Assembly: GCF_003269295.1 (NCBI RefSeq)
Contig: NZ_QLTT01000014.1
Location: 1-64,000 of the forward strand
Direction of reading: 5' to 3'
From: Lentzea atacamensis
Lineage (GTDB): Bacteria; Actinomycetota; Actinomycetes; Mycobacteriales; Pseudonocardiaceae
DNA: 64,000 bases
This document shows positions 1 to 64,000 of this stretch, one piece after another; position 1 is the first letter of the stretch; every line of letters begins with the position of its first letter. The notes beneath the pieces are model-generated. The model was not told the DNA's origin. It did no database searches and saw only the letters and a program-made list of their open reading frames with translations. Position numbers and translations under genes: made by a program.

Positions 1-124
1 CCACGACGGGCTGCTCGACGACGGGCTGTTCCACGACGGGCTGCTCGACGACGGGCTGCTCGACGACGGGCTGCTCGACGACGGGCTGCTCGACGACGGG
101 CTGCTCGACGACGGGCTGCTCGAC
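1..124 (-). repeat. 15-bp in-frame tandem repeat (EQPVV)
   Basis: About eight copies of a 15-bp unit (cgacgacgggctgct on the + strand) lie head to tail inside the partial gene and continue past the window edge. The unit is a multiple of three, so copy-number change keeps the frame. One unit carries single-base differences (gctgttccacgac) that do not change the peptide. Confidence 0.9.
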
Positions 125-295
125 CGGCTTTGCCCCGGCTGCCTGCGCTGCCGCCAATTGGGCTGCCTGTTGCGCTGCCGCGATCCGAGCTGCCCGCTTG
201 GAGCGGCCGCCTCCGCCAAGACCTTTGACGTCCGGTGTCGTCGGCTTTGCCGGCCCTCGGTCAGGGGCTTCCACCGTGGCGACCTCTTCAGTCAT
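1..295 (-). CDS. ParA partner protein with VEQPV repeats (partial)
   Basis: This leftward gene starts at ATG 295 and runs off the window edge, so only about 98 codons are visible. The start overlaps the ParA stop as ATGA (295-292), so the two are translationally coupled. The first ~50 residues contain a basic, Gly-rich stretch (GGGGRSKRAAR) and then Ala/Gln-rich sequence; after KPVEQP the protein becomes a tandem array of the pentapeptide EQPVV. Position directly behind parA is where a ParB-like or other DNA-binding partner normally sits, and the basic segment would fit DNA contact, but no ParB motif is visible in the part present. The repeat is probably a flexible linker. Function is inferred from position only. 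Confidence 0.7.
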   Translation of the reverse strand, partial: MTEEVATVEAPDRGPAKPTTPDVKGLGGGGRSKRAARIAAAQQAAQLAAAQAAGAKPVEQPVVEQPVVEQPVVEQPVVEQPVVEQPVVEQPVVEQPVV

Positions 296-1476
296 GCTGA
301 CACCTCCTCGGCACTGACCGCGGCCTCCTCGGCCTCGATCGTCGAAACCGCCATGACGATCTCCTCGGTCAAGTCGAGGTAGTCCTCACCAACCTGCTCC
401 GCCCGCTCGGTGGGCAGGACTGTCCCCCGACCTCCCTTGCGCTTCTCCCACCACTTGACGCCGTCAGTGGCTTCGGCGACCTCGAAGGTCAGCTGCCCTC
501 GCTTCCGGCACGCCCTTGCCACTGCCTCAGAACTACGGATAACGGTCCTGAACACCGGCGCGTCGACTTCTGCCGCCTTGAGCATCGCCTCGACCTCTGT
601 TCGCGCTTCAACCCACGCGCCAACCGGACGCTTCTCGTTTGCCTTCTTGTCGAAGTAGTACTTGTGGGGGAAGTTGAACAACACCACACCCAACAGCTGA
701 AGGTCTGGGTTGAACCTTCGAGTCTCGGAGAACCGCTTGCTGACGCCGCCGAGGCCCTTGAGCGACCCGGAGTCCGCGACGGAGATCGGGATCAACGCGT
801 AACGCGCGGCCGACAGCGCGAGCTTCTGCGGCTCCTTGCTCGACGGCGGGCAGTCGATCACTACCCAGACGTAGCCGTGCCGGATGACAAGCCGGGCGAT
901 CATCACGGCAAGGCCCAGCCACACAGCCAGACCACGCTGCTGTTGAACAGCAATGATCATCGCAGGGAGGTTCGACAGCTCCTCGCCGGCTGGCAACATG
1001 TCGAGGCACTGGCGGCCGCGGACATCCCTGATGATCACTGGCTCGTGCCCATGCAACACAGCCTGAGCAAGAGCTTCGCCCTCGTCGTTGAGTTCGTGAT
1101 CGCCGGTTCCGAAGTCTTCGTGGGCGTTCCCCTGCAAGTCCATCTCGATGTGAAGGACGCGCCCGTAGGGAAGCCCCTGCTCAGCCTTGGCAGCCTCGGC
1201 TTCAGCGAGCAGAGCAGCGGTGTGGGAGGCGATCGAGGTCTTTCCCTGCCCGCCCTTTCCTGTGAACACGGCAACGACGCGTTCCAGAAGCGGCCTGAGC
1301 ATTTCGACGAACTCTTCAAGCTCCGCGTCGGTGGTGCTGTCGCTGAAGCCCTTGAGGTTGAGCTGACCCTCCAACCAAGTGAGGTACGCCTCGACCTCGG
1401 CCTTCTCTGCCTCGGACAGGTCGCCCGCACCTCTCACACCGGCACGGCTCAGATCAAGCAGCTGGGTGGCAACCAC
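292..1476 (-). CDS. parA: ParA-family partition ATPase
   Basis: A 394-residue MinD/ParA-type P-loop ATPase. The deviant Walker A motif GKGGQGKTS lies near residue 95 in VVAVFTGKGGQGKTS; a hydrophobic strand ending in VVIDCPPSS (Walker A' / switch I region, typical D-x-P-P) lies near residue 205. The N-terminal ~85 residues are an extra acidic helical segment that could serve in autoregulation or partner contact. The GTG start at 1476 is preceded by GGAG at a good distance. The stop overlaps the start of the next leftward gene by ATGA. Role: ATP-dependent segregation of a plasmid or chromosome region together with a centromere-binding partner; the AT-rich, hairpin-containing region just upstream could carry the centromere or origin. 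The family call is firm; the partition role is inferred from family and layout. Confidence 0.88.
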   Translation of the reverse strand: MVATQLLDLSRAGVRGAGDLSEAEKAEVEAYLTWLEGQLNLKGFSDSTTDAELEEFVEMLRPLLERVVAVFTGKGGQGKTSIASHTAALLAEAEAAKAEQGLPYGRVLHIEMDLQGNAHEDFGTGDHELNDEGEALAQAVLHGHEPVIIRDVRGRQCLDMLPAGEELSNLPAMIIAVQQQRGLAVWLGLAVMIARLVIRHGYVWVVIDCPPSSKEPQKLALSAARYALIPISVADSGSLKGLGGVSKRFSETRRFNPDLQLLGVVLFNFPHKYYFDKKANEKRPVGAWVEARTEVEAMLKAAEVDAPVFRTVIRSSEAVARACRKRGQLTFEVAEATDGVKWWEKRKGGRGTVLPTERAEQVGEDYLDLTEEIVMAVSTIEAEEAAVSAEEVSA

Positions 1477-1950
1477 AGGTCGACTCCCCCTCCAGACACG
1501 TTGTTGACATTCGCGGTGGCATGTCTCGTCGCGCGCACGACCGAGCTAGCTGAGATCTGCGACCTGGAGCCAGTAGGTGCACGTGCGTGCCGCTGAGGCT
1601 ACCTCCGCACGGCCGTCCTGTTGGTGAGGCGTGTCGACGGAGCGACGATCCGCTGTGCGCGCCACCCATCAGCGAGATGCGCATGTGGTGCTGAGATGGA
1701 AAGTCAGTCGAGGTATAAACATGCACAGAAGGTGGTCTATGAACGCAATCGTAAACTCGTTTGCTCACCAGGTTGCACATGTAAGCGAATGCTAATCTTC
1801 CCCTCTGATTGTAAGGTGGTTCGTATATTAGGCTTCTAGATGGGCTAAATACAGATCCGTAACCCTGCCGGTAAGTTGGTCTTGAATATTGGCTACTACA
1901 ACGATCCCTTATGCATCTGTGAGACAGGTCATTTATATAGCTTGGCCTAC

Positions 1951-2178
1951 ATGCACGAGGTAAGTTGTATATATGAACGAGAAGACGGTGTAAGAAAAGA
2001 GCTGAAGGACGCAACACCATCAGACTCAAATTCAAACCGTTGTAGAAGACTTAGGTACGACTGTAGAAATCAACTCAGGCTCCGACTGTACAAGCAACTC
2101 CCAGTGGATCGCAGGACCGAACTGATCGACAGGTATAACCACCGCCTAGCTAGAAGGCGGACGAAGAGGCTGGATTAG
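1951..2178 (+). CDS. Possible small basic protein in AT-rich island
   Basis: An open frame from ATG 1951 (an earlier ATG exists at 1876) encodes about 75 residues and ends in the highly basic segment RYNHRLARRRTKRLD. Its TAG stop falls inside a strong hairpin, which is how a real gene with its terminator would look. Against this, codon use is very unlike the neighbours (many AGA/AGG and A/T third positions) and no good ribosome binding site is visible. It could be a recently acquired small DNA-binding protein or a chance frame. No family is recognised. Confidence 0.25.
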   Translation: MHEVSCIYEREDGVRKELKDATPSDSNSNRCRRLRYDCRNQLRLRLYKQLPVDRRTELIDRYNHRLARRRTKRLD

Positions 2179-2193
2179 AGACTAATCCGCCTC
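2142..2193 (+). terminator. Two adjacent hairpins
   Basis: The first stem is CCGCCT (2142-2147) with AGGCGG (2155-2160). The second is stronger: GAGGC-T-GGATTAG (2166-2178) pairs with CTAATCC-GCCTC (2182-2193), a 12-bp stem with one bulged T and a 3-nt loop. No U-tract follows, so this may be an actinobacterial-type terminator or a structural element of an origin. Confidence 0.55.
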
Positions 2194-2311
2194 CTCAACC
2201 TGCTTGTATAGCTGCACGAGCATATATACACCACAGCTGAGCGGTGTTCGGCAGACAGGGTGACTTGGCGGTCCACATTGGTGGGTTTTCTGTCGCAGGG
2301 AGCTGCTCGAC

Positions 2312-3874
2312 CTACAGCTCGTAATCGACAGTATTGGTGGCGGCACGGATGCGCTTTACCGTGGGAAGCGCGTCAACAGCGTCCAAGATCTTCTTTACTT
2401 CTATAGAGGGAACCTTCGCGCCGCTGCCGAGTGCTGCCTGAACCTCCTCAGCCGCGTACGCGATCGTTACCAGCGAAGACCTCGTATATGTGCCGTCCTT
2501 GCGCTCAAGTGCGAGGAGATCTAGCCACTCTCGTTCCTCTTCAGGGACCACGAGCGCGCTCGTCATGCTGAGCAATGCGAACGCAACCTGGTCGATAGCG
2601 GCCTGATTTGCCGCGACCCAATGGTCCTCGGCGTTGGCCGGTGCCGTTCTGATCCGGCGAGCCTCGCGACCTTGCTTCTCATCAGGCTGACCAAACTCTG
2701 CAAGCCCGGCGAGCCTGTCAAAGCGATCTTGGACGCCCTGTCCGCGAGTGATGGCGTGCACGGCACCAAGCTGACGGCGGAGCACGTCCCTCGGACTGCC
2801 AATCTTCAGGCCAGCTCGCAGTGCTGTCAGTTCAGCCGCGCGGTCCTGCCACCAGAGTGCATTGCAAAGTTGCAGGCCTGCTAGGTGGTCGAGTGCCCTG
2901 GCAGCCCTGTTGGTGCACGGTGACCTGCGCAGGAACGCCAGCACCATCGCAGGTTCAGCGACTTCAGGCGACGGAAGGTGATCCAGGCGGGAGTCACCCA
3001 GGCGGTCACGGCGATGTGCGATCTCGCGGACCAGGCTGGCGACGTCGGTCGGCGGAGGAGCCGACTGCCAGTGCGCATGACAGCCGATACCCGAGAACTG
3101 GCACCGCAAAGCTTCTCCGGTGAGCAGGATGCGGTGAACGGCGTGCGTGGTCGTGAGTTCGACGACTGCCCGCGCGGTCCGTACCTCTGCGATCGCTAGC
3201 CCGAGCACTGCTGGCGTTGCAGGAGAGACAGCGTCGCTGTCGACGTCGGCGATGAGTTCGTCAACCCACCTGGAAGTCACACCGTGCCGCCCGGCTGCCG
3301 CAGCCAGTTGATACGAGACGTGACCCAGCTGCTCGCGGTGGTCGATAACCCAGGTCCACCTCGGGTCTTCGAGCTCGACCTCGTTTTCGCGGCGGACACC
3401 ACGACTGAGGTCAGGGTTCGGGTCGTCATGGCGCAGCAGATCGGACAGCGTGGCCAGCCGGGCACGAGCTGGTTGATGAGGATCTCCGCGGCCGGTCCGT
3501 CGCCGACGTGCCGGCCGCGGATCGTTCTCGGTTCGACGGTGGCTCTCCCGGCCAAGCCCCAGCACGGCCCCCATCTGGTCGTAGAAGAGACCATCAGCCA
3601 ATCCGCCACGTAGGTGGTACCGCTCCGACCGCCAGCGATCCCAGGTGCTGGCGACTACAAGGAGCTGGGCGTCCATCGCATCAGCCCGCATGACCCAGTC
3701 GGGAGACTCAGCGGCCGGGTGTCGACGGAGGTACGCGAGAACTTCGCGGGGGTCCACCCTGGCAGGTGACGGCGTCTCATTCGGCTCGCAGCAGCCAGCG
3801 TCCAGGTGTCGGCCGACGATGCGCTGGACGCAGCTGACCAGCTCGAATCGGGATAGTCGGACCGGTGGAAGCAT
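2312..3874 (-). CDS. Hypothetical protein, 520 aa
   Basis: A long leftward gene with actinobacterial codon use and no recognised family. The N-terminus (LSRFELVSCVQRIVGRHLD) is helical; a DNA-binding-like stretch rich in Arg lies near residues 105-150; the middle and C-terminal thirds are Ala/Leu-rich helices ending in a segment (ILDAVDALPTVKRIRAATN) typical of helical domains. There is no signal peptide or membrane segment, so it should be cytoplasmic. It is separated from the recombinase by about 155 bp and from parA by the AT-rich island. No catalytic motif is visible and no function is proposed. Confidence 0.6.
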   Translation of the reverse strand: MLPPVRLSRFELVSCVQRIVGRHLDAGCCEPNETPSPARVDPREVLAYLRRHPAAESPDWVMRADAMDAQLLVVASTWDRWRSERYHLRGGLADGLFYDQMGAVLGLGRESHRRTENDPRPARRRRTGRGDPHQPARARLATLSDLLRHDDPNPDLSRGVRRENEVELEDPRWTWVIDHREQLGHVSYQLAAAAGRHGVTSRWVDELIADVDSDAVSPATPAVLGLAIAEVRTARAVVELTTTHAVHRILLTGEALRCQFSGIGCHAHWQSAPPPTDVASLVREIAHRRDRLGDSRLDHLPSPEVAEPAMVLAFLRRSPCTNRAARALDHLAGLQLCNALWWQDRAAELTALRAGLKIGSPRDVLRRQLGAVHAITRGQGVQDRFDRLAGLAEFGQPDEKQGREARRIRTAPANAEDHWVAANQAAIDQVAFALLSMTSALVVPEEEREWLDLLALERKDGTYTRSSLVTIAYAAEEVQAALGSGAKVPSIEVKKILDAVDALPTVKRIRAATNTVDYEL

Positions 3875-4029
3875 GCGACCACTATTTCACTGCCACCTGG
3901 GAGGCCGCCCGAGCCGCTGGCGGAAGCGCGTGCCTCGCCCAAGGCACCCAAGCGAAGATACCGGCTTTGACCAGGACTTTCTTCAAAGAAGCGGTCGCGT
4001 CATCCGCCCTGGCGTCAAGGAGACGCACT

Positions 4030-5178
4030 TTACGAGGTGCCATCAGTCGCGCTGTCGCGGATAAACGCCATCGTGCTGTACGCGAGCGAGGAGTTCAGCG
4101 ACTGCTCGGTGTGTAGGTAGATGCGGGTGGTGCGGGGATCGGCGTGGTCGAGGAAGTCCTGTACTTCGGCCGGCGACTTCTCCCTGCCGAGCAGCGTGGC
4201 CGCAGTGTGCCGCAGCCAGTGCGGAGTGATCTTGGCGGCCTTGCTCTTCACGATGCCGGCGTCGGTTGCGATGTCCGCGCTGGCAGCGATCGAGCGGATC
4301 ATCGAGCCCAGGGCGTCCGAGCGCAGGCCGCTTCCGCCCGGCTGGCCGTGGTAGGGCGTCGTGCGGAACGCCAGGCCGTCGAGCTCGTCGAACGGCACGC
4401 CGAGCCGGGCGGCGACCAGGCCGTGGTAGTAGTCGAGGGCGACGGCCGCCCACGGAACCAGCGGTTTGAGTCGCACGGTGGTCTGCCCTGCGTCGCCTTT
4501 GCCGTGGAACCGCAGAACCCGGTGGCCGTCGACGACCAGCCGGACGTCCTGCACCGTGGCTAGCTGCACCGCGCCGGACCGGACCGCCGTGGTGAACAGG
4601 ACGCGCAGCACGGCGACATCGCGTGCGGCGATTTCCAGCGCGAGCCCGCCGATCTTCTTGGCTTCCTCCAGCCGCTGGTCGGCCTCGGCCATCAGCGCGT
4701 TGAGCTCGTCGACGTCGAGGTAGTGCGTCGCGGACTTGTTGGGCTGACGCTTGGGCCGTTTCACCCGCGCGACGGGATTGCGCACGTCGATGTCGTTGTC
4801 GATCAGGTAGTGGTACCAGTTGCCGACCGCGGCCAGGCGCTGGTGGATCGTCTCGGCGCTCTTTCCCGCCAGGTGGGTGGCGGTCCAGTCGTCGACGTCG
4901 GCACGGCGGGCGGTCAGAGGGTCGACGCTGGCGCGCAGGCAGTAGTCCAGCCACAGGGTCAGCCCGAACTCGTATGCCTTGCGGGTGTGCTCGGAGTCGC
5001 GGCCGATGACGGTGGTGACCCACAGCTCGGTCAGGCCACGCACGTGGTAGCGCTCATCGGGCAGCGGTGTCGGCAGCACCATGCGGACCGCGCTGTCGAG
5101 TGAGACCTCACCTCGTGCGGCGGCCTCGACCGCGCTGGCCGGCCGCGGCACGATGTCGGTGCTCTCCGTCTCGGTCAC
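4030..5178 (-). CDS. Tyrosine recombinase / integrase
   Basis: A 382-residue site-specific recombinase. The N-terminal SAM-like core-binding domain (about residues 40-140, with HTRKAYEFGLTLWLDYC) is followed by the catalytic domain with Arg I in FTTAVRSGA (near 205), the HxxR box in HWLRHTAATLL (near 318), a His in DFLDHADPRTT and the nucleophilic Tyr in TTRIYLHTEQ (near 350). The start is GTG 5178, preceded by GAGGAGA and overlapping the upstream stop as GTGA; longer upstream reading is an artefact of GC-rich sequence. It is the last gene of a coupled leftward series and would drive integration/excision or resolution of the element. No attachment site is evident by eye. Confidence 0.9.
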   Translation of the reverse strand: MTETESTDIVPRPASAVEAAARGEVSLDSAVRMVLPTPLPDERYHVRGLTELWVTTVIGRDSEHTRKAYEFGLTLWLDYCLRASVDPLTARRADVDDWTATHLAGKSAETIHQRLAAVGNWYHYLIDNDIDVRNPVARVKRPKRQPNKSATHYLDVDELNALMAEADQRLEEAKKIGGLALEIAARDVAVLRVLFTTAVRSGAVQLATVQDVRLVVDGHRVLRFHGKGDAGQTTVRLKPLVPWAAVALDYYHGLVAARLGVPFDELDGLAFRTTPYHGQPGGSGLRSDALGSMIRSIAASADIATDAGIVKSKAAKITPHWLRHTAATLLGREKSPAEVQDFLDHADPRTTRIYLHTEQSLNSSLAYSTMAFIRDSATDGTS

Positions 5179-5816
5179 GCGATCTCCTCGAGCACGGTGT
5201 TGAGGTAGGCGGCGACGCGGGTGGACACCGCCACGGTGGGGCCGGCGAGCTGTCCGTCGCCGCCGATGTGCAGGCCCTCGTCGAGCAGCTCGCTGCGGCT
5301 GCACAGCACCCGGAATGCCCGCTGGTTGAACACGCCGTCGAAGGCCTGGTCCGGGGTGACGACCCGCAGGCCGTCCTGGCCGAGCACCAGCACCGTGCGG
5401 CCCTGGTTGCCCGCGCACAGCGCCCGTACGTGCTCGACGGACACCCTCAACCGCTTGTGCTTCATGCCTGGTCGCCTCCGAGGTGCGGCCGTCGGGTGAC
5501 GCCGTGGCGGGAGTAGTGAGTGGCGCCAGCGGCGCAGCACCGTGCGCCGTCCGTGCGAGGCGCCCAGGCTGAGCAGCCCGTAGCTGATCGCGGGCCCGGC
5601 GGCCGCCGCCAGCAGCAGCCGCGCTGGCCAGAACTCGGTGAGGACCCCGGCAACGGCGACGGTGAAGACAACGAAGCCGAGCGCCGTCGCGAGCAGGTAG
5701 GCCGCGATCATCCAGCGTGTGTCCGCCGGCCCGGAGCGCTCCGTCTCGCGCAGCGCAGCAAGGCCGTCGTCATGCCACTGGCCGCCCAGGCTCGCGGTGT
5801 CGGTGCGGAGGGTCAC
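5175..5816 (-). CDS. Two-TM protein with soluble C-terminal part
   Basis: A 213-residue protein with two predicted membrane helices (about residues 37-58, AAYLLATALGFVVFTVAVAGV, and 65-85), an Arg/Pro-rich linker and a soluble C-terminal half. Within the frame, ATG 5465 (MKHKRLRVSVEHV) is preceded by a strong GGAGG site at ideal spacing and would give a separate 96-residue soluble protein ending in VAAYLNTVLEEIA; the region may therefore express two products or be a fusion of two genes. Its stop overlaps the recombinase start, and its ATG overlaps the stop of the gene upstream. Family unknown; likely part of the mobile-element module. Confidence 0.6.
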   Translation of the reverse strand: MTLRTDTASLGGQWHDDGLAALRETERSGPADTRWMIAAYLLATALGFVVFTVAVAGVLTEFWPARLLLAAAAGPAISYGLLSLGASHGRRTVLRRWRHSLLPPRRHPTAAPRRRPGMKHKRLRVSVEHVRALCAGNQGRTVLVLGQDGLRVVTPDQAFDGVFNQRAFRVLCSRSELLDEGLHIGGDGQLAGPTVAVSTRVAAYLNTVLEEIA

Positions 5817-6532
5817 GGCATGGCTCCGTCCTCACTGGCGGCCAGGTGGGCCGCTGGCCACAACGCCACGGGTTCAGGCTGCAGGCGTCGATGCACGGTC
5901 ACCAGGGTGGAGGTCACCCGCATGTCGACGTGTCCGGGAAAGAGCAGGATGTCGTCCGCCTCGGCCGGGACGGTGGCGAACCGGCCCAACGGCGTTCCTT
6001 CGATGTGCAGCCACGGGCCGTTGTAGTCACTGACGATGTGGATGTCGCCGCGGCCGCGCCAGGCGTCCATCGCGGCCTGGGTGTTGCTCGCCGCTTCGGC
6101 GGCGTAGGCGTGGATCTGCTCGGCGGTGATCCAGCCGCGTTCGAGTCGGGTGTCGGGAGATACGGCGGCGAGCGCGGCCACGGTGTCGATCTCGGACAGG
6201 CGGCGGCGGCCGCGGCGGGGGATCGGGGCGTACAGGTACGCGGTCCACCAGCGCGCGGCGAACTCGGCGGCGGTGCTCGCCGCGGCGGGCGCGAGCTGCT
6301 GCGCGAGCAGCTCGGCGGGATGCCGCTCACCGGTCATGGCCGGTCCGCCTCGCCGCGGCGGTCGGCGCGAGGCGCCAGGGCGAGCGTGGGCGGCCCGCAG
6401 CTGGCTGATCAGGTCGCCGAGCAGGGTCGCGGCGGCGCTGAAGTTGACCGCCGGCGCGCTGCCGAGCAGTCCGGCCGCCTCATCGACCACGACCATGGTC
6501 GGCGGCCGCTGGCTCTGCGTGAGCTCGTCCAT
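5813..6532 (-). CDS. Hypothetical element protein, 239 aa
   Basis: A leftward gene with AGAGG seven bases before its ATG and an ATGA overlap with the next gene. The N-terminal 30 residues (PPTMVVVDEAAGLLGSAPAVNF) look like a beta strand plus loop, followed by a Pro/Arg-rich linker and a 160-residue region with Trp-rich helices (AARWWTAYLYAPIPRRGRRRLSEID) and a beta-rich end. No family recognised. An internal ATG (MTGERHPAELLAQQLAP, near residue 66) could be the true start because the preceding segment is low complexity. Confidence 0.55.
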   Translation of the reverse strand: MDELTQSQRPPTMVVVDEAAGLLGSAPAVNFSAAATLLGDLISQLRAAHARPGASRRPPRRGGPAMTGERHPAELLAQQLAPAAASTAAEFAARWWTAYLYAPIPRRGRRRLSEIDTVAALAAVSPDTRLERGWITAEQIHAYAAEAASNTQAAMDAWRGRGDIHIVSDYNGPWLHIEGTPLGRFATVPAEADDILLFPGHVDMRVTSTLVTVHRRLQPEPVALWPAAHLAASEDGAMP

Positions 6533-6848
6533 CTCGGGGCCTCTTTCTGCTCTGCCTGGTTGAGTCTGCCGTGCCGTACGTGGCCTGGTCGTGCCGTTGC
6601 CAGATCCGTGTGCATGCGGCGCGTCGGCACCGGAGTTGCTGCGGCACCTCGTCCAGGCGCATCACGGAGTTGTCGTCGAGTACCTGCTGGGAGCAGACCG
6701 CGGTGAGCAGGCGATGAGGCTGGCCCACCGCTGCCCGCTGGAGTGCAGCTCCGCGGCGTCACACGCGTGGAAGACCTTCGTCGATCGGGTGTCCGGCCGG
6801 TCGAACCAGGAGGCGTCCCCGGGGCGCGGCGCGGTAGTCGGTGGTCAT
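6480..6848 (-). pseudogene. Frameshifted small Cys-rich protein
   Basis: ATG 6848 overlaps the upstream stop (ATGA) but the frame (MTTDYRAAP...) stops after 29 codons at TGA. A second frame over the same stretch reads WFDRPDTRSTKVFHACD then AAELHSSGQRWASLIACS, and then the original frame resumes with CSQQVLDDNSVMRLDEV and QQLRCRRAACTRIWQRHD. Joined, these give one coherent small protein with Cys-containing segments. A one-base gain in the CCCC run near 6827 and a 14-base imperfect duplication (tgctcaccgcggtc, followed by tgctcccag) near 6685-6710 would explain both shifts. Either the gene is decaying or the sequence has local errors. The identity of the family is not certain. Confidence 0.4.
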
Positions 6849-7132
6849 GACCGCTGCGGACCGGTGGCGTTGTTGCGCGCGGCGCGGCGGGCGGCACCGT
6901 GCCGCCGCAGCCGCTGGTCGCAGAGCATGATCAGCGCGACGGTAGTCGCCGCGCAAGCGGCTCCGATCCAGAGCTGATGCGCGACGGACACGAGCACGAT
7001 CGCCGCGGTGCCTGACACCGCGAGAAGACCGAGCAGAACCACGGTCAGCGCGGTGTTCGGCACGGGGACGTGCGGGGGAGTGGACTGCGGTGTCGGGGGC
7101 ATTGGCCGTCTCGCCGGTCCCTTCGCGTTCAT
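6845..7132 (-). CDS. Small two-TM membrane protein
   Basis: A 95-residue protein with a Pro-rich cytoplasmic start and two membrane helices (VPNTALTVVLLGLLAVSGT and VAHQLWIGAACAATTVALIML) followed by a basic tail (RLRRHGAARRAARN). The upstream GTG at 7144 overlaps the -10 box, so ATG 7132 is taken as the start. Its stop overlaps the start of the frameshifted gene. Small membrane proteins of this kind are common in actinobacterial integrative elements; no function is assigned. Confidence 0.65.
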   Translation of the reverse strand: MNAKGPARRPMPPTPQSTPPHVPVPNTALTVVLLGLLAVSGTAAIVLVSVAHQLWIGAACAATTVALIMLCDQRLRRHGAARRAARNNATGPQRS

Positions 7133-7175
7133 GTGCAATTTCACTATAGCTTCAGTGTTGACCGAAACTGAGCGT
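7132..7175 (-). promoter_or_regulatory. Promoter with TATAGT -10
   Basis: On the minus strand TATAGT (7148-7143) lies 10 bases before ATG 7132, giving a transcript with only a few leader bases. The region upstream contains a TCAGT-N10-ACTGA inverted repeat that could be an operator. A canonical -35 is not obvious. Confidence 0.5.
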
Positions 7176-7285
7176 CTCGCGTGCCTTGCTGATCACGCCG
7201 GTTCCCGGCCACCGCTGTGGCGGCGCCGATCCCGCTGGAGTCGGCATGTGCAGGTCATCGTGTGCACGATGCTGCGCTCAGGCCG

Positions 7286-7610
7286 CTAGTGGTTCCGGCC
7301 CATGTCGTGGTAGGCGGCGATCGTGGCGGCCGCGAGGCCTTTGTTCAGGGGTCTTCTGGTCCGGCAGCAGCGCGTCCCACACGCCGCCGCTGGCGCGGAC
7401 GAACGCCTCGGCCGCGATGGCGATCCGGTCCGGGTCGAGCAGCTCGGTCCGGCTTCGCAGCAGCAGCCAGTCCGCGTGCTTGCGCAACTCCGCGTCGGTG
7501 GCGTCCGGGCCGAGTTGCTCGCGGGCCGCGGTGAACGCTGCCGCGGCCGCGGCGAGACCGTCCTGGACCGCCGCCTGTCCTGGGCTGACCACACCGGTGT
7601 CGATCGTCAC
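7286..7610 (-). pseudogene. Hypothetical gene with C-terminal frameshift
   Basis: GTG 7610, preceded by AGGAGAA, opens a helical protein (MTIDTGVVSPGQAAVQDG ... WDALLPDQKTPEQ). After PEQ the frame turns into Arg/Pro-rich junk, whereas the alternative frame gives GLAAATIAAYHDMGRNH followed by a stop at 7286. Removing one A from the AAA at 7340-7342 joins both parts into a sensible ~108-residue protein. As written, the frame continues to 7278. This is either a real single-base frameshift or a sequencing error. Confidence 0.5.
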
Positions 7611-7649
7611 GTTGTTCTCCTTCTGGGATGCCCAACGGTGCTGAACTGG

Positions 7650-7799
7650 TCAGTGATCCCGATCGGCGACGTCGGGGTCGTCGGAGCCTCCGATGCGCGC
7701 CGCCAGCGTCTCGGCGCGTTCGGCCAGGCCGATGCCGGTCGCGATCAGCGCGCGAAGCTCGGCACGCACTGCCTCGTCCGGGTTCTCGGAATCGCTCAC
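7650..7799 (-). CDS. Small acidic hypothetical protein, 49 aa
   Basis: GTG 7799 overlaps the stop of the upstream gene as GTGA, a strong sign of a translated gene. The product is a 49-residue, helix-forming acidic peptide (VSDSENPDEAVRAELRALIA near the start). No domain is recognised. It lies 39 bp upstream of the next leftward gene. Confidence 0.55.
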   Translation of the reverse strand: MSDSENPDEAVRAELRALIATGIGLAERAETLAARIGGSDDPDVADRDH

Positions 7800-9019
7800 G
7801 CTTGCACGCTCCGCTCCGTGATGGTGTCCGGCAGCGTCAGGTCGGGGTAGGCGCGCAGGTACTCGTCGCGGTGGCCGGCGTAGTGCCGGCGACCGTGCTC
7901 GGTCAGCACGACCAGCGGCAGCACCGGATGCGTGTGGCGGTGCTGGGGCAGGTTCTCCACCTCGAGGACGTCGACCAGCGGCCCGTCACGGTGTCCGCGC
8001 AGCCGGTCGATCGACCTCTCGGTACGGGTCAGTTTCTTGACCTGCCACGGCGTCAGCCCGGACGGTAGGGCGCGCACGTCCTCCGGCACCGGCCAGCCGC
8101 GCTCCTCGTAGGCCTTGATCAGGGTCGTCCGCAGGTAGCAGTTGCCCGCGGCCTCCAGCACGGCCAGGCGTGCCAGGACCGGCACGTCGGTGACGCGCAC
8201 CAGGTGTGGTGGCTTGCGTGCCTGGTGCGCGGCCAGGTCGGCGTGCGCCAGGTCGAGCTTGTGCCGAGGCTCGACCGCCTCGACGTCCGGGTACAGCTCC
8301 CGGTAGCACGCGTGGTGCAGCTCGTAGTGCCGCACGCCCGCCGGTGAGAGCCGCACACGGTACTCGGTGCGCGTGGTGTACTCGTGGCCGGTCAGCGGGT
8401 TGATCCCCTCCTTGCGGGTGTGCACCGAGAACTCCTCGATGTGGCTGCCGTCCTTGCGGTCCCGCAGGTGCAGCAGCGTCTTCCACGGAGGTGCCTTGTC
8501 GTCCTCGTCCCACGTGGTCTGCGTGGTCAGGCCGTTGTCCCCGGCCTCGTACAGCCGGGCCAGCGCGGCGAACGACCAGCGCGCCATCAGCCCGGCCGGT
8601 GCGGTCGCCGGGCCGGTGATGCCCGCGCCCGCACGTGCCGCTGCCCGGCCGGCGGCGGTGAGCCGGACCCGCACGCGCGGCACGTGCTTGCCCAGCACGG
8701 CGATGTAGATGTGGTCGTGCTCGACCTCGACCAGGCCCCGGCGTTCGAGCGCGGCCAGCGTCGAACCCGAACCCGAGTCGTGCTGACCGGCCTCGCGCAG
8801 CTCGTGCTGCACCGAGCTGTAGCCGCCGAGGTCGCGGGGAAGCTTGATGTCGTAGGTGACCAACCGCCACTCGGAGGCCGGCGGCGTCGTGAGCCACTCG
8901 GCCTTCTGGCGACGGATGTCGGCCTCGGCGGCCTGGTCGAACCGGAAGATCGTCGACAGGTACAGCCGCTGCCGTTCGTTCAGCCCGTCCCACGCCGCCG
9001 AGGCCTTGCCGTTGCTCAC
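7796..9019 (-). CDS. Winged-helix-like DNA-binding protein
   Basis: A 407-residue cytoplasmic protein that begins at GTG 9019, overlapping the preceding stop as GTGA. The N-terminal 130 residues look like a winged helix: LNERQRLYLSTIFRFDQAAE, then STLAALERRGLVEVEHD followed by a beta wing (IYIAVLGKHVPRVRVRLT). A second similar arrangement occurs around residues 150-240 and a third helix-wing pattern at the end (RLAVLEAAGNCYLRTTLIKAY ... VVLTEHGRRHYAGHRDEYLRAYP). The phrases LTAAGR, LSPAGVRHYELH and LTEHGRRHY mark three repeated wing units, each typical of plasmid-borne MarR/PadR-like modules. Likely a DNA-binding or replication/transfer regulator of the element; the exact role is unknown. Confidence 0.6.
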   Translation of the reverse strand: MSNGKASAAWDGLNERQRLYLSTIFRFDQAAEADIRRQKAEWLTTPPASEWRLVTYDIKLPRDLGGYSSVQHELREAGQHDSGSGSTLAALERRGLVEVEHDHIYIAVLGKHVPRVRVRLTAAGRAAARAGAGITGPATAPAGLMARWSFAALARLYEAGDNGLTTQTTWDEDDKAPPWKTLLHLRDRKDGSHIEEFSVHTRKEGINPLTGHEYTTRTEYRVRLSPAGVRHYELHHACYRELYPDVEAVEPRHKLDLAHADLAAHQARKPPHLVRVTDVPVLARLAVLEAAGNCYLRTTLIKAYEERGWPVPEDVRALPSGLTPWQVKKLTRTERSIDRLRGHRDGPLVDVLEVENLPQHRHTHPVLPLVVLTEHGRRHYAGHRDEYLRAYPDLTLPDTITERSVQA

Positions 9020-9828
9020 TTCGCACCACCGACGACCGAATCGGCTGGCAGGTCGGTCGGCAGCTCCAGCGCCAGGATCGAAGCGCTCACGGCGGCCGTC
9101 CTCTCACCCGTGTTCTTCTCGGTACCACGCGTCTGACCTGCCGGGTGCGGGTGGGCGATTCGCTCGGCGGTGCGCAGGCAGGCCTTGCAGGTCGGGATGC
9201 GGTCGTTCGGGATGTCCAGGTTCTCGAACAGCAGGTGTGGCGCTCTGCTCGGGGTCCAGCACAACGAGCGGTTCGCGTCCCGGCGCAGGCGGCCGGTGCG
9301 CAGCGGCTCCCTCACGACGATGTGCTCGGCCCCCGACACGTAGGCGGCGTAGTGGTGGCGGCCGGAACCGTTGTAGGCCACCGACACGCGAACCGGCAGC
9401 GCCGCTCGCAGCGACGCCCACGCCTCGGCCTGCTGCTCCAGGCGCTCGGCGCGGCACCGCTCCTGCAGAGCCTCCCGCTCGCGCTCGGCGAGTACCCGCG
9501 GCGGCACCGGTGGGTCGGGTTCGGCGTCGCGCGCCAGGCCGAGCAGCACGAGCTCGGTCCAGCCCAGGCTGCGCCAGCCGTGCACCGGCCGGCCGATCAC
9601 CGCGCTCAGCCACTCCGGATGCGCCCTGGCGAGCTTGCCTTCCAGCTGCCGCAGCACGACGGGGTCGATGAACGGACCAGCCTCCCGGCGGGCCCGCTCG
9701 CGCAGCCCGGCCAGCACCGCGTCCGAGAGGTTTGTCGCCGCGGGCGCGGAGCTCGGCGCGGCGGAGCCCTGTCGCGCCAGCGCGCCCAACGCCGGTAGAT
9801 CCGTGCCTGGAACGGTCTGCGCGTCCAC
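9016..9828 (-). CDS. Hypothetical element protein with C-terminal CxxC
   Basis: The best start is GTG 9828, because GGAGGGGG lies just upstream; a further ATG at 9858 has no such site. The 270-residue product has an Ala-rich helical half with a basic/acidic coiled segment (REREALQERCRAERLEQQAEAW) and a beta-rich C-terminal half containing SLCWTPSRAP, then RIPTCKACLRTAERIA, a CxxC that could bind metal. It is the first gene of the leftward run and is coupled to the winged-helix protein. No family recognised. Confidence 0.55.
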   Translation of the reverse strand: MDAQTVPGTDLPALGALARQGSAAPSSAPAATNLSDAVLAGLRERARREAGPFIDPVVLRQLEGKLARAHPEWLSAVIGRPVHGWRSLGWTELVLLGLARDAEPDPPVPPRVLAEREREALQERCRAERLEQQAEAWASLRAALPVRVSVAYNGSGRHHYAAYVSGAEHIVVREPLRTGRLRRDANRSLCWTPSRAPHLLFENLDIPNDRIPTCKACLRTAERIAHPHPAGQTRGTEKNTGERTAAVSASILALELPTDLPADSVVGGAK

Positions 9829-9914
9829 AGCGACCCCCTCCGTCCCGCGTCCGGGCACGAGTAGTAGATAACCGGCATTATGTACTGCTCACCAGAGGCT
9901 ATCAGTTCTGTTCT

Positions 9915-9969
9915 GTAAACAAAACTAGCCGTCTTCCGTTTACGAAACATTATGCGCTAGGATGATCGT
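9915..9969 (+). promoter_or_regulatory. Divergent control region with GTAAAC/GTTTAC operator
   Basis: Between the divergent genes an inverted repeat GTAAAC (9915-9920) ... GTTTAC (9938-9943) lies in a locally AT-rich stretch. TAGGAT at 9958-9963 is placed so that transcription would start at the A of ATG 9970, i.e. a leaderless mRNA for the rightward gene. A repressor bound to the repeat would cover the -35 area. Confidence 0.5.
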
Positions 9970-11130
9970 ATGACTGAAGATCGCGGTCAGCAGGCCGGTG
10001 ACCAGGGCGGAGGCGCTTCCGGGGCTGGTGCGGGGGTGAACCCGCTCGTCAAGCCGGTCGCCGGGTCGCCGGACGGGCCGCGGCTGTGCGGGTTCTCGCT
10101 GTGCCGCAAGGTGCTGCCGGACGCCGGTACCGGCCGCAAGCTCGAGTTCTGCCGGGACAGCGACACCAGCTGGCCGGTCGGCGACCGGACGGCGTCCTGC
10201 CGCGAACTCGGCCGCGCCGAGCGCGCCCTGGCCGCCGTCACCGACGCCCGCGCCGCCGTCGCCGAGGTCAACGTGGTCGAGCTCGGCGAGGCCGTCGACG
10301 CCGTGCTCGGCCCGGTGCGGGCGATCGCCGGCCCGGTGGCCGCACTGCTGGACACGCTGACCGGCGTGCGGACCCAGCTCGACGACGCCGTGGCCACCGC
10401 CCGCGCCGACCGCGAGGAAGCGCTGCGACTGGTGGCCGAGGCCAACGGCCGCGTCGAAGCAGCCGAGCAGGTCGCCGCCGAGGAGCGCGCCGCGCGGCAG
10501 TCAGCCGATCAACGGGCCGAGGCCGCCGAACGCGAGGGCCGCCGCGACCGGGAGGCCAAGGAACGGGCAATGTCCGACACACGGCGCGCCGAGGGCCAGG
10601 TCCTTGAACTGCAGAACGCCCAGCGACGCGACGCCGAACGGATCCAGGCCCTCATCGAGCGGGTGGAGACAGCCGAGACCCAACTGGCCACCCGCACCTC
10701 CGAGCGCAACTCCGCCCGCGCCGAGTGGGCCACCGAGAAGCAGCGGGCCGATGACGCCGAGGCCGCCAACCTCACCCTGGAACGCGCCCTGCGCGATGAG
10801 TTCCTGCAGGCACTCGAACGCCGCGCCGAACAGCACCAGCAGAACCTCGACGAGGTCCGCGCCGCCTTCGACGCCCGGCTCGACCAGATCCGCGCCGACC
10901 TCGAGGCCGCCCGAGAGACCGAGCGGCGCCAGCACACCGAGCAGCTCGGGACGCTGCAGCAGCAGATCGGCGCGCTCACCACGCGTGCGGAGACCACCGA
11001 GAACTCCCAGCGCGCCCAGCTCGACCGGAACCGGGCGCTGCGCACCGTCCTCGCGGCCGCGCACGGCCGTCTCGGCGACGACGACGCCGAACTGCGAGAC
11101 CAGATCCAACAGCTGCTCGCCGGCGCCTAA
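9970..11130 (+). CDS. KfrA-like coiled-coil DNA-binding protein
   Basis: A 386-residue protein whose N-terminal ~75 residues carry a small Cys motif (RLCGFSLCRKVLPDAGTGRKLEFCRDSD) resembling the short zinc-ribbon found in some actinobacterial plasmid proteins. From about residue 85 to the end it is almost continuous Ala/Glu/Arg/Gln-rich helix with heptad character (for example ALRLVAEANGRVEAAEQVAA), ending in a stretch rich in Gln and Arg. Long alpha-helical proteins near parAB act as KfrA-type auxiliary partition factors or cell-pole scaffolds. No Walker motif is present. The gene is divergent from the leftward element operon and probably autoregulated through the intervening repeat. Coiled-coil call firm, KfrA role tentative. 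Confidence 0.65.
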   Translation: MTEDRGQQAGDQGGGASGAGAGVNPLVKPVAGSPDGPRLCGFSLCRKVLPDAGTGRKLEFCRDSDTSWPVGDRTASCRELGRAERALAAVTDARAAVAEVNVVELGEAVDAVLGPVRAIAGPVAALLDTLTGVRTQLDDAVATARADREEALRLVAEANGRVEAAEQVAAEERAARQSADQRAEAAEREGRRDREAKERAMSDTRRAEGQVLELQNAQRRDAERIQALIERVETAETQLATRTSERNSARAEWATEKQRADDAEAANLTLERALRDEFLQALERRAEQHQQNLDEVRAAFDARLDQIRADLEAARETERRQHTEQLGTLQQQIGALTTRAETTENSQRAQLDRNRALRTVLAAAHGRLGDDDAELRDQIQQLLAGA

Positions 11131-11278
11131 CCAGTGACCAAACGAGGAACTGCTGCTCTCACCAGCCGCTGACCTCGACGAGACCCACAGAGAGGACGTT
11201 CGACGTTGAAACGGTCCACCTCAAATGTGGCTCGAAGCCAAATTCGCTTGGGACGACGCAACATGGAGGAGCACTCAG

Positions 11279-11602
11279 ATGGCCAGCGACCCTCGTGATC
11301 GCCAGGTGGAACTGCCCGACGCAGCCGAGGTCGAGCGACGCCTGAAAGGCTTCGGGGGCGGAATCCCCGGCCTCGCGACCTTCTATCAAGGTGTCAGCGA
11401 ACGGATCGGAGGACTGGCGCAGAAGCCTCACGACCTTGTGCAGGCGTTCCGCTTGGCTCTCCACGATGCTGAAAGCCGCGGCGAGCTGGAGCACGCTGCG
11501 CGCGCAGCCGTGCTTCTCCTCGTGCCGCGTCTGTTCGCAACCCTAGTCGACGACGAGGTGTTTGTGGAACAGGCCAAAGCTGACTGGATCGCCACCAATT
11601 GA
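11279..11602 (+). CDS. Hypothetical helical protein, 107 aa
   Basis: ATG 11279 is chosen because GGAGGAG stands 8 bases upstream. The product begins MASDPRDRQVELPDAAEVER and continues as amphipathic helices (LVQAFRLALHDAESRGELEH, AARAAVLLLVPRLFATLVDD). No membrane segment or known domain. It stands alone between two larger genes, with about 150 bp upstream that hold no clear promoter. Confidence 0.55.
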   Translation: MASDPRDRQVELPDAAEVERRLKGFGGGIPGLATFYQGVSERIGGLAQKPHDLVQAFRLALHDAESRGELEHAARAAVLLLVPRLFATLVDDEVFVEQAKADWIATN

Positions 11603-11721
11603 TGCAGGCACCGCGCGATCAGCTTGACAGGCACACGGCCTTTCGCCGCAGCACAAGCAGATTGCATACGTGTGTCCCGCGAAACCATCCGTATCCGTGC
11701 CATCTCGGGGGCTGAACGACA

Positions 11722-12087
11722 GTGACCATCGAATACCACCTCGACGACACCGTGCTCTGGTCCACCCGCAGCGGCCACGCCGCCCTGCTTGTCGACCCCA
11801 AGGCCGGCGAGTGGCGGGTGACCTGGTGCCCGGCCCAGCCGCTGACCCGAGAAGCGGCGCACGCCGCGTTGGAGTTCGCCGAACTGATCTGGACCACCGA
11901 CATCGCGCCGACCCACCGGCAGGCGATGGGCGACATCGTGTGGCGCGCGGTCGGGATCGGCGTGGACCCCATGCAGGCGAGGGAGCTGGCCGGGCAGAGC
12001 CCGCCCTACGCGGTACCGGACGGCTACACCGACGACGACATGCCGGAGCTGCTGAAGCAGGTCCAGGCCCACTTCGCTGCCCGGTGA
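11722..12087 (+). CDS. DUF317-like small protein, 121 aa
   Basis: The gene starts at GTG 11722 and encodes a compact alpha/beta protein (VLWSTRSGHAALLVDPKAGE, WRVTWCPAQPLTREAAHAAL) of the type often seen in Streptomyces plasmid and phage regions, where a short strand-rich N-terminus recalls DUF317 domains. The stop overlaps the GTG of the next small gene (GTGA at 12084-12087). It heads a six-gene coupled series. The family link is tentative. Confidence 0.5.
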   Translation: MTIEYHLDDTVLWSTRSGHAALLVDPKAGEWRVTWCPAQPLTREAAHAALEFAELIWTTDIAPTHRQAMGDIVWRAVGIGVDPMQARELAGQSPPYAVPDGYTDDDMPELLKQVQAHFAAR

Positions 12088-12188
12088 CGCTGGCCGACCT
12101 GGACGGGGAGGCCCTGAGAAAGCCCCCGGCCAGGCCGCCGGCCAGCGGACCCATCCCGCATGCGACGAAACGGAGTCACCTCAGATGA
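12084..12188 (+). CDS. Small coupled gene, 34 aa
   Basis: GTG 12084 overlaps the previous stop (GTGA) and its own TGA overlaps the next ATG (ATGA at 12185). This precise linkage at both ends supports translation. The peptide (VTLADLDGEALRKPPARPPA...) is basic and Pro-rich with no recognised domain; it may serve mainly to carry ribosomes across. Confidence 0.4.
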   Translation: MTLADLDGEALRKPPARPPASGPIPHATKRSHLR

Positions 12189-12271
12189 TCCCGCACACCT
12201 GCCCTGCCCCGGACACCCGCACCCCGCATCAGCACGGCCAGTCCACCACCGCCGGGGTGTGGCCATGCTGA
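12185..12271 (+). CDS. Small coupled gene, 28 aa
   Basis: ATG 12185 lies 9 bases after GGAG and overlaps the stop of the preceding mini-gene; its TGA (12269-12271) overlaps the ATG of the next gene at 12265. The peptide (MIPHTCPAPDTRTPHQHGQS...) has two Cys and three His and could bind metal, but its size and position also fit a translational-coupling leader. Confidence 0.4.
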   Translation: MIPHTCPAPDTRTPHQHGQSTTAGVWPC

Positions 12272-12762
12272 AACCGGCCCAGCGTGAACTGCTGCGCGCG
12301 GTCCAGGAGGGCAAGGTCGCGTGGCGCCACCACCTCCGCGCCGGCTGGGCGATCCGCCGCACCGACGTCCGCTCCACCGGCCCCGGAGGAGGCCTCGGCC
12401 GCCGGGTCACCCAAGCCATCGAACGGCTCGCCGCCGGAGGTCTCGTCGCCACCGTGCCCGCGCCTTCCGGCTGCGGACCGGACGTGCCGATCACCATCAC
12501 CGAGCCGGGCAGGGCGCTGCTCGACCTCGCGAACCTGCCGCTGCTCGCCCTCACCACCGCGGCCGCCGCCCCGACCCTGCCGATGGCGCGCGACGGCCGC
12601 GAACCCTTCCCCGCCGGAGACGAAGGCGACGCCCCGTCCGGCGCGCTGCTCGACCTGACCGACGACGAGCCCGACCACCCGGAGATGCAGGGCTGGTGGC
12701 AACGGCAAGGCCACCAGTGGATCCCCGTCGACCCGCCCGCCGACGACGAGGACCGGTCGTGA
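12265..12762 (+). CDS. Winged-helix-type hypothetical protein, 165 aa
   Basis: The start is taken at ATG 12265 (MLKPAQRELLRAVQEGKVAW) inside the stop of the preceding mini-gene. The first 80 residues read like a helix-turn-helix with wing: LLRAVQEGKVAWRHH, RVTQAIERLAAGGLVATVP and the wing ITITEPGRALLDL. The C-terminal half is acidic with the Trp-rich end GWWQRQGHQWIPVDPP. It probably binds DNA or a partner protein. Its stop overlaps the next GTG. Confidence 0.5.
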   Translation: MLKPAQRELLRAVQEGKVAWRHHLRAGWAIRRTDVRSTGPGGGLGRRVTQAIERLAAGGLVATVPAPSGCGPDVPITITEPGRALLDLANLPLLALTTAAAAPTLPMARDGREPFPAGDEGDAPSGALLDLTDDEPDHPEMQGWWQRQGHQWIPVDPPADDEDRS

Positions 12763-13343
12763 CGCCCGCGGACGGCGACCCAGCCGGGACCACCCACCGC
12801 GGTACGACCGCGGCCCCGGAACTCGCGGCGTACAGGGCGAGCGCGTCGTTCGCCGCGGCGTTCCGGCGCTACCGCCGGGCGCTGCGGGCCGGCCTCCTCG
12901 AGGTGCGCGCCTACAACACCGAGCACCCGGATCTGCCGCTGGCACTGGTGCGGTACCGCCTCGACCACACCATCAAGGTGGTCGGCTTCACCCACGCCCG
13001 CCCGGATCAGGCCGTGCCGGACGGCCTGATCCTTTACCCCGAACGAGGAGAACACCTCGTCCCGGTCCCTGGCGGACCCGGAAAACCCTGGCGCGCGGTG
13101 CTGCGCCACCACCGCCGGCAGATCCCCCACCTGATCGACACGGTGTTCACGCCGCACGGCGCCCCGGTCTACCACCTCACGGCCACCAGCTCCCACACCG
13201 CGACCGTGCACGACCTCGGCGATCACGGCGTGTTCGTCACGATCGCCGACGGCTACCGCGATCCCGGTCGCCACCTCACCGCGGTGCCGCTGCAGGAGTT
13301 CCGCCTCGCCCAGGCCAGCCACGAGAACAGGACGGTGTCGTGA
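12759..13343 (+). CDS. Hypothetical protein, 194 aa
   Basis: GTG 12759 overlaps the preceding stop. The protein is a mixed alpha/beta cytoplasmic protein with RRYRRALRAGLLEVRAYNTE near residue 35 and DTVFTPHGAPVYHLTATSSH in the C-terminal half. No signal peptide, TM segment or catalytic motif. It is the fifth gene of the coupled series starting at 11722 and overlaps the next gene by GTGA. Confidence 0.55.
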   Translation: MTPADGDPAGTTHRGTTAAPELAAYRASASFAAAFRRYRRALRAGLLEVRAYNTEHPDLPLALVRYRLDHTIKVVGFTHARPDQAVPDGLILYPERGEHLVPVPGGPGKPWRAVLRHHRRQIPHLIDTVFTPHGAPVYHLTATSSHTATVHDLGDHGVFVTIADGYRDPGRHLTAVPLQEFRLAQASHENRTVS

Positions 13344-13966
13344 TGAGTGCGCACCAGTACACCGAGTTCGGCATCCGATGGACGATGGAACACGGCGACC
13401 CCCGCGTCGTACTGGGCGGGTCCCGCGCCGCCGCGGAGGAACTGCTCGACGATCCACCCCCAGGCTCGCTGGACGGGGTCGTGGTCGAGCGCATCGTCAC
13501 GCTCTCCCCGTGGGAGCCGGTCGACGGCGTGCAACCCCGCACGCCGCCGTTGTTCGCGCAGCCGCACCGCGTCTTCACCTTGCCCGGATTCCCGGACGAC
13601 GTCGTACGGGACAGCAACGACTTCGACGGCCTGCGCTACATCGTGCTCGGCGACGACGCCGAGCAGATCGTGATCCTCGGTCACCCGCCCCAGGCGGACG
13701 TCACCGCCTTCCAGCGCTGGTACGAGAAGAACGAAGGTGGCGACCCGGACAACAGCTGGTACTCCGACACCGTCGAGTCCACCTACGCGCGGCAACTGCG
13801 CGAATGCCCCGACCACCAGACGAAGGCCCGCGAGTGCGCGTGGTGCACGCGGATTGACCCTGACGAGCCGTGGCTGGACTGGACCCGCGGGGAGAACGAG
13901 CCACCGCAGACCAACGCCGGCAAGCCGTACTACTTCCCGATCACGCTGTGGCACCTGCACGGGTGA
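13340..13966 (+). CDS. Hypothetical protein, 208 aa
   Basis: The GTG at 13340 overlaps the previous stop and is followed directly by ATG 13343. The product starts MMSAHQYTEFGIRWTMEHGD and continues as a beta-rich acidic protein; near residue 150 a short Cys/His cluster (QLRECPDHQTKARECAWCTR) could be a zinc-binding site. The end is Trp-rich. It closes the coupled series; about 220 bp without a gene follow. Confidence 0.55.
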   Translation: MMSAHQYTEFGIRWTMEHGDPRVVLGGSRAAAEELLDDPPPGSLDGVVVERIVTLSPWEPVDGVQPRTPPLFAQPHRVFTLPGFPDDVVRDSNDFDGLRYIVLGDDAEQIVILGHPPQADVTAFQRWYEKNEGGDPDNSWYSDTVESTYARQLRECPDHQTKARECAWCTRIDPDEPWLDWTRGENEPPQTNAGKPYYFPITLWHLHG

Positions 13967-14185
13967 CCACCATCAGCGACACCTGACCGCTATAGTCGTT
14001 AGCTGACAAACGGTGGCCTCGCGCGGCCCCAACTCCGAGCCGACCCGGTCCCCACGTGACCACATCGGCGCATCGGACAAGACGGCCTAGAGTCTCGGCG
14101 CGGCAGTGCAGCACCACGCGATGACGTCGAATCACCTGGACGAACCTCGCGGGGTGACGTGGGCTCCCCGCTGGAGGACACCCAG
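13967..14185 (+). promoter_or_regulatory. Likely promoter region for the 14.2 kb gene
   Basis: TATAGT occurs at 13991-13996 in the context gctatagt, the same -10-like phrase seen before the gene at 7132. A clear -35 is missing. GGAGGACACCCAG precedes ATG 14186. No other structure stands out. Confidence 0.3.
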
Positions 14186-15418
14186 ATGAGCAACAGCCAC
14201 TCCAAGCGCAATGCCGTGGACGCAGTGCGCGCCACCACCGGTGCCGGACACACCGAAGCACGTCGCGCGGCCTCGGCGGCCCGGCAGCGCCCGATGTCCG
14301 ACGTCGACCCCATCGCCGTTCCCGCGCCGGTCGCCGTGAGCGTGGCCCAGCACCTGCGGGCGGCCGGATTCCACATCGCCGCCGTCCACCAGCTCGGCAG
14401 GGACAACGGCGTTCTGCCCCAGTTCAGGTCCGACATGGTGACGGGACCGGCCGCCCAGTTCGGCACCGCACTCAGCCAGGTCAGCTCCCGCCTGACCGAC
14501 CTGAGCACGTGGAGCGAACGCACCGCGCACCGGTCAGGCGCGATCACGTGCGTTCCGGAGCACCTGTCCAGGTCCGCCGACAGCGAGGCGGCCCTTCGGA
14601 TCCTCTACCCCGAACTGCCCGACGACGCCGGCGGAGACCGCTGGTGCGCGAAAGCCGGTGGCCGGATGCCGCTGCCGGGAGAAGGCCACGTCGAGCCCAG
14701 TTCCGACACGGTGCCCTGGTCGGCACGGAGCCTGCTGCCCGGCGCCGCCCCGGAGTGGACGCTGTCGGCACACGGAAGCGGGATCAATGTGCGCAGCGCA
14801 GGTGACGTCGTGCCCGGAACGCCGTCCGCGGCGATCTGGGACGCGAACGAGCATGTGCACCGTTACCTGTCGAGCTGGATGAGTCGTGCGGGTGACTCCC
14901 CCGCCGACCTTGCGGCAGCCCTCGACGGACTGGTCGCGCTGGCCTCCGCCCTGCCCAAGGCCATCGAGATGGTCAGCAGGGAGATCGCACGCAGGTCCAA
15001 GGAAGGACTGCTTGAGGGCGTCGACCGCCAGCGCCTCGCCCAGTCCGCCGCGAAGCTCACAGCCATGACCGCCGAGACCGCCGAGGACCGCGTCGGCCAG
15101 ATCAACCACCTCCGGGGGGCAGTCCACGGCATCCGCCGCGCGGTAACCGGCGCGACAGCGGTTCTCCCGCCCGCGCCGGGAATGCGCGCCAAGCTGGAAC
15201 GGATCGCACCGAGGTTCACCGGCCGCTCGGCGGCACAGCTTCGCACCGAGCTCGGCGAAGAGGCCTTCCTTCAGCGGCAGATCTCCAGGGCCCGTCCAGG
15301 TGACTACAGCCGTCACGACCTGCTCGAACGGATGCTCACCTGGATGCACGCCACCGGTGCCACCGAGTACGACGCAGCGGCGCACCTGGCCGCCGAGAAC
15401 AAGGCGGTGACGGCATGA
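14186..15418 (+). CDS. Hypothetical protein, 410 aa
   Basis: Start ATG 14186 (MSNSHSKRNAVDAVRATTGA) has GGAGG at good spacing. The N-terminal part has a helical segment (VAQHLRAAGFHIAAVHQLGR) that could be a DNA-binding fold; the middle carries RYLSSWMSRAGDSPADLAAA and amphipathic helices up to about residue 330; the C-terminal end (YSRHDLLERMLTWMHATGAT) is helical. No transmembrane segment or known motif is visible. The stop overlaps the start of a 52-codon gene. It belongs to the element module; no function is proposed. Confidence 0.55.
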   Translation: MSNSHSKRNAVDAVRATTGAGHTEARRAASAARQRPMSDVDPIAVPAPVAVSVAQHLRAAGFHIAAVHQLGRDNGVLPQFRSDMVTGPAAQFGTALSQVSSRLTDLSTWSERTAHRSGAITCVPEHLSRSADSEAALRILYPELPDDAGGDRWCAKAGGRMPLPGEGHVEPSSDTVPWSARSLLPGAAPEWTLSAHGSGINVRSAGDVVPGTPSAAIWDANEHVHRYLSSWMSRAGDSPADLAAALDGLVALASALPKAIEMVSREIARRSKEGLLEGVDRQRLAQSAAKLTAMTAETAEDRVGQINHLRGAVHGIRRAVTGATAVLPPAPGMRAKLERIAPRFTGRSAAQLRTELGEEAFLQRQISRARPGDYSRHDLLERMLTWMHATGATEYDAAAHLAAENKAVTA

Positions 15419-15573
15419 TCAGCGGTGAGGGTGCGACGACGTTCGCACGGCAGCTCGAACAGTGGCAGGCCAACCCGGTCACCGCCCAGTTGAAAGCGAC
15501 GATCCTGATGGCGACCTGGTCCTGCGGTGAGACCCGGTGCGGACCCGTAGCCAGCTGCGTGGCCACGGACTGA
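15415..15573 (+). CDS. Small hypothetical protein, 52 aa
   Basis: ATG 15415 overlaps the previous stop as ATGA. The peptide begins MISGEGATTFARQLEQWQAN and ends with a Cys-containing tail (SCGETRCGPVASCVATD). No family is recognised. A 14-bp-stem terminator follows within 25 bases, so this is the last gene of the rightward run. Confidence 0.5.
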   Translation: MISGEGATTFARQLEQWQANPVTAQLKATILMATWSCGETRCGPVASCVATD

Positions 15574-15596
15574 CCAGTGCCGGGCGAGGCCGCGCC

Positions 15597-15633
15597 GGAG
15601 CCGCGGGCGTTACTACAGCACGCCCGCGGCTCC
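15597..15633. terminator. Bidirectional terminator hairpin, 14-bp stem
   Basis: GGAGCCGCGGGCGT (15597-15610) pairs perfectly with ACGCCCGCGGCTCC (15620-15633) around a 9-nt loop. It sits between the convergent small gene and the ligase remnant, so it can serve both strands. Confidence 0.8.
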
Positions 15634-15673
15634 ATGCAGGTTCCCGGGGAGTGCTCTGCGGCGCCACCTGCGG

Positions 15674-16614
15674 TCAAGGCGCGGGGTACAGGTCGGCCAG
15701 GGTGAGGTCGGAGCGGAGCCGGTGAACGGTCGGCCGGAGCCGGTTGGTGAACGCGTGTACGGACCCTTCGACCTCGACCTCGACGACCAAGGTCGGGTGG
15801 ACGGGCTTGTATTCGGTCTCGCCGCGGCCGAACTGGCCGGTGGACACGCGAACAGGCGGTTCACCGGTCAGGGCGAGATGTGGTCCGGCTTGGGCTCGCA
15901 GAGCGGGTGACAGCGGCTGGGACAGCCCGATGCGGCGCAGTTCGCCGGTGGCGTCGGGGCGGGCGAGCAGGAGTTCGACGGGCGTGCTGGGGCTGCCGGT
16001 GGCGCCGATGACGACCGCATCGACGACGACGGTGTGCCGGACCTTGATCCAATCCCCGTTGCGGCCGACGCGGTAAGGCTGGTCGAGGCGTTTGATCAGA
16101 CAGCCTTCGATGCCCACGGCGGAGACCTCAGGCTGCATCCAGGCAAGGCCTGATCCCGGTCGGTGGTGTACGGGATGAGTTGCAGCGGCGGACGCGCGTC
16201 GGCCATCACCGCTTCGAGCCGGGCGCGTCGGTCCTGGCAGGTCTCCGGGCGAAGGTCGTGGTCGCCGGCAGCGAGCAGGTCGAAGGCGACGAAGTAGATG
16301 GTGATGCCCGCGGCGACGCGGCCACGGGGCGTGCTGGTCAGGGCACCGAAGTCCAGGCGACCGTCGCGCAAGGCGACGATCTCGCCGTCGAGCACCACGT
16401 CCCCGAGCGCGCGTCCGGCGGTGATCAGCTCAGGGAACCGGGCAGCGAGGTTGGTTCCACGCCGGGACTGCAGCACGCCGTCGCCGCTGAACAGCAGGCC
16501 GCGCCAGCCGTCGTACTTCGGTTCGTAGCGCACCGGACGCCGGGCATCCGCCCGCGGCAGGTTCTTCTGCGCGCGGGCCGCCACCAGCTCCACCGGAGCA
16601 TGCAAGACGGCCAT
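15674..16614 (-). pseudogene. ATP-dependent DNA ligase (LigC-like), frameshifted
   Basis: Two overlapping frames together make a ~310-residue single-subunit ATP-dependent ligase of the mycobacterial/Streptomyces LigC type. The first part (from ATG 16614) has the adenylation motif YEPKYDGWRGL with the nucleophilic Lys, then the SRRG and LDGEIVAL motifs; it ends wrongly at 16096 after TTDRDQALPG. The second part continues from PEVSAVGIEGCLIKRLDQPYR (motif IV/V region) through DWIKVRHT (motif V) into the OB domain, ending at 15674. The switch is near 16138-16148 (aggcaaggcc); a change of one or two bases restores one frame. Such ligases act in repair and non-homologous end joining. As written the gene cannot make a whole enzyme. 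Confidence 0.8.
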
Positions 16615-17024
16615 CGACGCCGTCCACTACCCGGACGCGCGGCGATGATGAGGTTGTGCAGACATTCGGCCTCCGTCCTCGGTGGGGGCGCGGGACGCCT
16701 GTGTACCGGATCCGGCACACCTCGAACGCTAGGCCGAACAGGTGAGCACTTCAATATTTTGCCAGGTAAACCCCCCTATGAGTCCTTCATGGACTGTGAC
16801 GGTGCAATCGCTTGGTGTTACGCCCGGCTCGGCGTGCCGACCACTGAGGCCTTCGCTCGTTCAAGAGCGACCTGGGACGCCACCGGGTGGCAGGCGGCGC
16901 CGGACGCCCGTAGTCGCGGTCGAGTTGACTTGCTAGGCCATTCAGTCGCACACTTCGCACGCGTGTTCGAGCTGACTTCCCCTCAGCGTCTCTGGTCGAG
17001 GCTGGGCGGGAAGGGGAAAGCCAG
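16615..17024 (+). other. Intergenic region before dnaE2, no confident gene
   Basis: About 410 bp between the ligase remnant and dnaE2. A short frame (HFNILPGKPPYESFMDCDGA...) can be read but has no start, family or coding bias that convinces. A loose match to an SOS-like half-site pair (TCGAAC at 16722-16727, then GGCCGA at 16732-16737) is too weak to call. GGGAAGGGGAAAG just before GTG 17025 is the dnaE2 ribosome binding site. Confidence 0.4.
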
Positions 17025-20000
17025 GTGTCGTTCAACGCGCCGTACTCCAGCTGGGCGCAGTTGGCTGGCCAGCTCGCCTCGTCGCCATCGAGCGCGGAAG
17101 CTGGCCGCACGGCACCGGCCCGCCGCACCGAGGATCGACCTCCAGGCACCGATCCGCACACCCCGGCCGCGGACCGCGACTCCGCGGTGCCGTACGTCGA
17201 GCTGCACACGCACTCGAACTTCTCTTTCCTGGACGGCTCGAGTCATCCCGAGGAGCTCGCCGAGGAGGCCGCGCGCCGAGGCCTGTCCGGGATCGCGCTC
17301 ACCGACCACGACGGTATGTACGGCGTGGTCCGGCTCTCCACGGCCGCGCGCGACGCGGGCGTCGGCACGGCGTTCGGCGCCGAGCTCAGCCTGGGATTGA
17401 CCGGGCCGCAGAACGGAGTCGCCGATCCCGAGGGCACTCACCTGCTCGCGGTCGCGCGCGGGCCGGAGGGCTACGCGGCGCTGTGCCGGGTGATCAGCTC
17501 GGCGAACCTGCACGAGGCAGCAGAGAAGGGCCGCCCGGTCTACAACGGGGACGAGCTCGTCGACGAGCTGCGCGGCCGCGTGCTGGTGCTGACAGGCGGG
17601 TGCCGCAAAAGCGCGGTCCGCCAGGCCCTCGCCAGCGAGGGCGGTGAGGCGGCGCGGGCGGAGGCCGCGCTCAAGGAGTTGCTGCGGCTGATCGACCGCT
17701 ACGGCCGTGACCACGTGGCGGTCGAGCTCGTCGACCACGGCTACCCCGGCGACAGCGCCCGCAACGACCTGCTCACGAGGCTTGCCCACGCGGCGAAGGT
17801 GCCGATCGTGGCGACCGGCGCGGTGCACTACGCGACGCCGGCTCGCGGGCGGCTCGCCGCGGCGATGGCCGCTGTGCGCGCGCACCGGTCGCTCGACGAG
17901 ATGGCGGGTTGGCTGCCGCCCGCGCCGGCCGCGTTCATCAGGTCCGGGCAGGAGATGGCGCACCGGTTCCGCCGCTACCCCGGTGCCGTCGCCAACGCCG
18001 CGGCGCTGGGCGGTGAGTGCCTGTTCGACCTGCAGGTCATCGCGCCGAAGCTGCCGCCGTTCCCGGTGCCGGACGGGCACACCGAGGACTCCTGGCTGCG
18101 AGTGCTGACCGAGCGCGGCGCGCACCACCGCTACGGCACCCGCCAGGACTCGCCGACGTCGTGGGCGCAGATCGACCGGGAGCTCGAGGTGATCGCCCAG
18201 CTCGGGTTCCCCGGCTACTTCCTCGCCGTGCACGACATCGTGAACTTCTGCAAGAACAACAACATCCTGTGCCAGGGCCGCGGCAGCGCCGCGAACTCTG
18301 CGGTCTGCTACGCGCTCGGCATCACCGCCGTCGACCCGGTCCGCTGGGACCTGCTCTTCGAGCGGTTCCTGCACCCCGACCGCGACGGCCCGCCCGACAT
18401 CGACGTCGACATCGAGTCCGACCGCCGCGAGGAGGTGATCCAGTACGTCTACGGCAAGCACGGCCGCCGCCACGCCGCCCAGGTCTGCAACGTCATCACC
18501 TACCGGCCGAAATCCGCAGTGCGGGACATGGCCCGCGCGCTCGGCTACTCGACCGGCCAGCAGGACGCGTGGAGCAAACAGATCGACGCCTGGACCCCGC
18601 TCGACCAGCAGCGCACCGACCAGCAGGCGATCCCCGAACCCGTGCGCGAGCTCGCCGGCGAGATCGACGGGTTCCCCCGGCACCTGGGCATCCACTCCGG
18701 CGGCATGGTCATCTGCGACCGGCCCGTCAGCGAGGTCGTCCCGATCGAGCAAGCCCGCATGGACAACCGCACCGTGCTGCAGTGGGACAAGGACGACTGC
18801 GCCACCACCGGCCTGGTGAAGTTCGACCTGCTCGGCCTCGGCATGCTCTCCGCCATCCACTACGCGGTCGACCTCGTCGCCGAGTACGAGCACCAGCACG
18901 TCGACATCGCGCACCTCGACCTCGGCGACCAGGCCGTCTACGACATGTTGTGCGAGGCGGATACCGTCGGCGTTTTCCAAGTCGAGTCCCGCGCGCAGAT
19001 GTCCACGCTCCCCCGGCTCAAACCCCGCAATTTCTGGGACCTCGCGATCGAGGTCGGGCTAATCAGGCCGGGCCCGATCCAGGGCGGCAGCGTCCACCCG
19101 TTCATTCAGCGCCGCAACGGCAAGCCCTGGCGCCACGACCACCCGCTGCTCGCCCGCGCCCTGGACCGCACGCTCGGCGTCCCGCTCTTCCAGGAGCAGA
19201 TCATGCAGATCGCCGTCGACGTCGCCGGGTTCACGCCGGGCGAGGCCGACGAGCTGCGCCGCGCGATGGGCTCCAAGCGCTCGGCGGCGAAGATGGAACG
19301 CCTGCGGAACCGCTTCTACTCCGGCATGGCCACCAACGGCATCACCGGCGCGCTCGCGGACTCGATCTTCACGAAGGTGGCCGCGTTCTCGACCTACGGG
19401 TTCCCGATGAGCCACGCCTTGTCCTTCGCGCACTTGGTGTTCGTGTCCGCGTACTTCAAGCGCTACCACCCGGCCGCGTTCTGCGCCGCGCTGCTGCGCG
19501 CCCAGCCGATGGGCTTCTACTCCCCGCAGACCCTCGTCGCCGACGCCCGCCGCCACGGCGTCCGCACCCGCCGCGCCGACGTCACTACCAGCCTGGCGCA
19601 CTCCACCCTAGAGCCCGACCCCGCCAGCACGGGCGGGTTCGCCGTGCGCCTCGGCCTCGACGTCGTCCGCACCATCACCACCGACACCGCCCAGCGCATC
19701 GTCGACACCCGCACCAACAACGGCCCGTTCGCCGATCTCGCCGACCTGGCCCGCCGCGCCGAACTCGCCACCGACCAACTCGAAGCCCTCGCCACCGCTG
19801 GGGCGCTCACCACGTTCGGATCGTCGCGCCGTGACACCTTGTGGTCGGCCGGCGCCGCGGCCCGCGACCGCGCGCACCTGCTGCCCGGCACCAGCATGAC
19901 CAGCCCCCCACCCACACTGCCCGGCATGAGCACGTGGGAGCTCACCGTCGCGGACCTGTGGGCCACCCGGATCACTCCCGACGGACATCCCATCGAACTG

Positions 20001-20342
20001 ATGCGCGCCTACCTGCGCGAACGCGGTGTCCTGGCCGCGGCCGCGATCCGCACCATCGAGCATGGCACTCGCGTGTTCGTCGGCGGCGCCGTCACCCACC
20101 GACAACGCCCGCCCAGCGCCGGCGGCATCACCTTCCTCAACCTCGAAGACGAGACCGGCATGGTCAACGTCGTGGTGCGCCAAGGGGTTTGGGATCAGTA
20201 CGCGATCATCGCGAAGACCAGCAGCGCGCTCATCGTGCGCGGCATCGTCGAACGCTCCGACGGCGCGATCAACCTGGTCGCAGACAAGCTGCAACAGCTC
20301 GACCTGAAAGAAGTGGATCTTCGCTCTCGGGACTACCGATGA
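17025..20342 (+). CDS. dnaE2: Error-prone DNA polymerase DnaE2
   Basis: A 1105-residue C-family polymerase of the mutagenic DnaE2 type. The PHP domain opens near residue 57 with YVELHTHSNFSFLDGSSHPE. The polymerase core shows LGFPGYFLAVHDIVNFCKNN, CQGRGSAANSAVCYALGIT and the catalytic-Asp loop GPPDIDVDIESDRREEVIQY (about residues 455-475), followed by the fingers and RPGPIQGG. The C-terminus has helix-hairpin-helix DNA binding and an OB-fold (GITFLNLEDETGMVNVVV near residue 1045). Length fits the family. It normally works with ImuA and ImuB in damage-induced mutagenesis, but neither gene is present here. The start is GTG 17025, with AAGGGGAA upstream; no convincing SOS box was found. Cytoplasmic, replication/repair role. 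Confidence 0.95.
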   Translation: MSFNAPYSSWAQLAGQLASSPSSAEAGRTAPARRTEDRPPGTDPHTPAADRDSAVPYVELHTHSNFSFLDGSSHPEELAEEAARRGLSGIALTDHDGMYGVVRLSTAARDAGVGTAFGAELSLGLTGPQNGVADPEGTHLLAVARGPEGYAALCRVISSANLHEAAEKGRPVYNGDELVDELRGRVLVLTGGCRKSAVRQALASEGGEAARAEAALKELLRLIDRYGRDHVAVELVDHGYPGDSARNDLLTRLAHAAKVPIVATGAVHYATPARGRLAAAMAAVRAHRSLDEMAGWLPPAPAAFIRSGQEMAHRFRRYPGAVANAAALGGECLFDLQVIAPKLPPFPVPDGHTEDSWLRVLTERGAHHRYGTRQDSPTSWAQIDRELEVIAQLGFPGYFLAVHDIVNFCKNNNILCQGRGSAANSAVCYALGITAVDPVRWDLLFERFLHPDRDGPPDIDVDIESDRREEVIQYVYGKHGRRHAAQVCNVITYRPKSAVRDMARALGYSTGQQDAWSKQIDAWTPLDQQRTDQQAIPEPVRELAGEIDGFPRHLGIHSGGMVICDRPVSEVVPIEQARMDNRTVLQWDKDDCATTGLVKFDLLGLGMLSAIHYAVDLVAEYEHQHVDIAHLDLGDQAVYDMLCEADTVGVFQVESRAQMSTLPRLKPRNFWDLAIEVGLIRPGPIQGGSVHPFIQRRNGKPWRHDHPLLARALDRTLGVPLFQEQIMQIAVDVAGFTPGEADELRRAMGSKRSAAKMERLRNRFYSGMATNGITGALADSIFTKVAAFSTYGFPMSHALSFAHLVFVSAYFKRYHPAAFCAALLRAQPMGFYSPQTLVADARRHGVRTRRADVTTSLAHSTLEPDPASTGGFAVRLGLDVVRTITTDTAQRIVDTRTNNGPFADLADLARRAELATDQLEALATAGALTTFGSSRRDTLWSAGAAARDRAHLLPGTSMTSPPPTLPGMSTWELTVADLWATRITPDGHPIELMRAYLRERGVLAAAAIRTIEHGTRVFVGGAVTHRQRPPSAGGITFLNLEDETGMVNVVVRQGVWDQYAIIAKTSSALIVRGIVERSDGAINLVADKLQQLDLKEVDLRSRDYR

Positions 20343-20400
20343 CTCGAGCTGCTGTAGCGTCTCAAATTCGATGACACTTTCCCAATGATCTTGGCACCGA

Positions 20401-20423
20401 GATGTCACTACTGTAGTGACATC
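20401..20423. terminator. Hairpin between convergent genes
   Basis: A perfect 23-bp palindrome GATGTCACTAC-T-GTAGTGACATC lies between dnaE2 (rightward) and the glycosyltransferase (leftward). The location suggests a bidirectional terminator, although there is no T-run and the very short loop also fits a protein-binding operator. Confidence 0.5.
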
Positions 20424-20530
20424 GAGAATGGGATTGATCATTCCTTCACGTGTCGCTGGGCCGAGTCCGTCTTCCGGTGACGACTGATCGGGGGCTTGGT
20501 GGCATCGCCATGAGTGCGGCGGACTCTGCA

Positions 20531-21610
20531 TCAGCCGCGAGGAGGAGAAGCGAGAACGCGACCGAATGCGTGCTCCCAGACGGGCAGCACCTGCGTGTAG
20601 TCGCTAGCGCCAGCGAGCTCCCTCGCCGCCTGCGCCATCTGTATCAGCCGGGCCGGCTCCGCTCGCAACGCGGTGATTTTCTCCACGAAGGTCTGGGCCA
20701 CGTCGGCGTCTGCCGGGTCTCCCTCGATCAGGCAGCCTGTGACGCCGTCGATGACTCGGTCCGGTAGCGCCCCGGTCGGCGAGCAGACGATCACTGCGCC
20801 GGCAGCAGCGGCCTCCATGGCCGCGATGCAGCAGGTTTCTGGGGATGTCGTTGGGTACAGGTAGAACTGTGCCGTCAGCTGGAGCTTGATGAGATCGGGT
20901 TTTGCTACGCGGCCCAGATAGTGCACGCCGATGGGTGCCATCGCTTTTGCGCGGTCGTACAGCGCGCCTGCCCGGAGCAGGTCTTCCTCGGGTGTGATGC
21001 CGCGCAGCAGGTGACTTGACGCGACGAACAGCTCGGAGTCCGGATGCGCATCGTGGATGGCGGGCCACATGTCCAACAGCTGTTCCAGGCCACGTTTCGG
21101 GTTGGCGGCGTACAGAAACCGGCCTTCGACCTTAGGCTGCGGGTCGGCGTAGTCCGCTGTGTCGAGACCGTCTGGTGTGACAACCCATTCGGCATCGTGT
21201 GGGTAGCCGTGTTCGGTGACATAGAGGTTGCGGTGAAAGTCGGAGACGGCGATGACAAGGTTGATGTCGCCCGCGCGGACCTCACCGATGAGACTGTCGT
21301 TGGGTTTCCTCAGTCCCAGTTTCACCGCTCGGACCGGCGAGTTGAACCGGCCCGGTTCCATCCTCTTGGTCCGCACCCAGAAAATGATCACGTCGCGGTA
21401 GTGGTCCTTGCCCAGTTCCGTGAGGGGCAGCCACCGGACGCCGCGATCGTCCACGCGGGGGCAGTCGGCGTATACCCGCACCTCGTGACCTCGCGAAGCA
21501 AGGCCGCGAGCGAGCACGACCATGCTCGTCTCGTTGCCGCCCAAGCCTTTCGTGGCCAGGTCGGACGGCTGTACGGGGAAATATCCTGGGTGCACGAGGT
21601 CGATCTTCAT
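20531..21610 (-). CDS. GT4-type glycosyltransferase
   Basis: A 359-residue GT-B glycosyltransferase. Start ATG 21610 (MKIDLVHPGYFPVQPSDLAT) has GAGGAG just upstream. The N-terminal Rossmann domain begins with a Gly-rich loop (KGLGGNETSMVVLARGLASRGHEVRVYAD) typical of nucleotide-sugar GT4 enzymes; the C-terminal domain has GRFLYAANPKRGLEQLLDMW and the SPETCCIAAMEAAAAGAVIVCSP segment, equivalent to the E-x7-E donor-binding motif. It is the third gene of a leftward unit (regulator, kinase, glycosyltransferase) divergent from the deazaguanine operon and likely adds a sugar to that locus' product. Acceptor and donor cannot be read from sequence. Confidence 0.85.
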   Translation of the reverse strand: MKIDLVHPGYFPVQPSDLATKGLGGNETSMVVLARGLASRGHEVRVYADCPRVDDRGVRWLPLTELGKDHYRDVIIFWVRTKRMEPGRFNSPVRAVKLGLRKPNDSLIGEVRAGDINLVIAVSDFHRNLYVTEHGYPHDAEWVVTPDGLDTADYADPQPKVEGRFLYAANPKRGLEQLLDMWPAIHDAHPDSELFVASSHLLRGITPEEDLLRAGALYDRAKAMAPIGVHYLGRVAKPDLIKLQLTAQFYLYPTTSPETCCIAAMEAAAAGAVIVCSPTGALPDRVIDGVTGCLIEGDPADADVAQTFVEKITALRAEPARLIQMAQAARELAGASDYTQVLPVWEHAFGRVLASPPRG

Positions 21611-21740
21611 GAGGCTCCTCGGCTGGACCGTCGAACGCGAGATCCCGCAGGCGCTGAGCGTGATGTCGAGCGGAAACGCCCTCTGCCACGGCGGAAGGAC
21701 AGGGACGAGGGAGTGAGGCGGCGGCCAGGAGCCCGGTTCC

Positions 21741-22580
21741 TCACGCAGAACCCACCGTGGTCTGGATGTTCGGTTCTGGCGTTCTCTGGGACGCGATCCA
21801 GTGTCCCGAGCCGGGATCGCTGCCTGCGTCAAAGATCAGCATTGCGGGGTGGCAGTGGGGTAGGTCGACCCTGATCACCGTGTCGTGGGCGGGTTCGGCG
21901 CCGCGGAAGGCGAGTTGGGCAGCCGCTCGGGCGTGGTCGAAAGGCGTGGGTGCGATGAGGGCGAGCACGGCGGGGTGCCTGCGAACGTCGTCTGCGGGAA
22001 GTCGGACGTGCTGGCCGGCTTGATCGGTTACCAGCACCCATCGGTCCTGGGCTGCGGGATCCGGTAGTTCGTGGCGGAACTGTACGGTCGGCAGCGTCTC
22101 CGCGTCGACGACGTGGACCGCGTGAAAGCCTTCGTCGGCGACGGTGGTGAGCGTGTCGGCCATGCGCGCGGCGTTGGTCTGCAGGACGTCGTCTCCGATG
22201 ATCCTCAGCCGGGCCGTGGTTCGGGCCTGGCAGCGTTGCAGCGGGAGGTCGAGCAGCACGGCGACGGCCGGCACGTTGTGCGTTCTGGCGAGGTCGAGCA
22301 GTTCGCTCCTGTCCTGTCGACGCAGGTTGGTCGCGTCGATCACGGTGGTGACGGCGTTGTCCAGCCGTGCCCGCGCCATGTCGAGCAGGAGGTCACGAGC
22401 GCGGCGGCTGTTGGTTCGGCTGGCGGGGTCGTTGCACAGGCGGGTGCGGAACTCGTCGCTGGACAGGATCTCGGCGGGGGCGAAGTGGCGGCGGGCCAAG
22501 GTGCTTTTGCCGCTGCCCTGCACGCCGATCAGCACCACGAGGGCAGGGGTCGGCAGGTCGATCACGGTCGTGTTGGTCAT
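21741..22580 (-). CDS. Pnkp-type polynucleotide/nucleoside kinase
   Basis: A 279-residue P-loop kinase. The first 165 residues match the kinase module of bacterial Pnkp and related enzymes: Walker A GVQGSGKSTLARRHF, the acceptor segment ILSSDEFRTRLCNDP, the strand TTVIDATNLRRQDR and the lid RCQARTTARLRI. The C-terminal ~110 residues (DRWVLVTDQAGQHVRLPADD...) are a separate beta-rich part of unknown role; the phosphatase and ligase domains of full Pnkp are absent. It lies 9 bp after the XRE regulator and 130 bp before the glycosyltransferase. The likely reaction is 5'-hydroxyl phosphorylation of a nucleoside or small polynucleotide. Confidence 0.75.
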   Translation of the reverse strand: MTNTTVIDLPTPALVVLIGVQGSGKSTLARRHFAPAEILSSDEFRTRLCNDPASRTNSRRARDLLLDMARARLDNAVTTVIDATNLRRQDRSELLDLARTHNVPAVAVLLDLPLQRCQARTTARLRIIGDDVLQTNAARMADTLTTVADEGFHAVHVVDAETLPTVQFRHELPDPAAQDRWVLVTDQAGQHVRLPADDVRRHPAVLALIAPTPFDHARAAAQLAFRGAEPAHDTVIRVDLPHCHPAMLIFDAGSDPGSGHWIASQRTPEPNIQTTVGSA

Positions 22581-22589
22581 GCGGGAGTC

Positions 22590-23984
22590 CTAGGCGGCCA
22601 GTTCGGTGCGCACACGGTGTTCGAGGTGTCGTACTGCCGGTTCGTACTTCCAGCGGGCGAGGCGGAGGCGCACCTGGTCGAGGTATTCGCGCGTACGGGC
22701 TGATCGGATACAGGTCAGCGCGGTCACGACGTGGTGCGTGTGGTGCAGGGCTCGGTCGAGGTCGGGATTGCGGCCTTGCAGGTGGCAGGTGGCGATCACG
22801 GCTTCACGCAGGGCGTGGGAGCGGCCGAAGGCGTCGATGGGCGCGTTGGCGAGGCTGTTCCAGGTCAGGGCCTCGATCGGTTTTCCCAGGTCGCGGTGGA
22901 TCTCGACGGCGTCGGCGGCGAGTCGGTTGTGGTCGAAGAAGTCGATCCAGGCGGGGTCGTCGCCGGTGTGGTGTTCGGCGGTGTCCAGCAGCAGTTCGGA
23001 GCGGCTGAGCGCGGCGGCCGCGGCGCGGCTGTTGCCGGCACGGGCCCACACGCGAGCCTCGATGAGCTTGTGGAAGGCACGGACTCGCCGGGAGGCGTGG
23101 TGCTGGGTGCGGTGGTAGGCGGCGTCGACCATGTCGGCGGCGTCGGAGTGAAAGCCACGCAGCGATGCCTGCAAGGCCATGCAGGACACGACATAGCCGC
23201 CGAGCGGGAGGTCGCCGGCGGCGCGGGCCAGGCGCAGCGCTTGGATGTAGTGGCGCTGGGCCAGTGCCTGGTCCCCGTTGTCGAACGCGGTCCATCCGGC
23301 CAGGCGCGCCAGTTGCGCGGTTGCGGAGAACAACCTGCGGCCGGTGGCGTCGTCGTAGCTGCCGTGCAGCAGCGGTGCCGCGCGTTCTTTGAGGCATGCG
23401 GTGATCGCCGATGTTCGCCAGTGCCCGCCCCCGTAGCGGGAGTCCCAGCGGCGCGCGTCCTCGGCGGCGGCGACCAGCTCGTCGACGTCACTGTGCCCGA
23501 CCCTGCGGAACGCCTCGGGAGAGCAGGAGTTGGCGCGGGGGTCGGCTGGCAGTGTCAGCCAGCGCCGCAGCGGCACGATGTAGGCGCCGACGGCCATCGC
23601 GGAGCCGGTGAGGAAGGTGCGGCGGTCCACGCGACTCCACAGGCGAGTAGCGACCTGGACTGCCACGGGAAGTTCGCGCGGGAAGTCCAGGCCGATGGAC
23701 GATTCCGGGGAATCGTCGGCTTCCAGGCCGATCTCCCGCAAGGTCACCGGCCTGCCGAGCCGCTCTGCCAGGACCTGGGCGATGAGCGGCCGGATCTCCG
23801 GCTGGGGGTTGTGGCCGCGGGTAATCCAGTTCGCCCAGCTCGTGTGGGTGTAGCGGGTGTGCAGTCCCGCTGTGGTGGCCAGTTCGTTGAGCCGGTGGGC
23901 CAAGGAGGCTCGTGAGGCCTCTGTTGTGGCGACCACGCGTTCCAGGTCGGGGTTGGCGGGTTTCGACGGTTTCGTCGCGGACAT
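22590..23984 (-). CDS. XRE-type regulator with TPR-like domain
   Basis: A 464-residue regulator. The N-terminal ~90 residues form a lambda-type helix-turn-helix (RASLAHRLNELATTAGLHTR, YTHTSWANWITRGHNPQPE). After a linker with RRTFLTGSAMAVGA, which resembles the twin-Arg-like stretch common in this actinobacterial family and need not be exported, the rest is all-helical repeats (ARLAGWTAFDNGDQALAQRH, ALQASLRGFHSDAADMVDAA, RAAAAALSRSELLLDTAEHH) like TPRs. Start ATG 23984 has GAGGTGAGG. It is divergent from the QueD gene and probably controls both directions through the repeat at 24039-24059. Confidence 0.8.
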   Translation of the reverse strand: MSATKPSKPANPDLERVVATTEASRASLAHRLNELATTAGLHTRYTHTSWANWITRGHNPQPEIRPLIAQVLAERLGRPVTLREIGLEADDSPESSIGLDFPRELPVAVQVATRLWSRVDRRTFLTGSAMAVGAYIVPLRRWLTLPADPRANSCSPEAFRRVGHSDVDELVAAAEDARRWDSRYGGGHWRTSAITACLKERAAPLLHGSYDDATGRRLFSATAQLARLAGWTAFDNGDQALAQRHYIQALRLARAAGDLPLGGYVVSCMALQASLRGFHSDAADMVDAAYHRTQHHASRRVRAFHKLIEARVWARAGNSRAAAAALSRSELLLDTAEHHTGDDPAWIDFFDHNRLAADAVEIHRDLGKPIEALTWNSLANAPIDAFGRSHALREAVIATCHLQGRNPDLDRALHHTHHVVTALTCIRSARTREYLDQVRLRLARWKYEPAVRHLEHRVRTELAA

Positions 23985-24038
23985 GACCTCACCTCGTGAC
24001 CAGCGTGCACGATCACCCGGCAGCTGTGCACGTACCGA

Positions 24039-24059
24039 CACAGGTTGTCACCCCCTGTG
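24039..24059. promoter_or_regulatory. Inverted repeat CACAGG-N9-CCTGTG in divergent promoter
   Basis: The repeat sits between the XRE regulator (start 23984) and the QueD-like gene (start 24142) at CACAGG 24039-24044 and CCTGTG 24054-24059. A second motif, GTGCACG, occurs twice just left (about 24005 and 24026). These are reasonable operators for the XRE protein. Confidence 0.45.
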
Positions 24060-24141
24060 ATCCGTGAGCCCCCTCGTGAGCCCTCCCCAGCCGTGCCGCG
24101 GCCCGCTTTCATGAGATTCGGAACCGAACCTGGAGGTGGGG

Positions 24142-24885
24142 GTGGCACAGCACGACGCCCAGCGAGGCGGATACCGCATCGGCGACCGCGGGTTCGCCTT
24201 CGCCGCAGCGCATCGCGCGCCGTGCGGCCCGTCAGCGGGCCAGGTGCACGGGCATACGTTCACCGTCGAGGTCGAGCTGGTCGCGCCGATGCTGCAGGCA
24301 CCGGGGTTCGTGGTGGACTTCGCGGAGCTGGCCCCGGTCGGCGAGTACCTGCGCAGCACGCTGGACCACCGCGACCTGGACGAGGTCCTGCCGTCGGTGG
24401 GCAACACCGATGGCATCGCCGACCATCTGTCTGGCTGGATCGGCGCGCACATGCCCGGACCGGTGGCTGCCTCGTTGGACGCCGTGCGCGTGGTCACCGG
24501 CGATCCGGCTGTGCTCGACGCCGGGGTGGCGCATCGGGTGCGGTTCGAGGCCGCGCACAGGCTCCACGGGCTTCCCGACGGGCACAAGTGCGCGCGCCTG
24601 CACGGCCACTCCTACATGGTCGATCTGCGGCTGCACCCGGACACCGGGACGGTCGTGCGGCAGCGCCTGAGCGCGCTGGTGGCGGAGTTCATCGGCGAAC
24701 GTTGGGACTACCAGCTGCTCAACGACGTCGTCCCGGTCGCACCCACGTCCGAGCTGCTGGCACGCGAGCTGCACGAGCAGCTCGCGGTCCTCGCCGGCCA
24801 GGGCGATGCCGCTGCGCTCGCCGGGGTCCGGGTGTGGGAGTCGCCGCGCCGGTGGGCCGAGTACACCCCTGGCGCGGTGCGATGA
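24142..24885 (+). CDS. queD: Fused two-domain QueD-like 6-carboxytetrahydropterin synthase
   Basis: A 247-residue protein made of two PTPS/QueD domains; single QueD enzymes are about 120-140 residues. Domain 1 (about 10-105) has the zinc His pattern FAAAHRAP and HGHTF and the Asp-His pair in TLDHRDLDE, but no Cys at the catalytic position before HGH. Domain 2 (about 130-247) has FEAAHRL, the catalytic Cys in KCARLHGHSY and the C-terminal Glu in VWESPRRWAEY, but WDY where LDH is expected. The two halves thus hold complementary parts of one active site. GTG 24142 is preferred to GTG 24136 because GGAGG is then correctly placed. The reaction is 7,8-dihydroneopterin triphosphate to 6-carboxytetrahydropterin in preQ0 synthesis. 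First gene of the 15-gene operon. Confidence 0.85.
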   Translation: MAQHDAQRGGYRIGDRGFAFAAAHRAPCGPSAGQVHGHTFTVEVELVAPMLQAPGFVVDFAELAPVGEYLRSTLDHRDLDEVLPSVGNTDGIADHLSGWIGAHMPGPVAASLDAVRVVTGDPAVLDAGVAHRVRFEAAHRLHGLPDGHKCARLHGHSYMVDLRLHPDTGTVVRQRLSALVAEFIGERWDYQLLNDVVPVAPTSELLARELHEQLAVLAGQGDAAALAGVRVWESPRRWAEYTPGAVR

Positions 24886-25583
24886 GCCGGGACACGTTGC
24901 TGGTGTCGGAGTTCTTCGGCCCGACCTTCCAGGGCGAGGGAACCTCCTTGGGGCGCCGCGCCTTGTTCATCCGGCTGATGCGCTGCAACCTGACCTGCCG
25001 CGACTGCGACACCGCCTATACCTGGGACGCCACACGCTACGACCTGGCCTCGAAGACCCAGGAGCTTGCTGTCGAGGACCTGCTGGCATGGGCGTTGAGC
25101 AGGGCCGAGGCGCTGGTGGTGATCACCGGTGGCGAACCGCTGATCCAGCAGACCCGGCTGCTGCCGTTGGTACGCGGCCTGGTGGAGGCCGGGCGGCGCG
25201 TGGAGGTGGAGACCAACGGGACCATCGCGCCTCGATTCGGGCTGGAGTCGCTGGTCTCGCAGTTCACTGTCTCACCGAAGCTGACGCGGTTCGGGGCCGG
25301 GATGCCGCTGGCGACACGCATCAAACCCGCGGTGCTGCAGGCGTTCACTGCGACCGGCCGGGCGGTGTTCAAGTTCGTCGTCTCCGGCCCGGACGAGCTC
25401 GACGAGATCGCCGCGTTGGCTCAGGCACACGAGCTGGCGCCGGTGTACGTCATGCCGGCGGGCACGACCGCCGACCAGGTGCTCGCGGGTGCCGCCGCGC
25501 TGGCGGACCCGGCACTGCGGCGAGGTTTTCACCTGACCACCCGGCTGCATGTGCTGCTGTGGGGTGATTGCCCTGGCCGCTGA
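24882..25583 (+). CDS. queE: 7-carboxy-7-deazaguanine synthase QueE
   Basis: A 233-residue radical SAM enzyme that converts 6-carboxytetrahydropterin to 7-carboxy-7-deazaguanine. The N-terminus carries the family signature SEFFGPTFQGEGTSLGRRAL, then the cluster-binding CX3CX2C in RCNLTCRDCDTAYTWD, the Gly-rich SAM segment VVITGGEPLIQ and VEVETNGTIAP. Length is normal for QueE. ATG 24882 overlaps the QueD stop as ATGA. The C-terminus overlaps the next gene. The presence of QueD, QueE and a QueC-like gene in one operon makes a preQ0 pathway the natural reading. Confidence 0.93.
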   Translation: MSRDTLLVSEFFGPTFQGEGTSLGRRALFIRLMRCNLTCRDCDTAYTWDATRYDLASKTQELAVEDLLAWALSRAEALVVITGGEPLIQQTRLLPLVRGLVEAGRRVEVETNGTIAPRFGLESLVSQFTVSPKLTRFGAGMPLATRIKPAVLQAFTATGRAVFKFVVSGPDELDEIAALAQAHELAPVYVMPAGTTADQVLAGAAALADPALRRGFHLTTRLHVLLWGDCPGR

Positions 25584-26352
25584 GACGCATGTCGGCGCTG
25601 GGTTCGCCCCGCCGCCTGTGATCGGCCTGGATCGCGGCGTGCTGATCACGGTGGAAGGCGTGTGGGGAGCGGGCAAGACCACCGCCGCGTCCGACTTGGG
25701 ACGACGGCTGACCGCCGCGGGGTTCTCGACGGCGGTGCTGCATTACGGCCCGCTGGACGAGGTGACGGGCAGGCTGGCCGAGCTGCTGGACTCGCGGCCG
25801 TTGCGCGCGCGGTCCGGGCTGGGCGGCTACCGCCTGCCTCACCACGCGACGGTCGACGTGCTGGCGCGTCTGGCGCGGGAGGCGTTCCACCACCGCCACA
25901 CCTACGCGGCCGCGCTGGCCGGCCACGACGTCGTCGTGGTCGACCACGGCGTGTACTCCAAGATCGCCTACGCGGTGACGGTCCTGGGCGAACAGCACCC
26001 GCACGAACAGGTCCAGGAGCTGCTCGACCGGGTTCGCGCTGTAGTCGACCCGTGGTTCCTGCACCCGGACCTGGCCGTGTGGCTGGACGTTCCCTGGCCG
26101 TTGGCGCGCGAACGCGCCATCGCCCGCGGCCACGGTGGCGGCACCCCCGGTTCGGTGGAACGGCTGGTGTTCCTGCCGCGCTACGCCGCCGCCTACCGCC
26201 TGGTCGCCGCGACCTACTCCGGCCGTGTCCGCCGCATCCTGGCCGCCGCTCGGTGCCCGCCGTGCGTGCACACCGACGTCGCCGCCCACGTCGCTGCCCT
26301 GCTGCGCACCGATCTTCCGGCCGGGCCGCAACCCGCGTGTTCCTGCCCCTGA
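25564..26352 (+). CDS. Thymidylate-kinase-like P-loop kinase
   Basis: A nucleoside-monophosphate-kinase-fold protein. Walker A is EGVWGAGKTTAASDLGRRL near the N-terminus; the usual DRY motif is altered to VVVDHGVYSKIAYAV; a lid-like basic segment follows (WPLARERAIARGHGGG). The start is uncertain: GTG 25564 lies inside the QueE end, while GTG 25639 (VLITVEGVWGAGKTT) would match the usual length of about 235 residues. It could phosphorylate a nucleotide built from the deazapurine base, or be a general nucleotide kinase recruited to the pathway. Another member of the same fold occurs at 34102. Confidence 0.75.
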   Translation: MIALAAETHVGAGFAPPPVIGLDRGVLITVEGVWGAGKTTAASDLGRRLTAAGFSTAVLHYGPLDEVTGRLAELLDSRPLRARSGLGGYRLPHHATVDVLARLAREAFHHRHTYAAALAGHDVVVVDHGVYSKIAYAVTVLGEQHPHEQVQELLDRVRAVVDPWFLHPDLAVWLDVPWPLARERAIARGHGGGTPGSVERLVFLPRYAAAYRLVAATYSGRVRRILAAARCPPCVHTDVAAHVAALLRTDLPAGPQPACSCP

Positions 26353-26387
26353 TGCTGCTGCCCTTGACCTCCTGGAGTCACACGACC

Positions 26388-27137
26388 ATGACCGTGTCCG
26401 AGATCCTGCTGTTCTCCGCTGGGCTGGACAGCTTCCCCGCCTGGGAAGTGCTGGGCCGGCCGCCGTGCCTGTATCTGGATCTCGGGCACCGCTACGCCGC
26501 CCAGGAACGGGCCGCGATCGCCGATCTGGTCGAGGCCTGCGGCATGGACGTCGAGATCAGTGACGAGCTGCAGTTGGGCCGGTGGGAACAGCCCGACGCG
26601 ATCATTCCGCTGCGCAACGCGCACCTGGCGATGCTGGCTGCCCAGCGCGCCGACACCGTGTGGTGCGTCGGGGTCAAGGGCGACAACACCCTGGACAAGA
26701 GCCCCGCCGCGTTCACCGAGATGTCGAGGTTCATCAGCGGTCTGACCGGCCGCGCCGTGCGGGTGGACAGCCCGTTCTGGTCCCAGACCAAGACCGAGAT
26801 CGTCGCGGGCTACCTCACCGCGGGCCTGCCCGCCGAGCACCTGCTACTGACCTTCTCCTGCGCCCGCGACGACGGCGCCCGCACCCACTGCGGCACCTGC
26901 TCCAGCTGCCTGCGCCGCTGGATCAGCCTGGTCAACAACGGGGTGCAGGCCCCCTTCGACGCCCCGCCATGGCGCTGGTCGCGGGTGGCCGACTACTACG
27001 TCGACGCGATGACCTCCGGCCGCTACCCGGCTCACCGCGCCGAGGAGTTCTTCACCGCGCTGGCCACCGTCGGCCACCCCGCCGCCCGCGCCCACCCTGC
27101 CGCCCGCGCCCACTCCGCCGCCGAGGAGGTCCGATGA
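26388..27137 (+). CDS. queC: QueC-like PP-loop 7-cyano-7-deazaguanine synthase
   Basis: A 249-residue ATP-PPase of the QueC/ExsB fold. The PP-loop reads LLFSAGLDSFPAWEVLG, where classical QueC has SGGLDS; the Ala for Gly is unusual. The middle has IIPLRNAHLAMLAAQRADTV, and the C-terminal zinc site is complete (CARDDGARTHCGTCSSCLRR), as in QueC. Expected reaction: 7-carboxy-7-deazaguanine plus ammonia to preQ0, using two ATP. The sequence differs from standard QueC outside these motifs, so a related ligase on another acceptor is possible. The C-terminal tail is Ala/His-rich repeats (HPAARAHPAARAHSAAEE). The stop overlaps the next ATG. Confidence 0.8.
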   Translation: MTVSEILLFSAGLDSFPAWEVLGRPPCLYLDLGHRYAAQERAAIADLVEACGMDVEISDELQLGRWEQPDAIIPLRNAHLAMLAAQRADTVWCVGVKGDNTLDKSPAAFTEMSRFISGLTGRAVRVDSPFWSQTKTEIVAGYLTAGLPAEHLLLTFSCARDDGARTHCGTCSSCLRRWISLVNNGVQAPFDAPPWRWSRVADYYVDAMTSGRYPAHRAEEFFTALATVGHPAARAHPAARAHSAAEEVR

Positions 27138-27589
27138 CCATCGCCTACATCGCCGCACCACTGTTCAACGACGCCGAGAAGGCCTTCAACCTGCTCGTCG
27201 ACGCCGCCCTGCGCGAGATCGGCCTGGACACCTGGCTGCCGCAACGCGACGGCGGAGAAGCCGCACCCCTGGTGCGCCAAGGCCTCAACGAGAACACCGT
27301 CCGAACGCGACTGTTCGAAATGGACTGCGACGCCATCCGCCGCTGCGGGGTGTTCGTGTTCGTGCTCGACGGACGGGTGCCCGACGAAGGCGGCTGCGTC
27401 GAGCTGGGCATGGCCTACGCCCGCGGCGTGCCCTGCTTCGGGCTGCAGACCGACTCCCGCCGCTTCGGCGGCACCGACTCCAACAACCTGATGATCGACT
27501 ACGCGCTCACCGGAGGCACCGCCCGCTCCATCCCGGAGCTGGCCGAGCTCGTGCGCGCACACCTGGAAGGAGCTCAACGATGCCGCTAG
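27134..27589 (+). CDS. Nucleoside 2-deoxyribosyltransferase family
   Basis: A 151-residue protein of the PF05014 type. The start MTIAYIAAPLFNDAEKAFNL gives the first strand and loop of the fold; LFEMDCDAIRRCGVFVFVLDG and the catalytic Glu in GGCVELGMAYARGVPCFGLQ follow at the usual spacing. ATG 27134 overlaps the QueC stop. Enzymes of this family cleave or exchange the N-glycosidic bond of 2'-deoxyribonucleosides or hydrolyse nucleotides. Directly behind the preQ0 genes, it could swap or remove a base to place the deazapurine on a (deoxy)ribose; that role is inference. Confidence 0.85.
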   Translation: MTIAYIAAPLFNDAEKAFNLLVDAALREIGLDTWLPQRDGGEAAPLVRQGLNENTVRTRLFEMDCDAIRRCGVFVFVLDGRVPDEGGCVELGMAYARGVPCFGLQTDSRRFGGTDSNNLMIDYALTGGTARSIPELAELVRAHLEGAQRCR

Positions 27590-28512
27590 GAGTCAATCTC
27601 TGCTGCGCGGTCAAGCGGATGCCCCAACCCCACGAGTGGGCCCGCTTCGTCCGCGAGGACCTCGGCCTGGACCTGGTGCAGTTCACCTTCGACCTGCTCG
27701 ACCCGTGGGCACCGGCCCAGCTGCGCACCCGGCTCGCCCGCCGCATCACCACCGCGGCCGCCGACTACGGGCTCACGATCGACTCGGCGTTCGTCGGCCT
27801 GGCGCACTACGTGCCCAGCGGTCTGCTCGACCCCGACCCCGATGCCCGCGCGGTCGCGCTGACCTGGTGGCGCCACGCCATTGACCTGGCCGCCGAGCTC
27901 GGTGCCCGCGCCGTCGGCGGCCCTCTGGGCACCATCAGCGACCACGACGACGCCGACACACGTGCCCGCGCCGCGCGCCGCGCCGACCTCACCGACGCCG
28001 TCGCCGAGCTGGCCCAGGCCGCGGCCGCGGCCGGCCTGGACTCCTTCCTCGTCGAACCCACGCCGATCGCCCGCGAGTACCCCGCGACCATCACCGACTG
28101 CCACCACCTGCTGCAGGACCTCGAGCGGCGCGAGGTCACCAACGTCGGGCTGGTGCTGGACACCGGGCACATGCTCTACCAGCCGTTGCACGGCGCGGAC
28201 GCCCGCGTCGACGACTGGATCACCGAGTTGAGCCCGCACATCCGAGGCCTGCACCTGGACAACGCCGACGGACACGGCGACCCGCACTGGGGCTGGCCGC
28301 ACCCGGACGGCACCGTCGGCGTCGCCGACCTCGCCCACCAGCTCACCCAGGCCGGAATCGGCGACATCCCGGTGATGCTGGAGGTCTACCCGCGCTTCGA
28401 GGACAGCTCCAGTGCCGTGCGTGAGCTGCTGCGTTCCTCCGTCGAGCACTGCCGCCCCCACTTCACGCCCGCATCCGCTCGGGAGGTGAGCGCCGATGCC
28501 GTGGTCGGCTGA
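27580..28512 (+). CDS. Xylose-isomerase-like TIM-barrel enzyme
   Basis: A 310-residue TIM-barrel sugar isomerase/epimerase (AP_endonuc_2 type). Metal-binding residues appear in the right order: FLVEPTPIAREYPATI (Glu), LVLDTGHMLYQ (Asp, His), GLHLDNADGHGDPHWGWPHP (Asp, His) and VMLEVYPRFED (Glu). The N-terminus (MPLGVNLCCAVKRMPQPHEW) forms the first strand. ATG 27580 overlaps the end of the deoxyribosyltransferase gene. Likely acts on a keto/aldo sugar or sugar acid linked with the next gene, an epimerase. Confidence 0.83.
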   Translation: MPLGVNLCCAVKRMPQPHEWARFVREDLGLDLVQFTFDLLDPWAPAQLRTRLARRITTAAADYGLTIDSAFVGLAHYVPSGLLDPDPDARAVALTWWRHAIDLAAELGARAVGGPLGTISDHDDADTRARAARRADLTDAVAELAQAAAAAGLDSFLVEPTPIAREYPATITDCHHLLQDLERREVTNVGLVLDTGHMLYQPLHGADARVDDWITELSPHIRGLHLDNADGHGDPHWGWPHPDGTVGVADLAHQLTQAGIGDIPVMLEVYPRFEDSSSAVRELLRSSVEHCRPHFTPASAREVSADAVVG

Positions 28513-29203
28513 CACCTTCCCCGCCCAGGGCCTCGGGGTGGAGGTGTCGTTGTGGTCAGCGGACCTCGGCGCCCTGTCGACCGAGGTCGAGCGCCTCGGC
28601 CCGCTCGCCGACGTCTTCCACCTCGATGCCTCCGACACCCGGATGGTCCCCGACGCGCTGTTGTTCCCCGACCTGCTCGCCGCGATCCGCCCGCACACCC
28701 GCATCCCGATCCACGTGCACCTGATGGCAGAGCGAGCGACCCACCTGACCGAAGCGTTCGTGCGCGCGGGCGCGGACCTGATCACCCTGCACAGCACCGC
28801 CGACGACCTCGACGAGGCGCTGGACACGGCCCGCGAGCTCGGCGCGGCCACCGGCCTCGCGCTCACCCTGGACACACCTGTCGAAGTGTTGTCGGACTAC
28901 GCCGACAACACCGACGCGGTGCTGATGGTCGGCACCCCCTTGGGCACCAAGGGCACCGGCATGGACCCTGCCGCGCCCGCCCGTATCCGCGCCGCCCGCG
29001 CCCTGCTGGCCGCCGCCGGACGCGCGGAGATCCCGGTGATCGCCGACGGAGGCATCCGCGCCGACACCGTGCCCGCGCTGGCCGCCGCCGGCGCGCACGC
29101 CGTGGTCGCAGGGTCGCTGTTGCTGGGCGCCGACGACCCGGCCACCGCCACGGCGTGGCTGCGCACCCACGCGCCGATGAGCCCGTCGATGGACCAGTCG
29201 TGA
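28496..29203 (+). CDS. Ribulose-phosphate 3-epimerase family
   Basis: A 235-residue (beta/alpha)8 protein with the ribulose-5-phosphate 3-epimerase pattern: VFHLDASDTRMVPDALLFP (His/Asp of site 1), IPIHVHLMAERATHL (His of site 2) and IPVIADGGIRADTVPALAAAG with the catalytic Asp. The phosphate-loop region reads MVGTPLGTKGTGMDPAAPAR instead of the usual NPGFGGQ, so substrate range may differ. Its start overlaps the isomerase gene by 17 bases and its stop overlaps the next GTG. It probably equilibrates a pentulose phosphate or analogue for sugar assembly in this operon. Confidence 0.83.
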   Translation: MPWSADTFPAQGLGVEVSLWSADLGALSTEVERLGPLADVFHLDASDTRMVPDALLFPDLLAAIRPHTRIPIHVHLMAERATHLTEAFVRAGADLITLHSTADDLDEALDTARELGAATGLALTLDTPVEVLSDYADNTDAVLMVGTPLGTKGTGMDPAAPARIRAARALLAAAGRAEIPVIADGGIRADTVPALAAAGAHAVVAGSLLLGADDPATATAWLRTHAPMSPSMDQS

Positions 29204-29982
29204 CCGGGCCTACGGCGGCGCTTCCGCTGCACGGCTGGGTCGTCAGCGTCGACCTGTGGGGAACGCTGATCACCTACGGCGACCGCAACGCCGAGGCCGA
29301 GTGGCGGCTGCGTGAGTTCGAAACGGTCCTCACCGCATTCGGGCACGACGTGGGCCCCGATCGCCTGCGCGAGGCTGTTCTCGCCGTGCGCGACGACACC
29401 CGCGCACGCCAACGGGACACCGGCGAACAGCCCCCGGTCCGTGACCAGGTCATGGAGATGCTCACGGCGCTCAACCTGGGTTCACTGGACCCGGTCCATG
29501 AACAGCGGCTGGTCGACACCCTGCTCATCCCGCACACCCACGCCGTGCAACGCGCCTGCCCCGAGGTGTTTCCCGGCGCGTTGACCGCACTGTGGGAGCT
29601 GCGTCAAGCCGGAGCCCGGCTGGTGCTCACGTCCAACACCCTCGCCACCCCGGCCTCGGTGTCACGGCTGATCATGGAAGAGCGGGGCCTGTTGTCGGTG
29701 TTCGACGACACCGTCTTCTCCAGCGACATCGGCATCGCCAAACCGCGTCGTGAGATCTTCGCCGCCGTCGCCTCCCGCAGCCAGGTTCCGCTGCAGCGCG
29801 TGGTGCACGTGGGCAACAGCCCCACCACCGACATCGCCGGCGCACTCAACGCAGGATGCCGCGCGGTGCTGCTCACCCACCGCGACAAGCGCTGCGACCA
29901 CGACGTCCCGGTCATCACGGCGCTCGACCAGTTGCCCGCCGCCATCCTCGCCCTCTGCGCCGCCGCACCAGGAGCAGCATGA
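29200..29982 (+). CDS. HAD-superfamily hydrolase
   Basis: A 260-residue HAD enzyme. Motif I is VSVDLWGTLITYGD (nucleophile Asp; the following DxWGT resembles the DxYGT form of haloacid-dehalogenase-like members), motif II LVLTSNTLATPAS, motif III KPRREIF and motif IV VVHVGNSPTTDIAGALNAG. A helical cap of about 100 residues lies between motifs I and II. GTG 29200 overlaps the epimerase stop; its own stop overlaps the next ATG. In this setting it most likely removes phosphate from a sugar or nucleotide intermediate. Confidence 0.85.
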   Translation: MTGPTAALPLHGWVVSVDLWGTLITYGDRNAEAEWRLREFETVLTAFGHDVGPDRLREAVLAVRDDTRARQRDTGEQPPVRDQVMEMLTALNLGSLDPVHEQRLVDTLLIPHTHAVQRACPEVFPGALTALWELRQAGARLVLTSNTLATPASVSRLIMEERGLLSVFDDTVFSSDIGIAKPRREIFAAVASRSQVPLQRVVHVGNSPTTDIAGALNAGCRAVLLTHRDKRCDHDVPVITALDQLPAAILALCAAAPGAA

Positions 29983-30794
29983 CCGCCATCCTCCCCGCCA
30001 CCGAGCCCGCGGCCGCCACCACGCTGCTGACCCACGCCCTCACAAAGCCAAGTGAGACCCGCAGCCTGCGAGACCTCGTGACCGCCGTCGACGCCGGCGC
30101 GGCATGGCTGGCCGATCCCGCAGCGGCTCGCGCGGCGCTGCACGACGGGCACAACCCGCCGCTCTACCACGCGTGGCGCGACGTGGTGCCCGCCCGCACC
30201 ACCCCGGCGGCAGACGGACCGGTGCGCTGGCACGCCGACCTGGTCCTCTACCCCGGGGCGGTGCCGGCGCCGGGCACGGCCGAACCGCCGCGCTCGATCG
30301 GGCACTGGAACACGCGCACCCAGGTCGAGGTGTTCCAGGTCCTGACCGGGCGTGTGCTGATGCTCCACACCAACCTCGTCGACGGCACCCCGGTCCTGGC
30401 TTGGCGCTCCTGCGGCCCGGGCGAGCACGTGCACGTGCCGCCTGGAGCCTGGCACCTCACCGTCGCCGAACACGCCCCCGCCGCGGTGTTCAACATCTAC
30501 ACCGGCGCCGAACCGCCCGGCACCGCAACGCCAGCGGAGCTGCCCAAGTACCACCGTGCCGCGCCGCCCCGCCTCGGCGTCACCATCACCGGCGACCAGC
30601 TCAGCCTCGCCACCGACCCCTCGCACCCGTCCACGTGGCCGGTCCAGCACCTCAGCGCGTCCCCCGACTGGGCGGCGCCGCTGACCGACCCGCACGGGCT
30701 GGCCACCCTGTACCTCGAGTGCGACGACACAGCTCTGTCCGCGCTGCACGACCAGACCCTCCGTCACAGCGACCACACGGCATGGGAGCGATGA
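29979..30794 (+). CDS. Cupin-domain protein, phosphoglucose-isomerase-like
   Basis: A 271-residue protein with a C-terminal cupin. Metal-binding positions are suggested by SIGHWNTRTQVEVFQVLTGR and PGEHVHVPPGAWHLTV, the two cupin motifs with His and Glu residues, followed by AVFNIYTGA. The arrangement recalls archaeal-type cupin phosphoglucose isomerases. The N-terminal ~75 residues are helical. It is coupled on both sides by ATGA overlaps. A sugar-phosphate isomerase or epimerase role is the simplest reading. Confidence 0.7.
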   Translation: MTAILPATEPAAATTLLTHALTKPSETRSLRDLVTAVDAGAAWLADPAAARAALHDGHNPPLYHAWRDVVPARTTPAADGPVRWHADLVLYPGAVPAPGTAEPPRSIGHWNTRTQVEVFQVLTGRVLMLHTNLVDGTPVLAWRSCGPGEHVHVPPGAWHLTVAEHAPAAVFNIYTGAEPPGTATPAELPKYHRAAPPRLGVTITGDQLSLATDPSHPSTWPVQHLSASPDWAAPLTDPHGLATLYLECDDTALSALHDQTLRHSDHTAWER

Positions 30795-31906
30795 CCGCGG
30801 CGGCGTTGCACGCTCGGCTGATCACCCACGGCGCACCGGCAGGCCACGTCGGACACCTCGCGCACGGGCCAGCGCGACTGACCCTGCGCGCCGATACGCC
30901 CGCGGTGATCCCGGCAGTGACGGCAGCGCTGCACGCGTACCTGCCCACCGCGTCCGGGGCCGGCTGGACGCTGACAGTCCGGACCACCGCGCGGATCGAC
31001 ACTGACCTCGCCGCAGCGGTGTGCACCGGCGCCGCCGTGGACGTCGGCCCCGCCCAGCTCGCCCACCCGTGCACGCTGCCCGCCGCGGCGCTGTGGTGGC
31101 TGCCCCAGCCCCGAATCCTGGTCTACCGCGACAACGAGCGCCGCGAGGTCACCCTGACCGGCCACCCCGAACCCGTCCGGCCGTGGGCTGCCCGCCTGGC
31201 CCGACAACTGGTCACCGCCCAGCTCGTCGACGCCGGCGCAGTGCACGCTCACGCCGCGGCCTTCGCCCATCGCGGCGGCGGCGTGCTGATCGCCGGGCTC
31301 GCCGGGGCGGGCAAAACCACCTGTCTGCTGGCGGGACTGCGCGCCACCGACGGCCACTTCGTCGCCAACGACCGCGTCCTGCTCCTGCCCGACTCCACCG
31401 GCCTGACCGCCTACGCCTGGCCCGCACCACTGCGAGCCGCGCCAGGCACCCTGCGCGCGGTCGACGGCCTCGACGTGTTCACGCATGCCCGCGGCGAGCA
31501 GGAGAAGACCGACATCGACCCCGCCCTCCTGGCCGGCCGCGTCGGCAGCGGAATCACGGGCAGCACCTGCCCGCGGCTGATGCTGTGGCCGGCACGCACC
31601 CGCAACCCGCATCAGCCCGAGGCCGTCCCCGCCGATGAAGTCCGCGCCACCCTGGCGAACACGCGGCTGTTCCTGCATGACCCGGACACCGGCCGCAGCT
31701 CCCACCTCAACCACTGGCTCGTACCACTACCCGACTTCGCCGCCCTCGACCAGGCCCGCGACACCGTCATCGGTCTACTCGCCGCCCTGCCCTGCGTGCG
31801 CATCGCCGTCACCGACGACATTGACCAACTCATCCGCGACCTGAACACCGTCCTCACCACCGTTCGCAGCGCCGCCACCACCCCCGTCCCTCGGGAACAG
31901 CCATGA
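30791..31906 (+). CDS. HPr-kinase-like P-loop protein
   Basis: A 371-residue protein. After about 150 residues of beta-rich N-terminal domain, a P-loop domain shows AHAAAFAHRGGGVLIAGLAG then AGKTTCLLAGLR (Walker A GLAGAGKTT), followed by HFVANDRVLLLP, the Asp-containing strand that characterises HPr kinase/phosphorylase-type kinases. Similar HprK-related kinases occur in peptide-modification and exopolysaccharide loci, often beside a nucleotidyltransferase, which is exactly the next gene here. Its substrate is not evident; candidates are a sugar, a small molecule or a Ser residue of a carrier. Confidence 0.75.
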   Translation: MTAAALHARLITHGAPAGHVGHLAHGPARLTLRADTPAVIPAVTAALHAYLPTASGAGWTLTVRTTARIDTDLAAAVCTGAAVDVGPAQLAHPCTLPAAALWWLPQPRILVYRDNERREVTLTGHPEPVRPWAARLARQLVTAQLVDAGAVHAHAAAFAHRGGGVLIAGLAGAGKTTCLLAGLRATDGHFVANDRVLLLPDSTGLTAYAWPAPLRAAPGTLRAVDGLDVFTHARGEQEKTDIDPALLAGRVGSGITGSTCPRLMLWPARTRNPHQPEAVPADEVRATLANTRLFLHDPDTGRSSHLNHWLVPLPDFAALDQARDTVIGLLAALPCVRIAVTDDIDQLIRDLNTVLTTVRSAATTPVPREQP

Positions 31907-32754
31907 CCGTTCGGCACACCACGGATTTCGATCCCGACGCCCCAGGCTGGGCCGTGCTGCGGGCGTTGTGCTCGCTGCCTGGCCCGCATCCGGACCTCAC
32001 GGCCGCGCTGTCGGGTGGCGCCGCGCTCGGTGAGGCGCTGGCCGCGTGCGTGTTGTCCAAGACCTTGTGCCTACTGGCAGGCCACTATCGCGTGTACCCG
32101 GTGTCGACAGTGCCGAGGGCGCTGGCCGCGTTCCTGACGCGCACCCTGCGCGCCAACCAGCACAAGCACCGCCTCTACCGCCGTGAGGCCGCCGCGCTGA
32201 CTTCCGCACTACGCGAGGAGCGGGCCCGCGTCGCGGTGCTCGGCGGGATCGCGACCGATCTCACCGTCCACAGCGGACTCGGCGTCCGCGAGTTCGGCGA
32301 CCTCGACCTGCTGCTCGATCGCGATCACCATGACGCCGCGGCCGCGGTGCTCACCGCGTTCGGCTACCAGCCCGGCACTGGCGGATCAACGTGGACCCGC
32401 GCCACCGGCGACCCGGTGACCACGCTGTTCGTCGTCGACCTGCACACCACCGAGCGGTCCGGACTCAGCGACACCGCCCTCGACCGCATCACCACGGCCG
32501 TGGTGCCCGAGCAGGAGCTGGTGATGCCGGTACTTGCGCCTGGTGACGCGTTAGCCGCCAGCCTGCACCGGCTCAGCCACGGCGATCGCCTGCGGTGGCC
32601 GGTGGTCGCCGACGCGCTGCGCCAGCACCACACGCTCCCGGCAACCGCACCCCACCCAGTGAGCCTGGACGCCACGGCGGCCGACGCCTGGACCTGGCTG
32701 CGCACGGGCTGGCCAGACCTGCCCGCGTATCCCCGCGCCGGGGCTCAGCGATGA
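31903..32754 (+). CDS. NTP_transf_5-type nucleotidyltransferase
   Basis: A 283-residue protein with the fold of the uncharacterised nucleotidyltransferase family PF14907. The central motif is VAVLGGIATDLTVHSGLGVR, then EFGDLDLLLDRDHHDAAAAV, matching the family's G-G-x-D and D-x-D catalytic signature, and a third acidic strand TLFVVDLHTTE. N- and C-terminal parts are helical. Coupled to the HprK-like gene by ATGA overlap. It may adenylylate or otherwise nucleotidylate a sugar or small molecule made in the operon; the pairing with an HprK-like kinase is known from other loci but the chemistry is not settled. Confidence 0.75.
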   Translation: MTVRHTTDFDPDAPGWAVLRALCSLPGPHPDLTAALSGGAALGEALAACVLSKTLCLLAGHYRVYPVSTVPRALAAFLTRTLRANQHKHRLYRREAAALTSALREERARVAVLGGIATDLTVHSGLGVREFGDLDLLLDRDHHDAAAAVLTAFGYQPGTGGSTWTRATGDPVTTLFVVDLHTTERSGLSDTALDRITTAVVPEQELVMPVLAPGDALAASLHRLSHGDRLRWPVVADALRQHHTLPATAPHPVSLDATAADAWTWLRTGWPDLPAYPRAGAQR

Positions 32755-33302
32755 TCGTCGCGTTCGCCGGGCTGCCCGGCACCGGCAAGAGCACCCTCGC
32801 CCGCGCCCTGGCCGGCCACCTGGCCGGTAGCCCGGTGATGCTGCTGGACAAGGACACCGAGCGCTACCACCTGTTCGGCGACACCCTGACCACCTACGAC
32901 CGCGAGCAGGACGACTTCGTGGTCGACCTGCTCTACCGGGCCGCGGCGTGGCAGCTACGCCGCGACCCGGCCACAACCGTGATCCTCGACGGCCGCACCT
33001 ACAGCCGCGCCTACCAGGTCACCCAGCTCCACGCCCTGGCCGCCGAGCTCGCGCAGCCGCTGGTCATCGTCGAATGCGTGTGCGCCCCCGCCACGGCGCT
33101 CACCCGGCTACACCGCGATCACACCGCCGCCAGCCACCCGGCAGCCGACCGCACACCCGACCTGCACCACCGGCTGCGGGCCGACGCCGACCCCATCAGC
33201 ACCCCCACGCTCGTCCTCGACACCGACGCTCCCGCCGAGCACACCCTGTCGCGCCTGCTCACCCACCTCACCAGCGCCCTGAACACCCAGGAGACGTCGT
33301 GA
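32751..33302 (+). CDS. P-loop kinase (AAA_33 / zeta-like)
   Basis: A 183-residue kinase that starts MIVAFAGLPGTGKSTLARAL (Walker A) and continues with VMLLDKDTERYHLFGD, TTVILDGRTYSRAYQVTQLH and VECVCAPATALTRLHRD. The size and motifs match small-molecule kinases such as gluconate-kinase-like or zeta-type sugar-nucleotide kinases. ATG 32751 overlaps the preceding stop; its stop overlaps GTG 33299. It is the third kinase-fold protein in the operon. Confidence 0.78.
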   Translation: MIVAFAGLPGTGKSTLARALAGHLAGSPVMLLDKDTERYHLFGDTLTTYDREQDDFVVDLLYRAAAWQLRRDPATTVILDGRTYSRAYQVTQLHALAAELAQPLVIVECVCAPATALTRLHRDHTAASHPAADRTPDLHHRLRADADPISTPTLVLDTDAPAEHTLSRLLTHLTSALNTQETS

Positions 33303-34108
33303 CCACCGAACTGGAGCACCTGCTCACCACCGCCCACCACGCCGTCGACCACGCCGAACAGCTGCTGCGCGGACACCCGCCCACCACCGTCCACGCCAAA
33401 GGCGACCGCGACATGGCCACCGACACCGACGTCGCCATCGAACGTGCCGTCCGCGCTCGGCTTGCCCACGAGACCCCTGCAATCCCGGTCCACGGCGAGG
33501 AGGAAGGCGGCGCCACGGCCGGCACGCGCTGGGAGCTCGACCCCATCGACGGCACCGCCAACCACCTACGCGGGCTGCCCTTGACCGGCATCAGCCTCGC
33601 CCTGATCCGCGAGCAGATCCCCATCCTCGGCGTCATCAGCCTGCCGCTGCTCCGCACCCGCCATTGGGCACTGGCCGGACACGGCGCGTTCTGCGATGGC
33701 CAGCCCATCACCGCGTCCCCCACCACCGACCTCGCCCAGGCACTGATCGCTGTCGGCGACTACGGCACCGGACCCGACGCGGGACCCCGCAACACCATCG
33801 CTCACGCGGTACACCAGCACCTCGCTCCCCGCGCCCAACGCATCCGCATGTTCGGCTCCGCCGCCGTGGATCTCGCCTGGCTCGCCGCCGGCCACCTCGA
33901 CGCCTCCATCACGCTTGGCAACCGCGCCTGGGACATGGCAGCCGGCGCGGTCATCGCACGCGAAGCAGGCGCACACGTCGTCGACCACGACGGAACCGAC
34001 CACACCACCGCATCCCGGTTCACGATCGCCACCGCACCCGGACTGCTCACCGCCGTCCTCGACACCCTCCACGCCGCCCTCGACGATGCCCGGACCTCAC
34101 TGTGCTGA
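33299..34108 (+). CDS. Inositol-monophosphatase-family phosphatase
   Basis: A 269-residue IMPase/FIG-family phosphatase with complete catalytic motifs: IPVHGEEEGG (metal Glu), WELDPIDGTANHLRGLPLTG (Asp cluster) and NRAWDMAAGAVIAREAGAHV (catalytic Asp). Likely dephosphorylates a sugar phosphate, inositol phosphate or 3'-phosphoadenosine-type nucleotide, with Mg2+. GTG 33299 overlaps the kinase stop. A degenerate relative occurs at 48388; this copy looks fully active. Confidence 0.88.
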   Translation: MTTELEHLLTTAHHAVDHAEQLLRGHPPTTVHAKGDRDMATDTDVAIERAVRARLAHETPAIPVHGEEEGGATAGTRWELDPIDGTANHLRGLPLTGISLALIREQIPILGVISLPLLRTRHWALAGHGAFCDGQPITASPTTDLAQALIAVGDYGTGPDAGPRNTIAHAVHQHLAPRAQRIRMFGSAAVDLAWLAAGHLDASITLGNRAWDMAAGAVIAREAGAHVVDHDGTDHTTASRFTIATAPGLLTAVLDTLHAALDDARTSLC

Positions 34109-34809
34109 TCACGTTCGAGGGACTGCCGGGCGCCGGGAAGACCACCCAGACCCGCCTGCTCGCCGACTGCCTGCGCCGTCAGGGCCGCACCGTGGTCACA
34201 CTCGACGATCTCGCCACACTCGACACCGACCCGGTCGCCGCCGACCTCGTTGCGGTCCTGGCCACCGCGGGTGACCCGTACTTGCGGGGCAGCGACCCGG
34301 TCGTGGACACCCTGCTCACCGCCGCCATCCGCGCAGACCTCGTCGCCACCGTCCTGGCCACCGCCCTCGACGCCGCAGGACCCGACGGCATCGTGATCGA
34401 GGACCGCGGCGAGAACACCATGTCCTCCTACGCCCTCGCCGGGCTGCTGCACCGCACCCGCACCAGCCCCGACGCCGCCCTGCAGTGGCTGACCGCGCTC
34501 ACCGGCCTCACCGGACGCCTCCCTGGCCGGGTGCTCTGGCTGCGCACCCCTGTCGATATCGCCACGCGACGCACCGCCCGACGCGGCCCGGACCGGCAGA
34601 CCACCGCCGAACACCGCGCGTACCTCAACCGCGTCGACCACGCCTACGAGCGGCTCGCCGCAGGCAACCCCGACCTTGACCAGGTGCACGGCGGTAACCA
34701 CGAGCCCGCACACGTCCACAAGCTCGTGCACCACGCCCTTGACCTGCCCGACAACCACTGCCCGCACTCAGGCGGCGACCTCCCACACCCGCCCGGCACA
34801 GCCTCCTAG
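34102..34809 (+). CDS. Second thymidylate-kinase-like protein
   Basis: A 235-residue nucleoside-monophosphate-kinase-fold protein: VLITFEGLPGAGKTTQTRLL gives Walker A at the very N-terminus, IVIEDRGENTMSSYALAGLL is the DR-G version of the DRY/SxxAY motif, and RRTARRGPDRQTTAEHRAYL is the lid. GTG 34102 overlaps the IMPase end. With the gene at 25564 it makes two such kinases in one operon, consistent with stepwise nucleotide phosphorylation. The C-terminal 30 residues are low-complexity. Confidence 0.78.
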   Translation: MLITFEGLPGAGKTTQTRLLADCLRRQGRTVVTLDDLATLDTDPVAADLVAVLATAGDPYLRGSDPVVDTLLTAAIRADLVATVLATALDAAGPDGIVIEDRGENTMSSYALAGLLHRTRTSPDAALQWLTALTGLTGRLPGRVLWLRTPVDIATRRTARRGPDRQTTAEHRAYLNRVDHAYERLAAGNPDLDQVHGGNHEPAHVHKLVHHALDLPDNHCPHSGGDLPHPPGTAS

Positions 34810-34860
34810 ACTGAGCCCACGCCGCCGCGTCCGATCACCCTTCCAGGAGAGCCCACCACC

Positions 34861-35778
34861 ATGACGAACGTCGTCAGCGCCACCCGGCCCATCCCCGGCG
34901 ACCTGCTGGCCGACGTACGCGCGGCTCGCCACGGCGACCCCGACAAACTCGCCGCCGTCCTCGAGTCTTGGGAACTGGAGGCCCTGACCGGCGGCCGCAA
35001 CAACGACGTGTTCACCTGGAACGGCACCTGCATCAAGCTCTACCGCAAGACCGACCGCAACCGCGTCGAACGAGAATGGCACGGCCTGAACCACGTCGCT
35101 GACCTGGGCATCGCGCCCCGGCCGCTGTGGCTCGACGAGCATCCCGACGAACCAGCACTCGGCATGACCTTGGTGCCGGGCACTCCTGCCGACGAGAACG
35201 CCTTTCCCCTTGCCGCGCTTAGGGATCTGGCCCGCGCCACCCGCGCGATGCAGGACCTTCCACTCACTGAACCGCTCGCGGCGTGGCCACGCGTCGACTC
35301 CATCACCCACTACATCGCGCGCCTCACCGATGTCTGGCCCGGCCAGCTCGCCGAATCCGACAACGACGAGTACACCGCGCAGATGCTGGCATTGCTGCAG
35401 CGCTGGCGCGCCAGCAACGACGCCGATCTACTCGCCCAGCCCGCGCCCAAAGTGTTCAGCCGCGGTGACGCCAATCTGCTCAACTGGCTGCACCACCGCA
35501 CCGATCTGTACGTAGTGGACTTCGAGTTCGCTGGTTTCAGCGATCCTGCCGTCGACGCCGCCGACCACATCGAGCACATCAGCGCCCACCACATCCCCGA
35601 CACAGCGTGGCTCGCCCTCACCGACCAGCTCGGCATCGACCACCGCAACCGCGCCCGCTTCGACGCAGCACGCCGCACAACCGCTCTGCGATGGCTCGCC
35701 GTGCTGTGGAAGCAACGCGACCGCCGAACAGACGAGTTCATCCGTCAGCTCGACCGGTGCCGTGCCCTCATCGGCTAG
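34861..35778 (+). CDS. APH/ChoK-type phosphotransferase
   Basis: A 305-residue kinase-like fold protein of the aminoglycoside/choline/homoserine kinase group. Motifs are GGRNNDVFTWNGTCIKLYRK (ATP Lys), FSRGDANLLNWLHHRTDLYV (catalytic Asp and Asn; Arg replaces the usual His) and VVDFEFAGFSDPAVDAAD (metal Asp). ATG 34861 is preceded by AGGAGAG and lies 51 bp after the previous gene, so it may be the last gene of the operon or have an additional promoter. It could phosphorylate a sugar intermediate or provide self-protection by phosphorylating the product. Confidence 0.82.
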   Translation: MTNVVSATRPIPGDLLADVRAARHGDPDKLAAVLESWELEALTGGRNNDVFTWNGTCIKLYRKTDRNRVEREWHGLNHVADLGIAPRPLWLDEHPDEPALGMTLVPGTPADENAFPLAALRDLARATRAMQDLPLTEPLAAWPRVDSITHYIARLTDVWPGQLAESDNDEYTAQMLALLQRWRASNDADLLAQPAPKVFSRGDANLLNWLHHRTDLYVVDFEFAGFSDPAVDAADHIEHISAHHIPDTAWLALTDQLGIDHRNRARFDAARRTTALRWLAVLWKQRDRRTDEFIRQLDRCRALIG

Positions 35779-35889
35779 CTTCACCGGCGCGCCGCATCGA
35801 CTCGACTGCCAGGCTCACCAAATGCCGAGCCTTCCGGACGCACGCAGTCGAGCAGTAGCGGAGGAAATGACACGACGACTGAGACTGAT

Positions 35890-36057
35890 CATGGTGTCAT
35901 CACCATGAGACTGGCCCGAACTCGCAGGTCACACAAGATCGACATGTCACAACCGTCGAGAACCTACATATGACGACGGGCCGGCCCCGGCGAGACATGT
36001 CCGCCGGGGCACTGCTCGGTCCTCAGCCAGTGAGGGACTGCTTCCCCCGGCTGAGGC
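35890..36057. other. Intergenic region with two hairpins
   Basis: The 328 bp between 35778 and 36107 contain CATGGTG-TCAT-CACCATG (35890-35907) and CCTCAGCC (36022-36029) pairing with GGCTGAGG (36050-36057). A similar phrase, ctgag(a/g)ctgatc(a/g)tggtg, appears at about 35880 and 36053. One hairpin may end the operon; the other may control the next gene. TATGGT at 36094-36099 may be the -10 of a leaderless gene starting at 36107. Confidence 0.45.
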
Positions 36058-36106
36058 TGATCGTGGTGACGAGGCCGTCGAGCTGCGGCCGCGCTATGGT
36101 CGCCCG

Positions 36107-36721
36107 ATGCGTCGTGTGTCCTGGTCGAGGGTGTTCTCGGCGCTCGCTGTCGCTTGTTCCGCCGTCGTCGTGGTGGTCGCAGTGACGATGTTCGTCACGG
36201 ACCCCAACTGGGCCATGGGCTTGCTCTCGGTGTTCGCCTTGGCGGGGTTCGCGACGTCGGCCCGGTCAGCCATCGTCGACTGGCAGATGCGACGGCACGC
36301 ACCCCGGGACCCACGAGCGATCGCCCTGTACGAGGAGCTGGAGCAACTCGCGGAGGTGTGGCGTGGCCGACGCCTGGCGAGCGACAAGCACGCGGTGGCA
36401 CTGGTCTTCCCGATCGACAAGCTGCCCGTGGTGGTGCGCATGGACTTCAACGCTCTCGACTACGACGCCAAGGTGGTGACCGCCGAGCGCCTCATCCTGA
36501 CGCCATTCCGGCCGATCGTGCTCCGCAAGATCCAAGGTGGACGGTTCGAGCTGGACGAGAACAACCGCGTGGTGCTGCTGCCCGAGCACGGCGCCCGGCG
36601 AGAAGGCACTGCGCTGCGAGCGGTCAGCTGGATGTTGCGAACAGGCATGGGCGTGCTCACGGCCGGGGAGATGCAGGAACTCGTCGAGCAGGTACGGGCG
36701 GCGCAGCCTGTCGAACGCTGA
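36107..36721 (+). CDS. Membrane-anchored hypothetical protein, 204 aa
   Basis: The N-terminus has two membrane helices (FSALAVACSAVVVVVAVTMF and WAMGLLSVFALAGFATSARS), then a cytoplasmic domain of about 145 residues. No catalytic motif seen; the soluble part has the mixed strand pattern AVALVFPIDKLPVVVRMDFN. ATG 36107 follows TATGGT closely, suggesting leaderless expression. Family unknown. Confidence 0.6.
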   Translation: MRRVSWSRVFSALAVACSAVVVVVAVTMFVTDPNWAMGLLSVFALAGFATSARSAIVDWQMRRHAPRDPRAIALYEELEQLAEVWRGRRLASDKHAVALVFPIDKLPVVVRMDFNALDYDAKVVTAERLILTPFRPIVLRKIQGGRFELDENNRVVLLPEHGARREGTALRAVSWMLRTGMGVLTAGEMQELVEQVRAAQPVER

Positions 36722-36885
36722 CGGTCTGGCGGCAGCTCCCGCAACCACGTCCGGCACAAACGAGCATGTTCTCCTCGGTGAGCACGCGTGGCGGCACTGG
36801 CTGGTGCTGTGCCGGGTGAGTAATCGCTCGTTCCAGCACGTCCGGCGAGCCACACTCGGTGCCGAATCCCAGCACAGCCGAACGG

Positions 36886-37803
36886 ATGACCGTGTCTGAC
36901 CCGAAGCTCAAGCGAGCTCACCACACCGTTCCCCGCTTCCACCTCGAGCGGTTCGCCCGGCCGCCCGGCCCCGGCCGCGCGCACGCGCAGCTGACGCGGG
37001 TCGAGCTGCCCGGCACCAAGCGGCACCCGATCTCGGTGACCTCGGCGACCGTCGAGAGGGACTTTTACCTCATGCGCACCACCGAGGGTGACCTCACCGA
37101 TGCCTTCGAGGACCAGCTGTCCGAAGTCGAGGGAGCCGCGGCGGCCGCCGTGCGCGACCTCGTCGACAAGGGCGCCTGGCCCCTCACCGACGAGAACCGC
37201 GAACCGATCGCGGCGTGGGCCGCTCTGCAGCACCTGCGCACACCGGGCGAGCGGGAGATGCTGGCTGTCGCCACCGAGCTGGCCAGCGAGATCACCAGTC
37301 GCGGCCTCCGCGCCGAACTCCCCGGACTCGCGGGGGCAGGCCCGCACACCTATGTGCGGCAACGAGAACTGTCTCGTGAGGACCGCGACCAGCTGCGTGA
37401 GATCCACCTGCAAGGGATGGTCCGCAGCTTCCGGTCCGCCGTCGCCACGCTGCTGGGCTGCGCGTGGACCGTGGTGCGGTTCCAGCGGAAATCGCTGATC
37501 ACGTCCGACACACCCGTCACGCTGATCCCGATCGCCGACGCCGACATCCGCACCCCGCTGAGCCTGGCCTCCAACGACGGGATCCTCGTGCCGCTCGACC
37601 GACGCGTCGCCCTGCTCATGGTGGACGGCACCGGCGACGACCGCATGATCGCCGGCACCACCCAGGCCAGCAAGTCGCTCAACCAGGAGATCGTCAACGG
37701 CGCGCGGCGATGCGTGTTCCACCATCCCGATGACGACCCGCTCGCCGGCCTCGTCCTGCCCGAGCCCGCACAGGCACAGCTGATGTTCGAGCGCATGGTC
37801 TGA
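36886..37803 (+). CDS. DUF4238-like protein
   Basis: A 305-residue protein whose N-terminus (KRAHHTVPRFHLERFA) matches the H-x-V-P-R-x-(Y/H)-L signature of DUF4238, followed by a long helical region and the end segment SLITSDTPVTLIPIADAD typical of that family. ATG 36886 is used; GTG 36892 is an alternative. DUF4238 proteins are often found in defence-island or mobile contexts but their activity is unknown. Confidence 0.7.
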   Translation: MTVSDPKLKRAHHTVPRFHLERFARPPGPGRAHAQLTRVELPGTKRHPISVTSATVERDFYLMRTTEGDLTDAFEDQLSEVEGAAAAAVRDLVDKGAWPLTDENREPIAAWAALQHLRTPGEREMLAVATELASEITSRGLRAELPGLAGAGPHTYVRQRELSREDRDQLREIHLQGMVRSFRSAVATLLGCAWTVVRFQRKSLITSDTPVTLIPIADADIRTPLSLASNDGILVPLDRRVALLMVDGTGDDRMIAGTTQASKSLNQEIVNGARRCVFHHPDDDPLAGLVLPEPAQAQLMFERMV

Positions 37804-37843
37804 CCGGAAGCGCGAGCGTGAGCGCGACCCAGCCGGGCATGCT

Positions 37844-38848
37844 GTGCCGGTGAGCGCGCAGCGACCCAACCCTGTAGACCAGGCGCTGGCCGAGCTGTCC
37901 GGGTCTCGCTTCCGGGTACTCGACGAGCCCTCGTACCGGATCGAGGACGACGGGATCGTCGCGAGTTTCCGGTTGCAGCTCTTCGTCAGCGCGGGGCTGC
38001 GACCGGTCGCGGTCGCCATCCAGGACGTGGCCGAGGGTGGCATCTCGCTGACCAATGGCTGCGAGTCCATTGTGAGCCGGGTGTGGCGAGACCACGTTCC
38101 GGGCGAACCGCTTCCGCCGCTGTGGGTTCAGAGGATCATCACCCCGACATATCCGGGGTGGGACTCGGACGCACTCAGCTCCTGGCAGATGGTCACGTTC
38201 GAAGTCCAGTCACCGCACTGGTTGTCTGCTCCGCAGTGGACGGCTATCACCCAGCCCGAGCTCGACCGCTTGGTCGGCAGGCCCGTCGACGACCAGCGCG
38301 GCCGCGATTTCGAGCCGGAACCAGCGCCCGACGACGTCGACTATGCGCTGGTGCCAATGCACCAGATCCCGCTGGAGAAGCCGTTCCGGCAACAGTGCAT
38401 GACCTCCGCCGCACCAGGTCGGACGCCACCACGACGGCCCAGGCTGCCGTGGCCGTGGCGGAGCAGCCGCGAGAATCGAGCCACCGGCGTTCCCAGCGGG
38501 AGCTGCTGCTGGTACCACCGCGGAGACTGGTCAGCCGTCATCGAGACCGCCATCCGGCTGATCAGCGAGGCCAAAGCCCGAGGGCTCGGCGCGGCGGACC
38601 AGCTGCGCGACGTCGTGCTCGAGGCCGCCCACGTCGACGGCATCACCGGCTGGGACCAGCAGGCGTTGCACAGCCTGCTGGTCGACCCGATCGTTCTCGG
38701 CAAGAACGCCAACGAGCCGACGGTGTGGTTTGTCAACGGCCAGCACCGGACCCGCGCGATGCGTGACGCCGGCGTCACCGAGGTCCTCGTCGCCGCACGC
38801 CCGCAGATCGGCAAGATCATCGGGCCAGCGCGCACTGACGAGCGCTAA
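37844..38848 (+). CDS. Hypothetical protein with ParB/Srx-like end
   Basis: A 334-residue reading frame from GTG 37844. The C-terminal third contains LLVDPIVLGKNANEPTVWFV then NGQHRTRAMRDAGVTEVLVA, resembling the ParB/sulfiredoxin-type N-terminal fold (G-x-x-R). In the middle (about 38390-38510) the translation becomes Pro/Arg-rich (TPPRRPRLPWPWRSS), while a neighbouring frame gives a more normal stretch (DLRRTRSDATTTAQAAVAVA), so a pair of compensating frameshifts is possible. Function unknown. Confidence 0.45.
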   Translation: MPVSAQRPNPVDQALAELSGSRFRVLDEPSYRIEDDGIVASFRLQLFVSAGLRPVAVAIQDVAEGGISLTNGCESIVSRVWRDHVPGEPLPPLWVQRIITPTYPGWDSDALSSWQMVTFEVQSPHWLSAPQWTAITQPELDRLVGRPVDDQRGRDFEPEPAPDDVDYALVPMHQIPLEKPFRQQCMTSAAPGRTPPRRPRLPWPWRSSRENRATGVPSGSCCWYHRGDWSAVIETAIRLISEAKARGLGAADQLRDVVLEAAHVDGITGWDQQALHSLLVDPIVLGKNANEPTVWFVNGQHRTRAMRDAGVTEVLVAARPQIGKIIGPARTDER

Positions 38849-38965
38849 TACCCGGCCATCGCACCAGGCCGACGTGCGGATGCCGTCGAGCGCGCTACTA
38901 GCGTGAGCTGGACTGGCGCAGTCCGAGCTTGAGGTATCGGGCCGGGAACGGGCACCGTGTCGACG

Positions 38966-39184
38966 ATGAGCGACAGAATTAACGTCGAGCGCCTTCGGCA
39001 GATCGAAGCCCAACTCACCGACGACACTCTCACCGACGACGACCTGGTCGCCGCGCTGGTCGACGCGGGGCTTCCGGAGCTGGCTCGGGTCGTGACCCGC
39101 TTCACCCGCAGCGCTCGACCCCGCCGCGTTGCCGAGCCGGGTCGGCCACACCTCCACGTCGTTGACGACGACGCGCCCCGCTGA
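38966..39184 (+). CDS. Small hypothetical protein, 72 aa
   Basis: Starts at ATG 38966 (MSDRINVERLRQIEAQLTDD); a GTG at 38957 is also possible. It is a helical acidic protein ending in RPHLHVVDDDAPR. No known domain. It precedes the region of duplicated palindromes. Confidence 0.5.
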   Translation: MSDRINVERLRQIEAQLTDDTLTDDDLVAALVDAGLPELARVVTRFTRSARPRRVAEPGRPHLHVVDDDAPR

Positions 39185-39215
39185 TCACCACAACAGCCCC
39201 GGTTCACAGCCCGCA

Positions 39216-39275
39216 TGGGAACTCAGTTCCCACGCGGATTGACCCTGCTCGGCTGGCGTGGGAACTTAGTTCCCA
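39216..39275 (+). promoter_or_regulatory. Duplicated 17-bp palindrome operator
   Basis: Two perfect palindromes of the form TGGGAACT-N-AGTTCCCA stand at 39216-39232 and 39259-39275, exactly 43 bp apart, i.e. about four helical turns. The last A of the second copy is the first base of ATG 39275, and TTGACC (39239-39244) lies between them as a possible -35. A dimeric repressor on both sites would block transcription. The gene product itself is a plausible regulator of the site. Confidence 0.75.
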
Positions 39276-40474
39276 TGCCAGCCATCGACATCGCCTTGCC
39301 GGACGCTCTGCCGCCCGACTACGTCTTCCAGCAGGGACGCACCTACGGCAACGTGCCGACCTTCCTGTACCTCAACACCGGCTACCCGAAGCTGGCCACG
39401 GCGGTGATACGCATCGACGCCGGCGACTACCGCTGGAACCACATCGCACAAGCCCCGTTCTGCGTGGCCTGGAAGATTCCCGTCATCGTCGCCACTGCCG
39501 AGCTGCGCGAACTGCTGCAGCGGCTCGTGCCGTTGTTCCAGACCGTCGCGGCCGGCCTAGACGTCGACCCGGATCCCAACCCGCCCACGACCGATGTCAA
39601 CGACCCGAACTTCGACGCCGACTGCAACCGGCCTGTCGGCACCCAGGTGCTCACGCCCGCCGCCGAGCAGGCCCGCCAGCGCATCGCCGACGAGCTCGCC
39701 ACCGCCTTCGCGGACTGGCCGCTCGTCGAGACCCACGACGTCGCCCTCACGACCGAGCAGGAACTTGAGCTCGAACAGCGGATCGCCCCGGACGCCGAGA
39801 TCTACCCCGATCTCACCGAGCTAGCCGAGACGCTGCGCGCCGCGGCCCCGCCGGTCACCCCCGGCAACTACGTGATGATCCCCGGCCTGGTTGACCGGCT
39901 GCGCGCGATCCGGGACCGCGTCCGCGAGCGCGAACTCCAGCGGCTGGAAGCCATCTCCAACACCATCCGGACCGCCACCGCCGACCGTGACCGCCTGCTC
40001 AGCCAGGCCTCCACGTGGAAAGACACGTCCGGCACGACCTCGCAACGAGCGCTCGCCGAGCGCACAGGGCTCACCCACCGCGGCGTCGGCAAGATCATCG
40101 GACGGAGGCAGGTCGAAGAGTCCCTCGGCCCCCAAGACCTTCCCGAGCTGACCGACGCCGATGTGGCAGTACTGCACCTGGGCCCCAGCACCCCCGAACA
40201 GCGCTACCACTGGGCATCGTGCGAGCACCCCGCCGCGCGCGTACACGCGGCCGCCGACACCGTGTTCGACGAGCAGCGCGGCAGCCACGGTCTGCCCGTG
40301 CGTCCGGCCGCCTCCACCGACCTCAGCCGCTTTGGCGAACTGCGCTCGGACTGGTCGATCGGCACCTGCGGGACCTGCTGCGCTCCAGTGGTCACGTTCC
40401 GGCTCCACACCGCCGACGGAACCTGGCAAACCCCGTGGGTGCTGCTGCAGAAGCATGGCGAACCCGAGTGGTGA
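39275..40474 (+). CDS. Hypothetical protein with HTH-like segment, 399 aa
   Basis: The start ATG 39275 abuts the second palindrome; transcription would be leaderless. N-terminal residues 1-170 are mixed alpha/beta. Around residues 240-275 a helical segment (LSQASTWKDTSGTTSQRALA, ERTGLTHRGVGKIIGRRQVE) looks like a resolvase- or XRE-type helix-turn-helix. The C-terminus has two CxxC-like pairs (IGTCGTCCAPVVTF). A DNA-binding role, possibly autoregulation through the palindromes, is plausible but unproven. No closer family recognised. Confidence 0.6.
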   Translation: MPAIDIALPDALPPDYVFQQGRTYGNVPTFLYLNTGYPKLATAVIRIDAGDYRWNHIAQAPFCVAWKIPVIVATAELRELLQRLVPLFQTVAAGLDVDPDPNPPTTDVNDPNFDADCNRPVGTQVLTPAAEQARQRIADELATAFADWPLVETHDVALTTEQELELEQRIAPDAEIYPDLTELAETLRAAAPPVTPGNYVMIPGLVDRLRAIRDRVRERELQRLEAISNTIRTATADRDRLLSQASTWKDTSGTTSQRALAERTGLTHRGVGKIIGRRQVEESLGPQDLPELTDADVAVLHLGPSTPEQRYHWASCEHPAARVHAAADTVFDEQRGSHGLPVRPAASTDLSRFGELRSDWSIGTCGTCCAPVVTFRLHTADGTWQTPWVLLQKHGEPEW

Positions 40475-40720
40475 CGGCGCCAACCGCGACCAAACCGGCC
40501 GCTCGATCCGCTGCTCTGCATGAGCTGCGTGCCGCCCCGTTCCGAGGCCTCCACCACCACAAACGGCGTCCAATGTTGGCTCGGTGAGGTACCCGGCCAA
40601 CGCAAAACCAACAACGAGTCAACAACGCCCCGCAACGCTTTTCCCCACGCTTTCCACACACCCAGGGGAAACGCTGGCACCGCTCGGCCACGTCGAGCAT
40701 CGACCGAAGGGGAACCCACC

Positions 40721-40753
40721 ATGACCACAGCGTGCTCGGCCACGACCGCATGA
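40721..40753 (+). CDS. 10-residue leader peptide
   Basis: ATG 40721 follows AAGGGG by 8 bases and encodes MTTACSATTA; its TGA overlaps the ATG of the next gene (ATGA at 40750). The short frame may serve to load ribosomes on the downstream small gene. Confidence 0.4.
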   Translation: MTTACSATTA

Positions 40754-40920
40754 CCGAGACCGTCACCGAGCACCAGCACACCGGCGCCGGCACGGTCGCC
40801 GACGCGTTTCTCCACGCCGCACTCGCGCACGGCGTGCCTGGAGACCGTGACAACGCCTCCGCGATCGTCATTGCCCTCACCCGCGACCCGCTCGCCAGCG
40901 CGGCCAGCATCCGGTCCTGA
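40750..40920 (+). CDS. Small hypothetical protein, 56 aa
   Basis: Coupled to the 10-codon leader by ATGA. It encodes MTETVTEHQHTGAGTVADAF and ends in DNASAIVIALTRDPLASAAS, a short alpha-helical peptide without membrane segment. No family is recognised. Confidence 0.45.
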   Translation: MTETVTEHQHTGAGTVADAFLHAALAHGVPGDRDNASAIVIALTRDPLASAASIRS

Positions 40921-41014
40921 CATCTCCGATGCGGATCGCGGCCGCACGCAGTGACATGCGGCCGCAGAACCGGACGCACCCCAGCGCATGAACCGGCAGG
41001 GTTTCCGGGTTTCC

Positions 41015-41043
41015 TGCTGTTTCCGTCCACACTGGAAACAGCA
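41015..41043. promoter_or_regulatory. Inverted repeat before Nudix gene
   Basis: TGCTGTTTCC (41015-41024) and GGAAACAGCA (41034-41043) form a perfect 10-bp inverted repeat with a 9-nt spacer; partial GTTTCC copies precede it. It lies 42 bp before ATG 41085 and is a likely operator or hairpin. Confidence 0.55.
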
Positions 41044-41084
41044 GAACTGTTCTCTCCCAACTGATCCAGCGACATGCTGATCCC

Positions 41085-41990
41085 ATGAACACGATCTCGG
41101 TGATCACCGAACACGACGCTCTGGTGGTACCTGACGAGTCCCGGTGGGGACAGGGCTACGGAGACCGCCCGTACACCGCGGCCGACCTGGACACCATCGC
41201 CGTCAACGTGGCGCCCGTCTGCGGATCCGGTCACCCGCCCCGGTTGCTCGCCGAGCATCCAGGCTTCGGCTGGATCTCCGCGAGCGAGGCGCTCGTTCCC
41301 GCTGGGTTCGACCTCCTCGGCCACCCCAATCGCGCGGGCGTCGACCCAGTCCTGCTCGACCCAGCCGTGCCGACCGCGCCGGAGGGCCAGCCGCAGGTGC
41401 CGGCAGCGCTACGCGAGTACTTCCGCAGCCGTGGATGGGCGATGGACCAGCACGGCCGCCCGCTGCACCCGCGCGCCGACCAACTGCTCGCCGATCCACG
41501 CATCGGCCTGCCTGCCAGCCTGGGGCCCGCCTACCACCTCGGGGAGTCCGTGGTCGCCGACGCCGTCGCGGTCGCCGGCGACCAGGTCCTCCTCACCACC
41601 CGCGCGACCCCGCACGATGGCTTGATCCCCGCCTTGCCCGGCGGCCACGGCACTCCCGCCGACGAAGGCCGCACGGCCACGAGCTGGCGCGCCGGTAATC
41701 GCAAACCCACGGTGGACGGCATCATCGCCACCGCACGCCGCAAGCTGCTCGAGGAGACCGGCTTGGCCGCCCCGCCCGACAGCCGCGCCGAGATCGTGCG
41801 AGCGATCCGGCCGGTCTCCAGCGTGCACACCTTGCACGCCTGGACCGCTGTCTACACGGTGAGATTCGAGTTGTCCGCCCGCACGAACCTCACCGTGCGA
41901 CCGGACTCCGGCGCCCACTGGTCTCCACTGGCCACATTGGGATTCATGTGGCCTGACCATCGCCGCGCTTTGGTCGCCGCAATCGGGTAA
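41085..41990 (+). CDS. Nudix hydrolase
   Basis: A 301-residue protein. The C-terminal 140 residues form a Nudix domain: VADAVAVAGDQVLLTTRATP, then a Nudix box whose second half is clear (IIATARRKLLEETGL), and SSVHTLHAWTAVYTVRFELS. The N-terminal 150 residues are a separate Pro-rich part of unknown role. The usual Gly at the start of the box is preceded by an insert (RKPTVDG). Likely cleaves a nucleotide diphosphate derivative. Stands alone behind the inverted repeat. Confidence 0.75.
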   Translation: MNTISVITEHDALVVPDESRWGQGYGDRPYTAADLDTIAVNVAPVCGSGHPPRLLAEHPGFGWISASEALVPAGFDLLGHPNRAGVDPVLLDPAVPTAPEGQPQVPAALREYFRSRGWAMDQHGRPLHPRADQLLADPRIGLPASLGPAYHLGESVVADAVAVAGDQVLLTTRATPHDGLIPALPGGHGTPADEGRTATSWRAGNRKPTVDGIIATARRKLLEETGLAAPPDSRAEIVRAIRPVSSVHTLHAWTAVYTVRFELSARTNLTVRPDSGAHWSPLATLGFMWPDHRRALVAAIG

Positions 41991-42063
41991 ACCGCCGTGC
42001 AGGCACATCGGCGACCAGCCGACAGCTGCGGCGGGCCGCACGGGCCGCCCCGGCCCGTGCCGT

Positions 42064-43008
42064 CTACGGTCGCGGCGTCAATCGGACCCGTATCGGTGTC
42101 CGCCAGCTCTTGCCTGATATCCAGAACTCGTTGCGGGTGTTGGGGATCGCGGCTATCCCGGTGATCGCATCGCCGGGCGTGGCGCTTGTCGCCGCGGCCA
42201 TCACCGGTGCCAGGTCGGCGACCGCTGTCACGGCACGCGCGGCGAGATCGACGCGCAGCATCCAGCTCGTTCCCGCCAAGTTCGCCCATACCTCGCGGCG
42301 CCCGTCAGTGCCGACACACTCCAGCTCACCGAGACGGCCTGTCGTCCACCACCCGCCGGTCACCTCGATGACACTTTTCTCCTCGAAGGTGTCCGCGTCG
42401 CGCAGCATCAGCCGCATGGTTCCGTTGCTGTGCACCAGCTGGGTGCCGTCGTCGCACAGACCCCACCCCTCGCCCTGGAAGGTGACCTGCCGCTGCTCGC
42501 CCAGCGTGGACGGGTCTCGGGCGATGGCGACGTGGTCACGAAGTGTCAGCTGCCAGACGATGCTGGGCCGGTTCGGCCGCGCGCTGACCGCTACACCCGA
42601 CACCGTTCGGCCCGGCTGATCGACCACCCGCACCCGCGGCGTTCCGCTGGGATCGTCGAGTTCCCGGATCCCGCCCGACCCCGCGGTGTTCGTGCTCTCC
42701 AGCAGCGACCCGGTGTTTCTGGTCAAGCCTTGACCCTCCCCGTCGCCGCTGGCCATGCGGCCCACCACTGCGGCCGCGAACGTCTCGACCTTGCCGGAGG
42801 GCGACTTGGCGATCGAGGTGGCGGTCGTGGTCGCCGCCGATGCCGGAACCGTCGTCGAGAAGGGCGGCGACCCGCTCGCGGGCGTGGTCGTGGTGGGTGT
42901 GCACGCGCTCAGCACGGCGGCAACCCCGATCAGCCCCAGCAAACGCCGCCTGCGGGTTCCCGCAGGCGATGGCCTGGCGGCAGGAGGCGGCATGCCCGCC
43001 CGGATCAC
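42064..43008 (-). CDS. Glutaminyl-peptide cyclotransferase-like lipoprotein
   Basis: A 314-residue exported lipoprotein. The signal peptide RRRRLLGLIGVAAVLSAC ends in a lipobox Cys. After a Thr/Pro-rich linker, the protein matches bacterial/plant glutamine cyclotransferase: GQGLTRNTGSLLESTNTAGS, FQGEGWGLCDDGTQLVHSNG, ELECVGTDGRREVWANLAGT and ITGIAAIPNTRNEFWISGKS. The GTG 43008 overlaps the upstream GNAT stop as GTGA. It converts N-terminal Gln to pyroglutamate in other systems; here it may act on exported peptides or proteins. Confidence 0.85.
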   Translation of the reverse strand: MIRAGMPPPAARPSPAGTRRRRLLGLIGVAAVLSACTPTTTTPASGSPPFSTTVPASAATTTATSIAKSPSGKVETFAAAVVGRMASGDGEGQGLTRNTGSLLESTNTAGSGGIRELDDPSGTPRVRVVDQPGRTVSGVAVSARPNRPSIVWQLTLRDHVAIARDPSTLGEQRQVTFQGEGWGLCDDGTQLVHSNGTMRLMLRDADTFEEKSVIEVTGGWWTTGRLGELECVGTDGRREVWANLAGTSWMLRVDLAARAVTAVADLAPVMAAATSATPGDAITGIAAIPNTRNEFWISGKSWRTPIRVRLTPRP

Positions 43009-43544
43009 CGCGAACCCGCCTTCGTCTCCGCGAGCCCAGGCGTGCCGACGCGCAGTGGTGAGTGCTGGAGGAACTCGGTGTCGCGCAAGGAAAGGAGCCC
43101 TTCGACCATCCCCGCTTCCGGCGCGGTGAACCGCGCGCACGGCCACAGCGCGCGGACCAGGCGCTGGGCGGCGACGTTGCCGACTGCCATCGCGACCGTG
43201 AGCTCGTCCACGCCATGCGCGGCCGCAGTCGACACCAGCGTCGTCACCAAGCGCCGGCCGACACCACGTCGTTGCCACCGGTCCTCGACCAGGACCGCGA
43301 GCTCGTAGGGCGCCGGTCCGTCGACCGAGCCGATGCCGACAACGGTCGTGCCGACCCGGGCGACCAGCGTTCTCGACGACGCCGCGCCCGTCAGCGCCGC
43401 CGCCAGCTGCTCCAACGCGACTCCCGAGCCGAGGAACCGGGCGCGCAGGCTGCACGGCGAGCATCGCGCGAGCATCGCGCGCAAGTCCTCGGCGCTGACC
43501 TCGCTGCCGTTGTGCACCGTCAGCGACGCGAGCATCGAGGTCAT
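43005..43544 (-). CDS. GNAT N-acetyltransferase
   Basis: A 179-residue acyltransferase with the GNAT core: ELAVLVEDRWQRRGVGRRLV (acetyl-CoA-binding R-x-x-G-x-G/A motif) and a C-terminal helix-strand pair. ATG 43544 overlaps the thioesterase stop as ATGA, and its own stop overlaps the next gene. The substrate is unknown. Confidence 0.85.
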   Translation of the reverse strand: MTSMLASLTVHNGSEVSAEDLRAMLARCSPCSLRARFLGSGVALEQLAAALTGAASSRTLVARVGTTVVGIGSVDGPAPYELAVLVEDRWQRRGVGRRLVTTLVSTAAAHGVDELTVAMAVGNVAAQRLVRALWPCARFTAPEAGMVEGLLSLRDTEFLQHSPLRVGTPGLAETKAGSR

Positions 43545-44329
43545 GCCGCGTCCTGGTGCGGTGCGGTCCAGCCGAGGGTGTTGAGCAGGACTTCGGCGTT
43601 GAGGTTCCTGATGAAGAAGTGATCGCCGTCGAACATCTGGTGCTGCACGGGTCGCGCGGACACTGCGGCCCATTGCCGGACTGCGGCGGGGGGTGCGTAC
43701 CAGTCGGTGGTGCCGGCCCAGGTCGTGACGTGGCAGGACAGCGGTGCGGCGTCACGCGGACTGAAGGTCTCGCATGCGGTCAGGTCAGCCCGTGTACGGT
43801 CCAGGAACCGTTGCCGCCAGTCCTCGCCGTGGTGCTGGCCGTCGACCAGGCCGCCGAGGTGCTGCAGCTGTTCGAAGAGTCTGGTGTCGTCGAGCTTGTG
43901 GAGCTCGACGACGGGCGGGACCGCCGGGGCCCTGCTGCCGGAGGCGACCAGCGCGTCGACGACGATGCCTTGGCGCTGGAGGTTGAGGGCGACCTGGTAG
44001 GCGAGCAGGGCGCCCAGCGAGTGGCCCAGGAACGCGATCGGTTGGGTGACCCGATATGTGGTGAGCGCAGCGGTGATCTGCCGGGCGATCACCTCGAACC
44101 GGTGCTCCAGGCCCTCCGCGCGCCGGCCGCCGCGGCCGGGCAGTACGACGGCGAGCAGCTCCACGTGGGGCATGTCCGCGGCCCAGCGGCCGAACCAGCT
44201 TGGTCCGGCGCCGGACCAGGGAAAACACACGAGGGTGCGGGTCTGGTCCGGTCGGCGGGGCAGGAACCGCACGAGGCCGCGAGGAGGTTGTTGGGCGGCA
44301 ACGGGATCGCGTGCACGAAGCGCTGTCAT
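43541..44329 (-). CDS. Type II thioesterase
   Basis: A 262-residue alpha/beta hydrolase of the TE-II kind that clears aberrant carrier-protein intermediates in NRPS/PKS systems. Motifs: LVCFPWSGAGPSWFGRWAAD near residue 30, nucleophile elbow FLGHSLGALLAYQVAL (Ser in GHSLG), an acidic residue in the later part and GDHFFIRNL (His of the triad). The start ATG 44329 overlaps the upstream stop. No carrier-protein synthase is in this window, which is unusual for such an enzyme. Confidence 0.88.
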   Translation of the reverse strand: MTALRARDPVAAQQPPRGLVRFLPRRPDQTRTLVCFPWSGAGPSWFGRWAADMPHVELLAVVLPGRGGRRAEGLEHRFEVIARQITAALTTYRVTQPIAFLGHSLGALLAYQVALNLQRQGIVVDALVASGSRAPAVPPVVELHKLDDTRLFEQLQHLGGLVDGQHHGEDWRQRFLDRTRADLTACETFSPRDAAPLSCHVTTWAGTTDWYAPPAAVRQWAAVSARPVQHQMFDGDHFFIRNLNAEVLLNTLGWTAPHQDAA

Positions 44330-45423
44330 CGCAGGGTCACCACCGTCCCGGCGGGTATCTGGCTGAGCGCGGCGTGCAGCGACGAGGGCGTGGGCACGCA
44401 CCCGTCGTGGTCGAGCTTGCCCAGCGGGGACGTGCCGGGCAGTCCTGGCACGGATACTGCCGTCCAGGACTCGGTGCAGACTCGGCTCGCGTCGACTCGC
44501 AGCAGCCACAGCCGCAGCAGCCAGGAAGCGAACTCCGTGTGGCCGCTGACCGCGACGAAGCTGCGCTGGCCGCGGGCCTGCACGGTGGAGCTGGCCGGGG
44601 CCACGGTGCCGAGCGTGGACGAGGTGGTGGCGGCGTGGGCGAGCTCGGCGAGCACGCTGACGCGGCCGTTGGTGGTGTCGATGTCGATGCGGTGGTCACG
44701 CTCGGCCAGTTCGACGTCCGGTGTCAGGTGGATCCACCCCACCGTGGCGGCGCCACCGGGATGCGGCCGCACCGGCAGCATCACCAGCACCCAGCCCGGT
44801 GTGCGGTCGATCACCGGCACCCAGCTCGGCGTGAGCATCTGGAGCGCGGGCAGCACCGCGACCGCGCACCCGCCTGGCTCGGCGTACACCGCGACGTCGC
44901 GCGTCGGGTGCAGGACGGTCATGCCGGGTGTGACGCCGGGTTCCGGGTCAGCCGGCGCGGCCGGGAGGACCGTGCCGACGACCGCCTTCGGCAGCTGGCT
45001 GAGTTCCTGATCGGTCGGGGTGCGTGGGGTGATCGCTGCGGGATCCTGTTGTGCAGCAACCGGTGCCCGCGCCGTCGCCCACGCCGGCAGCGGAGGCGGC
45101 GGCTTCCAGGTCGCCGTCGCCGGCGCCGCCTGCTCGGCCGGATCCGCCGTCTCTGCGGCAGGCTGCGGGCTGCGCAGCAGCACCGCGGCCAGCGCCAGCA
45201 ACAGCACGACCACGAGGCCCTGGGTGCCGCGCCCGGCGCGGAACCAGGACCGCCACCGTCGCCGGACCGCGTACCGCAGCAGCATCCACGAGCTCAGCGC
45301 GCGAATCGGCCGGGTCTGCTCCAGCTCACTCTCTGGCGGCACCTCAGGGCCGGCGACCGCGGCGACGGCCGCCGAGCCGGTCGCCGCGGTGCCGGAAGCG
45401 CCCTGGCCGGAGTGGCCGCTCAT
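44326..45423 (-). CDS. Membrane-anchored hypothetical protein
   Basis: A 365-residue protein with a basic cytoplasmic stretch (RYAVRRRWRSWFRAGRGTQG) followed by one membrane helix (LVVVLLLALAAVLLRS) near residue 75 and a large outer part rich in Ala/Pro and strand-forming segments (VPVIDRTPGWVLVMLPVRPH). ATG 45423 overlaps the upstream DUF3558-like stop. It may anchor exported partners at the membrane. No known domain. Confidence 0.6.
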   Translation of the reverse strand: MSGHSGQGASGTAATGSAAVAAVAGPEVPPESELEQTRPIRALSSWMLLRYAVRRRWRSWFRAGRGTQGLVVVLLLALAAVLLRSPQPAAETADPAEQAAPATATWKPPPPLPAWATARAPVAAQQDPAAITPRTPTDQELSQLPKAVVGTVLPAAPADPEPGVTPGMTVLHPTRDVAVYAEPGGCAVAVLPALQMLTPSWVPVIDRTPGWVLVMLPVRPHPGGAATVGWIHLTPDVELAERDHRIDIDTTNGRVSVLAELAHAATTSSTLGTVAPASSTVQARGQRSFVAVSGHTEFASWLLRLWLLRVDASRVCTESWTAVSVPGLPGTSPLGKLDHDGCVPTPSSLHAALSQIPAGTVVTLR

Positions 45424-46043
45424 GGCGTCTGCTGCGCGATGTGCGTGGCCACGTGCGTGGCGATCGCGCAAGTGTCCGTCGGGAAGCGACCGTTGGTGAT
45501 CGACACGCCGATCGCGCCGTTGGCCAGCGGGAAGATCGCCGTGCAGGACGGTTCCTTGGACGAGTTGTTCATCCCGGACTTGATCAGCCCCTGCTTGCCG
45601 CCGAACGTGGAGGCCGTCGAACCCTTGTGGTCGGCCACCGCGGTGGGCATCTGACCGGGGCGGGCCCATGCGATGAGGGTGATGAAGTTGCGGCCCTGCT
45701 GCGGGGTTCCGCCCGCCTGGTTGGTCACGATCGTCGCGTCGCCGTTGTCGTACCTGCAGGCCGTGGCGAACACGTCTTTCTCGTCGGGGATCTTGAGCTT
45801 CGGCTTGTTCGGCTTGGTAGGCCGCACCTCGGCCGGGAACGCCTCCCAGCCCAGCGCGCACGGGTCGACCGGTGCGCCTACGGACTTGGCGTCCACACGC
45901 GGGTCGAGGTCACCGATCTGAATCGGCTTCTTGTCCTGCCCGACGGTGCCGGCGGCCGCGCCGGCGACCGGCAACATCGACAGGCAGACAGCCGTGGCGG
46001 CGGCGAGCGTGAGCGTGATTCGCCGGACGCTGGTGATGGACAT
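45420..46043 (-). CDS. DUF3558-like secreted protein
   Basis: A 207-residue secreted protein with the signal peptide RRITLTLAAATAVCLSML and an A-x-A-type cleavage area (VAGAAAG). The mature part shows the VDPCALGWEAFPAEV and ATACRYDNGDATIVTNQAGG signature of the DUF3558 family, with two Cys likely forming a disulfide. It is the second DUF3558-like protein of the operon and is coupled to the membrane-anchored gene. Confidence 0.75.
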   Translation of the reverse strand: MSITSVRRITLTLAAATAVCLSMLPVAGAAAGTVGQDKKPIQIGDLDPRVDAKSVGAPVDPCALGWEAFPAEVRPTKPNKPKLKIPDEKDVFATACRYDNGDATIVTNQAGGTPQQGRNFITLIAWARPGQMPTAVADHKGSTASTFGGKQGLIKSGMNNSSKEPSCTAIFPLANGAIGVSITNGRFPTDTCAIATHVATHIAQQTP

Positions 46044-46070
46044 GGTCTCCCCCTGGAGTAGCGATCAGCG

Positions 46071-46799
46071 TTACGGGAAAAGGACTTTGAGCAGCTCGGT
46101 CACGACCACGTCGCGCATGCTGGTGAGCGGCGCCCGGTCGATCGGGGCGTCGTAGGAGGTGCCGCGCGGGGCGCGCAGGGTCTGCCGGACGCGCAGGACA
46201 CCAGGCGCATTGACGTCGCCGAGCGCCGCGATGCTGAGCTCTTCTTTGTCGCGGCCGACGCCGTCGGCGTCCTCCGGCGTGCCGTAGCGCATGACGGGCT
46301 TGCCCGCGATCGTGAACTCGCTGACGTTCTCGGCCAGCTCTTTCTTGCCCCTCAGGATGGCCAGATCGGTGGCCAGCGGGTCTTTGGCCCACACGGCGAT
46401 CTCGACCTCGACGACCGGCGCGAACTTGCCGTCCGGGGTCTTGCGGTTGTCGTCGGAGGAGATCGTGCAGGTCGGACCCTGGCCGATGAAGCGGTAGTGG
46501 CCGGGCCCCAGCAGCTCGTCCCACACCTCGGTCGGCACAGCGGAGCACAGCATGTACGCCGTGATCAGTTCGTCCTGTGTGGACTGTGCGAGCAGGTCCT
46601 GGCCCTGCTTCGGCTTGGTGTCGACCCACTCGACGCACTGCTCGGGGTTCGCACTGCGCTTGCAGTTCGTGCCGGGCTCGCGCGGGCTGCTGGAAGCGGA
46701 CTCCGGTTTCGCGGTGCCGGGAAGAATGCTGGTGCAGCCACTGATCAGCGCGGTGGCCGCGGTGGCGGCGAGGACGACGGCGGTCAGGCGGCGGCTCAT
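46071..46799 (-). CDS. DUF3558-like lipoprotein
   Basis: A 242-residue lipoprotein: AVVLAATAATALISGC forms a signal peptide with an L-I-S-G-C lipobox. The mature part has EPGTNCKRSANPEQCVEWVD and GQGPTCTISSDDNRKTPDGK, like other DUF3558 members. The start overlaps the stop of the upstream lipoprotein. It is separated from the next leftward gene by 28 bp. Confidence 0.72.
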   Translation of the reverse strand: MSRRLTAVVLAATAATALISGCTSILPGTAKPESASSSPREPGTNCKRSANPEQCVEWVDTKPKQGQDLLAQSTQDELITAYMLCSAVPTEVWDELLGPGHYRFIGQGPTCTISSDDNRKTPDGKFAPVVEVEIAVWAKDPLATDLAILRGKKELAENVSEFTIAGKPVMRYGTPEDADGVGRDKEELSIAALGDVNAPGVLRVRQTLRAPRGTSYDAPIDRAPLTSMRDVVVTELLKVLFP

Positions 46800-47953
46800 T
46801 TGCCAGCCACCTTCGCGACGATCTTCTGCGCGATCTGCTCGGCGTTGTCGCACGTCGCGGTCGTGACGCGGATCTGCTGGGTGAGCGTCTCGTCCTCGGG
46901 GTTGCGGTTGTCCGCGACTACGGACACGTCGGGGTCCCACACGATGTAGGTGGTGCAGCCGTTGCTGCCCTTGTTGAGGACCGCCTTGCGGCCGTCGATG
47001 GTGACTTCGCGCGCGCTGTCGTCTCCGGCCCGGACCAGTTTGGACGGGTCGTCGTCCATGACCCAGGTGACCGTCACCTCGTCGCGGCCGACGCCCTTGG
47101 GCCGTTGCTGCGGCGGCGCTGGCTTCATCGACCGCGCGGTGCACGTCACCGGGTTCGAGGTTTCCAGGAACGGCTCGGCGAACATGTCCATCGCCGTCGC
47201 GGCCGCCGAGCACGGGTCGAGCCGGGTCAGCGTGAACTCCGGAGTCGTGCGGCCGCTGCCGCGCTTGGGCAGTTCCTTCCACGTCGGCGCCAGCGCGGTC
47301 ACGTACTCGCGCAGCACCTGGCAGGGTGCCTTGGCGGGCTTGTCCTTCCCGCTGGGCGCGTTCGCGACGATGACGACCGCGTAGTCGTCGTCGATCGGCT
47401 TGGCGATCTCACAACTGGTGTCGTGTTCGGTGACGAAGATGTCCAGGCCGCCGAGGTTCTCCGGTGCCGCGCTCTTGCGGGAACTGGCGTCGAAGAGCGC
47501 GCCGGCCTCGACGTTGAACCTCCAGGTCGAGTTGAACTCGCCCTTGTGCAGGCGCAAGTCGCACTCGTGCAGGCCGCCGCTGCCGGGCACGAGCTCGTCG
47601 CCCTTGTCGCCGGTGGCCTTCTCCGCAGCGGCCGGGTCATGCAGGCCGCACGCGTCAATCTGCCGGTCACGGGCGTGCGCGAGGGCCTTGGCGCGGTACT
47701 CCTGCGGCACCCCCGCCTCGACCTGCTGTTCGGCCTGTTGATCGCCCCCAGGGTTGTCGGGCCGAGGGTCGACGGTGCAGGCACCGGCCAGCAGAGCGAC
47801 CGCGAACAAGCCGGTGAGCGTGAGGCGCTGCCACATCCGGCGGTTCGCGGCGTTCGCGGGAGAAGCCGAGTACAGAACGCCCGATTCAGTAGATGAACCC
47901 GGCCGCACGGAATCGTCAATCGTTGCCCTGATCAACCGAACGATGGTTTTCAT
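46796..47953 (-). CDS. Large lipoprotein, DUF3558-like
   Basis: First gene of the leftward exported-protein operon. ATG 47953 (MKTIVRLIRATIDDS) is the working start, with AGGGA upstream; ATG 47836 (MWQRLTLTGLFAVALLAGAC) would put the lipobox at the N-terminus but lacks a ribosome binding site. The ~330-residue mature part has several Cys and two repeats of the DUF3558 kind (DACGLHDPAAAEKATGD and RLDPCSAAATAMDMFAEPFL). Probably an envelope lipoprotein. Confidence 0.68.
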   Translation of the reverse strand: MKTIVRLIRATIDDSVRPGSSTESGVLYSASPANAANRRMWQRLTLTGLFAVALLAGACTVDPRPDNPGGDQQAEQQVEAGVPQEYRAKALAHARDRQIDACGLHDPAAAEKATGDKGDELVPGSGGLHECDLRLHKGEFNSTWRFNVEAGALFDASSRKSAAPENLGGLDIFVTEHDTSCEIAKPIDDDYAVVIVANAPSGKDKPAKAPCQVLREYVTALAPTWKELPKRGSGRTTPEFTLTRLDPCSAAATAMDMFAEPFLETSNPVTCTARSMKPAPPQQRPKGVGRDEVTVTWVMDDDPSKLVRAGDDSAREVTIDGRKAVLNKGSNGCTTYIVWDPDVSVVADNRNPEDETLTQQIRVTTATCDNAEQIAQKIVAKVAGK

Positions 47954-48387
47954 GCAGAAGTCCCTGCCCCCCGTGACGTGGTTCATGCAGATACGACAGC
48001 GGTGCCACCACGCGCCGTCGCTTGCGTTTACCTGTGCCTGGTTCTCGGATGTGAGTCGCCGAAGAACCCGGTGGTCACCTTCACACGATGACTACTGCAC
48101 GTCATCGGTCATAGGGCAAAGACGTGCAAAAACAGATCCTGACCTTCGCGTCTTACACGGAGCGTCACGACGGGTCCACGGGCTGTCGATCAAGGGTGGA
48201 CAGCATTTCCGGTGATTGGAACCTTTGCCTCAGGCTGCGATTTCCGGCCATCGGAAGAAATCACACGGGGCCGTTTTCTTCATGTACCTTCTCGGCGTCG
48301 ACTCTCCCCCGAGCACACGACACGCACCACGCGCGGGCCGATGCGGGAACGCATTGCCTCGCCACTCGATACAGGGGGAACCTGATC
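47954..48387. other. Divergent intergenic region
   Basis: The 434 bp between the exported-protein operon and the IMPase-like gene hold no gene. CGATGAC (48086-48092) and GTCATCG (48101-48107) form a 7-bp inverted repeat with an 8-nt spacer, a possible operator. Local AT content rises around 48230-48290, where a promoter for the rightward gene is likely. Confidence 0.4.
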
Positions 48388-49266
48388 GTGTACGCACGCG
48401 TCGACCGACTCAAGGAATTCGCTGAAAGCCTGGCTGCCCGAGCGGCCTACGTCATCTGGACCGACCGGCTGCGTGCCGCGGGGGGCCCGCTGCGCGGCGC
48501 CCGCTCGACCGCCTCTGGCCTGATCATCCCGGCCGCTCTCGCCGCGGAACGCCTGATGCGCGAGCTGCTGGCGCTACACCGGCCCGGTGACGCCGTGCTC
48601 AGTGAGCAGCCGCCCACCCCAGGCCGCATCACGTGGGTTCTCGACCCGCTCAACGGGACCACGAACTACCTCTACGGCCTGCCCAGCTACGCGGTCTCCA
48701 TCGCCGCCCAGCTCGACGACGTCGTCCTGGCCGGCGCGGTCGCCGAGCCGCACAGCCAGCGGATCTGGTCCGCCGGTCTCGGGCAAGGCGCCCGGCTGCA
48801 CGACCGCAACATCTCCCGCGACTGGCTCGAGATCCGCGTCGGCTCCACCCAGCACCTCGACGATGCCCTGATCAGCACCGGGTTCTCTCCCGTCGCGGCG
48901 ACCAGCGCGGATCAGGCCGACCTGGTCGCGCGGCTGCGGCCGCACGTCGCCGACCTCCGGATCACCGGCTCTCCGGCGCTGCAGTTGTGCCATGTCGCCG
49001 CCGGATGGAGCGACGCCTACGTCCAACACGACGTGGGCCTGCGTGAACGCGTCGCCGGTCTGCTCATCGCCGACGAGGCGGGCGCGTTCGTGCACTCGCC
49101 CGGCCGCACCGGCCCCGGCTCACAGCTCGGCGACCCGGTCATCGCAGCGGCGCCGCGGATCTCCGACGCCCTGCTCGAGGTGCTCGCGCAGTCCGGCGCG
49201 GCTGCAGTCCGGCGCGCCGCCCACGACCAGCAGCTGCCCGCCGTCCTGCCTGGCCGCACGGCCTGA
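48388..49266 (+). CDS. Degenerate inositol-monophosphatase-like protein
   Basis: A 292-residue IMPase-fold protein starting at GTG 48388 with AGGGGG upstream. The key motifs are altered: WVLDPLNGTTNYLYGLPSYA has Asn where the metal-binding Asp of DPxDG belongs; VLSEQPPTPG stands in for GEE; and near residue 220 VGLRERVAGLLIADEAGAFV replaces the usual WDxAAG Asp. The first and third changes should remove metal ligands, so catalysis is doubtful. It may bind a ligand or be a regulatory pseudo-enzyme. The intact relative is at 33299. It heads a run with an XRE regulator. Confidence 0.75.
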   Translation: MYARVDRLKEFAESLAARAAYVIWTDRLRAAGGPLRGARSTASGLIIPAALAAERLMRELLALHRPGDAVLSEQPPTPGRITWVLDPLNGTTNYLYGLPSYAVSIAAQLDDVVLAGAVAEPHSQRIWSAGLGQGARLHDRNISRDWLEIRVGSTQHLDDALISTGFSPVAATSADQADLVARLRPHVADLRITGSPALQLCHVAAGWSDAYVQHDVGLRERVAGLLIADEAGAFVHSPGRTGPGSQLGDPVIAAAPRISDALLEVLAQSGAAAVRRAAHDQQLPAVLPGRTA

Positions 49267-49283
49267 CCCGAGGGGAGGAAGCC

Positions 49284-49844
49284 ATGCCCGGAAAGCCGAT
49301 CGACGAGTGTCCCCGATTCAGCCCCGACGCCTTGTACGCGTTGCGCCGCAAGCGGAAGCTCTCCCGCGAGGGTCTCGGGAACCGGATCAACCAGTCACGC
49401 CAGACCATCCGGCGCTGGGAGACCGGCGAGAACTCCCCGACCGCCCGTCATCTGCGCGCCCTCTCGCACGTCCTGCGCGTCCTGCCCGCCGAGCTGCTCT
49501 ACCCGACGTTGGGGGAGCCCACGCTCGCCGACCTGCGCATGGATCGCGCGCTCACAGTCGCAGATCTGGCTGTACGCAGCGCCACCAACCTCGACCGGCT
49601 CCTGCTGTGGGAGCACACCGGCCGTCTCGGCACCGATGACGAGCGGCCGCTGCTGCTGGCCACGTTCCTGGGGATCAGCCGCTGCAGCGTCGAGCAGTAC
49701 ATCCTCACCGGCGTCGTGCCCGAGGCGATCACCTACCGGCTCGCGCGCGTGTTGCACGTCAAGCCAGCCGCGGTCCAGGCCGCGTTCGACCGCACCGCCG
49801 CCCTCCATGACACCGAGGCCGACGAACTGCGGGAAGCGTCATGA
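49284..49844 (+). CDS. XRE-family regulator
   Basis: A 186-residue protein with a clean helix-turn-helix: FSPDALYALRRKRKLSREGL then INQSRQTIRRWETGENSPTA, where recognition is at SRQTIRRWE. A second similar unit may exist in LRMDRALTVADLAVRSATNL and ITYRLARVLHVKPAAVQAAF, so it may be a two-repeat XRE. It is located 17 bp after the IMPase-like gene and overlaps the next gene by ATGA, so the three form one operon. Confidence 0.82.
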   Translation: MPGKPIDECPRFSPDALYALRRKRKLSREGLGNRINQSRQTIRRWETGENSPTARHLRALSHVLRVLPAELLYPTLGEPTLADLRMDRALTVADLAVRSATNLDRLLLWEHTGRLGTDDERPLLLATFLGISRCSVEQYILTGVVPEAITYRLARVLHVKPAAVQAAFDRTAALHDTEADELREAS

Positions 49845-50506
49845 CACTTCGGGCTTTGCGGCCGCTTCTGCCCATGCCGGTGCGCTTCGCGCGCGTGACG
49901 CAGATGATCGACGGCACCGTGCTGATGGGCGCCGGGATCGCTCTGCTGGTGCACGCCCGCCTTGGGCTGCTGCCGCTCGACGTCTTCCACTCCGCGGTCG
50001 CCCGGCACACCGGCTGGACTATCGGCGGCGCGTTCGTCGCGACGCAGATGGTGTTCCTCGTCCTGTACGTGCCACTGGGAATCCGGTGGGGCGCCGGGAC
50101 AATCACCGCTGCGCTCGTTCCGGCACTCGTCTGCGACGTGCTTGCAACCAAGCTGCCGCCGGTGGAGCACCTGCTGGTCCGCGCGGGGTTCCTGCTCATC
50201 GGCGCCGCGGCGTTCGCCCTGGGGGCCGCGGCCTACCTCGGCGCCGGACTCGGCGCGCTGCCCAGAGACGGCGTGATGGCCGAGATCGCCCGGCGCCGCC
50301 GCACTTCGCTTGCCCCGGTGCGCGTCACGTTCGACGTGGCCAGCTTGCTGCTCGGCGTGGGCGCCATTGGTCCCGCGACCGCGGTGCAGCTCGGTGTCCT
50401 CGGGCCGGCCAGCGTCGTCTTGGCCTTGCTCCTCGGACCGTCCATCTCGCATCTGCTTCCCTACTTCACCAGATCGGCACCAGAACCCGAGCCACGTCTC
50501 GCCTAA
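49841..50506 (+). CDS. YczE/YitT-like membrane protein
   Basis: A 221-residue polytopic protein with five to six predicted TM helices (for example GTVLMGAGIALLVHARLGLL, FVATQMVFLVLYVPLGIRWG, HLLVRAGFLLIGAAAFALGA). The GLGALPRDG loop is characteristic of the YczE/YyaS family, found beside regulators and natural-product genes. Its start overlaps the XRE stop. Role unknown; possibly a membrane sensor or transport-related component. Confidence 0.8.
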   Translation: MTLRALRPLLPMPVRFARVTQMIDGTVLMGAGIALLVHARLGLLPLDVFHSAVARHTGWTIGGAFVATQMVFLVLYVPLGIRWGAGTITAALVPALVCDVLATKLPPVEHLLVRAGFLLIGAAAFALGAAAYLGAGLGALPRDGVMAEIARRRRTSLAPVRVTFDVASLLLGVGAIGPATAVQLGVLGPASVVLALLLGPSISHLLPYFTRSAPEPEPRLA

Positions 50507-50559
50507 CGACGCGAACAGGGCTGTCAGTAGCTGAATGAGTGCACGCTGGATTGCCGGAA

Positions 50560-50752
50560 CGAGCTTGCGTCCCGGCAATCCGGTGTGCCCGGAATAGCTG
50601 ACAGCAAGTTTTGCACGACATTCGCGCGATTCGTTGACGCCTGCAACCGATCCGGGTTGTGCTGAGTCGCGTCACACGGATGCGCTTTCAGTTCCGCTGA
50701 AGCGGGGTCAATCGTCCGCATCCGTTCATGGAACTCTGAGGGGAAACGATTG
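50560..50752 (+). promoter_or_regulatory. Promoter copy 1 of duplicated leader
   Basis: The region before the secreted protein at 50753 resembles that before the one at 51436. Shared blocks are gttttgcacgac, ttcgttgacg and, after a 17-bp gap, ttgt(g/t)ct, then ctgaggggaaac before the start. TTGACG with a 17-bp spacer to TTGTGC fits a -35/-10 pair. Confidence 0.65.
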
Positions 50753-51160
50753 ATGAATCGAGCACTTGTCGGGCGCGCCGCTGGTGTCATCGCCATCGCG
50801 GCCACCGCCCTGCTCGGCGCAGGCGCGGCCAATGCGCAGGTGGCCATGAACCAGCCCGGCTCGCAGATCCAGGCCAAGGCCGCGGTGCACAACCAGGCCG
50901 CCGGAGCCGAGAAGATCAAGGCCGCGGACTGCTCCGGCTACCCGTACAGCAGCGGCGACTGGGTCCGCATCCGCGCTGTTCCAGGCGGTGAACCCGTCCT
51001 CGGCTACTCGATGCGCTGGGACAAGTACAGCTGGCCGCGCTACCCCCAGGACTACACCAGCGACGAGCGCTGGATGCTGACCACGAACCTTCGTACGGGC
51101 GTGCGGGGTTGGGTCAGCACGACCTGGGTGGACTGGTACCAGCCCACCTGCCCGGCCTGA
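50753..51160 (+). CDS. Secreted small protein with SH3-like domain
   Basis: A 135-residue secreted protein (ATG 50753, with GAGGGG upstream). The signal peptide is RAAGVIAIAATALLGAGAAN with cleavage near ANAQ, then a propeptide-like segment (QIQAKAAVHNQAAGAEKIKA) and a compact domain with two Cys and several Trp/Tyr (GDWVRIRAVPGGEPVLGYSM, GVRGWVSTTWVDWYQPTC) resembling bacterial SH3 repeats. Likely an extracellular binding protein. Confidence 0.75.
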   Translation: MNRALVGRAAGVIAIAATALLGAGAANAQVAMNQPGSQIQAKAAVHNQAAGAEKIKAADCSGYPYSSGDWVRIRAVPGGEPVLGYSMRWDKYSWPRYPQDYTSDERWMLTTNLRTGVRGWVSTTWVDWYQPTCPA

Positions 51161-51239
51161 TCCGCAGGTCCGCGCACCACGACGTCGCACGGAAACACTT
51201 CGCAGTAATCGCATAAACCGATGCCAGGTGTGCCGGGGC

Positions 51240-51435
51240 AGAAACCTGCTCCGGCACATCGGCATGCACTTTTCTGGCAAGAGAATTGGTTTTGCACGAC
51301 TTCGGCTTTGTTCGTTGACGTGTTCCCGCCCCACACGTTGTTCTGAGTGCATCGCACGGAAGCGCAATCCGCTCCGCCGAAACCGGATCTCGGGTCTTCT
51401 TCCGTTCACCGAAACATCTGAGGGGAAACCACGTA
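51240..51435 (+). promoter_or_regulatory. Promoter copy 2 of duplicated leader
   Basis: Carries gttttgcacgac, ttcgttgacg, a 17-bp gap, ttgttct, and ctgaggggaaac just before ATG 51436, matching copy 1 upstream of 50753. This suggests tandem duplication of the secreted-protein gene together with its control region and common regulation. Confidence 0.65.
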
Positions 51436-51849
51436 ATGACTCGTTCTTACATCGGCCGTGTCGTCGGCGCGTTCGTCGTCGCGGCGGGCATGCTGCTCGG
51501 CCTGTTCGCGGCCACCGCGTCCGCACAGGTGGTGGACCACGCGCCGGCGGCGCAGATCCAGGCCGCAGGTGCCGATGCCAAGGGCGCCGCTCTCGCCGGG
51601 TCGGCCAGCTCCGCGAGCGTGGGAGCCGCGTACTACCAGTGCGGTTACTACCGCAACCCCTACCAGGGCTGGGACGCCTACTACACCCACTGCGGCCGCT
51701 CGACGTATCCCCGTATCCGCGTTCAGTTCAACTACGGCTGGACCCACCGCGACATCACCGTCCTGGGCACCGTGAACCTCTCCCGGCACCGCGATCTGCA
51801 GGGCGCGGGCGTGATCACCAACGCCTGGTGCATCCGCGACTGCTGGTGA
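51436..51849 (+). CDS. Secreted DUF6355-like protein
   Basis: A 137-residue secreted protein. The signal peptide VGAFVVAAGMLLGLFAATAS ends at ASAQ and resembles that of the neighbour, including AAQIQAAGADAKGAA after cleavage. The mature part (YYQCGYYRNPYQGWDAYYTH, then CGRSTYPRIRVQFNYG) with conserved Cys and the end NAWCIRDCW resembles the DUF6355 'natural product biosynthesis' family. No catalytic role known. Confidence 0.7.
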   Translation: MTRSYIGRVVGAFVVAAGMLLGLFAATASAQVVDHAPAAQIQAAGADAKGAALAGSASSASVGAAYYQCGYYRNPYQGWDAYYTHCGRSTYPRIRVQFNYGWTHRDITVLGTVNLSRHRDLQGAGVITNAWCIRDCW

Positions 51850-51901
51850 CCCCACCACCCCACACCTCACTGAACTCGACGCGATGAGGGAGGTGACCGC
51901 G

Positions 51902-51940
51902 GTGAACAACAACAACAACACGAACGCCAACAACAACTGA
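51902..51940 (+). CDS. Poly-Asn leader peptide (12 residues)
   Basis: GTG 51902 stands 5 bases after GGAGGTGA (51889-51896) and encodes MNNNNNTNANNN, eight-plus Asn codons in twelve. An ATG at 51884 in the same frame would lengthen it to 18 residues. Only 15 bases after the stop, a strong hairpin begins, followed by the MFS gene. This is the layout of a transcription-attenuation leader sensing charged tRNA-Asn. Confidence 0.5.
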   Translation: MNNNNNTNANNN

Positions 51941-51954
51941 CCGCGAACCGACCC

Positions 51955-51992
51955 GCTGGCCCGCACCCGATCCCCCCAGGGTGCGGGCCAGC
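51955..51992 (+). terminator. Attenuator/terminator hairpin, 14-bp stem
   Basis: GCTGGCCCGCACCC (51955-51968) pairs with GGGTGCGGGCCAGC (51979-51992). An outer GAACCG/CGGTTC pair can extend the structure toward both sides. Located between the poly-Asn leader and the MFS gene at 52016. Confidence 0.75.
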
Positions 51993-52015
51993 TACCGGTT
52001 CTGAGGGGATCCGCC

Positions 52016-53374
52016 GTGACGATCCACGCCGCTGCAGGAACTTCCGCGCCTCCCAAGCCCACGACAGCCCGCTACGCCCCGGTACTCCCGCTGCTCGCCT
52101 TGACGGCGTGCACCGCACTCGGCGGGCTGTCCTCCAGCTCTATCACCGCCGCCGTCCCGGTTCTGTCCGACGACATGGCTTCGCCGTGGCTCGTGCCGTC
52201 CTACTTCCTCGGTGCCGGGCTGACCGCGGTGACCGGCGGGCGCATCGCCGACCTGCTCGGACCACGCCGCGTCGCGGCCGCAGGCCTCGCGATCATCATG
52301 CTGACCTGTGTGGCGGCCGCAGCCGCCACCACCGGCACCGCCCTGGCCGCCACCCGACTGGTGCTCGGCGCGGCCACGGCGGCGCTGTTCCCCGCCGCGG
52401 TCGTACTCGTCCGACGGTTGCGGCCGTCCGGTCCGGCCCAGGTCGCCGGTCTCGCCGCAATCTCGCTCGCGACCGAGGTGGCGTTCGCCGCCGGACCGTC
52501 GCTCGGCTCGGTGCTGGTCGGGCTCGGCGGTTGGCAGATGGTCGTGCTGGCACCGATCCCGCTCGCCGCGCTCGCCGGGATCCTGATCGTCACCGTCCTG
52601 CCGCCCGACCCCGCGCCGGTGCGCCGTCGCTCCCTGCTGAGGCGCCTGGATCCGCTCGGCCTTGTCTTGCTCGGCGCGGTCGCCGGCGCGATCCTCGCCT
52701 CGCTGCAGGACCCCGGCGCGCACGGCCTGATCATCGGCCTCGCCGCCGCGGTCGCGGCCTCGGTCCTGGTCACGTGGGAACGTCGCGCCCGATACGCACT
52801 GTTTCCGCCGTCGGTGATGACCCGGCGGCTCAGCGCGGTCTACCTGCGCACCGGCGCCTACTACGGCGGCCTGTACGCGTTGACTTTGATCATCCCGGTC
52901 TGGCTCGTCGGCGAGCGTGAGCTCACCGCCGGGCAAGCCGCCGGCGTGATGGCCGGTCTTCCGGTGACGACCGTGCTGTGCTGCCTGGCCACGCCCGCGC
53001 TGATCGCCCGGCACGGCCTGCGGCCACCACTGGTGACCGGCGCGGCCGCGCTCGCTGCCGCCGCGGCAATCCTTGCCACAGCGGGAGAACAGACCCCGCT
53101 GCTCGTGCTCGCGGCCGCCGTCGCCCTGTGCGGTGTGCCCGCCGGTCTGGTCAACATCGCGCAACAGACCGCGCTGCTGCGCGCCGCCCCGGCCAGCGCC
53201 ACGGGTGCGTGCAGTGGCCTCTACGGCGTCGTGCAGCTCGTCACCGGCTCGGTCGTTGCGCTGATCCAGGCCCTCGGCACGGCCGCGGTCGTCGCTCTCG
53301 CCTGCTGCGCGGCGCTCATGGTGCTCACCGTCGCGGACCGATCGCTGCGCACCGAACCCGGACCGACGTCATGA
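52016..53374 (+). CDS. MFS transporter (DHA2-type)
   Basis: A 452-residue major-facilitator protein with about 12-14 TM helices (LPLLALTACTALGGLSSSSI, LVPSYFLGAGLTAVTGGRIA, DLLGPRRVAAAGLAIIMLTC). The loop motif GGRIADLLGPRR matches the drug-exporter signature A motif. GTG 52016 is preceded by GAGGGG. The stop overlaps the next small gene. Probably exports a small molecule made or handled by nearby genes; control by the upstream leader is possible. Confidence 0.88.
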   Translation: MTIHAAAGTSAPPKPTTARYAPVLPLLALTACTALGGLSSSSITAAVPVLSDDMASPWLVPSYFLGAGLTAVTGGRIADLLGPRRVAAAGLAIIMLTCVAAAAATTGTALAATRLVLGAATAALFPAAVVLVRRLRPSGPAQVAGLAAISLATEVAFAAGPSLGSVLVGLGGWQMVVLAPIPLAALAGILIVTVLPPDPAPVRRRSLLRRLDPLGLVLLGAVAGAILASLQDPGAHGLIIGLAAAVAASVLVTWERRARYALFPPSVMTRRLSAVYLRTGAYYGGLYALTLIIPVWLVGERELTAGQAAGVMAGLPVTTVLCCLATPALIARHGLRPPLVTGAAALAAAAAILATAGEQTPLLVLAAAVALCGVPAGLVNIAQQTALLRAAPASATGACSGLYGVVQLVTGSVVALIQALGTAAVVALACCAALMVLTVADRSLRTEPGPTS

Positions 53375-53511
53375 CCGCAGCCGCGCGCCCGCTGCGCCAG
53401 CGCCTCGCCGTCGCGGCGTTGCTCGTCCTCTACCTCGCCGCGGCCGTCGTCGACGCCGTTCGCCGCCGCGTCGGCGGCCGCCGCGCTCCCATTGAGAAGG
53501 AAGTGCTCTGA
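53371..53511 (+). CDS. Small single-TM protein, 46 aa
   Basis: ATG 53371 overlaps the MFS stop and the stop (53509-53511) overlaps the next ATG. The peptide has one membrane helix (LAVAALLVLYLAAAVVDAV) flanked by Arg clusters (RRRVGGRRAP). It may be an accessory of the transporter. Confidence 0.6.
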   Translation: MTAAARPLRQRLAVAALLVLYLAAAVVDAVRRRVGGRRAPIEKEVL

Positions 53512-54407
53512 TGGTTGCTCGTCACGTGCTGCTGGCCGCCGGACCCGATCGCGTCAGGCTGCGCGACAGCGTCGAAAGCTGGATGCGCGGCGCCGGCGCG
53601 GTCGCCTCCACCAACATCCGCGTCTTCTCCGACTCGGAGGGAACGGTGTTCTTGCGCGCGGAGTTCACCAGCCCCCTGCACAGCCGTGAGCAGCTTCGCG
53701 CGGACTTCCGCACCGTCGCCGCGCAGTGGGATCTGCAGGAGTGGCGCATCCAACTCGTGGGCAAGGCAGGCAAGCCGGCCGCGGAGAAGCCTCGCGTCCT
53801 GGTCCTCGTCACGAAAGCCGATCACTGCCTGACCGAGTTGCTCGCCCTGCACCAGCAGAACAAGCTGGCCGGCCACATCGTGGCCGTGGCCGGCAACCAC
53901 ACCACCTTGCAGGACGCCACCCTGCGCGCCGGAGTGCCGTTTACCCACATCCCCTGGCCAGGCGCCGGATCCGATCCCGCCGGGAACGCAGCCGCACACG
54001 ACCAGCTCACCCAACTGCTCAAAGAACACGACATCGACGTGCTGGTGCTGGCCCGCTTCATGCAGATCCTCAACGTCGACGTGCTCGACGAGCACCTGGC
54101 CGCGATCAACGTCCACCACTCCTTGCTCCCGGCCCATCCCGGCGTGGCCCCGTATCGCCAGGCGCACGCCCGCGGCGTCAAGATGATCGGCGCGACCGCG
54201 CACTACGTCACCGCCGAGCTCGACGAGGGACCGATCATCGCCCAGCACGCCCTCGGCATCGAGCAGCTCGGCCCCAGGCCGACGCCGGCACAACTGGAAC
54301 AGCACGGCCGCACCGCCGAGGTCCGGGTCCTGGTCGACGGGCTCACCAGCCACTGCGAGGGCCGGATCCTGCCCTACCGCGGCGGCACCGTCCGCATCGA
54401 CCCATGA
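53511..54407 (+). CDS. purU: Formyltetrahydrofolate hydrolase (PurU-like)
   Basis: A 298-residue protein of the PurU family: a short ACT-like N-terminus and the formyltransferase fold, with VLVLARFMQILNVDVLDEHL, the catalytic INVHHSLLPAHPGVAPYRQA and MIGATAHYVTAELDEGPIIA. PurU hydrolyses 10-formyl-THF to THF and formate. The ATG at 53511 overlaps the upstream stop as TGATG. Linked by coupling to the MFS exporter and small membrane gene. The family match is strong; a related formyltransferase acting on another substrate is possible. Confidence 0.88.
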   Translation: MVARHVLLAAGPDRVRLRDSVESWMRGAGAVASTNIRVFSDSEGTVFLRAEFTSPLHSREQLRADFRTVAAQWDLQEWRIQLVGKAGKPAAEKPRVLVLVTKADHCLTELLALHQQNKLAGHIVAVAGNHTTLQDATLRAGVPFTHIPWPGAGSDPAGNAAAHDQLTQLLKEHDIDVLVLARFMQILNVDVLDEHLAAINVHHSLLPAHPGVAPYRQAHARGVKMIGATAHYVTAELDEGPIIAQHALGIEQLGPRPTPAQLEQHGRTAEVRVLVDGLTSHCEGRILPYRGGTVRIDP

Positions 54408-54427
54408 CCAGTCCCCGCCAACGGTCT

Positions 54428-54540
54428 CGTTGTGCGCCAAGAAAGAGCGCGGACGGGGTGGTGAGAAAGCACACGGCCGGGGTGGATGGGGGGTCCGGCC
54501 GTCTGCTTGTCGTCCTGGCGGGGTCGTGAGTCGCCAACAG
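54428..54540 (+). repeat. ~110-bp non-coding element, copy A
   Basis: Begins cgttgtgcgccaagaaagag and includes gcgc-caagaaaga-gcgc, acacggccgg ... ccggccgt and ggcggggt. It matches copy B at 58814-58925 over almost its whole length. It lies after the purU-like gene and before the P450. Confidence 0.75.
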
Positions 54541-55032
54541 CGTGCCGACGGGCGAGGGCCGAGGGCTTGGGCTGGCCCTGCAACGGCTCCCGGTGTCACG
54601 GCGAGGCTGCCGCCTGAACCTCGCGATCCAGACGGCTCACCCTCCCTCGGTTGTCACCGCGCAGCGCCACACGTGCGCCGAGGAGCGTCAGGCGGCCGCG
54701 AATGCTCCCCCGAGCGCTCAGCTGCCTGACTGCTCCGTCGTGGACACAACCCTCGTTGCGGAGGGCCGTTCGGCGTTGTGTGCGCGATCTACTGGCGTCA
54801 CCCACCTTGGTGTGCTGACCGGGGCGGGCGCATCGGTAGAACTACCGGGCTTACTACTGGCCACCGTGACAGCGTCGGCATGCCGTAGGTAAGAACACCG
54901 GACGAGTAGATCACCGGCCGACCCGCCGGTGACTCTCCGAACCGGAGCGACGCAGGATGCTCTCAACCCGCTGATCGACAGCAAGGCGGGCCACTGGGGG
55001 ACCAACTCCACAGGAGCAGGAGGACGAGGGGC
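54541..55032 (+). other. Intergenic region before P450
   Basis: Nearly 500 bp without a convincing gene. TCACCGGC (54911-54918) and GCCGGTGA (54925-54932) form an 8-bp hairpin; AGGAGGACGAGG just before ATG 55033 is the P450 ribosome binding site. The remainder shows no clear structure. Confidence 0.45.
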
Positions 55033-56235
55033 ATGCCATCACCGGACACCCTGGTTACCGGGCAGTGCGGCTACCGGCATCACGCCGACGAGCGGGAGCT
55101 GCGCGAGGTGGGCACCGTGCATCGCGCGAAAGTGCCCGACGGCCCCACGGTGTACGTGGTGACCACCGGCCTGAAACAGGCCAAACGGCTGCTGGCCGAT
55201 CCCCGGCTGAGCAAAGACTCCGGCCGGTTGACCGAGGTGATCACCAGGCAGCTGGCCGCAGCGGGAACACCCCGCGAGCTCTCGGGCATGTTCAGCGAAA
55301 CGATGATGAACGCCGACCCCCCGCAACACACGCGGCTGCGCAACCTGGTCGTGAAGAGCTTCAACGCCGACGGGGTAAATCGGCTGCGGCCGCGGGCCGA
55401 GCAGCTGACCGCAGAACTTCTGGACACGCTGCCGACCGGGGTGCCGATCGACCTCATCAGCAGGTTCGCGTTCATTCTCCCGATCACGATCGTGTGCGAG
55501 ATGCTCGGAGTGCCGGAGCAGGACCGGGGCATGCTGCACACGTGGACCTCCGCGCTGGTGCTGGACGACCCGGCTCTCACCGGGCCCGCCTCGATCGAGA
55601 TGACCCGCTACCTCGAACAGTTGGCCGACAGCAAACGCGCCACGCCTGACGACGGCCTGTGCTCCATGCTGGTGCACGCCAGCGTCGACGACGACAAGCT
55701 CAGCCGCGACGAACTGATCGCGATGCTGTTCCTGCTGGTTGTGGGTGGGCACGAGACCACGGCGGGTCTGATCGGCAATGCGATGTACGCGCTGCTCGCG
55801 GACCCGCCGCAGTGGCGCCGACTGGTCGAGGATCCCGCGCTGGTACCCGCGGCGGTCGAGGAGACACTGCGCTTCGACCCTCCGACCCGCAACGCCACCC
55901 ACCGGGTGACGCTGCAGGACATCGAGGTTGACGGCACGCCCATCGCCGCCGGGGAGATCGTGCTGGTGTCGCTGAGCGCGGCCGGACACGACCCCGACAC
56001 CACCGACCGCGCCGACGAGTTCGATCTGGGACGGTCCGCTCCGATCCAGCACGTCGGATTCGGGCACGGCATCCACAACTGCCCAGGCTCACAGCTGGCC
56101 CGCATGCAGGCCGAGGTTGCGCTGGCCCAGTTGGCGGCACGGTTTCCGCACAGCGTCCTGGTCGAGCGGGAGCCGCCCCGGCTGGCCTCCTCCATCGTCG
56201 GCGGAGTCGCCGAGCTGCGGCTGGTGCTGTCCTGA
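55033..56235 (+). CDS. Cytochrome P450
   Basis: A 400-residue soluble P450. I-helix LLVVGGHETTAGL, ExxR motif in VEETLRFDPPTRNATHR and the haem-Cys loop HVGFGHGIHNCPGSQLARMQ are all complete. It resembles actinobacterial CYP105/107-type hydroxylases that act in secondary metabolism; the exact family is not assigned. Strong ribosome binding site AGGAGGACGAGGGGC. The large regulator at 56280 is convergent with it, ending 45 bp away. Substrate unknown. Confidence 0.92.
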   Translation: MPSPDTLVTGQCGYRHHADERELREVGTVHRAKVPDGPTVYVVTTGLKQAKRLLADPRLSKDSGRLTEVITRQLAAAGTPRELSGMFSETMMNADPPQHTRLRNLVVKSFNADGVNRLRPRAEQLTAELLDTLPTGVPIDLISRFAFILPITIVCEMLGVPEQDRGMLHTWTSALVLDDPALTGPASIEMTRYLEQLADSKRATPDDGLCSMLVHASVDDDKLSRDELIAMLFLLVVGGHETTAGLIGNAMYALLADPPQWRRLVEDPALVPAAVEETLRFDPPTRNATHRVTLQDIEVDGTPIAAGEIVLVSLSAAGHDPDTTDRADEFDLGRSAPIQHVGFGHGIHNCPGSQLARMQAEVALAQLAARFPHSVLVEREPPRLASSIVGGVAELRLVLS

Positions 56236-56279
56236 CCCGGCCGGCGTGACCGCGTTCGATCAGCCGCTCGTGACCGTCG

Positions 56280-58679
56280 TCACGCCGGTGGTTGCCCGCG
56301 CTGGGGCTGGGCGAGGACCCAGGCGGTCAGCCGGGCACGTGAACCAGGGCTGAATCCCAGGACGCCGTAGATGTTCTGGATGTGGTGTTCGACAGTGCGC
56401 GGGGAGACGGTCAAATCGGCCGCGATGCGCTTGCTGGTCTTGCCCTCGGCGACCTTGCACGCGATCGTCCATTGCGTTTCCGTGAGCTCGCCCGGCACCA
56501 CGTCCGCGGCGACACCGCCCGGAGTGGTGTCGCCGGCGACGTGCTCGCCGAAGGTGAGGCGCAGTGCCTCCTGGACGCTCTGCACGCGTTCGCCGATCTC
56601 CGTGGCGCGGCGGTAGTCCTCCGCGGTCAGCTGGCGGCGCAGGATCGCGGTGGTCTCGGCGAGGAAGCGGGTGTGCGGGACGTGCCTGCTGATGCCTATG
56701 CCGGTCAGCCGTTCGAGCGTGCGTGACGCGCCCACCAGTGTTGCGGTCACCCGCGCCGCATCGTTGCTGGCCGCGGGCAACCTCGAGCGGATCCACGCCA
56801 GCGTGGGGATGCCGAAGACCGGTCCCCAGCGATCGTCGAACTCCATCTGCTGCCGCAGACTTTCGGCCACGATCTCCAAGCCGCGCTGCGGGTCACCAGC
56901 GCGCGCGTGCGCGACGCCGACCGCCCACAGCGCCCAGCTGATCGCCCACGGTGCGCCGGTCTCTTCGGCTTCTCGCAAGAAGTCCGTGGTGAGGCGCACA
57001 GCCGCTTCGCGGGCGTCGACCTCCGGGTTCTCGCCGTCGTCGAGCAGGGCGGCGCTCAGAGAGATCATCATCCGGCACATGTGCCGATCACCGGCGAATT
57101 CCGGGCCGAGTGCGGCGAACTGGTCGTCGGCCTGCCGCAGCACTGGCAGGGTGACCGGAGCGGTGCCGTCCACGAAATGCAGGTACCCGCCGCGGGCGAA
57201 CATGACCGCCGGCACGGGCATACCGCACCGATCGGCGAGCTCGGCGGCCCGGTCGAGTTGCGCGGCCACCTCCGCGTGGTCGGCGCCCAGGCAGATCGCG
57301 ACCCACGCGTCCATCGCGACCGCGCCGGCGTACAGCGGTGTGGCCCGGCTCGCAGCGGTGGCAATGCCGCGCCGCAGCCAGTACCGGCCCTCCGGCAGCG
57401 ACCCTGCGAAGAAGATCCATCGGCACCGGCCGAGGCTGACCGCGATCAGCAGGGCCGTGTCCGCGGTCTGTGGCGAGGTCAGGGCCGCCGACATCGCCGC
57501 CCGCAGGTTCGGCATGTCCGCGCTGATCCGGTGCAGGAGCCTGACCTCGTCGGGATTGCGCCACGTCGAGGCGGCTGTCACCGCCAGCCGGGTGTAGTAG
57601 CCGCGGTGCCGGTCGCGCACGCCGTCCTCCCCGCCGAGCATGCGCAGCTTGTCCAGGCCGAACTGCCGCAACGGCTCCAGCAAGATGTAGCGGTCCCGGC
57701 CAGGCGAGGGGATGACGATCGACTTGTCCACGAGATCGGCCAGCACGTCAGCGATCTCGCCGGCGCCCAGATGATCATCGGCGCACACAGCCTCGGCCGC
57801 GTCGAGGGTGAAACCGCCCTTGAACACCGCGGCTCTCGCCCACAGCAGCTGCTCACGTGGCGCGCAGAGGTCATAGCTCCACCCGATGACGCCGCTGAGG
57901 CTCTGGTGGTGGCTCAGCTCCGTGCGGTCGTTGCGGCTGAGCACCTTGTCCATGCTCTTTGCCAGGCGGGTCACCAGTTGCTTCACCGGCATCGACCTCA
58001 GCCGGGCGACCGCCAGCTCGATCAGCAGCGGGATGCCGGCCACCAACTGCAGCATCCGTACCACATCGGCCCAGTTCTGCTCGCTGATCGTCCAACCTGG
58101 AACCTTGGCGGCCGCGCGTTCACGGCAGAGCTGCACCGACTCGAATCTCAGATCGACCGGCGGCTCGGCGGAGGGTGGCACCGTCAGCGGGGGCACGAAC
58201 ACCAGCTGCTCGCCCTCAACGGCCAGCCGCTCGCGCGACGTGGCCAGCACGTGCAGCTGTGGCGCTTCGCGCAACAGCGTGGTGACCAGTGATCCCACCG
58301 CATCAACAAGGTGCTCGCAGTTGTCCAGCACCAGCAGCAACCGACGCCTGGCCACCAGCAGCTCCACCAGCGCAGGGACCGAGTCGGTGGCGGATTGATC
58401 AGGCACGCCTACTGCCTTGACCAGCTGCTGCACCAACAGGTCCGGCACCTGCAGATCCGCCAAGGAGACGAATCGGACGTCGTCGAAGGACCGCCGGGTC
58501 TGGTCGGCGACTTCCAGCGCCAGCCGCGTCTTGCCGGTGCCACCGACACCCATCAGCGTGATCAGCCGCTCCTGGCCCATCATGCGTCCCAAATCGGTCA
58601 GCAGCTGCCGACGACCGACAAACGACGACAGCCGGACCGGCAGCCGTCCCGGCTCAGTATCGACCTGGTTACCAGGCAT
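56280..58679 (-). CDS. Large LuxR-type ATPase regulator
   Basis: A 799-residue regulator. N-terminal NTPase: VGRRQLLTDLGRMMGQERLI, Walker A LMGVGGTGKTRLALEVA, Walker B LLLVLDNCEHLVDAV. The middle is helical TPR-like repeats. The C-terminal ~65 residues are a LuxR helix-turn-helix: LTETQWTIACKVAEGKTSKR and IAADLTVSPRTVEHHIQNIY. It probably controls the convergent P450 gene or the surrounding locus. Start ATG 58679. Confidence 0.88.
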   Translation of the reverse strand: MPGNQVDTEPGRLPVRLSSFVGRRQLLTDLGRMMGQERLITLMGVGGTGKTRLALEVADQTRRSFDDVRFVSLADLQVPDLLVQQLVKAVGVPDQSATDSVPALVELLVARRRLLLVLDNCEHLVDAVGSLVTTLLREAPQLHVLATSRERLAVEGEQLVFVPPLTVPPSAEPPVDLRFESVQLCRERAAAKVPGWTISEQNWADVVRMLQLVAGIPLLIELAVARLRSMPVKQLVTRLAKSMDKVLSRNDRTELSHHQSLSGVIGWSYDLCAPREQLLWARAAVFKGGFTLDAAEAVCADDHLGAGEIADVLADLVDKSIVIPSPGRDRYILLEPLRQFGLDKLRMLGGEDGVRDRHRGYYTRLAVTAASTWRNPDEVRLLHRISADMPNLRAAMSAALTSPQTADTALLIAVSLGRCRWIFFAGSLPEGRYWLRRGIATAASRATPLYAGAVAMDAWVAICLGADHAEVAAQLDRAAELADRCGMPVPAVMFARGGYLHFVDGTAPVTLPVLRQADDQFAALGPEFAGDRHMCRMMISLSAALLDDGENPEVDAREAAVRLTTDFLREAEETGAPWAISWALWAVGVAHARAGDPQRGLEIVAESLRQQMEFDDRWGPVFGIPTLAWIRSRLPAASNDAARVTATLVGASRTLERLTGIGISRHVPHTRFLAETTAILRRQLTAEDYRRATEIGERVQSVQEALRLTFGEHVAGDTTPGGVAADVVPGELTETQWTIACKVAEGKTSKRIAADLTVSPRTVEHHIQNIYGVLGFSPGSRARLTAWVLAQPQRGQPPA

Positions 58680-58813
58680 TTCCCCAACCTACGACACACC
58701 ATGGGTGATCCGCTGATCCTCCCCAATGGACGTTCGTCACCTCCGTCACACACGACGAAGGAACTGTCCACAGTGACGCGCGAAACCCTCAGACGGTGAC
58801 TCGGCTGCAGGTC

Positions 58814-58925
58814 CGTTGTGCGCCAAGAAAGAGCGCAGGACTGGGGTGGTAATGGAGCACACGGCCGGGATGTGACGTCCGGCCGTGTGCTCCCGGCACG
58901 TCGGCGGGGTGGTGAGGTCGCCGAC
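58814..58925 (+). repeat. ~110-bp non-coding element, copy B
   Basis: Same orientation and order of blocks as copy A at 54428: cgttgtgcgccaagaaagag, ggggtggt, gcacacggccgg, gtccggccgt and gtcg. The two copies bracket the P450 and LuxR genes. Confidence 0.75.
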
Positions 58926-58975
58926 GGTTGGTCGAAAGCGGACACGTGCCCGCTGAACCTGCGGGGTGGGCGGGG

Positions 58976-59503
58976 TCACCGCAGCGCGCTGGCGTACACG
59001 ATCTCGTCGACCAGCGCCACGGGACCGATACCGGGAAGACTCAACGTGGCGTGCACCCGTAGCAACTGCCGCCCGCCGACGTCGTCCACAGGCTCGACGA
59101 AACCGATGCCGTGGGTGTGCCGGCGGACCCCGTAGGGCCGCAGTGCCACCCCCAGTCCGATCGGTCCGTGCTCCAGCGCCTCGCGAACCTCATCGGGAAG
59201 CCGGTGGCGGGCAACGACGGCATGGAACGCCACGAGCACGAGCGGTGGCTGCGCCGTGTGGATCGCGGCCTGCGTCACACCGTCGCGCACCAGCACGTTC
59301 TTGCAGCCCACGTGCAACTGCAGGTCCTTGCGCTCCAGCTCGCTCGGCGGCCGAAGCTCGCGGCTGCGCAGCTCGGCCTTGAGCCCCAGGCCGGTGAAGT
59401 CGCACAGAAGCGTCGTGAGGTCATCGGTGTTCCAGATGGCCTTCGCCAGCCTGCTGCGTCGCGCGAGCTCATCCGATGAGGTCATTACGGGCGTTGCCTG
59501 CAT
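58976..59503 (-). CDS. UbiC/UTRA-like ligand-binding protein
   Basis: A 175-residue protein whose order of segments (WNTDDLTTLLCDFTGLGLKA, CKNVLVRDGVTQAAIHTAQP, IGLGVALRPYGVRRHTHGIG) recalls the chorismate-lyase/UTRA fold. No N-terminal helix-turn-helix is present; that part is replaced by the separate small HTH protein upstream. Start ATG 59503 with GGAGACG upstream. May be a free sensor domain or an enzyme; the assignment is tentative. Confidence 0.45.
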   Translation of the reverse strand: MQATPVMTSSDELARRSRLAKAIWNTDDLTTLLCDFTGLGLKAELRSRELRPPSELERKDLQLHVGCKNVLVRDGVTQAAIHTAQPPLVLVAFHAVVARHRLPDEVREALEHGPIGLGVALRPYGVRRHTHGIGFVEPVDDVGGRQLLRVHATLSLPGIGPVALVDEIVYASALR

Positions 59504-59528
59504 CACGGTCGTCTCCCCGCCCGTCTCG

Positions 59529-59795
59529 TCAGCTCGCCGCATCCGCGGTGTCGAGCTGTCTGGCGATCCGGCGCAGCAGCGGGCCCACCCGGTACCGCCC
59601 GTCCTCGTCGAGCTCGAGAAGCTCGTGGTCGACCAAGCCAGTCAGGTGGCGGTGCACCGTGCTGAGCGGCAGCGCCGTCTCCCGCCGCAGGTCGGTGAGC
59701 CGCCTCGCGGGCTCCCCCTGCGTGAACTGATCGAGAATCCAGGCGATCCGTCCCGCCGCACTGATCGGCGGCGTCCGGTCCGAACCCGTTGTCAT
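59529..59795 (-). CDS. IclR-type wHTH-only protein, 88 aa
   Basis: A small protein with a clear winged helix: AAGRIAWILDQFTQGEPARR, LTDLRRETALPLSTVHRHLT and the wing GLVDHELLELDEDGRYRVGP, the pattern of IclR N-terminal domains. No effector domain is attached. ATG 59795 follows GGGGG. It lies 25 bp upstream of the UTRA-like gene, so the pair may form a split regulator. Confidence 0.7.
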   Translation of the reverse strand: MTTGSDRTPPISAAGRIAWILDQFTQGEPARRLTDLRRETALPLSTVHRHLTGLVDHELLELDEDGRYRVGPLLRRIARQLDTADAAS

Positions 59796-60128
59796 CGTCG
59801 TGTCCCCCAACTTGTGTGATCCGGGCGCGAGAGCGCCGTCTGGACCCCGCAGGCCAGACGGCTGCCCCGCTCCCTCCTTCGATCACGACGCGCCCCGAGG
59901 GGCGCTGCGGCATCCGAGGGAGCCCGGTTCCCCAACCGGCCTCGGAGCCGGATACGCACCGTGTTCGAACACAGGAACGAACACGGTGGCGTCCGCTGCC
60001 GCCGGCCGTCGACCGGTCGCCGTCACTCCCCCGAGCTTCCGACCGATCGACTACCCTTCGTAATCAAAACCCTCGCGATCGGGGTAGTACAGGTCTACAT
60101 CGTCGCTCACCGTGATGGCTAGGCCATT

Positions 60129-60254
60129 CGGTGAAATACATTTCACCGTTCACTCTAACGGAGTAGTCTCGGACGCGTAGAGTTATCAGTGGAGCACTCC
60201 TAGTGCAGCCCCGTCGGCTCCGTCGTGAAACGAATTTCACGACGGAGCCGACGG
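60129..60254. promoter_or_regulatory. Two inverted repeats sharing GTGAAA-N4-TTTCAC
   Basis: CGGTGAAAT-AC-ATTTCACCG spans 60129-60148. A second, perfect 20-bp-stem hairpin with a CGAA loop spans 60211-60254 just after the diguanylate cyclase gene, acting as its likely terminator. Both contain GTGAAA-N4-TTTCAC at the centre, so the same protein might bind both. Confidence 0.6.
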
Positions 60255-60267
60255 CGTACCGAGCTGA

Positions 60268-61614
60268 CTACGCGATCACGGCTCGCGTCCGGCCTGGCTC
60301 GCCGGCCACGACCACCTTGTTACGTCCGGTGTGTTTCGCCTGGTACATGGCTTCGTCCGCCCGTTTGAGAAGGACGTCCGGGCCGGTGTCGGACGTGGTC
60401 ACCGCGACGCCGATCGAGGCGGTGCACGGCCAGTCGGCGCCACCCACGATCACGGGGTCACCGCCGCGTAACCGGGTCGCGAGGACCCGCACGTCCCGAA
60501 TGCCCTCCAGCAGCCGATCAGCCACCTGGCGGGCCTCATCCACATCGGCGTCGGGCAGGGCCACCACGAACTCCTCGCCGCCGAACCGGGTGACGTGGTC
60601 GCCGCTGCGTACCCGGTCGGTGAGCGCCTGCGCCACCTGCTGGAGCACCTCGTCCCCGGACAGATGTCCCAGGGTGTCGTTGATCTTCTTGAAGTGGTCC
60701 AGATCCACCAGCACCACCGCGCGCGGGCGTCCCGCCGCCGCCGCCCGCCGCAGCCCGTCCAGCGCCTTGTGCTCCCACCCGGCCTTGTTCAGCACCTGGG
60801 TCAGCGGGTCGGTCCAGGCCGCCTTCTGCGCGAGCCGGACCGCCTGCTCGGCCTGCGCCCGCGCGCCGGCCAGGCGGTTGATCACTGTGCCGACACCCAC
60901 CATCACCACGACCAGGACCGGATGCGACTGCGCCAGCGCGACCGCCACGCCGAGCGAAATCGCCAGGTACATCTCCCGCCACTGACGCGGAGTCCCGAAC
61001 ACCTGCGACAGCGGCGGCCGCTGATCGGCCTCGAGCAGGATCACCACGCCGATCAGCAGCAGCTGCTGCACGCAGAACACCGCGGCCGCCACCAGCACCA
61101 CCGCGCCCTCGACCAGCACGCCGCGGCCCAGCGCGCCCGTGGCCCAGGTCAGCCAATGCGCCGAGCACGCCGCCAACATGATCGAGCACCCGGTCAGCAC
61201 GGCCTTGAACGTCGGCTTGCGCGCGATGCGGTGCCGCTGCCACCGCGTCAGCGCGATCAGCACCGCCACCAGCGGGATCGGCAGCAACAGCGCCGCCGGG
61301 AAGGTCCAGATCGACAACACGTCGATGTGCAGCTTCGTCCCGTCAGCGCGGCGCCGCTCCTCCGCCCGCCGCGACAGCTGCACGTGCGCCAGCGCGGCCG
61401 TCGCCAGCAGGCCCAGCCGTGCCCAATCCTCGCCGGTGGGCCGCGGGCCGGTCAGCGCCGAATGCACGACCCACCCCACCGTGCCCAGCTCCACGAGCAG
61501 GACGCCGGCGAGCACCCGAGGCCGCAGCGTCCACAACCCCCATTGCCTCCAGTTCATCAGCCGGACCCAAACATCCGTCGACCGGACGTAACGCGAATAG
61601 GTCGACTCCGCCAC
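60268..61614 (-). CDS. Diguanylate cyclase (GGDEF)
   Basis: A 448-residue membrane protein. Several TM helices occupy about residues 28-240 (VLAGVLLVELGTVGWVVHSA, LHIDVLSIWTFPAALLLPIP, GAVVLVAAAVFCVQQLLLIG), then a GGDEF domain: WTDPLTQVLNKAGWE, VDLDHFKKINDTLGHLSGDE, inhibitory-site RxxD in DRVRSGDHVTRF and the active-site GGEEF. It synthesises cyclic di-GMP. Start is the GTG at 61614; ATG 61557 is possible. The domain is complete and should be active. Confidence 0.92.
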   Translation of the reverse strand: MAESTYSRYVRSTDVWVRLMNWRQWGLWTLRPRVLAGVLLVELGTVGWVVHSALTGPRPTGEDWARLGLLATAALAHVQLSRRAEERRRADGTKLHIDVLSIWTFPAALLLPIPLVAVLIALTRWQRHRIARKPTFKAVLTGCSIMLAACSAHWLTWATGALGRGVLVEGAVVLVAAAVFCVQQLLLIGVVILLEADQRPPLSQVFGTPRQWREMYLAISLGVAVALAQSHPVLVVVMVGVGTVINRLAGARAQAEQAVRLAQKAAWTDPLTQVLNKAGWEHKALDGLRRAAAAGRPRAVVLVDLDHFKKINDTLGHLSGDEVLQQVAQALTDRVRSGDHVTRFGGEEFVVALPDADVDEARQVADRLLEGIRDVRVLATRLRGGDPVIVGGADWPCTASIGVAVTTSDTGPDVLLKRADEAMYQAKHTGRNKVVVAGEPGRTRAVIA

Positions 61615-61729
61615 ACTGTGCTGCGAAGGTCCCCTCTCCCCCGAGCGCGGACGCCATGCCCCACCGGCCGCCCCACGGCTGGTGAGTGCCTGCGCTGCGC
61701 GCGAGACCTCCCGTCAGGAGGTGATCCCC

Positions 61730-61756
61730 GTGCGCCACGGCGAAGTTGAGTGGTGA
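61730..61756 (+). CDS. Micro-ORF 1, MRHGEVEW
   Basis: GTG 61730 is preceded by AGGAGGTGATC (61716-61726), a perfect anti-Shine-Dalgarno match, and encodes VRHGEVEW before TGA. A second micro-ORF with the same C-terminal GEVEW follows. The shared ending and excellent ribosome binding sites suggest translated peptides. Function unknown. Confidence 0.5.
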   Translation: MRHGEVEW

Positions 61757-61824
61757 GCCCCCCGTTGTCCACGTCATGCCGGACAACCGCGCCGTCCCGG
61801 GCGCGACTGGGGGAGGTGAACTCG

Positions 61825-61854
61825 ATGAAGCTGCGCGGCGAAGTCGAGTGGTAG
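61825..61854 (+). CDS. Micro-ORF 2, MKLRGEVEW
   Basis: ATG 61825 follows GGAGGTGA (61812-61819) and encodes MKLRGEVEW before TAG. It lies 69 bp after micro-ORF 1 and 31 bp before a strong terminator hairpin. Between the two micro-ORFs GTTGTCC and GGACAAC form a 7-bp stem. Confidence 0.5.
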   Translation: MKLRGEVEW

Positions 61855-61884
61855 ATCGCACTCCAAGCGATACCTGAACGTCGG

Positions 61885-61924
61885 CGGCGGTTCGCGACGG
61901 GCGCCCACCCGTCGCGAACCGCCG
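61885..61924 (+). terminator. Terminator hairpin, 17-bp stem
   Basis: CGGCGGTTCGCGACGGG (61885-61901) pairs with CCCGTCGCGAACCGCCG (61908-61924) around a 6-nt loop. It bounds the transcript of the two micro-ORFs. Confidence 0.8.
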
Positions 61925-62133
61925 TTGTGCTGTCGTGGACGTTCTCCACGCCTTGTCTCCCCCCGCCGTGCCGTGCGCGCCGTCCGGCCTCCCGTTTCCG
62001 GACCTGCGATGTCCACGCCGACGCTAAGCACGATTGCGCCGTGAAACATCTCCATAATGAAAGTAATACCTGAACGGCCTAAGCGGATACCCAGCGTGAC
62101 CAGATTGGAGGCCGCCGATGGGATCTGGTCCCG

Positions 62134-62601
62134 TCACATGACCGTGTCACCGCGCGTAACGGGCACAGGCCGCCGTGCCCGCGTGGCCGACAACCCGACG
62201 GGCAACAACTCGGCGCTGCCTCCCCACTCCAGCGCGGCGCAGCGCGGGAAGATCGCCTCGATCGACGCGGCCCCCTGCAGTGTCACCCCGGCCAGCTGCA
62301 CCGGAGCGATCAGCACGGGTTGCACGCAGCCGAGATCGAGCGTCTCGTCCACGGCATGCACGGCCGACAGGACGCTGTCGTCGAGAAGCGTCCCCAGCTC
62401 CTCGGCGTCGATCATCTCCGGCGTGTAGACCACCAGCAGCAGCATCCGCGGCCCCATGCCCGGCGGCAGGATCCCCGCCACCGCGGCGATCGGGCCCGCC
62501 GTGTGGAAGCTGATGACAGCGGTCACCAGCTGTCCGCAGACCTGCTCCAGGTCCAGGCCCGGCGGCCACACGGCCTGCACGGTGAACGGCTCGGTCCGCA
62601 C
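62134..62601 (-). CDS. Hypothetical protein, 155 aa
   Basis: Starts at GTG 62601 with GGGGGAGGGG upstream. It is a compact alpha/beta protein (DLEQVCGQLVTAVISFHTAG, RMLLLVVYTPEMIDAEELGT) of about 155 residues with a Val/Arg-rich end. No known domain. It follows the cupin gene leftward by 30 bp and may be in the same operon. Confidence 0.55.
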   Translation of the reverse strand: MRTEPFTVQAVWPPGLDLEQVCGQLVTAVISFHTAGPIAAVAGILPPGMGPRMLLLVVYTPEMIDAEELGTLLDDSVLSAVHAVDETLDLGCVQPVLIAPVQLAGVTLQGAASIEAIFPRCAALEWGGSAELLPVGLSATRARRPVPVTRGDTVM

Positions 62602-62631
62602 ATCCCCTCCCCCGCTGGTCGGTGACCTGGA

Positions 62632-63135
62632 CTAGGCGCTTTCCTGCATTTGCGGTGGCGGGCCGACGATCGGGATGTCGTGCTGGGCGCCGAGAGTGGC
62701 GAGCCGTCCGAACAACTCCTCGTCCGTCGGCGCCGCCGCACCCGACAAGGCGCTCACCGCCATGACGAACCGCTCGTAGTTCCCCGCGAGCGCGAGGCCG
62801 CTCGGCACGGTGAGCACGTACATCTGGGCGTCGTGCAGAACCTGGAAGCTGTGCGCCTCGCGGGCAGGCAGAAACGCCATACCCGATCCCTCCACGACCT
62901 GCGTCACATCGCCCGCCACGAATCGCACCGCGCCGGAGGCCACGATGAACAACTCGTGCTCGCTCAGGTGCTGGTGCAACGGCGGAGCGAAACCTGTCGG
63001 GACGATGCCCGCGTCCAGCGCCGACAACGCGCCCCCGGTCGCGGCCGCTGGCACGAGCACCCGGTGGGTCGTGGCAAGAAACGGCAACTCCGCAGCCTCG
63101 GACGAGGCGGTCACCACGGGTCGAAGATCAGTCAT
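62632..63135 (-). CDS. Cupin-domain protein
   Basis: A 167-residue cupin. Metal-binding motif PLHQHLSEHELFIVASGAVR contains the two His and Glu expected for the first cupin motif, and FLPAREAHSFQVLH the second. It starts at ATG 63135, with GGAGG upstream. Could be a dioxygenase, isomerase or ligand-binding protein. Confidence 0.8.
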   Translation of the reverse strand: MTDLRPVVTASSEAAELPFLATTHRVLVPAAATGGALSALDAGIVPTGFAPPLHQHLSEHELFIVASGAVRFVAGDVTQVVEGSGMAFLPAREAHSFQVLHDAQMYVLTVPSGLALAGNYERFVMAVSALSGAAAPTDEELFGRLATLGAQHDIPIVGPPPQMQESA

Positions 63136-63624
63136 GCTGCTTGGCCTCCACGGGGCCTCAAGCAGGGGGATGACGGGTCACCGGGTCGCCTCCCCCCAGT
63201 GGAGACCCGGCACAACGGCCTTACCGGCCCCGCCCCCCGGCGCGGGCCTCTCGTCGGTGATGCGCTCGCACCACACGGGTCGTCCGATGCGCCTCCCCGC
63301 CGTCGGCGCGGTGGTGAGAGCGATGTCACGAACGACGGACCGCACTCGCCCCGGCCAGTCGGCTGTTGCGGAGCGCGATTCCCACTCGTCTCGAAACTAA
63401 CACGGTCGGCCTAGGGCGGCCCGGAACCCGACGAACATCGTGCAGGCGACGGCTACAGCACGCCATCGCTTCACCCGTTCGAGCTAGGTAATAGGCAAAA
63501 CTACGGGTTTCTACCCGGCGCAGAATTACTTCGTTTCCGGATCGGTTAACCGCAGGTAGTGTCGCAGGCTCGAACGAGCCAAAGAGCAGGTCAGAGACTG
63601 TAAACACGTTCCATAGGGGGGCAC
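63136..63624. other. Intergenic region
   Basis: About 490 bp between divergent genes. CGGGT-TTCT-ACCCG (63504-63517) is a short inverted repeat; the AT-rich stretch around 63480-63560 probably holds promoters. No gene is supported. Confidence 0.4.
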
Positions 63625-64000
63625 GTGTCCACTCAGGACCAATTGAAGGACGAACTGCGCGCCAAGCAGAAACAGATCTGGAGCGTGCAGGTGTGTGAAG
63701 TCGCACTCGCTGTGCGGCACATGTGGCAGGCGATGGCCAATGACCTGGGCATCAGCGAGGACGCGGTGCAGGTAATCACCAACCTCGCCAAGAAATCCGG
63801 TGACAACACGCTGTCGGAGTTCGAGCTCGCGCGGGTCAGTGACCTCACCGAGGAGCGCGCCAGGGCGGCGATCGACACCCTGGTGGCGCGCGGGTGGGCG
63901 GTCCGCCACCTCCGCATGCCCACTGATGATCCTCGCGACCGCCGCATCCAGCTGCCCGCCGAGTTCATCCGCGACGTCTTCGGCTACTACGGGCTGCAGG
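63625..64000 (+). CDS. Winged-helix (MarR-like) regulator, partial
   Basis: GTG 63625, preceded by AGGGGGG, opens a frame that runs off the window end (125 codons). N-terminal helices (QDQLKDELRAKQKQIWSVQV) lead to a MarR-type wHTH: LSEFELARVSDLTEERARAA, IDTLVARGWAVRHLRMPTDD and RDRRIQL, with the D-x-R-x-R motif in DDPRDRR. The C-terminal dimerisation helices are outside the window. Confidence 0.7.
   Translation, partial: MSTQDQLKDELRAKQKQIWSVQVCEVALAVRHMWQAMANDLGISEDAVQVITNLAKKSGDNTLSEFELARVSDLTEERARAAIDTLVARGWAVRHLRMPTDDPRDRRIQLPAEFIRDVFGYYGLQ

Follow-up and report, generated by a model that had tools for sequence, protein, structure and literature searches.

A horizontally moving actinobacterial operon likely to direct the synthesis of a 7-deazaguanine nucleoside or nucleotide carrying an unusual sugar

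The window analysed here is a 64,000 nucleotide stretch of Lentzea atacamensis DNA, within which 18 proteins were compared with the Pfam and NCBIfam families. Fifteen co-directional genes, all present and open and most with family support, occupy the plus strand from 24136 to 35778, which confirms the deazaguanine operon of the initial annotation together with its divergent unit of an NsdA-family regulator, a PNK-like kinase and a GT4. With the starts chosen here the genes overlap at 11 of the 14 junctions and are separated by 34, 35 and 51 bases at the other three, leaving almost no intergenic space. Eight of the 14 junctions are exact four-base overlaps (six ATGA and two GTGA), so the earlier statement that nearly all junctions are of this type was too strong. 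A scan for RNA elements returned no Rfam match at gathering scores and no tRNA.

The divergent unit lies on the minus strand. Its NsdA-family TPR-type protein (22590..24041) scores 384 bits against a family cut-off of 75 (NCBIfam NF053720) and is a probable regulator of the operon, with relatives in 11 of the 13 other loci, not always in divergent orientation. The PNK-kinase-like AAA_33 P-loop protein (21741..22580; AAA_33 103 bits, NCBIfam bacter_Pnkp 145 bits, below the cut-off of 750) has a homologue in three relatives. Homologues of the GT4-family glycosyltransferase (20531..21610; Pfam Glyco_trans_1_4/Glycos_transf_1, with the Met of MKIDLVHPGY taken as its start) adjoin three other clusters (M. 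okii, Streptosporangium and G1104) and a fragment is found in Frankia.

Thirteen further related loci were found in actinobacteria, giving 14 with this operon and mostly the same gene order, where the AA4 (G1088) and Frankia (G682) loci, each present twice with the same coordinates, were counted once. The question set beforehand was whether the genes are linked elsewhere, and linkage holds: 12 of the 13 relatives carry 13-15 of the 15 genes with the order mostly kept, and one carries a reduced set of eight. Seven genes are common to all 14 loci and the full set occurs in the same order in six of the eight loci that carry a nucleoside deoxyribosyltransferase (NDT), which argues that the gene set is not due to chance, while the 14 loci do not represent 14 independent events as L024, L025 and L026 are close relatives. 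In the Frankia locus TMK2 and APH are inverted and no IMPase match was found, and in loci with a phosphoribosyltransferase (PRT) TMK1, itself found in all 14 loci, has moved.

The distribution is very patchy, with the cluster in one of 24 genomes of the genus; some of the distribution counts may be low, with seven candidates scored per listed genome. Six of the 14 loci sit on large plasmids; the plasmid set contained seven cluster-bearing records, six of which were read; the seventh, H5, nearly duplicates S. longwoodensis H4 and was left out. On plasmids TMK1 and the HprK-like gene are confined to the seven cluster-bearing records. Other members of the set are less exclusive, however, since matches to AAA_33 (14 records, 7 with the cluster), APH (12, 7 with), NDT (10, 2 with) and the cupin (8, 7 with) also occur in cluster-free plasmid records. 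ABC transporter genes lie near three of the six plasmid loci, and none of the 15 genes here encodes a transporter. A phage or virus origin was set aside, as a scan of viral contigs gave 28 pattern stretches and no relatives and only 7 of 50,697 phage records matched, at 26-32% identity. The operon is rare and spreads horizontally, and its product is probably a nucleoside- or nucleotide-type compound.

The first two genes would provide the base. The QueD-like protein (24136..24885) arose by internal duplication, with PF01242 matched in two stretches, and both fused PTPS domains are required for the full residue set, a comparison made without G1104 where QueD was matched by tblastn. The QueE-like radical SAM protein (24882..25583; 7-carboxy-7-deazaguanine synthase) falls below the TIGR03365 equivalog cut-off (87 versus 206 bits). 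Catalytic motifs are present in both, and the QueE motif C-x3-C-x2-C is invariant in 14 of 14 loci. The initial annotation had noted the lack of GTP cyclohydrolase, QueF and TGT, which is true of the operon; FolE is encoded twice elsewhere in the host genome, where it would make dihydroneopterin triphosphate, and lies within the cluster in the six PRT-type loci. Neither QueF nor TGT (PF01702, which also covers the DpdA family) had a match in the own genome (Pfam, E <= 0.001; genome 99.55% complete). With these absent and folE present twice elsewhere, neither tRNA queuosine nor DNA modification of the DpdA type is likely, which supports the proposal that ordinary queuosine synthesis does not explain the operon; the canonical QueC signature is absent as well.

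The NDT, encoded after QueC (27134..27589; PF05014 64.7 bits, PDB 7o62 and 7m5h) is a protein of 151 aa matching NDT families alone in Pfam. An NDT is present in eight of the 14 loci and a PRT in the other six, never both and never neither, and this strict alternation of one per locus points to base-sugar attachment. Both families use free bases as substrates. The NDT would attach a (deoxy)ribosyl group and the PRT would carry out the same step in the sister subtype. The PRT of L023 is nearest to xanthine/guanine PRTs, below their cut-offs. Phosphoribosylation of CDG with PRPP is a demonstrated activity of TubE (PMC6112128).

The QueC-like protein (26388..27137, alternative start 26352; PF06508 36.6 bits) and its relatives form a separate clade with support of 100/100, from which the weak, canonical-type QueC matches in G002 (L013) and G043 (L014) were left out. 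The three tyrosines shown to be essential in E. coli QueC are absent in all 14 loci, where Y35 is replaced by L/S/I, Y131 is deleted and Y189 is replaced by A/S/L/M/F (Phe in three), whereas all 20 canonical-type rows have an aromatic residue at each of the three places. R99 is kept in all 14 proteins, the ATP and zinc sites are retained and the C-terminal tail is longer. By profile the nearest solved relatives are Cap9 and QatC, and the structure model is nearest to Cap9, QueC and QatC. The enzyme would activate the 7-carboxyl with ATP to give an amide, a nitrile or some other conjugate with an amine, and its substrate would be other than plain CDG and ammonia.

Four of the following genes suggest a distinct sugar supply. 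They encode a xylose-isomerase-like TIM barrel (27580..28512; PF01261, PDB 3qxb and 4k3z), a ribulose-phosphate 3-epimerase-like (RPE-like) protein (28496..29203; PF00834 120 bits) for which PDB RPE entries rank first and D-allulose-6-P epimerase 11th, a HAD phosphatase (29200..29982; PF00702 62 bits) and a cupin (29979..30794). The last, described at first as a cupin, has no Pfam or NCBIfam match and is predicted by its structure model (pLDDT 72.8) to have the fold of an archaeal-type phosphoglucose isomerase (PGI). Residues H109, E117 and H159 are invariant, and N111 stands in place of a His in PGI which we take to be metal-binding, so that the activity may differ from that of PGI. A relative of this cupin in S. 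mirabilis (L065) has no Que-gene match within the surrounding 30.7 kb. The PGI-like cupin, TIM and RPE proteins together suggest a sugar-phosphate branch; judged by family and fold, they would supply a rearranged sugar phosphate along with HAD and the inositol-monophosphatase-family phosphatase (IMPase, 33299..34108; PF00459 167 bits). The whole block from TIM through RPE, HAD, cupin, HprK and NTP5 to IMPase is absent from 32 kb of the reduced locus (G028), which retains the base, NDT and kinase genes.

Within this block the HprK-related, kinase-like protein (30791..31906) is so called from a TIGR04355 match below cut-off (46 of 200 bits) and from conservation of its P-loop, G-x-G-K-T being invariant with D194/R195 in eight of eight aligned proteins. 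Together with the adjacent NTP_transf_5 nucleotidyltransferase (NTP5, 31903..32754; PF14907 62 bits) it would join the sugar via a phosphate, the weakest step of the scheme, proposed by analogy with PsmK/PsmN. The nucleoside would be phosphorylated by two thymidylate-kinase-like P-loop proteins, TMK1 (25618..26352, start uncertain within 25549-25660; PF02223) and TMK2 (34102..34809; PF02223 42 bits, with an EDRG motif that does not vary across the 14 loci), the AAA_33 protein (32751..33302; PF13671 50 bits) and perhaps the APH-family phosphotransferase (34861..35778; PF01636 56.5 bits). AAA_33 at least may be regulatory, because relatives 39-42% identical adjoin an XRE/HTH regulator in Que-free stretches, also beside an APH-annotated gene that is not among the plasmid APH matches.

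Our best reading is that the loci represent a family of 7-deazaguanine nucleoside or nucleotide pathways with a dedicated sugar branch, and we consider it likely that the operon is a horizontally moving biosynthetic unit making such a compound with an added unusual sugar. Gene content suggests that the product may be a new metabolite. There is a small chance that this is instead a toyocamycin-like pathway in disguise, in which the QueC-like protein still makes preQ0, the NDT turns it into a simple nucleoside antibiotic, and self-resistance and activation are the tasks of the kinases and phosphatases. The joint presence of QueD, QueE and a QueC relative with intact zinc and ATP sites fits such a pathway, as does Embleya, where an NDT 65% identical to the one here occurs with a canonical-type QueC; the missing tyrosines, a sugar branch and HprK/NTP5 pair without evident place in it, and the fact that neither GMP-reductase-like nor UbiD is the best family of any of the 15 genes speak against it.

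A defence or stress system, in which the NDT and kinases would produce a modified (deoxy)nucleotide poisoning phage replication like viperin products, appears improbable. Its patchy, partly plasmid-borne distribution, kinase-rich content and a QueC-type PADLOC match of 50 bits are suggestive, but a PADLOC scan covering 10 of the 18 proteins returned only this and weaker matches and no full system, none of the 18 genes was recognised as encoding a sensor or effector, and small-molecule tailoring better accounts for the sugar-phosphate branch and for the amino acid-activating protein of the Streptomyces subtype. Very improbable is a deazaguanine destined for DNA, RNA or protein: Cap9 and QatC do join deazaguanine to proteins, but the TGT/DpdA family is unmatched in the genome, the conserved genes include no recognised partner protein, and free bases are the substrates of NDT and PRT. 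More tentatively, within the preferred biosynthetic reading the QueC-like clade might represent a third QueC chemistry, which links an amine other than ammonia to the 7-carboxyl group carried by a deazaguanine nucleoside or nucleotide, as Cap9 and QatC do with proteins but within a small-molecule pathway. Products would be deazaguanine nucleosides bearing phosphate-linked sugars or amino acids, and the PRT-type Streptomyces loci, which carry an A-T protein, a radical SAM enzyme and a DegT aminotransferase, would be an aminoacyl/amino-sugar branch. If the biosynthetic reading is right, the loci form a mobile pathway family that stands apart from those of toyocamycin, tubercidin and huimycin, with a QueC relative bearing a rebuilt active site and two interchangeable modes of sugar attachment. 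The family would then offer defined targets for new nucleoside compounds, and its non-canonical QueC chemistry would be directly testable.

Searches of the open-access PMC literature (with subscription papers and preprint servers outside this scope), whose hits include PMC13329287, PMC11888242, PMC12648386, PMC7439116, PMC6112128, PMC3710099 and PMC6884629, turned up no description of the operon, and the text available names no product for any of the 14 loci. As far as they are described there, the toyocamycin, tubercidin and huimycin clusters and Dpd differ from the operon in gene content, as the initial annotation had stated for the toyocamycin and Dpd types. The defence partners of Cap9 and QatC are not among the 18 genes, and Qat and type IV CBASS were rejected on finding no QatA/B/D, CD-NTase or Cap10 families there by Pfam/NCBIfam, QatB having no Pfam model. 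QueC-family cluster 4 (Libby et al. 2026) likewise has a QueC-like protein adjoining a nucleoside deoxyribosyltransferase, but it is described as mostly proteobacterial, with a PfkB-NDT neighbour not found here, a YGQ(x)6E motif and a different Cys motif, and the text available mentions no deazaguanine-making or sugar genes alongside (PMC13329287). Angustmycin (psicofuranine) resembles the present case in that an AlsE-like epimerase is presumed to produce the unusual sugar phosphate that goes into a purine nucleoside; its base is adenine, however, and the accessible account mentions neither deazaguanine genes nor a PGI-like cupin nor HprK/NTP5 (PMC12648386). PsmK/PsmN of pseudomycoidin, a kinase and nucleotidyltransferase-family pair like HprK/NTP5, put a hexose on a new phosphate, but the substrate in the text available is a lasso peptide (PMC9266682); a comparable use here was set aside, as no precursor peptide gene was noticed in passing among genes that overlap or nearly abut. 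The huimycin cluster of Kutzneria albida shares preQ0-type genes, a glycosyltransferase and a regulator, and its seven genes as described include a SAM methyltransferase and a ToyM homologue and none of the sugar/kinase block (PMC7439116). The tubercidin, toyocamycin and sangivamycin clusters share a QueD/QueE-type route from GTP to CDG followed by base glycosylation, as outlined in the available text of PMC6112128. In comparison the 15 genes here include neither FolE nor a Nudix gene and have no GMP-reductase-like (ToyE/TubD) or UbiD protein as best family, an NDT takes the place of the PRT, and the operon adds a sugar-isomerase block, the HprK/NTP5 pair, four kinases and a different QueC.

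The operon under study runs from 24136 to 35778, in a window with a GC content of 69.5% on a 164 kb contig of the 9.3 Mb L. atacamensis genome. Largely by Pfam and NCBIfam its 15 plus-strand genes were assigned, in order, to QueD, QueE, a first thymidylate-kinase-like protein (TMK1), a QueC-like protein, a nucleoside deoxyribosyltransferase (NDT), TIM, RPE, HAD, cupin, HprK-like, NTP_transf_5 (NTP5), AAA_33, IMPase, a second thymidylate-kinase-like protein (TMK2) and APH, with no transporter among them. The initial annotation had proposed a 15-gene unit with a divergent regulator unit and both were found, the latter as three minus-strand genes upstream, for a regulator of the NsdA family, a P-loop protein resembling PNK kinase and a glycosyltransferase of family GT4. 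Its claim of near-universal ATGA/GTGA overlaps stood only in part, as 11 of the 14 operon junctions overlap but just 8 do so by exactly 4 bases. A DNA polymerase III alpha-type protein of 1105 aa (17025-20342) adjoins the divergent unit, and further along the window are genes for another IMPase-family protein (48124-49266) and for a cytochrome P450 (55033-56235).

Using the QueC-like protein as query we gathered 13 further loci, six on plasmids (Streptosporangium NBC_01495, Amycolatopsis AA4 and four Streptomyces) and the others from a groundwater Actinomycetota MAG, a Streptomycetaceae MAG, Micromonospora okii TP-A0468, Frankia sp. AiPa1 and three additional genomes (G028, G1068 and G1104). 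Gene presence was scored by tblastn across 18-32 kb per locus in all 14 loci, which are not independent of one another, the four Streptomyces copies being close relatives in the tree; QueD, QueE, TMK1, QueC, AAA_33, TMK2 and APH were present in every locus, RPE, HAD, cupin, HprK and NTP5 in 13 and IMPase in 12. NDT was found in 8 loci and a phosphoribosyltransferase (PRT) in the remaining 6, with no locus containing both or neither. Linkage of the genes elsewhere therefore holds when examined by synteny, since six of the eight NDT-type loci keep the complete 15-gene set in the window order; the Frankia locus has 14 of the 15 with TMK2 and APH inverted, and the G028 locus has 8. PRT-type loci contain 13 of the 15 operon genes, 12 of them in order. 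TMK2 and APH form a single fused protein of about 570 aa in the AA4 plasmid locus (L022:21930-23645) and in G1068, suggesting joint action of the pair.

Members of the QueC-like clade (E <= 1e-20, own genome counted at genus, order, class and phylum level) were found within the genus only in L. atacamensis itself, out of 24 genomes, and more widely in at least 5 of 397 of the order, at least 2 of 394 of the class, at least 1 of 396 of the phylum (again its own genome) and 1 of 35 in a Frankia family set, while a short-pattern scan of genome contigs gave 4 loci. On plasmids, homologues of TMK1 and the HprK-like protein occur in exactly the 7 records bearing a QueC-like clade gene; the cluster accompanies 7 of 8 records matched by the cupin, 7 of 12 by APH, 7 of 14 by AAA_33 and 2 of 10 by NDT. 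A phage-integrase-family gene lies beside the M. okii copy. The patchy genome distribution together with the plasmid copies points to horizontal spread, and we conclude that the operon family is real, rare and mobile.

In a tree with 20 canonical-type actinobacterial QueC proteins, taken from the best PF06508 matches, the 14 QueC-like members form a separate group (100/100). Y35, R99, Y131 and Y189 are essential in E. coli QueC, with Y131F partly active, according to Libby et al. (PMC13329287). R99 is retained in all 14 members, the Y35 position is occupied by L, S or I, YPDC has lost its Y and P with C replaced by K, and the Y189 position holds A, S, L, M or F (F in 3 of 14). All four zinc cysteines are conserved, as is the P-loop Asp; 13 of the 14 members carry Ala in place of the second Gly of SGGxDS, and the tail beyond the last zinc Cys measures 58-85 residues compared with 10-28 in the canonical rows. 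Against solved structures, a six-member profile matched Cap9 (E 1e-9) and QatC (E 9e-4), with canonical QueC absent at E <= 0.001, and the predicted model (pLDDT 74.8) had Cap9 as its top structural match, followed by QueC and QatC. Taken together, the residue changes, retained sites, tail and profile and model matches indicate a QueC relative with a rebuilt substrate site, and our guess is that it uses some amine in place of ammonia to form an amide.

QueD is a fused tandem pair in four loci (window:24136-24885, the groundwater MAG, AA4 and G1068), and in the window's gene the two halves are complementary in their loss of active-site residues. In all four, domain 1 lacks the Cys of C-x3-HGH and the C-terminal Glu and retains LDHRDL; domain 2 retains both Cys and Glu, with the LDH His lost in two, the window among them. 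Of ten single-domain relatives, all nine inspected (every one but that of G1104) retain the Cys. PTPS active sites are located at subunit interfaces, so each fused pair of the window's enzyme probably has a single shared site.

Ordinary queuosine synthesis, which the initial annotation had already set aside, was rejected as the role of the operon, with neither TGT nor QueF matched in its own genome. FolE is present there in two copies, both outside the operon, and a lone PTPS gene lies on a different contig with no QueE- or QueC-like match (E <= 1e-4) in the 19.9 kb around it. For AAA_33, if for no other gene, a role outside biosynthesis is possible, because its relatives also occur next to a regulator of the XRE/HTH type and a gene annotated as APH in Streptomyces and Embleya plasmid stretches without Que genes (L027:6793-10546 and L028:5363-8603), a set that is possibly a general kinase-regulator module.

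Embleya sp. NBC_00888 carries a distinct deazaguanine cluster of unusual composition (L066:5222-15480), with a canonical-type QueC, QueE, FolE, an apparently double QueD, an NDT 65% identical to that of the window, DUF6884, PIG-L, WbqC, FGE-sulfatase and GT4 proteins, and reverse transcriptase-family and 5'-3' exonuclease-family proteins. A relative of the PGI-like cupin is encoded on an S. mirabilis plasmid (L065:14899-15723) about 2.6 kb from a DegT-like aminotransferase on the opposite strand, with no Que gene matched nearby.

The PRT-type loci form one group (100/100) in a tree built from the concatenated sequences of six core proteins, and all six also contain FolE, a radical SAM enzyme and a DegT aminotransferase. 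The four from Streptomyces add an adenylation-thiolation protein, two more HAD proteins and a methyltransferase (families assigned on the plasmid locus L023), as well as relatives of a 685-aa protein without Pfam or NCBIfam match, encoded between a HAD gene and PRT (L023:11314-13371). The closest families to the L023 PRT are xanthine/guanine PRTs, with scores below their cut-offs. As two unrelated enzymes, each of a family that makes base-sugar bonds, replace one another, this swap is the strongest hint at a step performed, namely base-sugar bond formation. What the analysis shows is the gene set, its order and conservation, the NDT/PRT alternation, the residue changes and the predicted folds; the sequence of reactions, every substrate and the product are inferred. 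In tubercidin biosynthesis, as described in PMC6112128, TubE couples 7-carboxy-7-deazaguanine with PRPP. Compared with the open-access literature the operon is probably a novel form of deazapurine nucleoside pathway.
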